Part shown: positions 1-64,000 of the stretch, piece by piece
Layout of the letters: every line of letters begins with the position of its first letter
Numbering within the stretch: position 1 is the first letter of the stretch
Source: Hysterangium stoloniferum
Lineage: Eukaryota; Basidiomycota; Agaricomycetes; Hysterangiales; Hysterangiaceae
NCBI GenBank assembly: GCA_015178975.1
Contig: WHVD01000155.1
Span: 62,001 to 126,000 of the forward strand
Length of the DNA stretch: 64,000 bases
Reading direction: 5' to 3'
The notes under the pieces: generated by a model
What the model was told of the DNA's origin: nothing
Database searches by the model: none
The model's input: the letters and a program-made list of their open reading frames with translations, nothing else
Position numbers and translations under genes: made by a program

Positions 1-2090
1 TAAATCAAATGATTGTCTCGCGACTACTCGAAATGAAATAATTTAAAATGACAATTGGTGGAATGAACTCCAGTCAACTCAAATGGGAGCAATAGGGGAA
101 ATGTCGGGATAGCGAGTAAAATAAATTGCCGTGGCGTGTAGTGTGACGCTAGCGACTGAAACTTTGAAATACGACACAAACGAGATTTCTCGTGGCTTGG
201 CTTCTGCACGCGGCGGATCGTCGTGGGTATTTTTCAGCTCTTAATTTATATGTGATTCCACCTGACATGACCACAAGCTACCTTTCTCTAATCAAAGCTC
301 ACGACATGTGAAGAAGTCTTGGTGTCTTGATCGTGGTGTTGTCCATTGGTTTGGGACCGCCTTCTTTGAGCCACCCTAGTATTAAATTGAAATTGTTATC
401 GCTAGTAAATGCGATGTGATTTCAGCGACGTGTAGTCCTCGGAATATATTTAACACCAGTCTAGAGAACCTCGCAACGACCATTACCCGTGACTTTCACT
501 TTTAATTGTATTAAATTATGTAGCTTCATACAACTCTCAAGTCCGCGTTCTGTTTGAAATTATTGTCATTTATGAATAGGACGTCAGTCTAGCCCCGGGT
601 GGTCCCCGCAAGTGTATTCGAATCACTTATGGCATCAACGCGTACAAGCTGCAGACCTCAACGCAATGGTGAAAAGTGACTGTATACGCTCTTATATTTC
701 CTCGACCTATGGCAGCTTTATTGTCAAGTTTTCAAAGGAAGAAAATGAGTTTAAGGAAATCGCGCAACGCATTGCCTCGCACAGTGTGAAGGCCCTTGGT
801 TTTAGGATCATGGATCTTGTTGATTGACCACTGGCGAAGATATGGTGAGCCTGAACGAGACATGCAGCAAAGTGGCGACGGGGGAGGACTTTTCAGACGT
901 TCAGTAATATCGTATTTAAAACATATCTTGTTCATGATTCGAATGTTAGTCTAGGTACGGCTGGTGGCCCCAAATGGATTCGACACATGGATGGGTACAA
1001 CTGCAGAGCTCGCGGTGATAATACAAAATGGCTATATGCGTTCTTACATTGGCCCAAATCATATAGCTTTATAAGATCTGCAACCCCGGATGCAAAGTGA
1101 CTTGAATAAAGGGCGAGGCTATTCGGCTCCTCCTGGTTTAATTGTTATGTGTCGGCATTATCGACGAGAAATGATTAAGCAGTGTATCCAATTGATTGTG
1201 CAAGACCTTTGTCAGGGAAACCATGTTCTTCTATCACTGATATGCGGGTCTAATTCTACCGACACACGAGTGGAAGGAGTGGCAACCACGCAAAGGAAGG
1301 AATGTGCAGTGAAATCTAAATATCCAAGCGAGTTACTGGTGAATTGGTCAATGGTCGAGCCACGCATTATGTCACAATATGGAAGAAGAGAACGAGCATG
1401 GGGATGGTATCGATTCTGCGCACTGTGGTATACGCAGATTCGTGCTCGGAAGATCCAGCTATCAGTTCCAGAGTCAATGTGATTATTCGCTCACCACACA
1501 CAATGAGATCCCAATTAGGACTCGTGTGGGTGAGAATGAGACTGGTAGGACAGTTTCATGGACGGATGTAAGACGGTGCTGGAAGACAAAATATAGTGAA
1601 CGTACGTACCGTACGATGGGCCCGATGAGCGAAGAAACCACATTCAGCTGGTTGATGTGATCGGTGAGAAGCGTGCTGTCGTCGAAGAAGGTTTGCAAGG
1701 AGTGAATACGCTGATACAGTGAAAGTGATGTCCCCAACTCAATATGAAGTGTCAATGATGCTATATGCTTGTCTACATCGTCCAATAAAACCCTCAATAC
1801 AGCTCCAGCAATATCTCGAAACCATGCATCTTGGTGGATGCTATTGGGAACTTGTGCAGACCACAGTGAATATTAGAATATAACCTGGCTTGTATCTATG
1901 AGTAAACTACTGGGGATTATATATATGTCTGTGGGGAGAAGGTTCTGGAAGGGATGACAGAGATATTACTAAAGCTATGTTAAGTATGTTTCCAAGACAT
2001 TCTATAATATTCTAGGGATGTCAGGTTGATTACCAACAGATGCAACACAAGAGAAGCCATATAGGATGTCTATAATGGGAGATAGTTGTA

Positions 2091-3051
2091 AGGTAGGCGT
2101 CACTTTAGTTCAGCATCTTATGTAATCATATTACTAAGCACCAAGAGCAGCCAAATTTGTGAATCAAATTTTTGAAAAATTTATTATGAAGTCAAAAAAT
2201 GAATTGGAGGGTCACTCACTATACAGAGAGTTCTTGAATCTCTGGGTAATAATCTCTAGGATTTTCATCATTTTCATCATCTGAGTCCAAATCATGAGCA
2301 AGAGCTGGTAGAGGTTCTTCCTCAAAGTCATCAAGAAAGCCCACCAAGGTGAGAGATCCATCTTCTTCATCCACAATAAATGCTTCATCATACATCCTTT
2401 CATTGCTTTAATCTAGATTGAGAGAAACTGGTTTGTAATGGAAGTCATCATCATCTGGGACATCCTTGATTGTCACTGAGAGCTTTTTTTGTGCCTTGGA
2501 TCCAAGGTTTTTGATGTGAGATTGTGCAGCTTTAGACTTCTGAGGCATGGTAGTAGAACTGTGCAGCTGTGCTGCTTATGTAATGCAGCCTGTGATCAAG
2601 TGCACAGCTTACTGCACAAGTACATGTGCAACTATACCCTCTTTTTCTTAGGAGACTTTTTATGTAAGCAATATAGGTACATATATTTGAATTTAATACA
2701 GTTTTCTTTCCCAATTTTAGGCCCTTAAAACAAGGCTGCCCAATATATCACATGATGATTATGTAAGCAGCCAATACTGTCAACATTTTGAAAATCTCAG
2801 AATCACATGGAAATGCATTTTAAGCATTCAGAGACTCAAAAAAAAATAGTCAAAATTTGTAAGTCCTACTACTTGGCAAGGGTGAATTATTTTTCAAGTT
2901 TTAAACCTAAGAACTGGAGGAATGGATCCCAACTCCACTTCCCTGGGCTTTAATTACAGATTATCTATGTTGTGGAAGCACAGAAAGGAATGCAAGCAGG
3001 TCACTTTTTTTGCCTACATAAACAGGTGCCAAACTAAAGCAACACCTACCT
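2091..3051 (-). mobile_element. TA-flanked terminal-inverted-repeat DNA element, copy 1 (961 bp)
   Basis: The left end AGGTAGGCGTCACTTTAG and the right end (reverse complement AGGTAGGTGTTGCTTTAG) form imperfect terminal inverted repeats of about 25 bp. A TA dinucleotide flanks each side (2089-2090 and 3052-3053). Removing the element plus one TA restores 'gatagttg-ta-ggtgactttgtctg', which matches the uninterrupted sequence of other array copies (for example 24065-24090). TA duplication and these ends suggest the Tc1/mariner superfamily. The inside is too short for a transposase, so this is a non-autonomous deletion derivative. It interrupts exon 4 of gene copy U9. Confidence 0.85.
2214..2548 (-). 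pseudogene. Remnant of the N-terminal ORF of the TIR element
   Basis: Inside the inverted-repeat element a reading frame starts at 2548 with MPQKSKAAQS and contains SVTIKDVPDDDD before a stop near 2410. A second open stretch starts at the ATG at about 2396 (MYDEAFIVDEEDGSLTL) and ends at the TAG near 2214; it is strongly acidic (DLDSDDENDENPRDYYPE). The same first segment recurs in the sister element at 21771-21935. This looks like the basic-then-acidic N-terminus of a fungal transposon protein whose catalytic part has been deleted. No DDE motif remains. Family assignment rests on the TA target site, not on the protein. Confidence 0.5.
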
Positions 3052-4278
3052 TAGGTGACTTTGTCTGTTATGGTTTTGGTGGGGCAGGATGAAATGATGT
3101 CACATCACGATGCACAGGTGTAACTAGAATTCAATGTAACCTCTGATTGCCGTGAGCTCCTCTACAGATAGTTGACGAATGTGGCAGATAGCTTCCACAA
3201 TATGCACAAGGCCGATAATGCTCCAATAATTACCAAATCCTGTTAGATAACAAGTGAATTGTATAATAAATGTTGATGCAACCTCATCCAAGTTGGTGTG
3301 CAGCGGTGACTTGACTATAACATTGTACAGTGATGACCTAATTGCGGGTGACGCGTGTCTATCTAACCAATGAACGCCTCGGCAGTAAATGAAGGCCGAA
3401 GCCAAAGATAGCAAAGGTCGGGAAGTGTGACCTTTGCTACTCAGCTGCATGTGAAGTGAAGACATCCAGGAATCTTCTAAAACCCTTGTCGCTCTTCTGC
3501 GAATTTGAGGTGGATATGTGGGTCTATGACTCAGACATGATTATTTCGAGTGTATCAAGTGATGGACGCTGAGTTATCAACCTCACTAAATCAACACTGT
3601 CTTGAACTAGCCTTCCCAGTCTTGGCAGGGTGAGGTGCTTGTGTAGAAGCTTGCTAAAGGCACCCTCGTCTTCAGACAGTTGACTCATGATTTGCTTATA
3701 TATTGTCAACTTTGCCATCAGCGAGGCTTTCTTTGCACTGTGCAGGGCATTCATCCCAACCCTTTCCAAGCCAACTCCACAGTAATACCTGGGGCTAATT
3801 CAACACTTGAAGATGTCCCAAGACTCTGTGAGATCATTCCCCAGTCCTCGGCATGACTGCGATATGGACTGAGGTTGGATGTCGGATTGGTGGATACCGT
3901 AACAACAGTAGGTGGGTCATGGTACGTCATTTCTCCTTGACACTGAAATATGCCGCATGTGACACAGATCACATGGAAATAGCATTATACTTTACTCACC
4001 AACTCGTCAACCCAGACCTCTATATTGTTTCCAGACGGTTGTATGTGCTCCTCGTCATCGGGGGCCCGATAACATAAATCATGGCCGGGTTCATTACATC
4101 CCCATCGTTCTCGAAGCTTCTCCCTGAATATCTCTCTCATCCAACTCTTAATGATCTGTCATCGCTCTGAACTCCATACACCTGGGGGGGCTAAGGGTGG
4201 TAGCTCAACGCCTTCAAGGTAGGTCTGAACCATGGCCTCATCGTGGTTCCCCAGAATTGTCTCATTGACAGCAGACAT

Positions 4279-4650
4279 TTGGGCGTAGCAGTCGTACTTA
4301 CACTAGAAGAAAGTGCCAGGCTTTTATAGCGCAGTCAGTCAGAGTGTTCTACAGACTCGTGGCTGTGCTTACACTGGATTCACAGCATGTCATCCCTACT
4401 TTTGTAAGCAAAATTTCCTCACCTTCTTTGAACTATATAGGCTCCAGTGGACTTAGTTACTTTACTACTTTCTCATGCCTTCCGCTGGAGGCTCACAAAG
4501 CATCTAATAATAGTTTTGATAATTATCACCCAGAAGTTAGTATTTAGGGAATCATTGAACGTCACGCTTGGCTTTGCTGACGTTGGCGCTGTCAACCTCA
4601 GAATTTATCCGGCGAGAGTGCGCGCTTCCTGTTTAATTTAATCAAAACTT
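4279..4650 (-). promoter_or_regulatory. U8/U9 intergenic spacer with U9 promoter
   Basis: The spacer between the end of U8 and the ATG of U9 has no convincing coding frame. A TATA-like box (CTATAAAAGCC on the minus strand, about 4319-4330) lies about 45 bp before the start codon. The motif TGTAAGTACGACTGCTAC, conserved before every copy, lies between the two. Confidence 0.5.
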
Positions 4651-7600
4651 TCAATAAGAAGAAACCCAGGTCAATGATAGTCTAGTTCATGGGAAGCAAT
4701 GTGGTTTCTTCAGGCACCACTGCCACTTCAAACGGATTTTGTTGAATGGCTTAACAAGACAAACAGTAAAGTAAGACCAAAGTTTTCAGGTAGATGTTAT
4801 TGACGGACGTAGGGGTCGAACTTGGAATATCTTTGATTGTGGCGTGTCCATCAGAATTTGTATTAATAAACTGTACCCATAACTCCATGTCAGGTATACT
4901 TACTTACTCCAACCTCATTATTATCTGCCTTACTGAGTGGAATGTTTCGCCCCAGGTTCACACTCTTCATGCGTGAACATGGCTCTTCCATGCGACGATG
5001 ACAATGTAGATCCATGATTGTGACCGGTACAGCTTGACCAATCGCAGGTGGAGTTCGTCTGGTACGTACAGATTCACCATGCTGGGAATTCTTATCTTTT
5101 TCTGCTTTCTTACCGGCCCTTTTGTTGCTCGCTACTCCACTGTGCCCTTTGAGCTTGACAAAGGTGACCTGTCATCCCCTTCTGTCCCACACAATGGGCA
5201 ATCATCCCAGCTCTGAGTTTGAAGCCCCAATCCATCCTTCATTTTCTCGTTTTGAATGATTGTCATTCAGGGAATTAATGAGGTACTGTAAGTTGATACA
5301 ATTCTCCAAGTTGATCATCGGCTATTGTCATCACAATGTGGGCAGAAGATACGATGCTTGGCAGGGTAATGGACCATAATGTAATGACTCCCAGGATAGT
5401 CTTCAGTGCAGCAGGAAAAAAATAGAATACCATTCAGATCACTCCCGACGGCAATAAAACTTCTGTATCCTAGTATCAGACCGCAAGGGACAGGAATTTC
5501 CTTCAAGGACAGTGGCAAAGGCCGCACCTGGTCTTGGACCGGTTCAAGAATTCCCAACGAAGTCGTCACGGTTTGGTTCAAAAATGGTGCGGGAATAATT
5601 ATTGCCTATGCGAGATATATATCTAGTCCTACAATACATTTGATTATTAGTCGCAAAACACGAACCCTACAAATTCAAAGGTATCATTGACCAAGTTTTC
5701 ATCACGGACGCAGCACAGAGCTGCACTAAGAATAAGAAGTGATTGTATGCGCTCTGAAATTGGTTCACACGATAATCTTCAATAAAGCTCCAGCAACCTG
5801 TCGAAACCATATATTTTGGTGGATGCAACCCACGAATAGCTGAATAGGATCTTGCCAACCCAACATCGTTACTCTTCGTCTATTCTCATCACAAAGTGGG
5901 CAGAAGATATGATGCTTGCCGGGGTAATGCATCATAATGTAATGACTCCGGGGAAAGTGTTCAGTGCAGGAGAAAAAATAGAAAACCACTTGCATCACTC
6001 TTGACGACAATAAAACTTCGGTATGCTAGTACCACTCCAAAAAGGGTAGGAATTCCCTTCAAAGACAGTGGCAAAGACCGCACGTGGTCTTGGACTGGTT
6101 CAAGAATTCCTAATGAAGTCGTCACAATTCGGTTCAAGAATGGTCCGGTAATAACCATTGCCTGTGAGATATTTATATCTAGTCCTACAATATATTGAAT
6201 TGTTAGTCGCAAAAAACGAGCCCTACACATTGAAAGGTATCATCGATCCAGTTTTCGCCACGGACTCGGCGCAGAGCTGCATTAAGAATAAGAAGTGATT
6301 GTATGCGCTCTGAAATTGCTTCACACGAGAATCTTTAATACAGCTCTAACAGCATGTCGAAACAATAAACTTGGTGGATGCAACCCACGAATAGCTGAAT
6401 AGGATCTTGGTTAACTCAAGGCCGTTATTGGCTATTCTGGCGAGAATGGTTTCGTCAGCAGGATGAGGTGTGATGGCACGATGCACCGTTATAACACGAA
6501 TTCAAGTATCCTCTGATCGCAGTAACTTCTTCGCACATTTCTGACGCACGTGGTAGATGGTTCCATGAAATACACAAGCCCGCGAATGAGTAAAGTAATT
6601 GCAATCGGGCTATTATTTTATAATAGTGCCACAAAACCAGCACTAAGCACCAACTTTGATGATGTTGTATCGACATTTATCATACAAATCACCCAAAATG
6701 TATCAACGTTTGATCGTCAAGATGATCGACACCGGGGCACCATATGAAGGTAAAGCCCAAAGATTTCAGGAGCTTGGCAGTGTGATCTCTCCGCTGTCAA
6801 TAGCATAGAGTGAACACACCAGAACAGGGATAAAATAATCAACGCCTCCTGCGGAATTTCGTGGGTCTGCGAAGACGTGAGTATTTCGAGTGTATTCAGT
6901 TATTGACGCTGAGCTATCCCTACCTCATTCAATCAATGCCCTGTTGAATTAGTCTACCTAGTCTTGCCAGAGTTATTCTGGATCAGGAACCCGTCAGGCC
7001 GAGATGCTGTGAGACCATTCCCCAGTCCGCAGTATCACTGACATACGGGATGTGACGTTCGTGGATTCCCTGGCATCCCAACCATACTCGAAGGGTCATG
7101 GTAAGTTGTCTCTTCTTGGCAGTGAAGTATCCAGTTTTTCAACAGTCGTGGACCGAGAATTAAACTCAAGCCGGCTGTTGCTTGAATAATGGCCATCCAT
7201 ATTCAATTCTATCATAATCCCACCACACGATTTCTAGTTTAAACATTTTTTTATCGCCCCGATGAGGACTGTATTCCTCGTGTCCCTTTGCCATATCAAG
7301 GGGCTTGCATCTTCCGAAAGGTCTGAGAAAAGGAAGAAAGATGACTATAGTTGACCCGTCCGCTGCAATATCCAAGAGGAGTTTAGGGTAATTTTTCACG
7401 AGGTGGCTGATCGTCGAACGTGAATATATTTTGTTCTTTGTCTTGCTCAGTGAACTGTTCGCCGCGACGCCCCATGTTCATACTGTTCATCCATTGCTGT
7501 GGCGACGAACTCACTAGCATTGGTTTGATGAAATAGTCTGGAAGCCACGGAATTCTGTTCCGGGGGGTATTTTCCGCAAACCGAACACGTAATTCGAATT

Positions 7601-10600
7601 CGTCAACGGTGTCGACACACCAGTGAAAAGTGTAGAGACTAACGCATAGGAAGGAACAGGGGACGACAGCTAGCGTTCAAGAGGCTCACGGATCTAGTCG
7701 AATAGTCCTTTAATATTAGATTGAATCAAATGAATTTTTCGCTACTACTCGCAATGACATAATTCAAACATGACAATTGTTTGAATGAACTCCAGTCAAT
7801 TGACATGGAAGCAGCAGGGGAACTGTCGGGATAGGGAGTAAAATAAATCGTCGTGGCGTGTAGTTTGACGATAACGACTGAAATATTGAAACAGACCATA
7901 AACCAGAAACTCTCAGGGAATGACTGCTCCACGCTACGGGTCGTGGGTATTCTTCAGCTCTTAGTTGATACGGGACATGACCACGAGCTACCTTTCGCTT
8001 ATACAAGGTGAAAGCTCACGACATGTGAAGAAATGTCGGTGTCTTGATCATGGTGGTTTCCATTGGTTTGGCCCCGGCTTCCTGTTCTCCCAAGCAAAGG
8101 ACAGGAGAAGAATGGTGGGACCCCCTCCTTTGGAGACGCCGTCGTGGTATTCGATTGACATTGTTCCTGCTAGTATATGCGATGTGATTTCAGCGAGTAG
8201 TCGACTATTGGAGTATATTCAACACCAGTGTAGGGAACCACGCAGCGACTATTACAAGTGAGTATCTTCGCTTTTAAATTGTATCAAAATATATAGCTTC
8301 ATACAACTCTCAAGTTCGCGTCCTGTTTGAAATGATTGTTAAAATATCAGTTTAGCCGCTGGTGGTGGCCGCGAGTGTATTCAATGCATATATGGCATCA
8401 ACGCGTGGAACCTGCAGAGCGCGCGGCGGCGGCGAAAAGTGACTGTATGCGCTCTTATATTTGCTCGGCCTATGGCGGCTTTATTGTCAAGTTTTCAATG
8501 GAAGAGAATTAGTTTAAGGAATTCGCCCAGCATATTGACTCGCACGGTATGGAGGCCCTTGGTGGGAAGATCATGGATCTTGTCGATTGAACATTATCTG
8601 AAGGTACGATGAGCCTGAACGAGACATGCATCGAATTAGGGATGGGGAGACCTTTTTCAGACCTTCCGGTGATATCTTACTTTAAACAAGTGTCGTTCAT
8701 GGTGCGGATGTTAGTCTAATCACGGCTAGTGGAAATGTATTCAAAACATTTATGGGGACAACTGAGGAGCTCGCGGCGATAATGAAAAGTGACTATATAG
8801 TTCTGACATGGGTTCAAACCATATAGATTTATAACATCTGCAACCCCGGTTGCAATCCTGGTTTGGTTGAGATGTGTCGCCATCATCTAAGAGAAATGAT
8901 TAGAAAGTGTGTCCAATCGATGGTGTAAGACCTTTGTTACCCTGACGTCAGGGCAACCATGTGCCCTCAACACTGATAGGGGGGTCTAATTAGACGGTTC
9001 CGACACACGAGTGGAAGGTGTGGCGACCACGCAAAGGAAGGAACGCGCGGTGAAATCTAAAGTTTTAAGCGAGTAATTGAAGCGTTTGTCGTTTGTCGTG
9101 TCGCGCATAATATCACAATGTGGAAGAAGAGAAACGAGAATGGCGATGGTATCGAGGCTGCGTACTGTGGTACACGCACATTCGGGCTCCGAAGATGCAG
9201 CTATCAGCTTCAGAGTCAAGGCGATTATTTCTTTGACAGACGCCAGGAGATGCCAATTAGGACTCGTGTGGCTCAGAATGAGACTGGTAGGACAATTGTA
9301 TGGGCGGATGTAAGACGGTGCTGGAAGATAAAATATAGTGAACTTACCGTACGATGGGCTCAATGAGTGAAGAAACCACTTTCAGCTGGTTAATGTGATC
9401 GGTGAGAAGCGTGCTGTCGCTGAAGAAGGTTTCCAAGGAGTCAATACTCCGATACAGTGAGTCCGACGTCTGCCAATCAAGATGAAGTTTCAATGACGCT
9501 ATATGCATGGGTATGTCGGCCAATAAAACCCTCAATACAGCTCCAGCGATATCTCGAAACCATGCATCTTGGTGCATGCAACACACGAGAAGCCGGATAG
9601 GTTGTTCATGAAAGGTAAGTCGTTGTGTCTGATATTCTCTGTTATGGTTTTGGTGGGAAGGATGAAATGCTGTGATGGCGCGACGCACGGTTGTAACCAG
9701 AATTCAATGCAACCTCTGATCGCCGTGAGCTCCTTTGCAGATAGTGCACGCATGTGGCAGATCGCTTCCACGATATTCGTAAGGCCAAAAAGGGGTATGG
9801 GCAGATCAAATTCTGAGACATAATGAGATTCTGATGAATAACGGGCGATGTGTATGATAAATGTTGATGCAACCTCATCCAAGTTGGTGTGCAGCGGTGA
9901 CTTGACTAAAACGTTGTATAGTGATGACGTAATCGCCGTTGGTGACGCGTCTCTGTCTAACCAATAGACGCCAGGACACCACATGAAGGCCCAAGCCAAG
10001 AATGTCATAAGCTCGGTAGTGTGATCTTTTTCCCTCCGTCGGGGGTGACGTGAAAATATCGGGAAACTCTCTAAAACCTCCGTCGCTCTTCTCCGAATTT
10101 GAGGCGGGTATATAGGTCTACAGCTCAGACATGAGTATTTCCAGCGTATGATTGAGATATCCCTACCTCGCTAAATCAGCACTGTCTTGAACTAGTCTTC
10201 CTAGTCTTGGCAGCGTGAAATGCTTGTGTAGAAACTTGCCAAAGGCACCATCGTCTTGTAACAAACGGGCGATTTCCCGGTATGTTGTCAGCTTTGCGAT
10301 CAGCGAAGCTGTCTTAGCACTGTGAAGGACTTTTATCCCAACCCTTTCCAAACCGACTCCACAGTAATACCCAGGGCCAATGTCAATACTTGACATTGTC
10401 CCCTGACTTTGTGAGCTCATTCCCCAGTCATCGGCATAACTGCGATATGGGCTGAGGTTGGATGTCGTGTTGGTGGATATCTTAACAACAGTGGGTGGGT
10501 CATGGCAGGTCGTTTCTCCTTGACACTGAGATCTGCCGCATGTAACACAGATCACATGAAAATAGCATTATACTTTACTCACCAACCCGTCAACCCAGAG

Positions 10601-10864
10601 CTCTATATGGTTTGGAGATAGCTGTATGTGCTGCTCATCAACGAGGCCCCGATAACATAAATCATGGCCTGGTTCGTTACAGCGCCATCGTTCTTGAAGC
10701 TTCTCCCTGAATATCTCTCTCATCCCTTTAATGATCTCGTCCCGTTTCTCTGAACTCGATACACCCGGGGAAACTAAGGGTGGTAGCTCTTCAATGTCTT
10801 CAAGGTAGATCCCAGCCGTTACCGAATCATCATTCCCCAGAGTCGTCTCGTTGAAAGTAGACAT
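4651..10864 (-). pseudogene. Tandem orphan gene copy U8 (one nonsense codon in exon 6)
   Basis: Copy of the array family (see 57032-62645); product unknown. It starts at 10864 with MSTFNETTLGNDDS and belongs to the same subtype as U3 (SSEKRDEIIKGMREIF). Exons 1-5 are open: exon 1 about 10864-10580, exon 2 about 10530-10185, exon 3 about 10110-9690, exon 4 about 9625-9350 and exon 5 about 9290-9003. Exon 3 carries one extra codon (DASPTAITSSL), a frame-preserving change. Exon 6 (about 8935-8820) has a TAG where U1 has TTG and U5 has TCG, at about 8888. The 3' half keeps family blocks at 7932-7726 and 7399-7166. The terminal exon near 5010-4651 has accumulated stops. Probably a young pseudogene, unless the 5' half works alone. 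Confidence 0.65.
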
Positions 10865-11261
10865 TGGTAGGTAGCAGTCTCACCTACACTAGAAGGGGGT
10901 GCCTTGCTTTTATGCCGCCACCAGTCGGAGAGTTAATTCCATGAAGGTACAGCGTTATGGCTGTGCTTACACGGGATACACAGCATTTCATTCCTGCCTT
11001 CGTCCACGAGGTTCCCTCACCTTCCTTGAACCTTATAGGCTCCACCGTAATGAGGTCACTACTTCTTGCACCTTCCACTGAAGGCTCACACAGCATATAA
11101 TAACGGTTCAGTTGATTGTCACATAGTATAGCATTTCTCAACGTCAGAGTTGAAAGCACAACGGCTTTTCTGATATCGAGAAGTGACATTGCCATGTACC
11201 ATATAAACGGAGTCCAAAGCGATGCCCAATGGTTGCTGCCTTCAAGTTGCCGCTGTCAGCC
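10865..11261 (-). promoter_or_regulatory. U7/U8 intergenic spacer with U8 promoter
   Basis: TATA-like GGCATAAAAGCAAGGC on the minus strand at 10901-10916 lies about 45 bp before the U8 ATG. A block around 10925-10990 matches the TGTACCTTGGTGGAATTAA block upstream of other copies. No gene is seen. Confidence 0.5.
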
Positions 11262-13012
11262 TCAGGCTTTGTCCAGAGAGATTGCACACTTCCCGTTTAA
11301 AATTTTGCAAACTTTCACCGAGGAGAAACCCGGGGCCAGTGATGACCAAGTCCCATTAATGGTAAGCAACATGATTTTTTCATTCGCCCTGGCCATATCC
11401 TTGGTTGTGACGAATCCATCTGGGTGTGTATTAACACATTCTAAATATAATCTCGTCTCAGGCGACACTGACAGCTATCCTGATTATTATCTCTCTGTCT
11501 GAGTGGAATGTTTCGCGGAACGCTCACACGATTGATGCGTGGACATTGCTCCTCAAAGCGACGATGACAAGGTAGATCAAGAATTGTGACCCACCCATAG
11601 TTTGACCTATTTCAGCTCTTGCGGTATGTAAAGATTCACCATGCTGGCTAAGCTAATTTACATTCCCATTTTCTGCCATCTTTCTACCCCTTCAACACTT
11701 GAATGGGTACAACTGCAGAGCTCGCGGGGATAATACAAAGCGGCTATATGCGTTCTTACATAGGCCTAAATCATATAGCTTTATAAGATTTGCAACCCCG
11801 GCTGCAAAGTGACTTGAATAAAGGGCGACGCTATTCGGTTCCTCCTGGTTTGAGTGAGATGTGTTGGCATTATCGAAGAGAAATGAATAGCAAGTGTGTC
11901 CATTTGATGGTGCAAAACCTTTGAGGGGAACCATGTTTTCCAACACTGATATGGAGTTCGAATTATACCCTACCAACACACGAGTGGAAGGAGTGGCAAC
12001 CACGCAAAGGAGTGGAAGGAGTGGCGACCACGCAAAGGAAAGAACGTACGGTCAAATATAAACGCTCAAGCTGTAACTGATGGATTCGACATTGCTCGAG
12101 CCGCGCATTACGTCAAAATGTAGAAGGAGAGAAACGGGAATGGAGATGGTATCAAGGCTGCGCACTGTGGTACATGCGGATTCGGGCTCGGATGATCCAC
12201 CTATCATCTTCAGAGTAACCGCTATGATTACCTTGGCAGAATCCAAGAGCAAGTAATTTGGACTCGCTTCCATAAAATTCAAACTGGTAGGACAGTTTCA
12301 TAGGCATATGTAAGACGGTGCTATAAGGTAAAATAGTGTGGATGTACCTTACGATGGACCCAATGAACGAAGAAACCACATTCAGCTCATTGATGTGATC
12401 TGTGAGAAGCGTGCTGTCGTCGAAGAAGGTTTGCAAGGAGGAAATATTGATGCCTCCGAATCAATATGAGGTGTCAATGACGCTATATGCATGTTTATGT
12501 TGTCCAATAAAGCCCTCAATGCAGCTCCAGCGATATCTCGAAACCGTGCATCTTGGTGGATGCAACACACAAGAAGCATTATATGATATTCATAAAGGAT
12601 AAGTCGTTGTGTCTGATATTCTCTGTTATGATCGTTTTGGTGGGAAGGATGAAATAGTGTGATGACGCGACGCACGGTTGTAACCAGAATTCAATGCAAC
12701 CTCTGATCGCCGTGAGCTCCTTTACAAATAGTGGACGCATGTGGCAGATCGCTTTCACAATATATGTAAGGGCGAAAAGGGGTAAGGGCAGATCAAATCC
12801 TGAGACATAATGAAATCCTGTTAGATAACGGGCGATGTGTATGATAAATGTTGATGCAGCCTCATCAAAGTTGGTGTAGCGGTGACTTGACTAAAACGTT
12901 GTATAGTGATGACGTAATCGCCGGTGACGCGTCTGTATCTAACCAATAAACACCGGGCAGCGAAAGAAGGCCTAAGCCAAGAATGTCATAAGGTCGGTAG
13001 TGTGACCTTTTT
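11262..13012 (-). pseudogene. Tandem orphan gene copy U7, 3' fragment (internally deleted)
   Basis: Continuation of U7 on the left side of the 5.5-kb insertion. It resumes in exon 3 at KGHTTDLMTFLA (about 13012), which is already frameshifted near 12960. It continues with exon 4 (about 12600-12350, containing IHQDARFRDIAGAALRALLD), exon 5 (about 12295-12000) and an exon-6-like part reading VANLIKLYDLGLCKN (about 11790-11750). At about 11690 the sequence jumps straight to the terminal exon (11468-11262, RLYLECVNTHPDGFV...SVKVCKI). The whole 3' half of the unit, roughly 3 kb, is therefore missing. The terminal exon is of the alternative type shared only with U2. Confidence 0.65.
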
Positions 13013-13875
13013 GGGCCAACCTCACTATAATGTAAAAAATCAGGATGATGAGATCCAAACTCACTAGCTGTTCCAATGCTGATTCTGTAGTCCCTCCAAT
13101 AATCTTACTTCCCTTGTGAACAATTTTCTTCTCATACCAAACACAATCAATATTTAATAGAACTGGAGATATATCTGTGACAGATTTACCTGGACCAGAA
13201 AATTCAGGAATACCAACAGCTAATTGTAGTGAGCCCATTTTTGGATGTTCCTGAAATATTTTGTGGAGCTGAAAGCGTTCATAGGAAGAAGATGGAGTTT
13301 ATGGGTGGGTCATTGGTGAAGATGTGTCCCACCATTGTGATACATAATCCCATACTTATAATGAATAAGCTTGGACAATATATTGCATGTCACATGATGT
13401 AAATTCCATCCACAATCACAACCATGGTTTAATTGATTTGAATATCAGCATCTCTGGTCTGAGGCCAAATGACAATATCACAGTCAGTATTTTTGCAATG
13501 TATGATACCCAAACATTTACACTTTGTATGCTTTCCATTATCTAAAGTTGGAGAATTTATATCATGATGTTTATTCCCACCTAGGACTGTGGTTGCCCAG
13601 TGAACCGATAACTTGTTGAGGGCTTCATATTCAGAATGTGTAAACTGATATGACCATTCACCATCAGGCCATCCATCCCAGTCTTGAACTTTTCTATTCT
13701 CTATTGGTCCAATAGATGGTTGTAGAGTCTTGAGATGGTTCCTAGACATGAAGTTGGGAGATGGTGATGATTGCTCTGGTTTTGATAAGGGAACTGAGGG
13801 AGTAGCAATGGTAATTTTGGGCTTTGGTGGCTTTGAAGCAATATCATCAGGAATAGTGTGAGGTAGGTGAATATA
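13013..13875 (-). pseudogene. Decayed GCM/WRKY-type zinc-finger transposon protein
   Basis: From about 13875 down the minus strand reads IASKPPKPKITIATPSVPLS, then QDWDGWPDGEWSYQF, LSVHWATTVLGGNKHH and CLGIIHCKNTDCDIVIWPQT. After a frameshift near 13430 it reads HGCDCGWNLHHVTC. After another shift it reads LQLAVGIPEFSGPGKSVTDI (about 13220-13160). The DW.WPDG start, the HWA core, and the Cys/His spacing (C-x5-C-x4-C, then C-x-C and H-x3-C) resemble the GCM/WRKY-GCM1 zinc-binding fold, which is found in transcription factors and in transposon-encoded proteins. At least two frameshifts make it non-functional. The family call comes from motif recognition only. Confidence 0.5.
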
Positions 13876-16091
13876 GATGGAGTGATGTTATTTGGATTTA
13901 AAAAATAATCAAAAGGATTTCCTATCAATAATGAATTAATTATTCTGTATTAAATAATTGAGTATAGCTTGTACCTTCCAGGTCATAACCAGGTAAAATC
14001 CTAGGTGGATAAGGTCCATTATGGTATAGTCCAGCAACTACATATATAATTTAGTAAAATAAAGTAATTATTAAAGGAAACTTGGCATACCTTTTCCAGG
14101 AATAGATATTGTTGGTTCATAGTCTTTGGGATTGACAATATCAGGTCTGAGGTGAAGCCCAAATAATTTGTGAAAATAGTGGAACAGAAACTATATAAAT
14201 AGTATATAAGAATTAATTCAAAAGAGTATTATAAGAATATACCATTAGAGAAATCAGACAGAACAGTATAAGGATTTAGATCTTATATATCCCTGGCTGG
14301 TATTTAAATTTCTGTTGCTATGGAAGTGACTAAAGCAGATAAAGATTAAACCTACATCTTAGAGTCTAGAGTTTAAGCCACTTACACTGTATAAGTGAAA
14401 AAAGGTATAAAGCTATAGCACACTAAGACCTTGCAGGTGTACTTCTTAGTTAATAGTTGTGATTTATCAGCCATGTACTCCCAACCTAATCAAAAAGCAA
14501 GCTATAAAAAGAAAAAAAGAGACAGCCATCTAAAAGAAAGGATAGTACCTTTCCAAAGCAAGAGATTCCCAAAACTCTTACAGAAGTTTAGAATAACTGG
14601 AAAGAAATAATGCTCAATAACACTGGAGGAATAGAGAAGTTGATCAGAGTGTCACCAAAAGATATAGTGTGGTTTTGCTCCCAAATTGTAGAGGTTGACT
14701 GTTGAAGCTCAAACTTGTTTTTTGAAACTCCAACATTGAATCTCACTCTGTGGTGCCGCAAAAAGTGAACAATTGCCGCAAATATACATTTTGGCTTTAA
14801 ACTAAAACATAGCTATATTTTAAATGGTAATACCCAAAATACCAGTTTAAATTATATATGCTCTTAGAAAATTAATCACAATTTTAAACATCAAAACACA
14901 GTCTTAAAGTAAAGTAACAAGGCCCCAGTACACAGATTGATATATTATGAAGAATATGTACAAAACTATATCTATTTTATGCTAGGTAAATGTGTCTTTG
15001 AGGGCATTTTGAGGTGTTCATGGCAGTCATGACACCCTGCGTGGCACTTTCCCATGGCCCCCAATGGATGCCCCTGGGTGAAGTGGATATGTGGGTCTAT
15101 GAAGATTTCAAGTTGACAAATACTTAGCACATTTCTGAAACTGAGAACAAGTGTGAAGCTGAATCTGAGGGATCAAAGAACAAGCAGAGGTCAAGGATGA
15201 CTGGAAGGATATCAAGTAGGGGATGACAGACAAGGAGAGTGGACCAGACAGTGTTAAAATTCAAACTAGAGTGCAAGTACATCTCTATGGATGAATATAG
15301 CTCTTCTGCTAATTGCAGTACAGTTTGAGAACACAATAAAATATAACCAGAACCATTTTCCAAAACTAGAATATCATAAAAACATTTTAAAGTTATTTGG
15401 AGTTATTAAAATAACTCTCAAGTTTGACTTTTATAATTAGGAAAATGGGATTTGGTGTGTTCATTACCACATGAAGATGACAAGATCTTCGATTACCTTC
15501 ATTATCCATCATCTCCAATGTTTGATACTCTTCTGCAGTCTGAAAGAATACTCAGAAAATGACCCAGGCTGAATTATAAAGAGACTTACATAAAGGTATA
15601 AAATGCTTTAATACAAATAAAAGAGTTTTCTGTATATAATTTTCATTTTGAGAGCATATAAAACAATATAAAGCATTTTACACATAGTATTTGACATTTT
15701 TTTGAGCCTCTGTAATCCACAGGTAAAGTTATTTCATTGTTGCAGCAGCCACCTTCCTAATTAGGAATAATTAGGAAGGTAACTGCTGTGACATGCAAAT
15801 TTTTGGTGTAAACCTAGAACCCATGTTATTTACCATTGTATGCATGTTGCTGTGCAGCATTTGTATATGCAGCATGCAGATGTCCACATCACATGAAAAC
15901 ATTGTGACAAGCATGTGGCAAAATAAACCATACTAACTAAAATAAAGACAAATTTAAACTGAGATAAAGACAAGACAAATATTCAGAGCCTTGACATTGG
16001 GTGTCCTTGCCCAACATGGCAAATATGTATTACTATTCTGCTAATTTGACTTGATCATGATTCTGATCCCAAAAGATGGAATGTGAAATGG
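13876..16091. other. AT-rich inserted DNA without a recognisable gene
   Basis: This is the left part of the composite block that interrupts U7. It is AT-rich with only short broken frames. It includes a scrap matching the start of family exon 3 (about 15081-15112, 'gaagtggatatgtgggtctatgaaga') and a short palindrome at about 15750-15780 (ccttcctaattagg / cctaattaggaagg). I cannot assign a function. Confidence 0.4.
15625..15766 (+). repeat. 142-bp direct repeat, copy 1
   Basis: The segment starts 'gttttctgtatataat' and ends 'ccttcctaattagga'. It recurs in the same orientation with the same length at 18219-18360. The pair flanks the solo LTR at 16097-17248 and surrounding DNA. It may be a duplicated piece of an older mobile element. 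Confidence 0.6.
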
Positions 16092-16096
16092 TAGTG

Positions 16097-17248
16097 TGTT
16101 ACAACCGTGTTGTAACCCGTGTCACAACCGTGTTGTAACCCGTGTCACAACCTGATGGTCTCCAAGAATACTACTGTCTATTGACATTCCAAGTTATTGA
16201 TCAAGTCACCATTTCAGCAACTGTTGGAACACTGATGCTGATGTATACCTTCATGGCCATCAAACCCCATTTATGCCCCTGTCAAAATATACTTGTACCA
16301 TCTGGTTATGCTTTGATATGTCCCCTTTCATTTTGATGATCTGTTTCACTCTATGTTTCACATATGCCTGTATATACTTGTAGCCTGTGGACTATTCCCT
16401 TTTCTCGTAATCCCACTCTCAGCTAAATATCGGCTTCCGATCTTATCGTAACCTTCTGGTTTCTAGTCAAGTCTATTTGTCAAATAGTGTTTCCACTCTT
16501 CCCTTAGTTAGTAGTTTCTAGATGCCGATAACTCGTATATAAGACCCACTGTAATGTAACTACTAGACAATCAGAATATCAACTTAGATACCCCTCCAAT
16601 CTCTGACTCCATTATCTATTCACAACCACCACATTCTGACTCCATCCAATTTACAATTCAACCTACTTTTACAACTTCAACCTCTAATCTCTGACTCTCA
16701 GTCTCTGACTCTCAGTCTCTGACTCTCAGTCTCCGACTCTCAGTCTCCGACTCTCAGTCTCCGACTCTCAGTCTCCAACTCTCAGTCTCCGACTCTCAGT
16801 CTCCGACTCTCAGTCTCCGACTCTCAGTCTCCAACTCTCAGTCTCCAACTCTCAGTCTCCGACTCTCAGTCTCCAACTCTCAGTCTCCAACTCTCAGTCT
16901 CCAACTCTCAGTCTCCAACTCTCAGTCTCCAACTCTCAATCTCCAACTCTCAATCTCCAACTCTCAATCTCCAACTCTCAGTCTCCAACTCTCAGTCTCC
17001 AACTCTCAATCTCCGACTCTCAGTCTCCAACTCTCAGTCTCTGACCCCTCAGCCCAACCCTTGACTTATCCTTCAGTTTCCGATTGGTAGGTTACCAAGA
17101 GGTTTACTTGACCGGACTAGTTTCTGCCTGTCCGAAATTTAAGGACACCCGACGGTAACTTGCGAGGGCACAACACATAAGCTGAAGCCAAGTCCTTCCG
17201 TTCAGTCCCCATCAGTCTACCAACATCAGTCAGTTTCTGTTCTTAACA
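16097..17248 (+). mobile_element. Solo LTR D (1152 bp) with 5-bp target duplication TAGTG
   Basis: It begins TGTTACAACC and ends TTCTTAACA, flanked by TAGTG at 16092-16096 and 17249-17253. A TATA box (GTATATAAG) is at about 16535-16543. The segment 'acataagctgaagccaagtcc' near 17175 is shared with the solo LTRs at 36930-37992 and 44457-44999, so they belong to one retrotransposon group. No internal coding region or second LTR adjoins it, so it is a solo LTR left by recombination. It is made long by the minisatellite at 16684-17045. Confidence 0.85.
16684..17045 (+). repeat. 14-bp minisatellite inside solo LTR D (about 25 units)
   Basis: Tandem units of 14 bp with consensus CCGACTCTCAGTCT. 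The third position varies between CCGACT, CCAACT and CTGACT, the pattern expected if a CpG decays to CpA or TpG. Some units also carry CAAT in place of CAGT. Confidence 0.9.
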
Positions 17249-17253
17249 TAGTG

Positions 17254-18218
17254 ACACAATCAATATCATAATATATCTCCAACAGAATTTTATGATTTAA
17301 ATTGAAAGGGGGCCAAAAGGTTATATATTGGGGGGGTGATGATATACAATTGTACTAGTCAGGAGGTCCAACTCTCTAAAACAAGTAGAGCTTAGCTTCA
17401 ACTTATGTGTTCCACCCTGACACAAGCTGTTAAGGTGCTCTGGTATTTCAAACAGAGCAGATAATGTGATGAAGACTAAAGACAATACTTAGCTTAATTG
17501 ATTGGAGGGCTGAAGTATGAAGAGTTGTAGGGGTAAGAGTCATAGCTTGCTGATGACATCTTTGAGGATGATCAAGAGGAAGCAAATGAGATTTAACAAG
17601 AAGGATGTAATATACACTGATGTGAGGCAAGTCTTGGCGTGCCAAAGAGGAGTAGAAGTAGAGAGATCAACAGTATCATCCACAGGTAAAGTTGTTTCAG
17701 TGACTCTTCTTATCCTGAAACAGTCCTACACACAATTATCCCCTGATGATCTACATTTAAACATACTGTTGGGTTTTTATGAACGAAAATTGGACTTGGA
17801 ACTGTATCAGGTTACAAAAATGCATATGGTATGATATTTACATGTCCACTATATATAATAAAACACTGTTTTACCATGACATCAACCATGATGTCTACTT
17901 TGACTTCAAGTGTGACATCACTCAACGACGCTCACACATTATAGTCCACAATTTCCAACACATACACAACTTTTTCAAAACCTACTGAAGTACTTGTAGC
18001 ATATACAGTATAGCCAGGTACCACCATTCTCTGCCATAGATGTTGACAAAGAAGCTATTAGATTAATTGAATATGAAATGTTTGATACTTCAAAAGCAGC
18101 AGGGTGTGCCAGCTTTCCATAATGGGGATTGGATGCAGGTAATCATCAGAAGAAATAGAGTCCATATTTTTTTGTTCCCTACTCTTAGAATGAAACCCTA
18201 AACCCTAAATTCTAATGT
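17254..18218. other. Inserted DNA, no recognisable gene
   Basis: Right part of the composite block. The plus strand has an open stretch of about 105 codons at 17517-17834 (containing KKDVIYTDVRQVLACQRGVE) and another reading DKEAIRLIEYEMFDTSKAAG near 18050-18110. Both end quickly and I recognise neither. They may be exons of a decayed transposon gene. Confidence 0.3.
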
Positions 18219-18360
18219 GTTTTCTGTATATAATCATTTTTATGAGTATATAACACAGTATAGAACTTCTAAGACATAATTTTTAACATTTTCTTTTGAG
18301 TCTCTATCATCCACAGGTAAAGTTATTTCATTGTTGCAGCAGTCACCTTCCTAATTAGGA
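18219..18360 (+). repeat. 142-bp direct repeat, copy 2
   Basis: Same-orientation copy of 15625-15766, again starting 'gttttctgtatataat' and ending 'ccttcctaattagga', with scattered substitutions. Confidence 0.6.
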
Positions 18361-18564
18361 AGTGTCGTGCAGTTTACCTTCCTATTTTTCACCAGGAAAC
18401 TGTACACTAGATGTAACAGTTCTCATGTTTTGATAATATAATGTCAAATATTATTTTATTTTGCTAATTTACAATATAAAATTCATAAAGTATCTGCTTA
18501 ATTTGCAAAAAGAAACATGTCGTGGCACTTGCATGGTGGTGCGACACCCTGCACGGCATTTTCC

Positions 18565-19381
18565 TATAGTCCAAGTGAAAGATAGCATAAGTTGGGAAGT
18601 ATGGCCTTTGCTACTCTGCTGCATGTCAAATGAAGAGACCTGAGTGTATTTAATGATTGACACTGAGGTATTCCTACCTCATTAAGTCAACAGTCTCTTG
18701 AACTAGTCTTCCTAATCTTGGCAGGGTGAGATGCTTGTGTAGAATCTTGATCAAGGCACTGTTGTCTTGAGACAATTGACTCATTATTTGCCCATATATT
18801 GTCAGCTTTCCCATCAGCAAAACTTTCTTTGCACTGTGGAGGAGTTTCATCCCAACCCTTTCCAAACCAACTCCACAATAATACCTGGGGTTAATTTCAA
18901 TACTTGAGGATGTCACATGACTCCATGAGCTCATTCTCCAGTCCTCAGCATGACTATGATATGGGCTAAGGTTGGATGTCATATTGATGGATATCTGAAC
19001 AACAGTGGGTGGGTCATGGTAGGTCGTTCCTCCTTGACACTGAAATGTGCCGCATGTGACACAGATCACATGGATATAGCATTTTACTTTACTCACCCAC
19101 TCATCAACCCAAATCTCTATATGGTTTGCAGACAGTTGTATGTGCTGCTCGTCATCGGTGGTTTGATAACATAAATCATGGCCGGGTTCACTACAACCCC
19201 ATTGTTCTTGAAGTTTCTCCCTGAATATCTCTCTCGTCCCCTTCTGAATGATCTGGTCCCATTGCTCTGAGCTCAATACATCTGGTGAAACTAAAGGTGG
19301 TAGTTCCTCAACATCTTCAATGTAGGACTCAGCTGTTGCCAAATCATGATTCTCCAGAGTCATTTCTGTGACAGTAGACAT
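18565..19381 (-). pseudogene. Tandem orphan gene copy U7, 5' part (exons 1-2 and start of exon 3)
   Basis: It starts at 19381 (MSTVTEMTLGNHDLATAESY), the subtype of U2 and U4. Exon 1 and exon 2 are open, and in this copy the 57-nt intron between them (GTGAGT...TTTCAG) happens to lack stops, so 19426-18674 reads through as one frame. Exon 2 (about 19040-18690) shows CQGGTTYHDPP, YYCGVGLERVGMKLLHSAKK and LPRLGRLVQETVDLMR. Exon 3 is cut after GHTSQLMLSFTW at about 18565 by the composite insertion. Many CpG sites present in U2 are TG or CA here, suggesting methylation-linked decay. It cannot make a full product. Confidence 0.7.
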
Positions 19382-19864
19382 TGGTGGGTAGCAGTCGTAC
19401 TTACACTCGAAAGGGGTGCTGAGCATTTATGGCGCAGTCAGTCGGAGAGTTAATTCCACCAAGGTACAGCCTTGTGGTCGTACTTACACAGGATGGACAC
19501 CCTGTCACCCCTGCCTTGTAAATAACATCCCCTCACCCTCCATAAAGGCTCCAGTGCACTAAGTTACCTTACTACTTTCGTACACCTTCTGCTGAAGGCT
19601 CACACAGCATTTAATAATAGTTTAGTCAATTGTTACCCCATAGTATAATATTGTTGAGCTCAGAGTTGCGATGCAGCAACTTCCCCGACATTCCAGAAGT
19701 GGCATCACCAAGGATATATAAATGCACTCCAGAACGATGCTCACTGGGTGCTGCATTCAAGTCGGCGCTGTCAATCTCAGACTTTATCCGGCGAGATTGC
19801 GTGCTTCCCGTTTAAGTTTAGCAAACCTTTCAATGAGAAGAAACCCGGGTCAATGATAGTCTAG
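19382..19864 (-). promoter_or_regulatory. U6/U7 intergenic spacer with U7 promoter
   Basis: TATA-like GCCATAAATGC on the minus strand (about 19423-19433) lies about 45 bp before the U7 ATG, followed by the conserved TGTAAGTACGACTGCTAC. The rest of the spacer aligns with spacers of other copies and holds no gene. Confidence 0.5.
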
Positions 19865-20535
19865 TCAGGTTAATGGTCGCATGAAACGGCTTGAATTTTG
19901 TAGAATGTCAGAACAAGACAAAGTGTAAGGTAAGACCAGAGTTCTCAGGGTGGATTTTATTGAGGTACGTAAGGCTCGAACTTGGAGTATCTTCGATTGT
20001 GGTGTGTCCATCAGAATTTGTATTAAGAACTGTACACATAACCCCATGCCAGGTAATACTTGCTTACACCTAGCCTTATTATTATCTGTCTTGCCGAGTG
20101 GCATTTCGCCCAGGCTCATACTCTTGATACGTGGACATGGCTCTGCAGCACAACGATGACAACGTAGATCCATGATTGTGACCCACTCAGCTTGACCTAT
20201 CGCAGGCAGAGTTCATCTGGTACGTTCATATTCACCTAGTTGGGAATGCTTATATGTCCCCTTTTTCTGGTTTCTCCCTGCCCCCTTTGGGACTGGCCAT
20301 GACAGTCCCTCTTCTGTCCCACACGATGGGCGTTCATCCCAGCTTTCAGTTTGATGCCCTAATCCATCCTTTATTTTCTCGTTTTGAATGATTGTCATTC
20401 AGGGAATTAAGTCAGTACTGTGAGTTGATACGAATTTCCAACTTGATCATCAGCTATTGTCATCGCAAAGTGGGCAGAAGATACGATGCTTGCCGGGGTA
20501 ATGCATCATGATGTAATGATTCAGGGGATAGTCTT

Positions 20536-21130
20536 CTTGGTGTAAGCCTGGCACCCCAGTCTTACTCATTGTCCTTTTGTTCCACTCCCTTGTTCCACTC
20601 CCTTTGTTCTACCACGTGATCACAGCATATAAAGCCTAGGTAGTTTTCCTTCTCTTTCCTTACCGTACGCTGCATCTGCCTGTATCCTGTTCTTGTTCTG
20701 GACAATACACCGTGGTCCTGTCAACTCGTGTGACCACCAGTGATCCCAATTGACGATGGGATTACACTTGGTGAGATTTTGGATAGTGCTGTGTGTTACA
20801 GAAACAGAATGGTTGAAGATCCCTCCTAAACGATGCAATGTCTCGAGTCTTATGAGTTTTGAGTTCAACTTGAATCATTTAACAGGGATTGTGGAGATGC
20901 AAGGAACCAATTAACTGCATGTATGTGAGAGCTATTTGGGTGCCAGGGTGCTATGGGACAACCAGTCACAGGCCACAAATATCTGATGGGAGCAACCACT
21001 GAGCAAATATTAAATAAATAAAAATAAGTTATAAATAACTTTTACTCTTTCGATGGGAAATCTGCAATTTATCAACATCAAGGTAGAATGAAAACTGGAC
21101 AACTTCCAGAGGACTGTTTGTTATCAATTG
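20536..21130. mobile_element. Foreign insert with LTR-like features in U6
   Basis: Sequence absent from the other copies. Other copies read 'gatagtcttcagtgtag' here, whereas this one departs after 'gatagtcttc'. It holds 'gcatataaagcctag' (TATA-like, about 20624-20638) and 'cttgttctggacaatacacc' (about 20692-20711), which resembles the end of fungal Copia LTRs. An inverted pair GCCTGGCACCC (about 20548) and GGGTGCCAGG (about 20938) encloses about 400 bp. I could not find matching target duplications, so the class is uncertain. Confidence 0.35.
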
Positions 21131-21182
21131 ATTGTGATCATGCCCTCCAGACTCTTCCCGGTTCTACAGCACCGACAGGCAT

Positions 21183-21247
21183 AATTACAGCTATTTCAAG
21201 AATTACGGCTATTTGAAGAATTACAGCTATTTCAAGAATTACAGCTA
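21183..21247 (+). repeat. 18-bp tandem repeat, target of the TIR element
   Basis: About three and a half units of 'aattacagctatttcaag'. The element at 21248-22076 landed in a TA of the last unit, whose remainder ('tatttcaag') continues from 22077. Confidence 0.7.
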
Positions 21248-22076
21248 AGGTAGGCATCACTTTAGTTCAGCACCTGTTTATGTAAGCAAAAAAGTGACCT
21301 ACTTGCACTTCTTTCTGTCCTTCCACAACATAGATAATCTGTAATTAAAGCCCAGGGAAGTGGAGTTGGGATCTATTCCTCCAGTTCTCAGGTTTAAAAC
21401 TTGAAAAATAATTCACCCTTGCCAAGTAGTAGGACTTACAAATTTTAACTTTTTTTTTGAGTCTCTGAATGCTTAAAAACTTGTTTCCATGTGATTCCGA
21501 GATTTTCAAAATTTTGCAAGTGTCAGTATTGGCCGCTTACATAATCATCACGTGATATATTGGGCAGCCTTGTTTTAAGGGCCTAGAATTGGGAAAGAAA
21601 ACTGTATTAAATTCAAATATATGTACTTATCTTACTTACATAAAAATTCTCCTAAGAAAAAGAGGGTATAGCTGCACATGTACTTGTGCAGTAAGCTGTG
21701 CACTTGATCACAGGCCACACATTACATAAGCAGCACAGTGGCAAATGCGTGGTTGCACAGTTCTACTACCATGCCTCAGAAGTCTAAAGCTGCACAATCT
21801 CGCATCAAAAACCTTGGATCCAAGGCACAACAAAAGCCCTCAGTGACAATCAAGGATGTCCCAGATGAAAAGATACCATGGCCATCGTACATTACCTCCA
21901 ATCATGCTTGCACAAGTATGGCAAGCTCAAATTAATATGCCTGTACCATTATAGTGACTCCAATTCATTTTTTGACTTCATAATAAATTTTTCAAAAATT
22001 TGATTCGCAAATTTGGCCGCTCTTGGCGCTTAGTAATATGATTACATCAGGTGCTGAATTAAAGTGACGCCTACCT
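21248..22076 (+). mobile_element. TA-flanked terminal-inverted-repeat DNA element, copy 2 (829 bp)
   Basis: Sister of the element at 2091-3051, in the opposite orientation. Ends are AGGTAGGCATCACTTTAG and, at the right, the reverse complement AGGTAGGCGTCACTTTAA. TA flanks at 21246-21247 and 22077-22078 give the target duplication. Large stretches match copy 1. The acidic ORF segment of copy 1 is missing here, so the two are independent internal-deletion derivatives. Confidence 0.85.
21771..21935 (+). pseudogene. Remnant N-terminal ORF of TIR element copy 2
   Basis: Frame starting MPQKSKAAQSRIKNLGSKAQ and continuing SVTIKDVPDEKIPWPSYI, stopping after 54 codons. It is lysine-rich at the start and matches the frame at 2548-2411 in copy 1. 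No catalytic residues remain. Likely the beginning of a transposon-encoded protein. Confidence 0.5.
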
Positions 22077-25000
22077 TATTTCAAGACCACGTTGGAACTA
22101 CATCTAACATTGTATGAAATATTTGCTGAGGAAATCTTTCAGAATTAATTGTCGTCTTTTCAAGTCGGATCCCACCGGAAACAGACCTGCAGGGTCGGTT
22201 CAATTCTAATTGAAGTGATTGTCGTTCATAAATCGGATGTCATTCAAGCCACCTGTTAATATATTCAACGTCTACGCTTGACATCAACGAATAGGAGGTA
22301 CAGAGAACCGCGAAGGTAAAAAGTAGCTGTATACGCTGTTACATTGACTCCAACCATGTAGCTTTATAGATCGTGTCCCAATTTGTAAGGAGAGAAACGA
22401 GAATGGCGATGGTTTTGAAGAAGCGCACCATGGTACACGCGAGTCCAGGTGGAAAGATCCAGCTATCAGGGTCAGAGTGACCCCGGTTATTTCTTCGCCG
22501 CATAATGCAGCAACTCTGTTCAATGTGACGATGGCAAGGTATATTAAGGATTGTGAAGTACTGTGAATTGACAATGGTCAAGCTGACATCTGGAAGTGTC
22601 TCCTTGGCTAGCACCATTATGGCGACTAACTCACCAGCATTAATTTTGATAAAATGGCCTAGGAGTACGCATAGGAAGGAAGAGGTGACGACAGCTAACG
22701 TTCAAAAGTCCCATGTATCTAGTCGACGATTGCATTAATATTAGATTGAATCAAATGACTGTTTTGCTACTACTCGAAATGAAATAATTCAAACATGACA
22801 ATTGGTAGAATGAACTCCAGTCTACTGGACTGGAAGCAGTAGGGGAAATGTCGGGATAGCGAGTGAAATAAATTGTCGTGCCATGCAGTGTGACGCTAGC
22901 GACTGAAACATTGAAACACAACACAAACGAGACTTCTTGTGACTTGGCTTCTGCACGCGGCGGGGCGGTGTGGGTATTCTTCAGCTCTGATTGATAAGTG
23001 ATTCCCCCTGACACAACGACAAGCTACCTTTCTCTTATCCAAGGTGAACGCTCACGACAATGTGAGGTGTGGGTGTTTAATCATGGTGTTGTCCATTGGT
23101 TTCGCCTGGCTTCATGTTCTCCCGAACAGATGATGACACGAAGGTAACGGTAGGACCACCTTCTTTGAGACGTCCTGGTGGTATTCGATTAACATTGCTA
23201 CCGCGATGTGATTGCAGTGAAGGAAAGTCCTCGGGCTATATTCAACACCAGTCTAGAGAATCTCGCAGCGATCATTACAGGTGACTATTATTGTTTTAAA
23301 TTGTGATAAATTATGTAGCTTCATACAACCCTCAAATCCGCGTTCTGTTGGAAATGATTGTCATTTATAAATAGGATGCCAATCTAGCCGCGAGTGGTGC
23401 CCGCAAGTGTACTCAACTCATGTATGGCATCAACGCGGACAAGCTGCAGAGCTCGGGGCAATGGTGAAAAGTGACTGTATGCGCTCTTATATTTGTTCGA
23501 CATATGGCAGCTTGTTAGAACATGCCGTCAAACCTAAGCGCTCAAGCCTGTAGCGAACATTGCTCGAGCGGCGCAGTACATCAAAATGTCGAAGGAGAGA
23601 CACAAGAATGGGGATGCAATCGAGGCTATGCACTGTGGTACACGCGGATTCGGACTCGAAAGATCGAGCTATCAGGTTCAAAGTCAACTCGATGATACTT
23701 TCGCCAGACGCCAGGAGGTGCCAACTCGGAATCGTATGCGTCAGAATCAGACTGGTAGGCAAGTTTCACAGGCGGATGTAAGACGGTGCTATAAGGTAAA
23801 ACATTATGAACGTACCTTACGATGGACCCAATGAGGGAAGAAACGACGTTGATGTGATCAGTAAGAAGCGTGCTGTCGTCGAAGAAGGTTTGCAAGGAGG
23901 AAATATTCCAATACAGTAAACATGATGCCTCCGAATCAATATGTTGTGTCAATGACGCGATATGTTGTCCAATAAAACCCTCAATACAGCTCCAGCAAAA
24001 TTTCGAAACCATGCATCTTGGTGGATGCAACACATGAGAAGCCGTATAGGATAGTCATAATGGAGAGATAGTTGCCGGTGACTTTGTCTGATCGCCGTGA
24101 GCTCCTCTACATATAGTGGATGCACGTGGGAGATCGTTTCTACGATATACGGAAGGCCGAAAATGGGTGAGAGATCATGATAACCGGCTATTTGTATGGT
24201 GTGCAGCGGTAACTTGACTAAAGCGTTGTAAAGTGAGGACGTAATCGCAGGTGACGCGTCTCTATCTGACCAATGGACGCCGGGACACCTTTTGAAGGCC
24301 GAAGCCAAGGATCTCATAAGCTGGGTAGTGTTACCTTTGCTACTCTGCTGCATGTGAAGTGAGGGCCTCCATAAATCATGTAAAGCCCTCGTTGCTCTTC
24401 TCCGAATTTGAAGTGGATATGTGGGTCTACGAAGACGTCAGTATTTCGAGTCTATTTAACATTGATGCTGAATTATCCCTACCTGATTAAATCAACACTC
24501 TTGAACTAGTCTTCCCAATCTTAGCAGGGTGAGATCCTTGTGCAGAAACCTACTGAACGCCCCGTCGTCTTGATCCAATCGATTCACGATTTGCCCGTAT
24601 AATGTCAGCTTTGCCATCAGCAAAGATCTCTTAGCACTGTGAAGGACTTTCATCCCAACCCTTTCCAAACCGACTCCACAGTAATATCCGGAGCCGATTT
24701 CAATGCTCCAAGGTGCCCCAACGTACTGCGAGTCCATTCCCCAGTCCTCGCCATGAGTGCGATATGGGCTGAGGTTGGGTGTCATGTTGGTGGATATCCA
24801 AGACATCTTAACAACAGTCGGTGGGTCATGGCAGGTGGTTTCTCCTTGACACTGAAATATGCTGGATGTCACACAGATCCCATGAAAATAGCGTTATACT
24901 TGACTCACGAACTCGTCAACCCAAAGCTCTATATGGTTTACAGACAGTTGTACGTGCTGCTCGTCATCAGGGTCCTGATAACATAAATCATGACCTGGTT

Positions 25001-25193
25001 CGTTACAGCTCCATCGTTCCCTGAGGTTCAGCCGGAATACATTCCTCATCCACGCCTCATTGATATTCTCCTGTTGAGCTGAACTCAATACACCTGGGGA
25101 AACTAAGGGTGGTAGTTCCTCAACGTCTTCACGGTAGGACTCAACAGTTGCCAAATCGTGATTCCCCAGAGTTATCTCGTTGAAGGTAGACAT

Positions 25194-25643
25194 TGGTGGG
25201 TAGCAGTCGTACTTACACTCAAACGAGATGCTGAGCTTTTATGCCGCAGTCAGTCGGAAATTTAATTCCACCAAGGTACAGCCTTGTGGCCGGGCCTACA
25301 CAGCCTGTCATCCCTGCCTTTGTAAATAACATCCCCTGACCCGCCATAAAGGCTCCAATGCACTAAGTCACCCCATTACCTTCTTACGCCTTCTGCTCAA
25401 GGCTCACACAGCATTTAATATAATAGTTTAGTCAATTGTGACCCCATTACATAATATTTCTGGCATTATTGAGCGTCAGAGTTGCAATACGGCTTTTCTG
25501 ACATTCCAGAAGTGGCATTGCCAAGGATAATATAAATGCACTCCAGAGTGATGCTCACTGGGAGCTACATTCAAGCTGGCGTTGTCAATCTGAGACTTTA
25601 TCCAGCGAGATTGCGTGCTTCCTGTTTAATTTTATCAAAACTT
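25194..25643 (-). promoter_or_regulatory. U5/U6 intergenic spacer with U6 promoter
   Basis: TATA-like GGCATAAAAGCT on the minus strand at about 25234-25245, then TGTAAGTACGACTGCTAC just before the ATG. About 450 bp without a gene separate it from the stop codon of U5. Confidence 0.55.
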
Positions 25644-28600
25644 TCAATGAGAAGAAACCCGGGTCAATGATAGTCTAGTCAGGTTACTGGCAAGCAACGT
25701 GGTTTCTTCAGGTACCCTTGCCACATCAAACAGCTTAAATTCTGTAGAATGTCTGAAGAAGACAAAGAGTAAGGTAAGACCAGAGTTCTCATGGTAGATT
25801 TTATCGAGGTACGCAAGGGTCAAACTTGGAATATCTTCGATTGTGGCGTGTCCATCAAAATTTGTATTAATAAACTGCACACATAACCCCATGTCAGGTA
25901 ATACTTTCTTACACCTAGCCTTATTGTTATCTGTCATGCCGAGTGGAATGTTTCGCCCCAGGCTCACACTCTTGATGCGTGGACATGGCTCTTCAGCCCG
26001 ACGATGACAACGTAGATCCATGATTGCGACCCACTCAACGTGACCTATCGCAGGCAGAGTTCCTCTGGTACGTTCAGATTCACCAAGTTAGGAATGCTTA
26101 TATGTCCCCTTTTTCTGGTTTCTCCCCACCCCCTTTGGGACTGGTCATGACAGTCCTCCTTCTGTCCCACACGATGGGCGTTAATCCCAGCTTTGAGTTT
26201 GATGCCCCAATCCATCCTTTATTTTCTCGCTTTGAATGATTGTCATTCAGAGAATTAATCCGGTACTGTGAGTTGATACGAATTTCCAACTTGATCATCG
26301 CCTATCCTATTGTCATCGCAAAGTGGGCAGAAGATACGATGCTTGCCGGGGTAATGTATCATAATATAATGACTCCGGGGATAGTCTTCAGTGTAGGAGG
26401 AAAAATAGAATACCACTTGCATCACTCTCGACGACAATAAAACTTCGGTCTGCTAGTACCAGTCCGAAAAGGACAGGAATTCCCTTCAAAGACAGCAGCA
26501 AAGGCCGCACCTGGTCTTGGGCTGGTTCAAGAGTGGTCCGGGAATAATCATTGGTTGTGAGATATATATCTAGTCCTACAACATATTTCCTTATTAGTCA
26601 CAAAAACACGAGCCCTACAAATTCAAAGGTATTATCGATCCAGTTTTCGTCGGACTCCGCACAGAGCTGCATTGAGAATAAGAAGTGATCGTATGCGCTC
26701 TGAAATTGCTTCACACGATCATCTTGAATACAGCTCCAGCAACATGTCGAACCCGTGGATACAACCCATGAGTAGCTGGATAGGATCTTGGTTGACTCAA
26801 CGTCCTTACTGGCTATTCTGGCGACAATGGTTCTCGTCAGCTGGATGAGGTATGATGGTACGATGCACTGTTATAACAAGAATGCAAGTAGTCTATGATC
26901 GCAGTGACTTCTTCTACACACTGCTGACGCACGTGGTAGATGGTTTCCATGAAATACGCAAGCCCGCCAATGAGTAAAGTATCTTGACGATCAACTGTTG
27001 ATACATTTCGGGGGATTTGTATGATAAATGTCGATACAACATCATCAAAGATGGTGATTAGTGGCGGTTTAATGACAGTATTATAAAATAATGACCTTAT
27101 TGCAGTTGACGTATTACGTCTATCTATCTGATCGACACCGGGGCACTATATGAAGGTAAAACCCACAGATGATAGGAGCTTGGCAATGTGATCTCTCCGC
27201 TGTATATAGAGTGAAGACCACCAGAACACGCATAAAATACTCGACGCTCCCTCCGGAATTTCGTGGTTCTACGAAGACGTGAGTATTTCGAGTGTATTCA
27301 ATGACTGACACGGAGATATACCTACCTCATTAACTCAATACTCTGTTGAATTAGTCTGCCCAATCTTGCCAGAGGTTAATTCTAGGTCAGGAACCTGGCA
27401 GGAACCTGGCAAGCCAACATGTTGTGAGTCCATTCCCCAATCCGCGGCATGATTGAGATGCGGGCCATAACTCCACCACAAGAAATCTCGTTTAAACAAT
27501 TTTTTATTGTCTGAATGAGGACTGTATTCCTTGTGTGCCCTTCTCATATCAAGGGGCTTGCATTTTCTGGAAGGTCTCAGAAAAAAAAGAAAGATCACTA
27601 GAGTTGACAAGTCTGCTGCAAAATCCAAGAGGTGTTCAGAACAATGTTTCACGAGGTGGCTGACCGTCGAAGGTGAATATATTTTATTGTCTGTCTTCCT
27701 TAGTGAGGTGGTTGCTGCGATGCCTCAGGTTCATACTATTCATCCATTGCTCTGGCCGTTCGATGTGACGATCGCAATGTAGATAAAGGATTTGTTTAGT
27801 ACTGTGAGTCCTTGAAAATGTCAAAGCTGACAGCTGGCGGTGTCTCCTTGGCGAGCATCATTATGGCGACGAAACGACTAGAATTGTTTCGATGAAACGG
27901 TCTGGAAGCCACCATAGTTATGTTCCGGAAAACGAAGACGTAATTCGAATTCGTCAACACACCATTGAAAGCTGTGACGACTAACGCATAAGAAGGAACA
28001 GGGGACGACAACTAACATTCAAGAGGCCCACGGATGTAGTCGAATAGTTCGTTAATATTATATTGAATCAAATGAATTTTTCGTTACTACTCGCAATAAA
28101 ATAATTCAAACATGACAATTGGTGGAATGAACTCCAGTCAACTGACATGAAATCAGCAGGGGAACAGTGGGGATAGGGAGTAAAATAAATTGTCATGGCG
28201 TGTAGTTTGACGCTAACGACTGAAACATTGAAGCAGACCATAAACCAGAAAATCTCGGGCTCCACGCGGCGGGTCGTGGGTATTCTTCAGCTCGCAGTTG
28301 ATATGGGATTCCGCCTGACATGACCACGAGCTACCTTTCTTTTATACAAGGTGAAAGCTCACGACATGTGAAGAAATGTCGGTGCCTTGATCATGGTGTT
28401 GTCCATTGGTTTGGCCCCAGCTTCCTGTTCTCCCAAACACAGGACACGAGAAGAATGGTGGGACCGCCTTCTTTGAAACGCCGGAGTGGTATTCGATTGA
28501 CATTGTTACTGCTAGTATATGCGATGTGATTTCACCGAGTAGTCATTGGAGTATATTCAATATCAGTGTAGAGAACCTCGCAGCGACCATTACAACTGAC

Positions 28601-31213
28601 TATCTCCGCTTTTAAATTGTATCAAATTATGTAGCTTCGTGCAACTCTCAAGTTCGCGTCCTGTTTTAAATTATTGTCATTGATACATGTCAGTCTAGCC
28701 GCTGGTGGTGCCGCGAGTGTATTCAATGCATGTATGGCATCAACGCGTGCAACATGCAGAGCGCGCGGCGTGCGGCGGGGCAAAAAGTGACTGTATGCGC
28801 TCTTATATTTGCTCGGCCTATGGCAGCTTTATCGTCAAGTTTTCAATGGAAGAGAATTAGGTTAAGGAATTCGCCCAGCACATTGACTCGCACGGTGTGG
28901 AGGCCCTTGGTGGGAAGAGGATGGGTCTTGTCGATTGAACATTACCCTCTGAAGGTACGATGAGCCTGAACGAGACATGCATCGAATTGGGGATGGGGGA
29001 GACCTTTTTCAGACCTCCAGTGACATCTTACCTTAAAATGTATGTTAGTCTAGCCACGGCTAGTGCAAATGTATTCAACACATTTATGGGGACAACTGAG
29101 GAGCTCGCGGCGATAATGAAAAGTGACTGTATAGTTCTTACATAGATTCAAACCATATAGATTTATAACATTTGCAACCCCGGCTGCAATCCTGGTTTGG
29201 TTGAGATGTGTCGGTACCATCGAAGAGAAGTGATTAGAAAGTGTGTCCAATCGATGGTGTAAGACCTTTGTCAGGGCAACGATGTGCCTTCAACGCTGAT
29301 AGGGGGGTCTAATTAGAGCGCACCGACACACAAGTGGAAGGTGTGGCGACCACGCAAAGGAAGGAACGCGCGGTGAAATCTAAAGCTTCAAGCGAGGAAT
29401 TGAAGAATTTGTCATTGGTCGTGCCGCGCATAATCTCACAATGTGGAAGAAGAGAAACGAGCGTGGCGATGATATCGAGGCTGCGCACTGTGGTACACGC
29501 AAATTCGGGTTCAGAAGATCCAGCTATCAGCTTCAGAGTCAAGTCGATTATTTTTTCGCCAGACACTAGGATAGCCCAATCTAGGCTCGTGTGTGTCAGA
29601 ATGAGACTAGTAGGACAATTGTATGGGCGGATGTAAGACGGTGCAGGCAGGTAAAATATTGTGAACGTACTGTACGATGCGCCCAATGAACGAAGACACC
29701 ACATTCAGCTGGTTGATGTGATCGGTGAGAAGCGTGCTGTCGTTGAAGAAGATTTCCAAGGAGTCAATACTCCAATACAGTGAGTCCGACGTGTCGAAAT
29801 CAAGATGAAGTGTCAATGACGCTATATGGATGTTTATGTCGTCCAATAAAACCCTCAATCCAGCTCCAGCAATATCTCGAAACCATGCATCTTGGTGAAT
29901 GCAACAGAATAGAAGCCGGATAGGGGATTCATAAGAGTAATGTCGTTGTGTCTGATATTCACTGTTATGGTTTTGGTGGGAAGGATGAAATGGTGTGATG
30001 GCATGACGCACGGTTGTAACCAGAATGCAATGCAACCTCTGATCGCCTTGTGCTCCTGTACAGATAGTGGACGCATGTCGCAGATCACTTTCACGATATT
30101 CATAAGGCCGAAAAGGGGCAAGCGCCGATCAAATTCTGAGATATAATGGGATTCTGAGACATACCGGGTGATTTGTATGATAAATGTTGATGCAACCTCA
30201 TCAAAGTTGGTGTGCAGCGGTGACTTGACTAAAACGTTGTAAAGTGATGACGTAATCGCAGTTGACGTGATGGCAGGTGACGCGTCTCTATCTAACCGGT
30301 GAACGCCGGGGCAGTAAAAGAAGGCCGAAGCTAAGAATGTCATAAGCTGGGCAGTGTGACCTTTTCTGCTCCCCCGTATATGCGAAAATATCGGGAAATT
30401 CTTTAAAACTTCCGTCGCTCTTCTCCGAATTTGACACGGGTATATAGGTCTACGACTCAGATATGAATATTTCCAGTGTATTCACTGATTGAGGTATCCC
30501 TACCTCGCTAAATCAGCACTGTCTTGAACTAGTCTCCCCAGTTTTGGTAGCGTAAGATGCTTGTGTAGAAACTTGCTAGAGGCACCATCATCTCGTAACA
30601 AGCGGGTGATTTCCCGGTATATTGTCAACTTTGCGATCAGCGAAGCTGTCTTAGCACTGTGAAGGACTTTCATCCCAACCCTTTCCAAACCGACTCCACA
30701 GTAATACCCGGGGCCAATTTCAATACTCGAAGATGTTCCAACATACTCCCAGTCCATTCCCCAGTCTTCTGCATGACTGCGATATGGGCTGAGGTTGGAT
30801 GCCGTGTTGGTGGACATCCAAGCCTTCTTAACAACAGTCGGTGGGTCATGGCAGGTCGTTTCTCCTTGACACTGAAATGTGCCGCATGTGACACAGATAC
30901 CATGGAAATAGCATTATACGTGACTCACCAACTCGTCAATCCAAAGCTCTATATGATTTGCAGACAGTTGTATGTGCTGCTCGTCATCGGGGGCCCGATA
31001 ACACAAATCATGGCCTGGTTCGTTACAGCTCCATCGTTCCCTGAGCTTCAGCCGGAATACATTCCTCATCCATGCCTCATTGATCTTCTCCTGTTGAGCT
31101 GAACTTAATACACCTGGCGAAACTAAGGGTGGTAGTTCCTCAACGTCTTCAGTGTAGGACTCAGCCGTTGCCAAATCGTGATTCCCCAGAGTCATCTCGG
31201 TGACAGTAGACAT
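25644..31213 (-). CDS. Tandem orphan gene copy U5 (best-preserved; multi-exon, unknown function)
   Basis: Exons 1-6 are open and join in phase: 31213-30929, 30871-30504, 30449-30012, 29961-29671, 29606-29324 and 29265-29142 (1789 nt, about 596 codons). Introns are 50-64 nt with GT-AG ends. Exon 1 begins MSTVTEMTLGNHDLATAESY. Exon 2 has CQGETTCHDPP and YYCGVGLERVGMKVLHSAKT. Exon 3 has an in-frame extra repeat (SPAITSTAITSSLYN). Exon 4 has LLTDHINQLNVVSSFIGRIV. Exon 5 has DLTLKLIAGSSEPEFACTTV. Exon 6 has LNQTRIAAGVANVINLYGLN. The 3' half is less clear: family blocks lie at 28265-28068, 28011-27796 and 27652-27335. A 34-nt deletion between 'ttcaag' repeats near 26530 shifts one of them. The terminal exon is open for 125 codons (26021-25644), from MDLRCHRRAEEPCPRIKSVS to LTRVSSH. 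No known domain is recognised. Confidence 0.6.
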
Positions 31214-31719
31214 TGATGGGTAGCAGTCGTACTTACACTCGGTGCTGAGCCTTTATGCCGCAGTCAGTCGGAGAGTTAATTCCACCAAGGTACAGCCTTG
31301 TGGCCGTGCTTACATAGGACCCACAGCCTGTCATCCCTGCCTTTGTAAATCACACCCCCTCACCCTCCATAAAGGCTGCAGTACACTAAGTGACCCTACT
31401 ACTTTCTTACAACTTCTGCTCAAGGCTCACACAGCATTTAAAATAATAGTTCAGTCAATTGTCACCACATGGCATAATAGTTCTGGCATTATTGAGCGTC
31501 AGAGTTGCAATGCGGCTTTTCTGACATTCCACAAGTGGCATCGCCAAGGATAATCTAAATGCACTCCAGAGCGATGCTCACTGGGTGCTGCATTCAAGTT
31601 GGCGCTGTCAACCTCAGACTTTATCCGGCGAGATTGCGCGCTTCCTGTTCAATTTTATCAAAACTTTTAATAAGAAGAAACCCGGGTCAATGATAGTATA
31701 GTCCGGTCAATGATTGTGA
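31214..31719 (-). promoter_or_regulatory. U4/U5 intergenic spacer with U5 promoter
   Basis: TATA-like GGCATAAAGGCTC on the minus strand at about 31247-31259, about 40 bp before the U5 ATG, with the conserved TGTAAGTACGACTGCTAC between them. The remainder matches the other spacers. Confidence 0.55.
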
Positions 31720-32230
31720 TCATGCCCTCTGCATTCCTCCCAGTGCTACAGCACCGACAGGCATAAGTTAAACCTATTTCACGGGCACTTTAAGACTACG
31801 TGTAACCTGGTATAAAATTTTTGCTGGGGAAACTTTTCAAGATTGTCGCCTTTTTGTAAGTCGGATCCCACTGGAAACAGGCCCTGCAGCGTCGGGGCCA
31901 GGTCTTGAACGAGGAGACTTTAAGGAGTCCGCCCAAAACTGTCCCTATAGAGATTAAAGGCCCGCGATTTATTGTGGGTCCTGGGCTATGAGATCGCCGA
32001 TTCTGGAGATAGAATTTGTATTTTAAAGAAAAGATCAGCTTGACCGAGACAACTATCGCCATCCCAGTGGATTGGTCAGTGGTTGTTGCAATGTTCTTTA
32101 TTATTCTTCAATGGCTTTCTTCGCCCCATCCCAATTGACATGATTGTAACAATCGCGGGGCTTTCTTTAACACGTTCCAGTGACATTATAATTGAAGTGA
32201 TTGTCGTTCATAAATCGGATGTTATTCTAG
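31720..32230. repeat. Segment shared by U4 and U6 that replaces the unit's 3' part
   Basis: From 'attgtgatcatgccctc' to 'cataaatcggatgttatt', this stretch matches 21132-21245 plus 22077-22235 in U6, with about 270 bp more here. It is absent from the other copies and takes the place of the mirror blocks and terminal exon. No gene is recognised; it may be an old insertion carried along when units were copied. Confidence 0.45.
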
Positions 32231-34087
32231 CCACCTGTTAATCTCACATTGGTTTAAACTATGTAGCTTTATACAACTTGCAAATCCAGATACGAAGCGA
32301 AGAAATTTAAGTGAAACAGCACTATCCTCCTCCTAGTCCGGATGAGATGTGTCGGCGTTATCGAAGGGAAACGATTATAAATCGTGTCAAAATGATCGAA
32401 CAAGAGCTTCCCCGGGTCAATGATGTTTCTACAACACTGAGACCACGTTTGAATTAGATACGGATGTGCCGGTGAATGGTGTGGTGTCGGCGCATAGGAA
32501 GGAGTTGGATGTGAGAACTAGACCTTCAGAGTGGACGATGGATCCATCATTGATGGGGCGACGGATCGTGTCCCAATGTGTAAGCAGAGAAACGAGAATG
32601 GCGATAGTATTGAAGCTGCGCACCGTGGTACACGCCAATCCAGGGTCGAAAGATCCAGATTATTTCTTCGCCGCATAATGTAGCAACTCTGTTCAATGTG
32701 ACGATGGAAAGGTAGATTAAGGATTGCGAAGTACAGTGAGTCTTCACCCATGTTAAAGCTGACATCTGGCAGTGTCTCCTTGGCTAGCACCATTATGGCG
32801 ACGAATCACCAATACTATTTTTGATAAAACGGCCTGGGACCACGCATAGGAAGGAACAGGTGACGACAACTAACGTTCAAGAGTCCCACGTATCTAGTCG
32901 ACGATTTCATTAATAGTAGATTGAATCAAATGACTGTTTCGTTACTATTCTAATTGAACAATTCAAACATGACAATTGAGGGAGTGAACTCCAGTCAACT
33001 GAAATGTAAGCAGTAGGGGAAATATTGTGATAGCGAGTAAAATAAATTGTCGTGGCGTGTAGTGTGACATTAGCGACTGAAACATTGAAACACAACACAA
33101 ACGAGATTTCTTTTGACTTGGCTCCTGCACGCGGCGGGTCGTCGTGGGTATTCTTCAGCTCGGAGTTGATAAGTGCTTTCACCTGAAATGACCATGAGCT
33201 ACTTTTCTCTTATCCAAGGTGACAGCTCACCAATGTGAAGTGTAGGTGTTAGATCATGTTTTTTCCAATGACTTGGCCAGGCTTCCTGTTCTCCCAGACA
33301 ACTGACACGAGAATAATGGCGGGACTGCCTTCTTTGAGACACCCTAGTGGTATTCGATTGAAATTGTTATCGCTAGTATCTGCGATGTGATTTCAGCGAT
33401 GGATATTCCTCGGAATATATTCAACACCAGTCTAGAGAACCTCGCAGCGATCATTACATGTGACTATCTTCACTTTTAAATTGTGAAAAAGTATGTAGCT
33501 TCGTACAACTCCCACGTCCGCGTTCTGTGTGGAATGATTGTCATTTATAGTAGGGTGTCACTTGAACAACTGGTGGTCCCTGCAAGTGTATTCAATGCAT
33601 CTATGGCATCAGCACGTGTAACACTCAGAGCTCCGTCAATTGTGAAAAGTGACTGTATGCGCTCTTATATTCGCCCAACTTATGGCAGCTGTATTTTAAA
33701 GTTTTCAATAGAAGAGAATTAGTTTAAGGAATTCGCCGAACAAATTGCCTCGCACGGTGTGAAGGCCCTCGGCTTTAAGATCATGGACCTTGTTGATTGA
33801 ATACTGGCGCGAAGATATGATGAGCCTGAACGAGACATGCATTAAAATGGTGACAGGGGAGGACTTTTCAGACATTTAGTTATATCTTATTTAAAACATA
33901 TTTCGTTCATGATTCGAATGTTAGTCTAGGCACGGCTGGTCGCCCCAGATGTATTCAATACATGGATGGGTACAACTGCAGAGCTCGCGGCGATAATCCA
34001 AAGTGGCTATATGCGTTCTTACGTAGGCTTAAATCATATAGCTCTATTAAGATCTGCAACCCCGGGTGGAAAGTGACTTTAATAAAA
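32231..34087 (-). pseudogene. Tandem orphan gene copy U4, 3' remnant
   Basis: Part of U4 beyond the retrotransposon. Host sequence resumes at about 34087 ('aaagtgactttaataaa'), corresponding to the exon 6-7 region. It then carries the family blocks LCFNVSVANVTLHATTIYFT (about 33120-33060), DVSFNMGEDSLYFAILNLPF (about 32770-32700) and LACTTVRSFNTIAILVSLLT (about 32640-32580). The last resembles exon 5 of the 5' half, evidence of internal duplication in the gene. The normal terminal exon is absent because of the segment at 31720-32230. Confidence 0.6.
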
Positions 34088-35274
34088 TCTGACGATGCAT
34101 TGTCTCTAGGTGCCCCATGCACAGATCCCAAGCAACCTGTACCCCTCTGAGTGCGCTATCGCGGACAGCGGCCATCGTCGCTGTCAACATTTCCATAGAC
34201 ACCTGTGTGGGTAGATCCTGTGCCTCCATGGTGGATAAGTCCTGCTCGCTGCTTGGATGTACTGATCCCACATAAATAGCAGATGCCTCTCTAGCGCTAG
34301 ACCTAACAGATCGATGTCGACCACACCCTGGCATCACAGACATTTGTGCGACCTTGATGTGATCGGTGGACTGACCTCGGCCTCGCGGCAACAAACGGAC
34401 ACTCGAAACACCCAAGGCCTCCATGTATGCCTGCAATGGCTGCATGTGTTGAATGTCCTTGTATGGTAACCATGTCCTCTCGCCCATGTTCCACAACACC
34501 TCAAACAAGGCATCAATGCCATTTCCCGAGTGAGCCAAAATTCTTTCTATCGCCCACTCTCATTGCTGACTGCCAAAGCCAGGTATTTGTCTGAGCTGCC
34601 TACCTGGGAAGAGCTGGTCATCATTCAGGATATGGATACGAAGTAAAGACGCGTGAAAGGAAGGGTTAATTCCCTGCTTCTTTAGCTCCACTGACAGGTC
34701 CAGCTCATAGGTTGCACCTGGCTCCAAAATGCGGGTGATCCTAAAAGGGCCAATGTATTTCGGCAGCAATGGGCGTGCCCGATGCTTTGGCAAATGTAAG
34801 TTTTTCGTGGACAGGTAAACAAGGTCATTAATGCTAAACTTGGCAGCCCTCCTATGGCGGTTTGCCTGTTATGTCTGCTTGACCCTCGCCGCCAGGATTT
34901 CATCATGTGCACTCATTATGGCCAGCTTCATGCGTTCTGCAAGGGCAAGAACACCGGGATATTGCATGTTGCTTTCCCAGAGCAATGGCCGTGGCATCTG
35001 GCCATAATTCAAGAAGAATGGTGAGAACCCGGTCATTTCAGAGGTAGCGTTATTCATAGCAAACTCGATTGCAGGCAGTTTTGACACCCAATCCTTCTGG
35101 TTTGGTGCTATACACTGTCTCAGCATCTGCGTCATCGTCCTATTTGCTCGCTCAGTCGCTCCATCCGTTTGAGGATGGTATGCCGAAGACATCCTCAATT
35201 CAACCCCTATTAACCGGTGAAGGTCTCTCCAGAACAGGCTCGTAAATAGTGAGTCTCGATCGCTGATTATCTTG
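34088..35274 (-). pseudogene. pol: Gypsy integrase C-terminal part and chromodomain
   Basis: It starts inside the integrase core at PLKIISDRDSLFTS, whose SD-R-D holds the second catalytic Asp. It continues SSAYHPQTDGATERANRTMT, with the catalytic Glu in ATER. After a stop near 34872 comes the GPFRITRILEPGATYELDL block typical of the Gypsy integrase C-terminus. A second stop near 34566 precedes a chromodomain-like segment EWAIERILAHSGNG..FEVLWNMGERTWLPYKDI. The frame then runs past the element's broken end into host DNA. The chromodomain marks the element as a chromovirus. Two in-frame stops show decay. Confidence 0.8.
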
Positions 35275-35279
35275 AGCGG

Positions 35280-36760
35280 TGTAATGTATTAGACTTATTT
35301 TAATATTATTTTCTGGAAAAAGGAGTCCAATGCTCTATCAAAGTGTGCAAATACTCAATTCACAACAAGGTAAAATAATTTAAGTATTTGATATTAATCA
35401 GTGGCAGTCTAAATGGACTTAGAACCCCTGAAGTCAAGAGTTTACTTGAATATATGCACCCTACTTCGCAAAGAAGGTTTTTGAGAGCTGCTTATGTAAG
35501 CTTGTTCTTTTTCTGTGAAAACAACCACTAAAATATGAATAACAATTTACTGATTCCAAAAATAGATTCAACTTCGATTCTAGCTAGTTTATATATATTT
35601 TATACTATTTATCAAACAGTAAAAATATTAATAAACAGATCAAAAGATCAACTATAGAATAAAACAATATTTGGCAATATATGCTTTATTTAAATTAATC
35701 TACTGGATCTACTGTGATACTAACTTTTCAGGATCTTAATGTAGTCTTTATGATTCTGCAAGAATATTCTCAGTATTTAATTATAAGCCAAACCAGGAGA
35801 AATTAGAATTATATTCTAATTTCAAACAATAAAACAAACAATTTATTTATTACTTGGTTGATAGCCAACAACTCTAACCGAGGTGGCAACGATTCCAACA
35901 ACTTAAATAGAAGTTAGAAAAAGTAATAAAGCCAGCTACTCAATTAAGAGGTGGCAGGGGGGAACAAATAAGTCAACAACTCAGATTGAGGTGACAAGGT
36001 GAACTACTTGGGCCAACAACTCTAACCGAGGTGGCAAAGGTTTCCAACAACTCAAATAGAGGTGGAATTAAAAGTCCAACAGCCCTGATAGGGGTGGAAT
36101 AGCCTGCTTGCTGCAGTAACACACAGATGTGGGTGGATAAAAAGTTATATTTTCACGGCTGGAGCAGAGCTCCTTATATACAATAAAATGTGAGACATTT
36201 TTGAGACATATTACATCATTACTATCCTAATTTAGCTATTCCTGGGGAAGCTTCTGGAATGCTCCAGGAATTTCCGGTTTTTTCTACAATAGCATACATG
36301 ATGATGTAATCTATTCCCGCGCCTTTCGTGTATGTCATCCGCGCGCCTTTGTGATCATCGCGCCGTGTGACTGTCACACTATGTGACCGTCGCGCTTTGT
36401 GACCGTCGCGCCTTGTGACTGTCGCGCTTTGTGACCGTCGCGCCTTGTGACCGTCGCGCTTTGTGACCGTCGCGCCTTGTGACCGTCGCGCCTTTTTGTG
36501 ACGACTGTCACATGATTTTCTCGCGCGTTGTGTAATTAGCGCCTGGTGGCCGGTTTGATAGTATTTAGTTAAAAAAGAATAAATTCATAACTTCTTCAAT
36601 ATTTAAGATAAAAATGTAAAATAAATTGTAGAATTCAACGAAATTTAAAAGATATTTATACAAATTTTATCATCGCAATATAAGTACATTTCACAAGCCA
36701 TTTTGGCTATTTCGGCTTTTGGGGGACTTAAAAGGTAGAAAACTAATAAAATACATAACA
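35280..36760 (-). mobile_element. Solo LTR C (1481 bp) with target duplication AGCGG, inside the integrase
   Basis: Bounded by TGTAATGTATT at 35280 and AATACATAACA ending at 36760, flanked by AGCGG at 35275-35279 and 36761-36765. Excision rejoins the integrase frame (HGLPL-KIISDRD). On the minus strand a TATA box (TATATAAGGA, about 36171-36180) suggests minus orientation. It holds a GC-rich minisatellite (36345-36500) and looser repeats built on 'caactctaaccgaggtgg' (35868-36100). It differs in sequence from the other three solo LTRs. Confidence 0.85.
36345..36500 (+). repeat. 16-bp GC-rich minisatellite in solo LTR C
   Basis: About nine units of GTGACCGTCGCGCYTT. It is CpG-rich, with a few GTGACTGTC variants, in an otherwise AT-rich LTR. 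Confidence 0.85.
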
Positions 36761-36765
36761 AGCGG

Positions 36766-36924
36766 CAAGCCGTGCAGCTTGTAAACATGATCGAATATTA
36801 CTTCAGCCATTTGGGTAGCAGTATAATTGCCCCGTGCTGGAACTAAGTGAACCATGCACGTTAAATGGTCAATAATGACACAGATGTTATCAAACTCCCC
36901 AAGGTGGTTCTTGGACAGTGGTAA
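36766..36924 (-). pseudogene. pol: Gypsy integrase core fragment between two solo LTRs
   Basis: The short frame LPLSKNHLGEFDNICVIIDH, then HLVPARGNYTATQMAEVIF and YKLHGLP, is the part of the integrase catalytic core between the first Asp (in GVDFVGP, at 37998-38010) and the second Asp (at about 35260). Solo LTRs on both sides isolate it. Confidence 0.8.
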
Positions 36925-36929
36925 TGGTC

Positions 36930-37992
36930 TGTCAGGAACCGGAAAACCCGCCGGCCTCCGGGCCCCCGGACCCCGTCCTACATGCTCCCGACCCTCTATA
37001 TTGTATAGTAACAACCGGAGTTCCCACGGGAGCCCACATGTCAACTTGTTTATGCCTGACTCTCTGTACGCACCCCACCTGTCTGCACCTAAACCCTCTA
37101 TGTCTCATACACCAGTCCTCGGACTCCCCGGACTCCGGACTCCACCCTACATACACCCGACACTCTGTGTCTTATGTACCAGTCACCGGACTCCGACCGG
37201 ACTCCTGGAACCCCTCTAACAGAGCATAGAACCCCACTCCTGTTATCTGTCTCTGCATCTCACACACCAGTCATCGGAAAACCCACCGGACTCCACCGGA
37301 CCTCCTGCACATCAAGCCTGTCTATACCCGACACTATCTTGTGCACCAAGTCACCGGACTCCGACCGGACTTCCGGAACCCCTCTAACTGAGCCCCGCTC
37401 CAGTTATGGTTAAATGATCTGTCATGATTCGTTCTCCGCTCCCGTTCCGTTCCGTCCCTATTCCCAGTTTAGTATTTACTTGTTTCGTTTTATGTTTAAT
37501 AGTTCTGCCTCTCATTAATACTGGATTTGGTATTATTACATTTCACAGTCTATATAAGTCCGCTATAGTCATGTACTTAGAATCCAGTTTCAATCTCGAA
37601 CTAGTTTTCCCCCGAACAAGTTTGATCCTTGAACAGTCTCTAGTCCTCTTGTCTGTCTGCACACTTGATTCCCAGAACTCCCACGGGAACTCCGGAATCT
37701 ATACCTTCCTGTATGCATTCTGTCAGCTCGAAATATGGACACCTGAATGAGTGTACGAGTGTACGAGGGCGCAGCCTATAAGCTGAAGCCAAGTCCATCT
37801 CAGTCGTATCACCAGACTTTCTGGTAATTATTCTGATATCACCGTTCCTTGTACTAATAATCCCCGGAACTTTCCCGGGACCTATTGCCCAGGGACTCCG
37901 TGGGACTATTTCCCGGAAGCAAGTGTGTGTTCGGAATAGTTACCGGGAACCTCCGTGGAACTATCCATGGAGCTTTGTTCGGGAACTTAACA
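36930..37992 (+). mobile_element. Solo LTR B (1063 bp) with target duplication TGGTC, inside the integrase
   Basis: Starts TGTCAGGAACCGG and ends CGGGAACTTAACA, flanked by TGGTC at 36925-36929 and 37993-37997. Excision rejoins the integrase frame GVDFVGP-LPLSKN. A TATA box is at 37551-37557 (tatataag), and 'cctataagctgaagccaagtcc' near 37776 ties it to solo LTRs A and D. An internal 48-bp block with 'ccggactccgaccggact' is repeated at about 37180 and 37352. Confidence 0.85.
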
Positions 37993-37997
37993 TGGTC

Positions 37998-38761
37998 CCA
38001 CAAAGTCGACTCCAATTGCCTCCCATGGTTGTGAGGGCACCTCCAATGAACGAAGATGTCCCTGTGGCTTCTGAGTATCTGATTTCGACGTCACACACAC
38101 TGCAAGACCTGCAAAACAACTCAACATCCTTGGTTAAAGACGGCCACCATACGTTAGATCGTAGGTATGTGGCAGTTTTCCTTGCCCCTAAGTGTGCCAG
38201 GATCGAGTGAGCGTGTGAGATAATTATTTCCCACACCCATCGATTTCCTACCATAATATCCGGGATACACAGTAAGTTGACCTTCTCTAACTTCAGAAAC
38301 AAGAGGCCCTCCTGTAATGTAAACCCCTTATACTCCAAGGGTGCTGCCCATATCTTCGCGAAGAAGTCATCCGATCCATACTGTTGTTGAAGTGCATCCG
38401 GGATGTGGATGCCTGGGTGACCCTCTGAGATTATCCTTGCTAGCGGAAACTCAGGACGTGTGTCTGTCTGAATCCCCGGTAACTCGCCCTCCATTGCCAA
38501 TTGTGAGGTGTATTCTCTGTCATCCTGACGACTATTGTTGCCTGACTGATCAGGCCCTTCTTGCACACTAGAGGCTGCACCCCATTCTGTATCTGCATTG
38601 GCCACCCCTTTTCGTGGTTGTCCCGTATGCCTCTTGCTCTGAGTCTTCAACCCTGCAAGAGTTGCATATGATGGGTGTGAGCATGTGGCCAGCCTGCTGG
38701 ACTGTCTGGTTGCATCTGTTAACACCGCTGCTGCTAACCCTGTATACAGTGGTGTCAACAT
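37998..38761 (-). pseudogene. pol: Gypsy integrase N-terminal zinc-binding part
   Basis: The minus strand reads a linker and then the HHCC zinc-binding module (HAHSILAHLGARKTATYLRS, WWPSLTKDVELFCRSCSVC). A frameshift follows just after the CSVC. The next frame gives KSDTQKPQGHLRSLEVP and GVDFVGP, containing the first catalytic Asp, and is cut by solo LTR B. It lies downstream of RNase H, as expected in Ty3/Gypsy pol. Confidence 0.8.
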
Positions 38762-38832
38762 GCTGTTGCGGCAGCCTCATTGTGGCCTGTAAGGTACTCC
38801 TCTCTCCTCCTCGTCCACCTCAGGGGTCTCAC

Positions 38833-41361
38833 TTACATATTCTGTTTCCACCCGAACGGTTCCAAGTGGTTCATCGCTGTAAATGTGGGACAGCGCTCAG
38901 CAAACGTATTCACCTGGCCAGGGATGTACTGGATCTCGAAATCGAATTCATTGAGCAGGTCCAGCCACCTTGTCTGCCTTGGGGACAAACTTCGCTGTGT
39001 AAGTATATATTCTATGCCCTTATGGTCGGTACAAATCCGAAATTTTACCCCCAACAGCTGTGGCCGAAACCGTTTCAATGATTCCACAATGGCTAAGAGC
39101 TCCTGTTCATGCACAGGATAGTTCTGTTGAGCCGAGTTGAATTTCCCGGACCAAAAGGACACCACAGCCACTTTTTGAAAGTCATCCCCTTGGCTGAGGA
39201 TGCCACTCGCTCCTGTTAAGGAAGCATCAGTTACCAAATTAATAGTGGAATGGCCTGGTGAGTAATCTAATGCAATGCGATACTTGTCACGATGAGACTG
39301 AACAATCCGCTTAACTTCTTCGAAGGGCCGTTGCTCAGTTGCTCCCCACCTCCATGGCCTGTTTACCCCTGTCTGATTAGCCAGGATGGCCATCAGGATT
39401 CTTACCCCTTCACAGTTGTTCGCAAGGTATCCTACTGCCCCCAAAAACCCAGCCAACAGTAACTTGTTCGTCGGAATTTTCCAGTTCGCGACTGAGTCCA
39501 CCTTATGGGGGTCCATTTTTATCCCTTTATCATTGACCACATGTCCTAGCACTCGCAATTCAGGAGCAAATAAATGCATTTTGTCGACAGCCAGGTATAG
39601 CTTCTCTTGACGGAGCACCTTAAACACAGTACATAAATGCTTCACATGATCGCCAATGGAATCTGAATATACAACTATATCATCCAGATAGACATCCATG
39701 AAAATGCCAATGTAAGGAGCAAAGAGGTGGTTCATCAACATCTGGTATGTGGACAGCCCATTGCAATCGCCAATCTGTAATGTTAAGCTCTCCATAGTGC
39801 CATCTGGAGAGGTAAACAATGTCTGATGGACATGCTCTGGCACCACTCGAATCTGCTCGTATGCATCCTTTCCATCTATTAGACTCCAATACTTATGCTG
39901 CACAATGTTCCTTAGAATGGCTTCAATATCCGGCAAGGGTGTAGCCAGCTTATACGTGTTAGCATTCTGCTCACGTTTATCCACTACCGTGCGAATCCGC
40001 AGCTTTCCATCAGCTTTTGGAGGTTTAGGAATGATGAGCATAGGACATGTGTTCGTACCCGTGGCTACCCGCCATCTCCCATTCCTCAGGTATGCTGTTT
40101 TCTTTTCCTGCCATAGAGCCCTCATTGCTTCTGGACACTTAGAAGGCCGCCATGAATAGATTTTACCCTCATCGATTATTGGAATGGTATGATTCACTGC
40201 CCGTAGTGGAGGCAGCCCTGTCAGTGCAGTGTCTGGGTCTAAGTCCACTGCTTCAGCTCGCAATTTAGCCTTTAAACTGTCAAGCTCATCCTCGAAAACT
40301 TCAGCAACGGAGGACCGCAGTGTCTCGATGGTGTCTCCTTCCATTGGTAGTGGCTGGCTAGACCCAATGTTAACTCTTGTAGGATTCAAGCCTAGCATCA
40401 CTCTATGTTGAAAAATAAATGGGGTCCCTAAAATCAAATCATAGGAATCGAGATTGGCAACATCAAAATGACGTGAACAATTTATGTTCTGGTATACAAA
40501 CTGAGCAGTCGCCGAATAATTGATTTTCAATCTCGACCCATGAACAGCCAATTGCACAGTGAGTGGTTTGAGCAGTGGATTCTTAGTAACTCCTAGCTGA
40601 TCGACCAATGTCGTGGACATAAAATCTGCGAGTGACCCACTATCCATTAGGGCTTTCACAGGTTGTCCATTTATGAATGCTTCAATGATTACTGGTTTAG
40701 GCAGCCACCGAGTAAAATCCTTGGGCTGCATTGAAGTATGCTCGACTGTCTCAATACCTCCATTTTTTAATTGACTCCTTTTAGGTCCTAATGTTTTCCC
40801 CCTGGTGACATGGGCAGCATTTGCGAAAACAATGGGTTCCGACCACTCCTCCTGGGATACTGCCCGAGTCAATATATCAGGTACGGTCCACCCCTCATGT
40901 TGTAAATGGTCGGTCGTCACAGTATATCTTTTCCATAATTCACGATTGTGAATCTCATATAACCCTGCAGTAAAGGAAACTCGAAATCGCTGCCGCTCCA
41001 CTCCATTTACATCGTTAAAAACACTTGTCTTATAGTAGACTCGGAAATGGAGATCCAGAAGATTGCACATGGCCCCTTGACAATACCTTCGAAACGCTGG
41101 CATATCTTCAGAAAAACCAGGTATGTGCTCCTCGTAGATGGCCTCTATTTTATCATCCATGCTCTCATTCAGCCTGAACACCAACCATGGCATAAACAGA
41201 GGTATGTCCGTGCGGGTCTCGTCCCATATCCGAAGTCCCAATTCTTTTGTATGTACCCTAAACCAGGCTTCAGGATTACTTCCCTCCTGCAGTGCTTCTT
41301 CAGGTGGAAAGTACTCCTTCAGGGCTTCGAGAAGATACTGTGCTGAACTATTTCCGTCCAT
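38833..41361 (-). CDS. pol: Gypsy pol: protease, reverse transcriptase, RNase H (842 codons)
   Basis: The longest open frame in the window. An aspartic protease site is at residues 240-243 (DSGS in VKALMDSGSLADF), with the partner motif DLILGTPF at about 308-315. Reverse transcriptase spans roughly 430-625, with the YLDD active site at 558-561 and an earlier catalytic Asp in LIDGKDAYEQI (about 494-504). RNase H spans about 695-815 with TDAS (711-714), the HEQE-type Glu (752-754) and TDHKG (778-782). A 1-nt loss near 38898 destroys the usual NTVADALSR-like end: the other frame continues ALSHIYSDEPLGT. The product would act in the particle to copy element RNA into DNA. The open frame is intact, but the element as a whole is dead. 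Confidence 0.9.
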   Translation of the reverse strand: MDGNSSAQYLLEALKEYFPPEEALQEGSNPEAWFRVHTKELGLRIWDETRTDIPLFMPWLVFRLNESMDDKIEAIYEEHIPGFSEDMPAFRRYCQGAMCNLLDLHFRVYYKTSVFNDVNGVERQRFRVSFTAGLYEIHNRELWKRYTVTTDHLQHEGWTVPDILTRAVSQEEWSEPIVFANAAHVTRGKTLGPKRSQLKNGGIETVEHTSMQPKDFTRWLPKPVIIEAFINGQPVKALMDSGSLADFMSTTLVDQLGVTKNPLLKPLTVQLAVHGSRLKINYSATAQFVYQNINCSRHFDVANLDSYDLILGTPFIFQHRVMLGLNPTRVNIGSSQPLPMEGDTIETLRSSVAEVFEDELDSLKAKLRAEAVDLDPDTALTGLPPLRAVNHTIPIIDEGKIYSWRPSKCPEAMRALWQEKKTAYLRNGRWRVATGTNTCPMLIIPKPPKADGKLRIRTVVDKREQNANTYKLATPLPDIEAILRNIVQHKYWSLIDGKDAYEQIRVVPEHVHQTLFTSPDGTMESLTLQIGDCNGLSTYQMLMNHLFAPYIGIFMDVYLDDIVVYSDSIGDHVKHLCTVFKVLRQEKLYLAVDKMHLFAPELRVLGHVVNDKGIKMDPHKVDSVANWKIPTNKLLLAGFLGAVGYLANNCEGVRILMAILANQTGVNRPWRWGATEQRPFEEVKRIVQSHRDKYRIALDYSPGHSTINLVTDASLTGASGILSQGDDFQKVAVVSFWSGKFNSAQQNYPVHEQELLAIVESLKRFRPQLLGVKFRICTDHKGIEYILTQRSLSPRQTRWLDLLNEFDFEIQYIPGQVNTFAERCPTFTAMNHLEPFGWKQNM

Positions 41362-41406
41362 TCCCGGTGGGTCCTCATCCTCTATTGGCTCCCATTGGGT
41401 AGTCCC

Positions 41407-42008
41407 TCATGCCATTGGGATAGCATTGCTAACTACTTGCGCAATTTCCCAGTCACCACTGAACAGGGCTTGTTTCGTAATCGCCATATATAAGTGGGGT
41501 TGTAAAAGATCCACAATTTCATACACCCAATGTGTACCATCGAACGAGACCTGAAATTGTTCTGTGTGTCGCATTCCCGCTGCCATAGACTCAAGTTGCG
41601 AAAAATGTGTACAACAATGCTGTTGTATAATCCTCGCCACTGTAACATGGTCTGCACAGTCATCGGTGAGCTTTTTCCCTAACCATTCAGGGTCATTCGC
41701 GATGCTTTGAGCAACAGTAAATCTGGTTCCCGACATATAATTTTGCTAATTTGAAGAGGATCCCCAGGTATGACGTCGTCTCTCACCCTGAAGTCTTCGA
41801 CTGAATAGGACACCTCAAACCGTGTCAGTGGATTTTGAGCCTCAGCTATGGCAGTATCAGGCCCAAAATATTCAGTGATCGATCTCTGCAGCCAGGTGGC
41901 ATAAATTTGATTGTGTAAGTTATTGAACTCCTGTTGTGTCTCTTCATCGTTAAGCACGAATGATGCCATATTTAGTTGTAACTCTGCCCGTTCCTTCTTT
42001 CCTTCCAA
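41407..42008 (-). pseudogene. Gypsy gag-pol junction region, frameshifted
   Basis: Two overlapping open stretches on the minus strand: 42008-41679 (MEGKKERAELQLNMASFVLN) and 41736-41407 (VARIIQQHCCTHFSQLESMA). They lie between the gag zinc knuckle and the protease frame, and were probably one polyprotein segment before a frameshift near 41700. No domain is recognised. Confidence 0.5.
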
Positions 42009-42089
42009 ATTGATAAGTCGTTTTATTCAGACAGATCCAGCAGACACCATTACCCCTTTTTTTGGTGCCGACATGAACTTCCTGCAGGG

Positions 42090-44101
42090 ACAGATGCAGG
42101 ATTTGTGACCCTCATTCTTGCATGAAAAACACCGCCCCTCTGCTCAAAGTTGATTCATCTCACTCCGACTTAATTTAGGACGTGGTTTGAGAGTGGTACC
42201 TCTTGGTCCAGATGGCTTGGAGTGGTAATTTTTCACCCCTTGGGTATCCATCTTCTGCCCTGTCTGACTCACTAAGTCTTTCTTTGGGGCCCATATCCGA
42301 GGTGATCTGGATGCTGTGTTTTCCCTCCTCCCTTTTTCTGCCAGCTGAAATTCTTGTGCAGCCTCAAACCAGGTAGCAGTTTTGATAAGTTTCTTCCATG
42401 ATGTATTGTCAGGATTGAGCCCATTATCTAACCATTTTTCTTTAATATAGTCATATGCCCCATCCCAGACAATTTGCTTGAGTTGTCGCTCGTGGATATC
42501 AGGAAACCTTCTAGCGTTATTTTCGACATCTCGCACAAAATCACAAAAACACTTTCTACCCTGCCTGGCAGATGTTAGTTGCTTTTGCATATGCACCTTA
42601 TAATCGGCAGGAAAGCAATAATTGAATAGGCCATCATAGACAGCCTTCAAGGTCCACTTCCGTTTGCTCAATGCTACATGCTTCATATAGAAGGAGCTTG
42701 CCTTTCCATCAAGGAAGTATATGATCAATTTCACCACCCACTTGCAATCTAACCCATTGATCTCTGCCCAGAGATCATAGGCATATATAAATGCTTCGAG
42801 AACGTCAAGTTCAGCAGTGCCTGTATAGATCACAGCTTGCTTAGTCTTAACTCCAGCAAGCAGCTTTTTGGTTCGCTTCGCTTCAGCCTTGGACCGTTTG
42901 CGTTTGACCTGTCTTATGCGCTGAGAGCTAGGTGAGTGTTTCTTTCTATGCTTCCTTCTGGTTTCAGAGTGACTTAGGGGAGCACCTTCCGATCCTGATC
43001 CAGACTCAGGGGAGTCGGTGCTACATTCGCTGGCTGATGAGTCTGACTCAGTTGATGTGCTATCTGATGACTCATCGTCTCCATCACTAGACGATGAGCT
43101 GCTTGAATGGGATGGTGGTCCAAATTTCCCTTGCCCTCCTACTGCAAAGTACCCGCCCTCCGGCACTTGTGAAGGCTCCCGTACATAACGGCTAGTTACT
43201 TTCTTGGGCTTCTGCTCTTTCTGCGGCTGACTATTCTGCGTTTCGCTTCCTTTGTGCAGGTTCTTCGAGGGACGCTCGCCTTCCATTCTTTCCTTCCCTT
43301 TGCTGGTGTGCATTGCCAACATCTGTTTAGATCCATCTGCATTTGCAGGCTCTAACCTAGAAGATGAGGGTTCATTTGGTACAGGTGCGTTTTCCTCTAC
43401 CTCAATGACAATGGCACTAAGATTCATGGATGACTAGGAAAATATTCCAGAGCTTTCCAGCCCTCTAATCCCTCCAGTTCTCAGCTTGTAGGGTAACATC
43501 CATGTTTCTGGGAGCGGCCCTAACTGATCGTCATCAGATTCCGAACAATCGGACCATTTAAACTTAGCACCCTGGTGGTGCTCGAGTTGCCGTCTCTTTG
43601 TACAATCCTTCCTTCCTTGTATCGCCACTGCTCTCTCCTTCAAACCACTCTGGAAAAAAGAGTGCTTCTGGGCGAATGAGAGGTTTCCCCTTTTGGAACC
43701 TCCTTCGGAAGGTCTTTCGAGGTGCCACCAGCTCTTCAGGGTATACCAACCCGTACTGACCCGTCCAGTTTTGGAGGGCGACCTGAGTTCTGAGATACTT
43801 GCTAGGACAGGGAAATGTTGTGTTGACCTTTCCACTCTCACTAGATTCATTCGAGGCTTCACTAATAGGAACTTGATTGTTTCCACTGGAAGTGGCCATC
43901 GAGGAATCCGAGGCAATTTGCGTGTAGATTGGTTTGGGGCCTGTGGCATTCAAAGGTGAAGAGGTAATACTCACCGTTTCAGTATCGAAACTATTCAAAT
44001 CATCACTAGCCACCCGTCGTCAAGCAATTCTCTTGCTCCACACGGGAATTGCACTTCAAACAGTGCCTTGACGAGTGATAGGTTGATAAATTTCGGACAT
44101 T
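42090..44101 (-). pseudogene. gag: Gypsy gag (capsid and zinc knuckle), broken
   Basis: The gag start is probably the ATG near 44101 (MSEIYQPITRQGTV), followed by a stop and frameshifts into 44013-43564 and then 43949-43434. The main open frame, 43427-42144 (427 codons), has a Ser/Asp-rich linker, a basic stretch (KRKRSKAEAKRTKK) and a capsid-like region (LIIYFLDGKASSFYMKHVAL, CDFVRDVENNARRFPDI). A TGA after SRSEMNQL (about 42142) separates it from the zinc knuckle CFSCKNEGHKSCIC (C-x2-C-x4-H-x4-C, 42131-42090). Gag would package the element RNA. At least two frameshifts and one or two stops are visible. Confidence 0.75.
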
Positions 44102-45050
44102 GTGGCGAGAATATAGTTGTGTAGATGTATTGCGTGCACGCGTTTTTTTTACCTAGTGGGTGATCAGTCTGCTAGTATAGAATATAAAAGAATATGAAGT
44201 TGGAGACAAAGTACTCAAAAAGTGTAAGGTTCAGCTTTAAAGATAGCATAATCCTTCAGTGGAGCTCTTTACAAAGCGGAGAGTAGGAATAGGCTCCAAT
44301 TCGAAAAAGACCCCCCTAACTAATGGGGGGTTCACCTATTTAAGCTAACCCTCCTAAGCTACGTTCCCTGACAACTTCTTATAAGTCTGAAACCCTCTAA
44401 TGATCGAAAACTTCCAGTGTCTTCTCTTTACCCCTTACCATCTAAGACTAGGGCGGTGTTACGACCCGTTCCTGGATGTTTCAATATCTGACTTCCGATC
44501 TCCGACTATGGAACATCATAGTTACCGTATCATCCGCATTCTTCTCTTGTTCCGCATTTGGTAATTTGTCCGTTGACAAGTATTCACTCGTTTGTTTGTT
44601 ATATTCCCGTTTCGAAATATTGTCTCCCTAATATGTCTTATTGTATTTCCATTTTAAGAACACTTCCATTTCCGTCTTATTATGGTCTTAGTTTGTAGTA
44701 CAATAACGAGTAGACTTATATTAGTTTCCGCGAATTTGTACTTTACCTTAGATCTGATATTGACTTAGTTTCTTATTCCTCCTCCCGTCTTTCTGTACAC
44801 TCAATATTCGGAACTCTTCGGAACTTTGAATATCCGTATCTTCCATCGTAAGCCTTACTTCCGAAATTAAGACTTTGAGTGTTTGCATAGAGGCGCAGCA
44901 CATAAGCTGAAGCCAACGTCCTGACCCTATCCACTAGTTTCCGACTTCCTGGTGACTTTCCAATAGTTCCGGAATAAGTTCCCGACATGGCACTTAACAG
45001 GCGGTTATCTGCCCGATTCATTGTCCACCACCATGTCTGCTCCCGTTACA
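44102..45050 (-). repeat. Gypsy 5' LTR and leader, split by solo LTR A
   Basis: Reading on the minus strand, the LTR starts TGTAACGGGAGC at 45050 and runs to 45000. It resumes at 44456 after the inserted solo LTR and ends somewhere before the gag ATG at 44101. I cannot place its 3' edge or a primer-binding site with confidence because the partner LTR is missing. Confidence 0.5.
44457..44999 (+). mobile_element. Solo LTR A (543 bp) with target duplication GGCGG
   Basis: Starts TGTTACGACC and ends CACTTAACA, flanked by GGCGG at 44452-44456 and 45000-45004. 'cacataagctgaagccaacgtcc' near 44900 matches solo LTRs B and D, but it lacks their repeat expansions, which explains its shorter length. 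It landed in the 5' LTR of the chromovirus. Confidence 0.85.
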
Positions 45051-45199
45051 CTCATCCCCATCCTAATGATCTGGTCCCGTTGCTCTGAGCTCAAGATATC
45101 TGGGGAAACTAAGGATGGTAGTTCCTCAACATCTTCAATGTAGGACTCAGCCGTTGCCAAATCATGATTCCCCAGAGTCATCTCAGTGACAGTAGACAT
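45051..45199 (-). pseudogene. Tandem orphan gene copy U4, exon 1 fragment
   Basis: The start MSTVTEMTLGNHDLATAESY at 45199 and the following SPDILSSEQRDQIIRMGM are family exon 1 (subtype of U2 and U7). At 45050 the frame runs into the chromovirus LTR. The rest of exon 1 and everything up to the exon 6-7 region, about 2 kb judged from other copies, is absent on the far side of the element. Confidence 0.75.
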
Positions 45200-45637
45200 T
45201 GGTGGGTAGCAGTTGTACTTACACTCAAAAGGGGTGCTGAGCTTTTATGCCGCAGTCAGTTGGAGAGTTAATTCCACCAAGGTACATCCTTGTGGCCGCC
45301 CTTACACAGGATTCACAGCCTGTCACCCCTGCCTTTGTAAATAACATCCCCTCACCTTCCATAAAGTCTCCAGTGCACTAAGTTACCTTATGACTTTCTT
45401 ACGCCTTCTGCAGAAGGCTACACAGGATTTAATAATAGTTTAGTCAATTGTTACCCATAGTATATTGTTTCTGGCATTATTGAGCGTCAGAGTTACAATG
45501 CGGCTTCTCTAACTCCCAGAAGTGGCATTGCCAAGGATAATATAAATGCCACTGGGTCCTGCATTCAAGTTGGCGCTGTCAACCTCAGACTTTATCCGGC
45601 GAGATTGCGCACTTCCTGTTTAGGTTTATCAAAACTT
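45200..45637 (-). promoter_or_regulatory. U3/U4 intergenic spacer with U4 promoter
   Basis: TATA-like GGCATAAAAGC on the minus strand at 45241-45252 lies about 45 bp before the ATG. The rest of the spacer aligns with the other spacers. The promoter is present although the gene behind it is destroyed. Confidence 0.5.
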
Positions 45638-48600
45638 TCAATGAGAAGAAACCCGGGTCAATGATAGTCTGGTCAGGTTAATGGTCACATGAAATGGCTT
45701 GAATTTTGTAGAATGTCTGAACAAGACAAAGAGTAAGGTAAGACCAGGGTTCTCAGTAGATTTTATTGTGGTACGTAAGGCTCGAACTTGGAGTATCTTC
45801 GATTGTGGCGTGTCCATCAGAATTTGTATTAATAAACTGAACACATAATCCCATGTCAGGTAATACTTGCTTACACCTAGCTTCATTATTATCTGTCTTT
45901 CCGAGCGGAATGTTTCGCCCTAGGCTCATACTCTTGATGCGTGGACATGGCACTTCAGCGCGACGATGACAACGTAGATCCATGATTGCGACCCACTCAG
46001 CTTGACCTATCGCAGGCAGAATTCGTCTGGTACGTCCAGATTCACTAAGTTAGGAATGCTAATTTGTACCCTTTTTCTGGTTTCTCCCCCTTTGGGACTG
46101 GCCATGACAGTCCCTCTTCTGTCCCACACGATGGGCGTTCATCTCAGCTTTGAGTTTGATCCCCCAATCCATCCTTTATCTTCTCGGTTTGAATGATGGT
46201 CATTCAGGGAATTAATCCGGTGCTGTGAGTTGATACGAATTTTCAACTTGATCATCGGCTATTGTCGTCGCAAAGTGGGCAGAAGATACGATGCTTGCCG
46301 GGGTAATGCATCTAATGTAAAGACTCCGGGGATAGTCTTCAGTGTAGCAGGAAAAATAGAATACCACGTGCATCACTCTCGACGACAAGAAAACTTCGGT
46401 ATGCCAGTCCGAAAAGGACAGGAACTCCCTTCAAAGACAGTGGTAAAGGCCGCACGTGGTCTTGCACTGGTTCAAGGATTCCTAATGAAGTCATCCCGAT
46501 TCGGTTCAAGAATGGTCCGGGAATAACCATTGCCTGTGAGATATATATATCTAGTGCTACAATATATTGAATTATTAGTCGCAAAACACGAGCCCTACAC
46601 ATTGAAAGGTATCATCGATCCAGTTTTCGTCATGGACTCCGCACAGAGCTGCATTAAGAATAGGAAGTGATTGTATGCGCTCTGAAATTGCTTCACACGA
46701 TAATCTTTAATACAGCGCCAGCAACATGTCGAAACCATAAACTTGGTGGATGCAACCCACGAACAGCTGCATAGGAACTTGGTTAACTCAAGGTCGTTAT
46801 TGGCTATTCTGGCGACAATGGTTTCGTCAGCAGGATGAGGTGTGATGGCGCGATGCACCGTTATAACACGAATTTAAGTAGCTTCTGATCGCAGTGACTT
46901 CTTCTACGCATTGCTGACGCACGTGGTAGATGGTTTCCATGAAATACACAAGCCCGCCAATGGGTAAAGTAATTGCAATCGGGTTATTATTTATAATAGT
47001 GCCGCCAAACCACACTAAACTCTAACTTTGATGATGATGTATCGACATTTATCATACAAATCGCCCAAAATGTATCAACATTTGATCGTCAAGATGATCG
47101 ACACTGGGACACCATATGAAGGTAAAACCCAAAGATGTCAGGACCTTGGCAGTGTGATCTCTCCGCTGTATATAGAGTGAACACCACCAAAACAGGGATA
47201 AAATAATCGACGCTCAGGAATTTCGTGGGTCTACGAAGACGTGAGTATTTCGAGTGTATTCACGTATTGACGCTGAGCTATCCCTACCTCATTCAATCAA
47301 TGGTCTGTTGAATTAGTCTGCCAAGTCTTGCCAGAGTTTAATTCTGGGTCAGGAACCCGTCAAGCCGGGGTACTGTGAGACCGTTGCCCAGTCCGCAGTA
47401 TGACTGAGCGGGGTGACACAGGATGTGCCGTTCGTGGACTCCCTGGCATCCCAACCATACTCGAAGGGTCATGGTAAGTTGTCTCTCCTTGGCAGTGAAA
47501 CATCCAGTTTGTGAACAGTCGTGCATCGAGAATTAAACTCCAGCCGGCTGTTGCTTGAATAATGGCCTTCCGTATTCAATTCTATCATAATCCCACCACA
47601 CGATTTCTAGTTTAAACAATTTTTTATCCGCCCCAATGAGGACTGTATTCCTCGTGTTCCCTTGCCATATCAAGGGGCTTACATCTTCCAAAAGGTCTGA
47701 GAAAGGCAAGAAAGATGACTATAGTTGACGCGTCCGCGGCAATATCCAAGAGGGGTTCAGGACAATTTTTCACGAGGTGGCTGACCGTCGAAGATGAATA
47801 TATTTTGTTCTCTGTCTTGCTCAGTGAACTGTTCGCCGCGACGCCCCAGGCTCATACTATTCATCCATTGCTGTAGCTGTTAGATGTGACGATGGTAAGG
47901 TAGATTAAGGATTGTGAGGCACTTTACGTCCTTGCGAATGTCAAAGCTGCCATCTAGCTGTGTCTCCTTGGCGAGCACCTTTATGGCGACGAACTCACTA
48001 GCATCGTTTTGATGAAGCAGTGTGGAAGCCACGTAGTTATGTTCCGGGGGGTATTTTCCGCAAAACGAAGACGTAATTCGAATTCGTCAACGGTGTCGAC
48101 ACACCAAAGGTGTAGAGACTAACGCATAGGAAGGAAAGGGGACGACAACCAACGTTCAAGAGGCCCACGGATCTAGTCGAATAATCCTTTGATATTAGAT
48201 TGAATCAAATGAATTTTCGCTACTACTCGCAATGACATAATTCAAACATGACAATTGGTGCAGTCAACTGACATGGAAGCAGCAGGGGAACTGTCGGGAT
48301 GGGGAGTAAAATAAATCGTCATGGCGTGTAGTTTGACGCTAACCACTGAAACATTGAAACAAACCATAAACCAGAAAATCTCGGGGGATGACTGCTCCAT
48401 GTGGCGAGTCGTGGGTATTCTTCAGCTCTTAGTTGATATGGGAGTCCGCCAGACATGACCACGAACTACCTTTCTCTTATACAAGATAAACACTCACGAC
48501 ATGTGAAGAAATGTCGGTGTCTTGATCATGGTGTTGTCCATTGGTTTGGCACCGGCTTCCTGTTCTCCCAAACAAAGGACACGAGAAGAATGGTGGGACC

Positions 48601-51294
48601 GCCTTCTTTGAGACGCCGTAATGGTATTCGATTGATATTGTTACTGCTAGTATATGCGATGTGATTTCAGCGAGTAGTCATTGGAGTATATTCAATACCA
48701 GTGTGGAGAACCTCGCAGCGACTATTACAAGTGACGATCTTCGCTTTTAAATTGTATCAAGTTATGTAGCTTCATACAACTCTCAAGTTCGCGTCCTGTT
48801 TGAAATAATTGTCATTGATAAATAGGATATCAGTCTAGCCGCTGGTGGTGGCCGCGAGTGTATTCAATGCATGTATGGCATCAACGCTGCAACATGCAGA
48901 GCGCGCCGCGGCGGCGAAAAGTGACTGTATGCGCTCTTATATTTGCTCGGCCTATGGCAGCTTTATTCTCAAGTTTTCAATGGAAGAGAATTAGTTTAAG
49001 GAATTCGCCCAGCACATTGACTCGCACGGTGTGGAGGCTCTTGGTGGGAAGATCATGGATCTTGTCGATTGAACATTACCCTGAAGGTATGATGGGCCTC
49101 AACGAGACATGCATCGAATTGGGGGTAGGGAGAGCCTTTTTCAGACCTCCAGTGATACCTTACTTTAAAATGCGAATGTTAGTCTAATCACGGCTAGTGC
49201 AAATGTATTCAACACATTTATGGGGGCAACTGAGGATCTCGCGGCGATAATGAAAAGTGACTATATAGTTCTTACATAGGTTCAAACCATATAGATTTAT
49301 AACATCTGCGACCCCGGCTGCAATCCTGGCTTGGTTGAGGTGTGTCTGCATGATCGAAGAGAAATAATTAGAAAGTGTGTCCAATCGATGGTGTCAGACC
49401 TTTGTCAGGGCAACCATGTTCCTTCAACACTGATAGGGGGGTCTAATTAGACCGTACTGACACACAAGTGGAAGGTGTGGCGACCACGCAAAGGAAGGAA
49501 CGCGCGGTGAAATCTAATTTACCGAGTAATTGGAGAATTTGTCGATGGTCGTACCGCGCATAATGTCACAATGTGGGAGAAGAGAAACGAGAATGGGGGT
49601 GGCATGGTGGCTGCGCACCGTGGTCAACGCAGATTCGGGCTCGGAAGATCCAGCTATCAGCTTCAGAGTCAATGCGATTATTCGCTCACCATACCCAAGG
49701 AGATCCCGATTAGGACTCGCTTCCATCAGAATGAGACTGGTAGGACAGTTTCATGGGCGGATGTAAGACGGTGCTATAAGGTAAAATATTGTGAACGTAC
49801 CGTACGATGGGCCCAATGAGCGCAGAAATCACAGTCAGCTGGTTGATGTGATCGGTGAGAAGGATGCTGTCGTTGAAGAAGGTTTCCAAGGAGTAAAGAT
49901 TCCAATACAGTAAACATGATGCCTCCGAATCAATATGATATTTCAATGACACTATATGCATGTGTGTCTTGTCCAGTTGAATGTTTAATACATCTCTAGC
50001 AATATCTCGAAACCATGCATCTTGGTGGATGCAACACACGAGAAGCCGGATAGGACTTCTATAATGGGGAGATAGTCGGTGATATTGTCTGTTATGGTTT
50101 TAGTGAGAAGGATGAAATGGTGTGATGGCACGACGCACGGTTGTAACCAGGATTCAAAGTAACCTCTGATCGCCGTGAGCTCCTCTGGAGATAGTTGACG
50201 CACGTGGGAGATCGCTTCTACGATATACACAAGGCCGATAATGGCCCAGGGAGAATGAAATCCTGTTAGATAACCGGCGAATTGTATAATAAATGTTGAT
50301 GCAACCTCATCCAAGTTGGTGTGCAGCGGTGACTTGACGAAGACGTTGTAAAGTGATGACGTAATCGCCGGTGACGCGTCTCTTTCTAACCAATGGACGC
50401 CGGGACACCACATGAAGGCCGAAGCCAAGGATGTCATAAGCTGGGTAGGGTGACCTTTGCTACTTCGCCGCATATGAAGTGAAGGCACCAAGTACTCCTT
50501 TAAAACCGTCCATGCTCGTCTCCGAATTTGAGGTGGGTATGTGGGCCTACAAAGGACCTGAGTGTATTCAATGATTGACGCTAAGGCATCCCTACCTCGC
50601 TAATTCAACATTCTCTCGAACTAGTCTTCCCAATCTTGGCAGGGTGAGATGCTTGCGTAGAACCTTGCTACAGGCACTGTCTTGAGACAATTGACTCATG
50701 ATTTCTTTGTATATTGTCAGCTTTGCCATCAGTGAAGCTGTCTTCGCACTGTGGAGGACTTTCATCCCAATCCTTTCCAAACCGACTCCACAGTAATACC
50801 CGGGGCCAATTTCAATATTTGACGATGTTTCAAGACTCCCTGAGATCATTCCCCAGTCCTCTGCATGACTGTGATACGGGCTGAGGTTGCATGTCGTGTC
50901 GGTGGATATCTTCACAACAGTGGGTGGGTCATGGTAGGTCGTTTCTCCTTGACACTGAAATGTGCCTCATCTGACACAGATCACGCTGGAAATAGCATTA
51001 TATTTTACTCACCAACTCGTCAACCCAGACCTCTATATGGTTTGCAGACAGTTGTATGTGCTGCTCATCATCGGGGGCCCGATAACACAAATAATGGCCA
51101 GGTTCGTTACAGCGCCATTGTTCTTGAAGCTTCTCCCTGAATATCTCTCTCATTCCTTTAATGATCTCGTCCCGTTTCTCTGAGCTCAAGACACCCGGGG
51201 AAACTAAGGGTGGTAGCTGCTCAATGTCTTCAAGGTAAATCCCAGCCGTAGCCGAATCGTCATTCCCCAGAGTCGTCTCGTTTAAAGGAGACAT
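45638..51294 (-). pseudogene. Tandem orphan gene copy U3 (exons 1-4 open, lesions later)
   Basis: Starts at 51294 (MSPLNETTLGNDDSATAGIY), subtype of U8. Exon 1 (51294 to about 51012), exon 2 (about 50953-50604), exon 3 (50540-50140 area, with SLASAFMWCPGVHWLERDAS) and exon 4 (about 50080-49803, with LLTDHINQLTVISALIGPIV) are open. Exon 2 has lost one codon relative to U5, in frame. Exon 5 (49745-49460) has a 4-nt deletion near 49530, giving SVN-stop. The 3' half keeps blocks around 47770-47560 and 46602-46339. The terminal exon has a 2-nt loss near 45765 (NKIY-stop, then NPGLTLLFVLF in another frame, ending LTRVSSH at 45638). A damaged copy that was recently functional or was repaired in its 5' part. 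Confidence 0.65.
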
Positions 51295-51751
51295 TGGTGG
51301 TAGCAGTCTTACTTACAGTAGAAGGGGGTACCTCGCATTTATGCCGCCATCGGTCGGAGAGTTAATTCCACCAAGGGACAGCCTTCTGACCGTGCTTACA
51401 CAGGATACACAGCATTTCATTCCTGCCTTCGTATACATGGTTCCTTCACCATCCTTGAACCTTATAGGCTCCAGTGTAACGAGGTTACCTTGCTACTTCT
51501 TGCGCCTTCCACTGAAGGCTCATACAGCATCTAATATAGTTTAGTCGATTGTCACCTCATAGTATAGTGTGTCTAGCATTCTCGAGCGTCAGAGTTGAAA
51601 GCAAAACGGCCTTTCTGATATCGAGAAGTGACATTGTCATGTATGATATAAATGCAGTCCAGAGTGATGCCCGGCTTTTCTGATATCAAGAAGTGACATT
51701 GCCATGTATAATATAAATGCAGTCCAGAGCGATGCCCATCGGTTGCTGCCT
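51295..51751 (-). promoter_or_regulatory. U2/U3 intergenic spacer with U3 promoter
   Basis: TATA-like GGCATAAATGC on the minus strand at 51335-51345, then 'ctgtaagtaagactgctacc' before the ATG. The distal part carries a 65-bp tandem duplication. Confidence 0.5.
51607..51736 (+). repeat. 65-bp tandem duplication in the U2/U3 spacer
   Basis: Two adjacent units (51607-51671 and 51672-51736) start 'cggccttt' / 'cggctttt' and share 'gaagtgacattg' and 'tataaatgcagtccagag'. The other spacers have a single copy. Confidence 0.8.
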
Positions 51752-54700
51752 TCAAGTTGGCGCTACCAGCCTCAGGCTTTGTCCGGGGAGATTGCACACG
51801 TCCTGTTTAATTTGACAGACTTTTACTGAGGAGACACCCAGGGTAAGTGATGGCCTAGTCCCGCTAATGGTAGGCAACGTGATTTCTTCATTCGCCCTCA
51901 CCACATCCTTGATTGTGACGAATCCATCCGGCTGTGTTTGAACAGATTCTAACTATATTCCCGTGTCAGGCAACGCTTACTTACAGCTAACCCTATTATC
52001 ATCCTGTCTGTCTGAGTGTAAATGTTTCGCCCCAAGCCAACACTACTGATGTGTGGACATTGCTCTTCAAAGCGTCGATGACAAGGTAGTTCAAACACTG
52101 TGACCTCCTGTAGCTTCACGTATTGCAGGTGGATCTCTTCCGGTATGTAAAGATTCAACATGCTGTGCTATGCTTACACATTCCGCTTTTCTCCCATCTC
52201 ACCCTTCGTTGCTGCCCATTCCACTATTCCCTTTCAGGTCGCTGTGACGGCCCCTCTCATCGCAGCTCTGCGTTTGTCACCCCAATCTATCCTTCATTTT
52301 CTTGTTTTTGCTGATTTGTCAGTCAAGGAACTGACCAGGTACTCTGAGTCTAAATAAACCTCTAAGCTGATCATTGGTTATTGTCATAAAAAAAATGAGC
52401 AGAATATACAAGCTTGCCAAGGAAATGCATCATAATGTTTTAGCTCTCAGATAATCTCAAGTACAGCAGGATAACCACAGAATTGTTCCTCAAATCTCTT
52501 TGGGATGACTAACGGACAAAAATATTCTTTGGAATACCATTAGGATCACTCTTGATGACAATTATACTTCGGTATGCTCCCCAAAGTGACAGCAACTGCT
52601 GTCAAAGCCAAAGCCAAAGGTATCATCCACACAATTCTTGTCAGAAAATGCATTCCAGAGTTGCAGTGAGCTAAGAAGTGCTGTATGAACTCTCAACCCG
52701 ACTCAAATGATGTAGGTTTATGCAACTATTAATGCCTACAAAGTGAGCCAAAAAAAAAGGACAAAAGAAAAGAAATCATTTTCTTCCCAAGGCGACAAAT
52801 TTTCAATACAGTGAGTTCCATGTCAGAACATGAATATGAAACCCAAGAATGGCATATTTATATTTATTCCATCTACCACGATTAAAGTGCACCATGAATC
52901 CATAGTTTTTGAGCGACGGGGCGTGTCCCAATGTCTAAGAAGAGAAACGAGAATGGCGATGACGTTGAAGCTGCGCACCGTGGGACACGTGAGTCCAGGG
53001 CCAAAAAATCCACCTACCAGGATCAGAGTAACCTCGATTATCTCTTCGCTGCATAATTTAGCGACTCTGTTAGATGTGACGATGGCAGGGTAGATTAATA
53101 CTGTGAAGTAATGTGAGTCCTTGCCAATGTTAAAGCTAACATCTGGCGGTATCTCATTAGCTAGCACCATTATGGTGACCAACTCACCAGCATTATTTTT
53201 GATAAAACGGTGTGGAACCCTCATAGTTATGTTATTTTCCGGAAAATCGAGAAGTAAGTTGAATTTGTAAATGCTACCATGCTACCGACACATCAGTGAA
53301 AGGTGTGGCGACTACGCATAGGAAGGAACGGGTGACGACGACCAACGTTTAAGAGTCCCACATATCTAGTCGACGATTCCATTAATATTATATTGAATCA
53401 AATCACCGGTTCGTTACTACTCGATATGAAATACTTCAAACATTACAATTGGTGGAATGAACTCCAGTCAACTTAAATGGAAGCAGTAGAGGAAAAGTCG
53501 GGATAGTCAGTCAAATAAATTGTCGTGGCGTGTAGTGTGACGCCAGCGACTGAAACATTGAAACACAACACAAAGGAAACTTCTTGTGGCTTGGCTTCTG
53601 CACGCCCCGGGTCGCCATCGTCCAGGGCAGGCTTCAGCTCTGAGTTGATAAGTAATCCCACCGGATATGACCACAAGCTACTTTTCTCTTATCTGACATG
53701 AAAGCTCACAAGATGTGAAGGCGTGTCAGTGTCCTCATCATGGTGTTGTCCATTGTTTTGGGCCGGCTTCCTGTTCTCCGAAGCAAATGACATGAGAAGA
53801 ACGGTGAGACCGCCTTTCTTTAAGATGTTCTAGTGGTATTGGATTGAAATTTCCCGCTAGTATATGTGCTGTGATTTCAGCGAGTAGTCCTCGGAATATA
53901 TTCAACACTATTCAACACTAGTCTAGCGAACCTCGCAGCAATCACTACAAGTGACTATCTTCGCTTTTACATGGTGTCAAAATATGTAACTTCATACGAC
54001 TCTCCAGTCCGCGTTCTGTGTGAAATGACTGTCATTTATAAATAGGATATCAGTCTAGCCACGGGTGGTGCCCGCAAGTGTATTCAACTCATTTATGGTA
54101 TCAACACGTGCAACATGCAGAGCTTGCGGCAATTGTGAAAGGTGACTGTATACGCTCTTATATTTGTTCGACTTATGGCAGCTTTATTTTCAAATTTTCA
54201 ATGGAAGGGAATTAGTTTAAGGAATTTGTTGATCAAATTGCCTCGCACGGTTTTAAGATCATGGATCTTGTTCATTGAATACTGGCGAAGATATGATGAG
54301 CCTGGACGAGACATGCATCAAAATGGCGATGGGGAGGACTTTTTCAGACATTCAGTAATATCTTATTTAAGACATGTCTTGTTCATGATTCGAATGTTAG
54401 TCTAGGCACGGCTGGTGGCACCAAATGTATTCAACACATTGATGGGTACAACTGCGGAGCTCAGGGCGATAATACAAAGTGGCTATATGCGTTCTTACAT
54501 AGGCCCACCCAAATCATATAGCTTTATAAGATCTGCAATCCCGGGTGCAAAGTGACTTGAATAAAGGGGGACATTATTCGGCTCCTCCTGGTTTGATTGA
54601 GACGTGTCGGCATTATCGAAGCGAAATGATGAGCAAGGATGTCCATTTGATGGTGCAAAAGGGCAACCATGTTTTCCAACAGTTGTATGGAGTTCTAATT

Positions 54701-56574
54701 ATACCCTCCCAACACACGAGTGGAAGGAGTGGCGACCACGCAAAGGAAAGAACGTGCGGTCAAATATAAACGCTTAAGCCTGTAACTGATGTATTGGTCG
54801 TTGGTCGAGCCGCGCATTACGTCCACATGTAGAAGGAGAGAAACGAGAATGGAGATGGTATCAAGGCTGCGCACTGTGGTACATGCGGATTCGGGCTCGG
54901 ATGATCCAGCTATCATCTTCAGAGTAACCGCTATAATTACCTCGGCAGACTCCAAGAGCAGGTAATTTGGACTCGCTTCCATAAAATTCAAACTGGTAGG
55001 ACAGTTTCATAGGCATATGTAAGACGGTGCTACAAGGTAAAATAGTGTGGACGTACCTTACGATGGACCCAATGAACGAAGAAACCACATTCAGTTGATT
55101 GATGTGATCGGAAAGAAGCCTGCTGTCGTTGAAGAAGGTTTGCAAGGAGCGAATATTCCAATACAGTAAACGTGATGCTTCCGAATCAATATGAGGTGTC
55201 AATGACGCTATATGCGTGTTTATGTCGTCCACTATAACCTTTAATACAGCTCCAGCAATATCTCGAAACCATGCATCTTGGTGGATGCAACACAGGAGAA
55301 GCCGGATAGGATATGGATACAAGAAATGTTGTTGTACGTGATTTTGCCTGTTATGGTTATAGTTATAGTGGGCAGGATGAAATGATGTCATGTCGCGACG
55401 CACGGTTGTAACCAGAATTCAATATAACCTCTGGTCGCCGTGAGCTCCTCTACAGATAGTTGACGCATGTGGCAGATCGCTTCTACGATATACACGACAC
55501 CCAAAACGGGAAAAGGATGATCAAATACTGTTAGATACCGGGTGATGTCTATGATAAATGTCGTTGCAACCTCATCAAAGTTGGTGTGCAGCGGTGACTT
55601 GACTAAAACGTTGTAAAGTGATGACGTAATCGCAGTTGACGTATTGCTATTTGACCAAAAAACGCCGGGACACCACCTAAAGACCGACGCCAAAGATAGC
55701 ATAAGTTGGGAAGTATGGCTTTTGCTACTATGCTGCGTGTGAAATGAAGAGACCTGGAAATCATCTAAAACTCTCCTCGCTCTTCTCTGAATTTGAGGCG
55801 GGTATGTAGGTTTACGATTCAGGGATAAGTATTTCGAGTGTATCCAATGATTGACGCTGAGGTATCCCTACCTCATTAAATCAACAGTCTCTTGAACTAG
55901 CATACCCAATCTTCGCAGGGTGAGACGCTTGTGTAGAATCTTGCTCAAGGCACCATCGTCTTGAGACAATTGACTCATTATTTTCCCGTATATTGTCAGC
56001 TTCACCATCAGCGAAGCTTTCTTTGCACTGTGGAGGAGTTTCATCCCAACCCTTTCCAAACCGACTCCACAGTAATACCCGGGGCCAATTTCAATACTTG
56101 AAGATCTCACAAGACTCCGTGAGATTATTCCCCAGTCATCGTCATGACTGCGATAGGGGCTGAGGTTGGATGTCGTGTTGGTGGATATCTTAACAACATT
56201 CGGTGGGTCATGGTAGCCCGTTTCTCCTTGACACTAAAATGCCCAGCATGTTACACAGATCACATGGAAATAGCATTATACTTTACTCACCCACTCGTCA
56301 ACCAAATCTCTATATGGTCTGCAGACAGTTGTATGTGCTGCTCGTCATCGGGGGCCCGATAACATAAATCATGGCCGGGTTCATTACAACCCCATCGTTC
56401 TTGAAGCTTCTCCCTGAATATCTCTCTCATCCCCTTCTGAATGATCTGGTCCCGTTGCTCTGAACTCAACACCTCTGGGGAAACTAAGGGTGGTAGTTCC
56501 TCAACGCCTTCAATGTAGGACTCAGCCGTTGCCAAATCGTGATTCCCCAGAGTCATCTCGGTGACAGTAGACAT
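51752..56574 (-). pseudogene. Tandem orphan gene copy U2, broken
   Basis: Starts at 56574 (MSTVTEMTLGNHDLATAESY). Exon 1 (56574-56291) has lost one base near 56312, ending IEIWLTSG. Exon 2 (56233-55872) is open. The acceptor before exon 3 reads TAA instead of TAG (about 55813). Exon 3 (to about 55416) is open with an in-frame variant (SNTSTAITSSLYN). Exon 4 (about 55350-55060) and exon 5 (about 55000-54720) are open (LILLESAEVIIAVTLKMIAG-like). The 3' half keeps LCFNVSVAGVTLHATTIYLT (about 53605-53545) and DVSFNIGKDSHYFTVLIYPA. Much of the rest is shortened. The terminal exon is the alternative type (PDGFVTIKDVVRANEEITLP ... SVKVCQIK), with its stop near 51752. Confidence 0.65.
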
Positions 56575-57031
56575 TCGTGGGTAGCAGTCGTACTTACAAT
56601 CGAAAGGGGTGCTGAGCTTTTATGGTGCAGTCAGTCGAAGAGTTAATTCCACCAAGGTATATCCTTGTGGCCGCCCTTACACAGGATTCACAGCCTGTCA
56701 CCCCTGCCTTTGTAAATACCATCCCCTCACCCTCCATAAAGGCTCCAGTGCACTAAGTTACCTTACTATTTTCTTACGCCTTCTGCTGAAGGATCCAATG
56801 GCATATAATAATAGTTTAGTCAATTGTTCCCCCATAGTATAATATTTCTGGCATTATTGAGCGTCAGAGTTGCAATGCGGCTTTTCTAACATTCCAAATG
56901 TGGCATTGCCAAGGATAATCTAAATGCACTCCAGAGCGATGCTTACTGGGTGCTGCATTCAAGTTGGCGCTGTCAACCTCAGACTTTATCCGGGGAGATT
57001 GCGCGCTTCCCGTTTAAGTTTATCAAAACTT
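56575..57031 (-). promoter_or_regulatory. U1/U2 intergenic spacer with U2 promoter
   Basis: TATA-like CACCATAAAAGCTCAG on the minus strand at about 56612-56627, followed by TGTAAGTACGACTGCTAC before the ATG. No gene in the remaining spacer. Confidence 0.5.
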
Positions 57032-60000
57032 TTAATGAGAAGAAACCCGGGTCAATGATAGTCTAGTCAGGTGAATGGTCACATGAAACGGGTTGAATTT
57101 TCTGAAGAAGACAAAGAGTGAGGTAAGACCAGAATTCTCAGGGTAGATTTTATTGAGGTACGTAAGGCTCGAACTTGGAGTATCTCCGATTGTGGCGTGT
57201 CCATCAGAATTTGTATTAATAAACTGCATACATAACCACATGTCAGGTAATACTTGCTTACACCTAGCCGTATTTTATCTGTCTTGCCGAGCGGAATGTT
57301 TCCCCCCAGGCTCATATTCTTGATGCGTGGACATGGCTCTTCAGCGCGACGATGACAACGTAGATCCGTGATTGCGACCCACTCAGCTTGGTCTATCACA
57401 GGCAGAGTTCGTCTGGTAAGTCCATATTCACGAAGTTGGGAATGCTTATATGTCCCCTTTTTCTAGTTTCTCCCCTCCCCCTTTGGGACTTGCCATGACA
57501 GTCCCTCTTCTGTCCCACGCGATGGGCGTTCATCCCAGCTTTGAGTTTGATGCCCCAATCCATCCTTTATTTTCTCGTTTCCTACAATACATTTTATTAT
57601 TAGTCACAAAACACGAACCCTACCAATTCAAAGGTATCATCGACCCAGTTTTCGTCACGGACGCAGCACAGAGCTGCACTAAGAATAAGAAGTGATTGTA
57701 TGCGCTCTGAAATTGCTTCACACGATAATCTTCAATACAGCTCCAGCAAACTGTCGAAACCATATATCTTGGTGGATGCAACCCACGAATAGCTGAATAG
57801 GATCTTGCTAACCCAACATCGTTACTGTTCGACTATTCTCATCACAAAGTGGGCAGAATATATGATGCTTGCCGGGGTAATGCATCATAATGTAATGACT
57901 CCGGGAAAGTGTTCAGTGCAGGAGAAAAAATAGAAAACCACTTGCAGCAGTCTTGACGACAATAAAACTTCGGTATGCTAGTACCACTCCAAAAAGGGTA
58001 GGAATTCCCTTCAAAGACAGTGGGAAAGGCCGCACGTGGTCTTGGACTGGTTCAAGAATTCCTTATGAAGTCGTCACGATTCGGTTCAAGAATGGTCCGG
58101 GAATAACCATTGCCTGTGATATATATATATCTAGTCCTACAATATATTGAATTATTAGTCGTAAAACGTGAGCCCTACACATTGAAAGGTATCATCGATC
58201 CAGTTTTCGTCACGCACTCCGCACAGAGCTGCATTAAGATTAAGAAGTGATTGTATGCGCTCTGAAATTGCTTCCCACGATAATCTTTAACACAGCTCCA
58301 GCAACATGTCGAAACCATAAACTTGGTGGATGCAACCCACGAATAGCTGAATAGGATCTTGGTTAACTCAACGTCGTTATTGGCTATTCTGGCGACAATG
58401 GTTTCGTAAGCAGGATGAGGTGTGATGTTTGATCGTCAAGATGATTGGCACCGGGACACCATATGAAGGTACAACCCAAAGATGTCAGGACCTTGGTAGT
58501 GTGATCTCTCCGCTGTATATAGAGTGAACACCACCAGAACAGGGATACAATAATCGACGCTCCCTCAGGAATTCCGTGGGTCTACGAAGACGTGAGTATT
58601 TGGAGTGTATTCAATTATTGACGCTAAGCTATCCCTACATCATTCAATCAATGCTCTGTTGCCAAGTCTTGCCAGAGTTTAATTCTGGGTCAGGAACGCG
58701 TCAAGCCGGGGTGGTGTGAGACCATTCCCCAGTCCGCAGTATGACTGAGATACGAGGTGACACAGGATGTGCCGTTCGTGGACCCCCTGGCATCCCAACC
58801 TTACTCGAAGGGTCATGGTAAGTTGTCTCTCCTTGGCAGCGAAACATCCGGTTTGTCAACAGTCGTGCATCGAGAATTAAACTCAAGCCCGCTGTTGCTT
58901 GAATAATGGCCTTCCTATTCAATTCTATCATAATCCCACCACACGATTTCTAGTTTAAACAAATCTTTATCCCCCCCAATGAGGACTGTATTCCTCGTGT
59001 GCCCTTGCCATATCAAGGGGCTTACATCTTCCAAAAGGTCTGAGAAAAGCAACAAAGATTATTATAGTTGACGTGTCCGCGGCAATATCCAAGAGGGACA
59101 ATTTTTCACGAGGTGGCTGACCGTCGAACGTGAATATATTTTGTTCTCTGTCTTGCTCAGTGAACTGTTCGCCGCGACGCCCCAGGCTCATACTATTCAT
59201 CCATTGCTGTAGCTATTAGATGTGACGATGGCAAGGTAGATTAATCATTGTGAAGCACTGTACGTCCTTGCGAATGTCAAAGCTGACATCTATCTGTGTC
59301 TCCTTGGTGAGCACCTTCATGGCGACAAACTCACTAGCATTGTTTTGATGAAACGGTCTGGAAGCCACGTAATTATGTTCCGGGGGGTATTTTCCGGAAA
59401 ACGAAGACGTAATTTTAATTCGTCAACGTTGCCGACACCAAAGGTGTAGAGACTAACGCATAGGAAGGAAAGGGGACGACAACTAACGTTCCAGAGACCC
59501 ACGGATCTAGTCGAATAGTCCTTTAATCTTAGATTGAATGAAATGAAATTTTCGCTACTACTCGCAATGACATAATTCAAATATGACAATTGGTGACATG
59601 AACTCCAGTCAACTGACATTGAAGCAGCAGGGGAACTGTCGGGATGGGGAGTAAAGTAAATTGTTGTGGCGTGTAGTTTGACGCTAACGACTGAAACATT
59701 GAAACAGACCATAAACCAGAAATTCTCGGGGAATGACTGCTCCACGCGGCGAGTCGTTGGTATTCTTCAGCTCTTAGTTGATGTGGGATTCCGCCTGACA
59801 TGACCACGAGCTACCTGTCTCTTATACACGGTGAAAGCTCACGACATGTGAAGAAATTTAGGTGTCTTGATCATGGTCTTTTCCATTGGTTCGGCTTCCT
59901 GTTCTCTCAAAGAAAGGACACGAGAAGAATGGTGGGACCGCCTGCTTTGAGATGCCGTAGTGGTATTCGATTGACATTGTTACGGCTAGTATATGCAATG

Positions 60001-62645
60001 TGATTTCAGCGAGTAGTCATTGGAGTATATTCAATGCCAGTGTAGAGAACCTCGCAACGACTATTTCAAGTGACGATCTTCGCTTCTAAATTGTGTCAGA
60101 TTATGTAGTTTGATACAACTCTCAAGTTCGCGTCCCGTTTGAAATGATTGTCATTGATAAATAAGATATCACTCTAGCCGCTGGTGGTGGTCGCGAGTGT
60201 ATTCAATGCATGTATGGCATCAACGCGTGCAACATGCAGAGCGCGCGGCGGTGGCGAAAAGTGACTGTATGCGCTCTTATATTTGCTCGGCCTATGGCAG
60301 CTTTATTGTCAAGTTTTCAATGGAAGAGAATTAGTTTAAAGAATTCGCCCAGCATTTGACTCGCGGTATGGAGGCCTTGGTGGGAAGATCATGGACCTTG
60401 TCGATTGAACATTACTCTGAAGGTATGATGAGCCTGAACGAGACATGCATCGAATTGGGGGGGGGGGAAACCTTTTTCAGACCTCCAGTGATACCTTACT
60501 TTAAAATGTGGATGTTAGTCTAATCACGGCTAGTGCAAATGTTTTCAACACATTTATGGGGAGAACTGAGGAGCTCGCGGCGATAATGAAAAGTGACTAT
60601 ATAGTTCTTACATAGGTTCAAACCAGATACATTTATAACATCTGCAACCCCGGCTGCAATCCTTGTTTGGTTTAGATGTGTCGACATCATCAAAGAGAAA
60701 TGATTAGAAAGCGTGTCCAATCGATGGTGCAAGACCTTTGTCAGGGAAACCATGTGCCTTCAACACTGATAGGGGGGTCTAATTTGACCGTACTGACACA
60801 CAAGTGGAAGGTGTGGCGACCACGCAAAGGAAGGAACGTGTGGTGAAATCTACATTTTGCACCCAGTAATTGAAGGATTTGTCGTTGGTCGTGCCGCGCA
60901 TAATGTCACAACGTGGAAGAAGAGAAACGAGAATGGGGATGGTATCGAGGCTGCGGACTGTGGTCACCGCAGATTCGCGCTCGGAAAATCCAGCAATCAG
61001 CTTCAGAGTCAAGTCGATTATTTTTTCGCCAGTGATTAGGATAACCCAATCTGGGCTCGTGTGGGTCAGAATGAGACTGGTAGGACAGTTTCATGGGTGG
61101 ATGTAAGACGGTGCTAGAAGATAAAATATAGTGAACGTACCGTACGATGGGCCCAATGAACGAAGAAACCACATTCAGCCGGTTGATGTGATCGGTGAGA
61201 AGCGTGCTGTCATTGAAGAACGTTTGCAAGGAGTCAATGCTCCGATACAGTGAGATCGACGTGTGCAAATCAAGATGAAGTGTCAATGACGCTATTTGAA
61301 TGTTTATGTCGTCCAATAAAACCCTCAATACAGCTCCGGCGATATCTCGAAACCATGCATCTTGGTGCATGCAACACACGAGAAGCCGTATCGGATATTC
61401 ATGAAATCTAAGTCGTTGTGTCTGATATTCTCTGTTATGGTTTTGGTGGGAAGGATGAAATTCTGTGATGGCACGACGCACGGTTGTAACCAGAATTCAA
61501 TGCAACCTCTGATCGCCGTCAGCTCCTTTACAGATAGTGGACGCATGTGGCAGATCACTTCCACGATATACGTAAGGCGGAAAAAGGGGAAGGGCCGATC
61601 AAATCCTGAGACATAATGGGCGATGTGTATGATAAATGTTGATGCAACCTCATCCAAGTTGGTGTGCAGCGGTGACTTGACTAAAACGTTGTAAAGTGAT
61701 GACGTAATCGCAGTTGACATGGCAAGTGGCTCTCCATCTAAGGAATAAACGCCGGGGCAGGAAAAGAAGGCCGAAGCCAAGAATGTCAGAAGCTGGGTAG
61801 TGTGACCTTTACCGCTCCGCCACATGTGATGTGAAAATATCGGGAAACTCTTCAAAACTTCCGTCGCTTTTCTCCGAATTTGAGGCGGGTATATAGGTCT
61901 ACGACTCAGATATGAGTATTTTCAGTATATTCAATGATTGAGGTATCCCTACCTCGCTAAATCAGCACTGTCTTGAACTAGTCTTCCCAGTTTTGCCAGC
62001 GTAAGATGCTTGTGTAGAAACTTGCCAAAGGCACCATCGTCTCGTAACAAACGGGTGATTTCCCGGTATATTGTCAGCTTTGCGATCAGCGAAGCTGTCT
62101 TAGCACTGTGAAGGACTTTCATCCCAACCCTTTCCAAACCGACTCCACAGTAATACCCGGGGCCAATGTCAATACTTGACACTGTCTCCTGACTCCGAGA
62201 GATCATTCCCCAGTCATCGGCATGACTGCAATAGGGACTGAGGTTGGATGTCGTGTTGGTGGATATCTTAACAACATTCGGTGGGTCATGGTAGCCCGTT
62301 TCTCCTTGACACTGAATACGCAGCATGTGACACATATCACAAATAGCATTATATTTTACTCACCCACTCGTCAATCCAAATCTCTATATGGTTTGCAGAC
62401 AGCTGTATGTGTTGCCTACCATCCGGGGCCCGATAACATAAATCATGGCCGGGTTCGTTACAACGCCATCGTTCTCGAAGATTCTTCCTGAACATCTCTC
62501 TCATCCCTTTAACGTTCTCGTCCCGTTGCTCTGAACTCAATACATCGAGGGAAACTAAGGGTGGGAGTTCCTCAATGTCTTCAAGGTCAATCCCAGCCGT
62601 TGCCGAATCGTGATTCCCCGGAGTCGTCTCGTTGAAAGTAGACAT
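57032..62645 (-). CDS. Tandem orphan gene copy U1: intron-rich gene of unknown function
   Basis: Reference copy for the array. Exons 1-6 join in phase: 62645-62364, 62311-61953, 61898-61482, 61431-61141, 61076-60794 and 60735-60612 (1756 nt). Introns are 50-64 nt with donors GTGAGT, GTAGGG, GTGCGT, GTACGT, GTACGG and GTAAGA. Exon 1 (94 codons) starts MSTFNETTPGNHDSATAG and has CNEPGHDLCYRAPD. Exon 2 has CQGETGYHDPP and YYCGVGLERVGMKVLHSAKT. Exon 3 has LYNVLVKSPLHTNLDEVAST. Exon 4 has HQDAWFRDIAGAVLRVLLDD and LLTDHINRLNVVSSFIGPIV. Exon 5 has LTLKLIAG and LDTIPILVSLLPRCDIMRGT. Exon 6 has TRIAAGVADVINV. The 3' half (about 60560-57400) holds relatives of these exons, for example FRCQGETTYHDP near 58820, but one has a TAA near 58064. 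The terminal exon ends LTRVSSH at 57032. No signal peptide, membrane segment or known domain is evident. Exons 1-6 are firm; the 3' half may be decayed or a second gene. Confidence 0.6.
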
Positions 62646-62850
62646 TGGTGGGTAGCAGTCTGACTTACACTAGAAGGGGGCGCCTCGCCTTTATGCCCCA
62701 TCGGTCGGAGAGTTAATTCCACCAAGGTACAGCCTGATGGCCGTGCTTACACAGGATTCACAGCATGTCATCCCTGCCATCGGAAGAAAAATCCCTTCAC
62801 CTTCCTTAAACCTTATAGGCTCTGCTGTAATGAGGTGAGATTGCTACTGG
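62646..62850 (-). promoter_or_regulatory. U1 promoter
   Basis: TATA-like GGCATAAAGGC on the minus strand at 62687-62697, 42-52 bp before the ATG, then TGTAAGTCAGACTGCTAC. Upstream, 'tgtaccttggtggaattaac' (about 62710-62735) recurs before the other copies. The spacer is only about 200 bp because the truncated copy U0 abuts it. Confidence 0.55.
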
Positions 62851-63149
62851 AAATAGCATTATACTTCACTCACCCACTCGTCGACCCAAATCTCTATATG
62901 GTTTTCAAACAGTTGTATGTGGTGCTCGTCATCGGGGGCCGCCAACATAAATCATGGTCAGATTCGTTAAAACCCCACCGTTCTCGAAGCTTTTCCCTGA
63001 ATATCTCTCTCATCCCCGTCTTAATGATGTGGTCCCGATGCTCTGCACACAATACACCTGGGGAAATTAAGGGTGATATCCCCTTCAAGGTAGGTCTGAC
63101 CCGTTACCTCATCGTGATTTCCCAGAGTTGTCTCGTTGAAAGCAGACAT
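62851..63149 (-). pseudogene. Truncated tandem copy U0 (exon 1 only)
   Basis: ATG at 63149 (AFNETTLGNHDEVTGQTYLEG), then a frameshift, then the exon 1 remainder in another frame (GMREIFREKLRERWGFNESD, 63010-62950). The intron 1 donor and about 25 nt of intron are present ('gtgagtgaagtataatgctatttcca' on the minus strand). After that the sequence switches to the promoter of U1 at about 62850. An unequal exchange has fused this start directly to the next unit. Its exon 1 variant matches U9 at the other end of the window. Confidence 0.65.
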
Positions 63150-63342
63150 TTGGCTTTGCTTACACAGGATTCACAGCTGCCTTCATAACCAAAATCCCTT
63201 CGCCTTCCTTGAACTATTTGGGCTCCAGTAAACTTAGTTACCTTGCTACTTTCTTACGCCTGCCGCTGAAGGCTCACACAGCATTTAATAATAGTTTAGA
63301 CAATTGTCACCCCATAATATAGTATTTGGACATTATTGAGCA
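63150..63342 (-). promoter_or_regulatory. Spacer upstream of U0
   Basis: Aligns with the promoter-side half of the other spacers. The TATA-proximal block is shortened. No gene seen. Confidence 0.35.
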
Positions 63343-64000
63343 TCAGAGTTGAAAGCAAGCCGGCCTTTCATTCATGGTGTGGCATTGCCACGGATAATAT
63401 AAATGCAGGTCAGAGATATGCTTTCCGGCTGCTAATTTCAAGTTAGCGTTCGTTGTCAACCTCAAACCTTTTCTGGCGGGAGTGCGCGCTGCCTGTTTAA
63501 TTTTATCAACTTTCAACGAGTTAATGGTAAGCAACGTGATTTCTTCCTTCACCCATGCCATATCAATCGGCTTGACTTTTGTGCAACGTCTGAACAAGAT
63601 AAAGAGTGATGTAAGGTCAAAGTTCTCATTGTAGATTTTATTGAGGTACATAAGAGTCTGGCTTGGAATTATTTTGATATATGGCGTGTCCATCAGAATT
63701 TGTATTGACAAGTTGTATATATAATCGCGTGTCATGTCATACATACTTACAACTAGCTGTATTATTACCTGTATGGTCAAATGGAATTGATTCTTTGATG
63801 CTACGATGACAACGTAGGTAAATGATTGCGGGCCACCTGTAGCTTGAACTATTGTAGGGGGAGTTCTTCCAATCTGTAAAGACTCACCCTGTTCGGCTGC
63901 GCTTACACGTGCCCTTTTCTGCGATCGCACCTGCCCCTTCGTTCTGCCCACTCCACTTTGAGCTTCACAAACGTGGCCGTATCGGTCCCTCTTCTCTCCC
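63343..64000 (-). pseudogene. Terminal exon of a further upstream array copy (partial)
   Basis: A minus-strand frame open from 63951 to 63343. Its middle matches the terminal exon of the family: QILMDTPYIKIIPSQTLMYL, then FDLTSLFILFRRCTKVKPID and WVKEEITLLT, compared with GLTLLFVFFRHSTEFKLFDV and EETTLL in U5. The last 50 or so codons lie where the other copies have non-coding spacer. This shows the array continues beyond the right edge. The sequence is too diverged to say whether it is functional. Confidence 0.45.

Follow-up and report, generated by a model that had tools for sequence, protein, structure and literature searches.

A mosaic multigene family seen so far only in Hysterangium stoloniferum

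An array of family genes and their structure

The window, 64,000 nucleotides of C63, a contig of Hysterangium stoloniferum, holds ten starts belonging to a single gene family. All lie on the minus strand (63149, 62645, 56574, 51294, 45199, 31213, 25193, 19381, 10864 and 4278). They are 5.28 to 6.59 kb apart where uninterrupted, in agreement with a preliminary description of a minus-strand, head-to-tail array of about ten copies, and the repeated peptides it proposed as probes were present in the copies. Three of the ten starts belong to intact copies, one copy is damaged near its end and the remainder are disabled or cut.

The copy at 60779..62645 is intact and encodes 548 amino acids by spliced alignment, with exons at 62645-62364, 62311-61953, 61898-61482, 61431-61141 and 61076-60779 (TAG). 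Family genes have five exons rather than the six claimed earlier, with four introns of about 50 to 64 nt and a product of about 550 amino acids. As coding ends at the TAG at 60779, the 'terminal exon' previously placed farther 3' was taken as spacer with decayed family fragments. Spliced alignment with an independently annotated protein of about 50% identity yielded the same gene model. Applied to the loci of two annotated proteins with these four introns, BU17DRAFT_82009 (571 amino acids, L047) and BU17DRAFT_100511 (570 amino acids, L063), the method recovered both sequences without a single difference. Exactly four introns were present in 43 of 50 models spanning 480 amino acids or more, and 19 of the 39 full-length four-intron models, a non-random set, were open. 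The TATA box said to be common to the starts was recovered as [CT]ATAAA in 22 of 31 copies, no more than 110 nt upstream of the ATG; 17 copies have it at position -50.

Two further intact copies (both minus strand, as are the copies, fragments and spacer listed below) lie at 29237..31213 (559 amino acids up to TAG) and 8903..10864 (552 amino acids up to TAG, with one frameshift 3' of the stop). The copy at 49371..51294 is nearly intact, with a single frameshift near its C-terminus (amino acid 519). Disabled copies lie at 54639..56574 (three frameshifts, and AA at the expected intron-2 acceptor), 23553..25193 (internal deletions and frameshifts) and 1181..4278 (broken by an inserted repeat). 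An extra copy upstream, 62874..63149, is an exon-1 fragment with two frameshifts. The truncated start at 45053..45199 retains the first 48-49 codons of exon 1, family homology ending at the edge of a stretch holding a Gypsy-type element. Only exons 1-2 are present at 18677..19381; later exons were not found there, and the spliced model crosses unrelated sequence. A start-less, frameshifted fragment of exons 3-5 lies at 11896..13010.

The spacer at 57580..58435 contains a duplicated stretch carrying an exon-4-like remnant (57801-57721 by tblastn, and a second one by eye). Repeats related to this spacer occur at 5.3-6.5 kb and 46.2-47 kb of the window. Spliced-alignment matches scoring < 170, with at least six introns and lying within or beside the Gypsy stretch or on the opposite strand, were taken as chance, as was a plus-strand match scoring 281 with 11 introns (L018).

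Aligned pieces of the array copies are about 74-95% identical to one another; the array is therefore not an assembly artefact, a possibility raised in the preliminary description. Redundant haplotypes may account for some of the near-identical copies present on other contigs. Family copies extend over about 20-177 kb of the 190 kb of C63, on both sides of the window. The array is thus larger than the window, as had been proposed, but the left edge does not cut a copy: it falls in spacer 3' of the 4278 copy, and the next exact motif leftward is at C63:53659, on the plus strand.

Family size, distribution and exchange between copies

One coding motif had 481 matches across the 111-Mb genome and the reversed control had none, a scale that the preliminary description of an unrecognised family had understated. 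In a systematic sample 4 of 20 copies were intact, and about a fifth of the 481 motif-bearing places, which lie in clusters, are perhaps intact genes. Protein homology searches returned 21 relatives (P0001-P0021; BU17DRAFT_82009, BU17DRAFT_100511, BU17DRAFT_96318 and others), all 'hypothetical' proteins of H. stoloniferum. They belong to the same family as the window genes, share about half their residues with the window clade, and are unnamed and without a domain; none lies on a contig of 190354 nt, the length of the window's contig. No relative outside H. stoloniferum was found in these searches, each of which scored slightly fewer than 8000 candidates sharing 5-residue words with the query; distant relatives in other fungi may therefore be missed. 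On sequence grounds, this appears to be a protein-coding multigene family seen so far only in this species. Nothing naming it appeared in the portions of the literature covered by our search. With 481 motif places and 21 annotated members in one species, it would be, to our knowledge, among the larger orphan expansions in fungi.

The closest relative of a copy depends on the exon compared, and for only 3-9 of 31 does it share the contig. The sampled genes are therefore mosaics, the exons of a single gene each resembling a different copy most closely, usually one on another contig.

Six dispersed copies bear on whether the family is cargo, or a domesticated part, of a transposable element. The family is dispersed and high in copy number, transposons lie nearby, and three of the copies (L049, L052 and L054) have longer flanks and further family fragments in common with the window. 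Against this, the other three (L050, L051 and L053) are diverged, with a DNA identity of about 71-76% to most of the relatives aligned, and have little beyond the gene in common with it: the main homology block reaches 0-77 bp upstream of the gene and about 100-330 bp downstream. BLAST found no common end among the six (L049-L054), the copies carry introns, and hmmscan of family proteins gave no transposase, integrase or reverse transcriptase match above cut-off. A transposon origin is accordingly disfavoured as very improbable.

The predicted protein and patchy selection

hmmscan was run on 10 exons taken singly, on 17 of the 21 proteins from the database (sets leaving out P0011, P0014, P0016 and P0017) and on nine spliced or annotated members including P0011; no curated (Pfam) family scored above its cut-off. 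In the same queries no Arm or HEAT profile appeared at E ≤ 1 (for one scan, E ≤ 0.5), and there was no Pfam NACHT or NB-ARC match in database, spliced or annotated members. An rva_4 'integrase core' hit in P0002 was rejected as chance-level (E 0.2 and 11.8 bits, below the cut-off of 26). A PDB sequence search gave no match (best E 0.32), and Rfam, tRNA and PADLOC scans returned nothing.

AlphaFold predicted an ARM/HEAT-like helical solenoid C-terminal to a Cys/His module, with pLDDT mostly about 80-95 over residues 161 to 530. ARM/HEAT chains were among the best fold matches (Foldseek, VIA), at background level for helical repeats, and the absence of a family from such match lists is no evidence. 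With Foldseek, no PDB structure reached E ≤ 1e-3; neither profile nor structure comparison gave a clear match to a characterised family. The N-terminal alpha-beta-beta-alpha module has a largely conserved C-x4-H-x2-C-x8-H, perhaps binding zinc; its model (mean pLDDT 46) found nothing in the PDB (best E 1.8). A similar Cys/His module (W.C..H..C....H..L...W) probably occurs in other Agaricomycete proteins.

By hydropathy, six proteins had neither an N-terminal hydrophobic stretch (best N-terminal 19-residue mean 0.02-0.94) nor a transmembrane segment, and the protein of about 550 amino acids thus has no evident signal peptide or membrane segment. This bears on two alternatives. Copies might be selfish killer or meiotic-drive genes, which poison spores lacking them, multiply and decay. 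Such behaviour would suit a family that is species-limited in these searches, multicopy, clustered, rich in dead copies, fast evolving and mosaic by exchange. However, the lack of a membrane segment and the 481 motif places in many clusters speak against it, and we know of no driver family as numerous; this explanation is improbable. Alternatively, the proteins might be symbiosis effectors reaching the plant by a non-classical route, since H. stoloniferum is ectomycorrhizal, some segments are diversifying (below), and genes that are specific to a lineage and induced in symbiosis have been reported for this guild (PMC7550596). The protein is nevertheless large, of intracellular type and without an N-terminal hydrophobic stretch, making an effector role improbable.

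Selection is patchy along the gene. Under a codon model gene-wide omega was 0.857 (lnL -11791.4 against -11797.7 for omega 1, kappa 2.0); counting, which ignores transition bias, gave 0.68-0.74, equal in disabled and intact copies. Amino acids 61-170 were constrained (omega 0.44, 2dlnL 38.4), and two solenoid segments had omega above 1 (306-330, 2.12, p 0.0018; 386-420, 2.08, p 0.0008). In another clade, of 10 copies, these two segments also had the highest values (1.64 and 1.46), neither of them significant. Variability lay opposite the hydrophobic face in 5 of 17 tested helices (p 0.002-0.03).

Mean divergence over 18 copies (153 pairs) rose from dN (0.14) through intron (0.17), dS (0.21) and 3' flank (0.24) to 5' flank (0.36). 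Array spacers diverged by 0.08-0.10 with dS of 0.16-0.31; as the 18-copy means place both flanks above dS, this low spacer divergence is local. Faster divergence of exons than of all surroundings was seen in four array copies and dropped, as it did not hold over the 18.

Possibly, though doubtfully, most of the family is a non-functional, gene-shaped repeat, a once useful gene amplified by ectopic recombination with most copies now drifting. The overall omega near 0.86, its equality by counting in disabled and intact copies, and the low proportions of intact copies in the sample and the window would fit. The constraint on amino acids 61-170, the open models and the confinement of homology of L050, L051 and L053 largely to the gene argue otherwise.

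A possible recognition family and known systems

Our tentative preference is that these proteins serve recognition inside the cell and that the family evolves through birth-and-death, exchange between copies and diversifying selection. New copies would arise by tandem and dispersed duplication and trade exon-sized segments with members on different contigs, and most would then decay. Those left intact would keep the Cys/His module and parts of the scaffold, exposed helix faces varying fastest, and the solenoid surface might be a binding or recognition surface under diversifying selection, for example in self/non-self recognition or in defence against viruses or transposons. A bolder proposal, which we consider unlikely, is a non-NLR fungal variable-recognition system, with hundreds of intracellular solenoid genes, genome-wide exon-sized exchange, positive selection on the exposed surface and the Cys/His module as a conserved part for signalling or anchoring. 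Confirmation of the diversifying surface would make the family a non-NLR recognition repertoire open to experimental test in a mycorrhizal fungus.

ARM/HEAT alpha-solenoids (importin-alpha/beta, SF3B1, CAND1, beta-catenin) resemble the family in its predicted helical-repeat arrangement at about residues 160-540, but identity in the listed alignments is 5-15% and no Arm or HEAT profile matches. The wtf/Spok-type spore killers are likewise multicopy, lineage-limited and rich in dead copies, whereas this family is far more numerous and without membrane segments by hydropathy. Although NACHT and NB-ARC were not found here, fungal NLR-like (STAND) families are also large and variable, evolve by birth-and-death and have a diversifying repeat part, as here.

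The array and its gene model

Ten gene starts were located in the window, which spans 62001-126000 of contig C63. Every one is on the minus strand, which bears out the head-to-tail array of about ten copies reported in the preliminary description. Three copies, named by start position (62645, 31213 and 10864), are intact up to the normal stop, and 51294 has a lesion near its end only. Copies 56574, 25193, 19381, 4278, 45199 and 63149 are disabled or incomplete, as is a fragment without a start (13010-11896). Family homology has a gap from about 34087 to 45050, a stretch containing a minus-strand Gypsy-type LTR retroelement (ORFs 37964-43433) with protease/RT/RNase H and integrase-domain (zinc-binding) ORFs and a weak gag match; no flanking direct repeat of > 300 bp was seen there.

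Copy 4278 carries an inserted high-copy repeat (2087-3052), present in at least about 30 places at 91-94% among the matches listed. Its ends look inverted by eye (AAGGTAGGYGT) and it has an inverted relative at 21242-21868. Tandem repeats lie at 16694-17041, where a 14-mer is repeated about 25 times, and at 36342-36494, with 9.5 copies of a 16-mer. The inter-unit spacers 5315-6475, 46252-46971 and 57580-58435 contain a recurring stretch with exon-4-like remnants, which is duplicated at a spacing of about 555 bp at 5.3-6.5 and 57.6-58.4 kb.

Alignment of seven window copies gave a single consistent model of five exons and four GT-AG introns, replacing the six exons proposed earlier. In copy 62645 the introns are 52, 54, 50 and 64 nt and the protein is 548 amino acids long. 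Spliced alignment to BU17DRAFT_82009, an annotated hypothetical protein that is about half identical, put all four introns at identical bases. Exons of BU17DRAFT_82009 match contig C522 at 95-99%, overhangs included, and spliced models at the loci of BU17DRAFT_82009 and BU17DRAFT_100511 (L047 and L063) are letter-for-letter identical to these proteins. Exactly four introns were found in 43 of 50 models (span ≥ 480 amino acids, score ≥ 500, four duplicate loci excluded), the other seven being mostly disabled or interrupted. Among 31 window-clade copies, picked for four introns and with GT-AG imposed by the method, the commonest intron lengths are 57, 54, 50 and 64 and donors are near-constant. 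The TAG stop of this clade corresponds to Q in the annotated relative P0004, which extends 24 residues beyond it.

Searching 5.8 billion proteins with the spliced 10864 product gave 17 matches, all H. stoloniferum hypothetical proteins; pooled homology searches yielded 21 different proteins, none from outside this species, a basidiomycete in the order Hysterangiales that forms ectomycorrhizas. No match above cut-off came from Pfam, NCBIfam or PADLOC (best Pfam chance match for full proteins, E = 0.017), and PDB sequence searches reached only E = 0.32, in keeping with the earlier failure to recognise a known domain. The family is read as protein-coding and, as far as searched, is confined to one species. 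In the longer relatives P0001, P0002, P0005 and P0013 the N-terminal Cys/His module occurs in four pattern-matched repeats; P0013 has Cys/His modules without the solenoid.

Copies across the genome

The motif GYYCGVGLE (≤ 1 mismatch; reversed control 0) occurs 481 times in the 111.1 Mb, 554-contig assembly (220 plus, 261 minus). Equal or nearly equal match scores at C63 (92.5 kb), C547 (342.5 kb) and C316 (5.1 kb) were seen, and copy 31213 seems to have near-identical counterparts on the latter two contigs. Some copies are suggested to be redundant haplotypes or recent (segmental) duplicates, so 481 is a count of places in the present assembly.

Of 39 full-length models with four introns, taken from the window and from fetched loci that were among the best matches, 19 were intact. 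A fairer sample took every fifth of 100 listed places (20 places, 13 newly fetched), the list being still biased to preserved copies as it held exact matches on contigs C7-C163 only. Four of these 20 were intact by automatic model (L007, L010, L028 and L063), and three more (L032, L056 and 51294) showed damage or loss only towards the C-terminus.

Six dispersed copies, alone on their contigs among the matches listed, all have lesions, deletions or a lost start. In L050, L051 and L053 the homology to the window consists of one main block, running from 0-77 bp 5' of the gene to about 100-330 bp 3' of it, and scattered fragments. The shared flank is longer in L049, L052 and L054 (up to about 1.5 kb), which also have additional family fragments in common with the window. 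No end common to the six was seen.

Mosaicism and patchy constraint

Within one copy the nearest relative differs exon by exon, 'nearest' being provisional because 34 copies of some 480 were compared. For 62645 it is L011 in exons 1-2, L020 in exons 3-4 (tied or nearly tied with others) and L019 in exon 5. Per segment, a copy and its nearest relative shared a contig in only 3 to 9 of 31 cases. In four array copies the shared spacer is 8-10% diverged, against 16-31% at silent and 10-20% at nonsynonymous sites; the 3' flank spacer (0.08-0.10) falls below both divergences of the linked genes in all six pairs. The mosaic and the low spacer divergence are best explained if the genes trade pieces with copies at other places.

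A codon model of 18 intact copies gave omega 0.857 (kappa 2.15; lnL -11791.4, whereas setting omega to 1 at kappa 2.0 gave -11797.7), an estimate subject to the caveat of strong recombination. Constraint is patchy. Among 17 segments picked after inspection of the data, omega was low (each P < 0.01) at residues 61-110 (0.43), 111-143 (0.46), 144-170 (0.41), 191-225 (0.47), 263-305 (0.49) and 531-548 (0.48), and high at 306-330 (2.12, P = 0.0018) and 386-420 (2.08, P = 0.0008). The remaining nine ranged from 0.62 to 1.76, including 421-455 (0.62, P = 0.03). A second clade (10 copies, nine disabled by model) had an overall omega of 0.79 (P = 0.0002); 306-330 and 386-420 again ranked top (1.64 and 1.46), neither significantly, and constraint was not significant at 61-110 (0.87) or 144-170 (0.77).

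Site counting (P < 0.05) found synonymous excess at 51 codons and nonsynonymous excess at only two, and terminal-branch omega by counting was the same in disabled and intact copies. Both results, the choice of segments after inspection and the strong recombination count against the selection reading.

Possible function

Five of 17 tested helices of the predicted model (242-256, 314-329, 405-423, 457-476 and 490-509) vary on the face opposite the hydrophobic side (P = 0.002-0.03, uncorrected), as would be predicted for a variable exposed surface. The family may have evolved by birth-and-death and exchange, with selection for diversity acting locally on a predicted helical scaffold. Rival explanations, each rated less likely than recognition, are that these are decaying amplified genes, that the genes are drivers, or that their products are effectors; recognition is the most economical function and is proposed tentatively, at somewhat less than an even chance.
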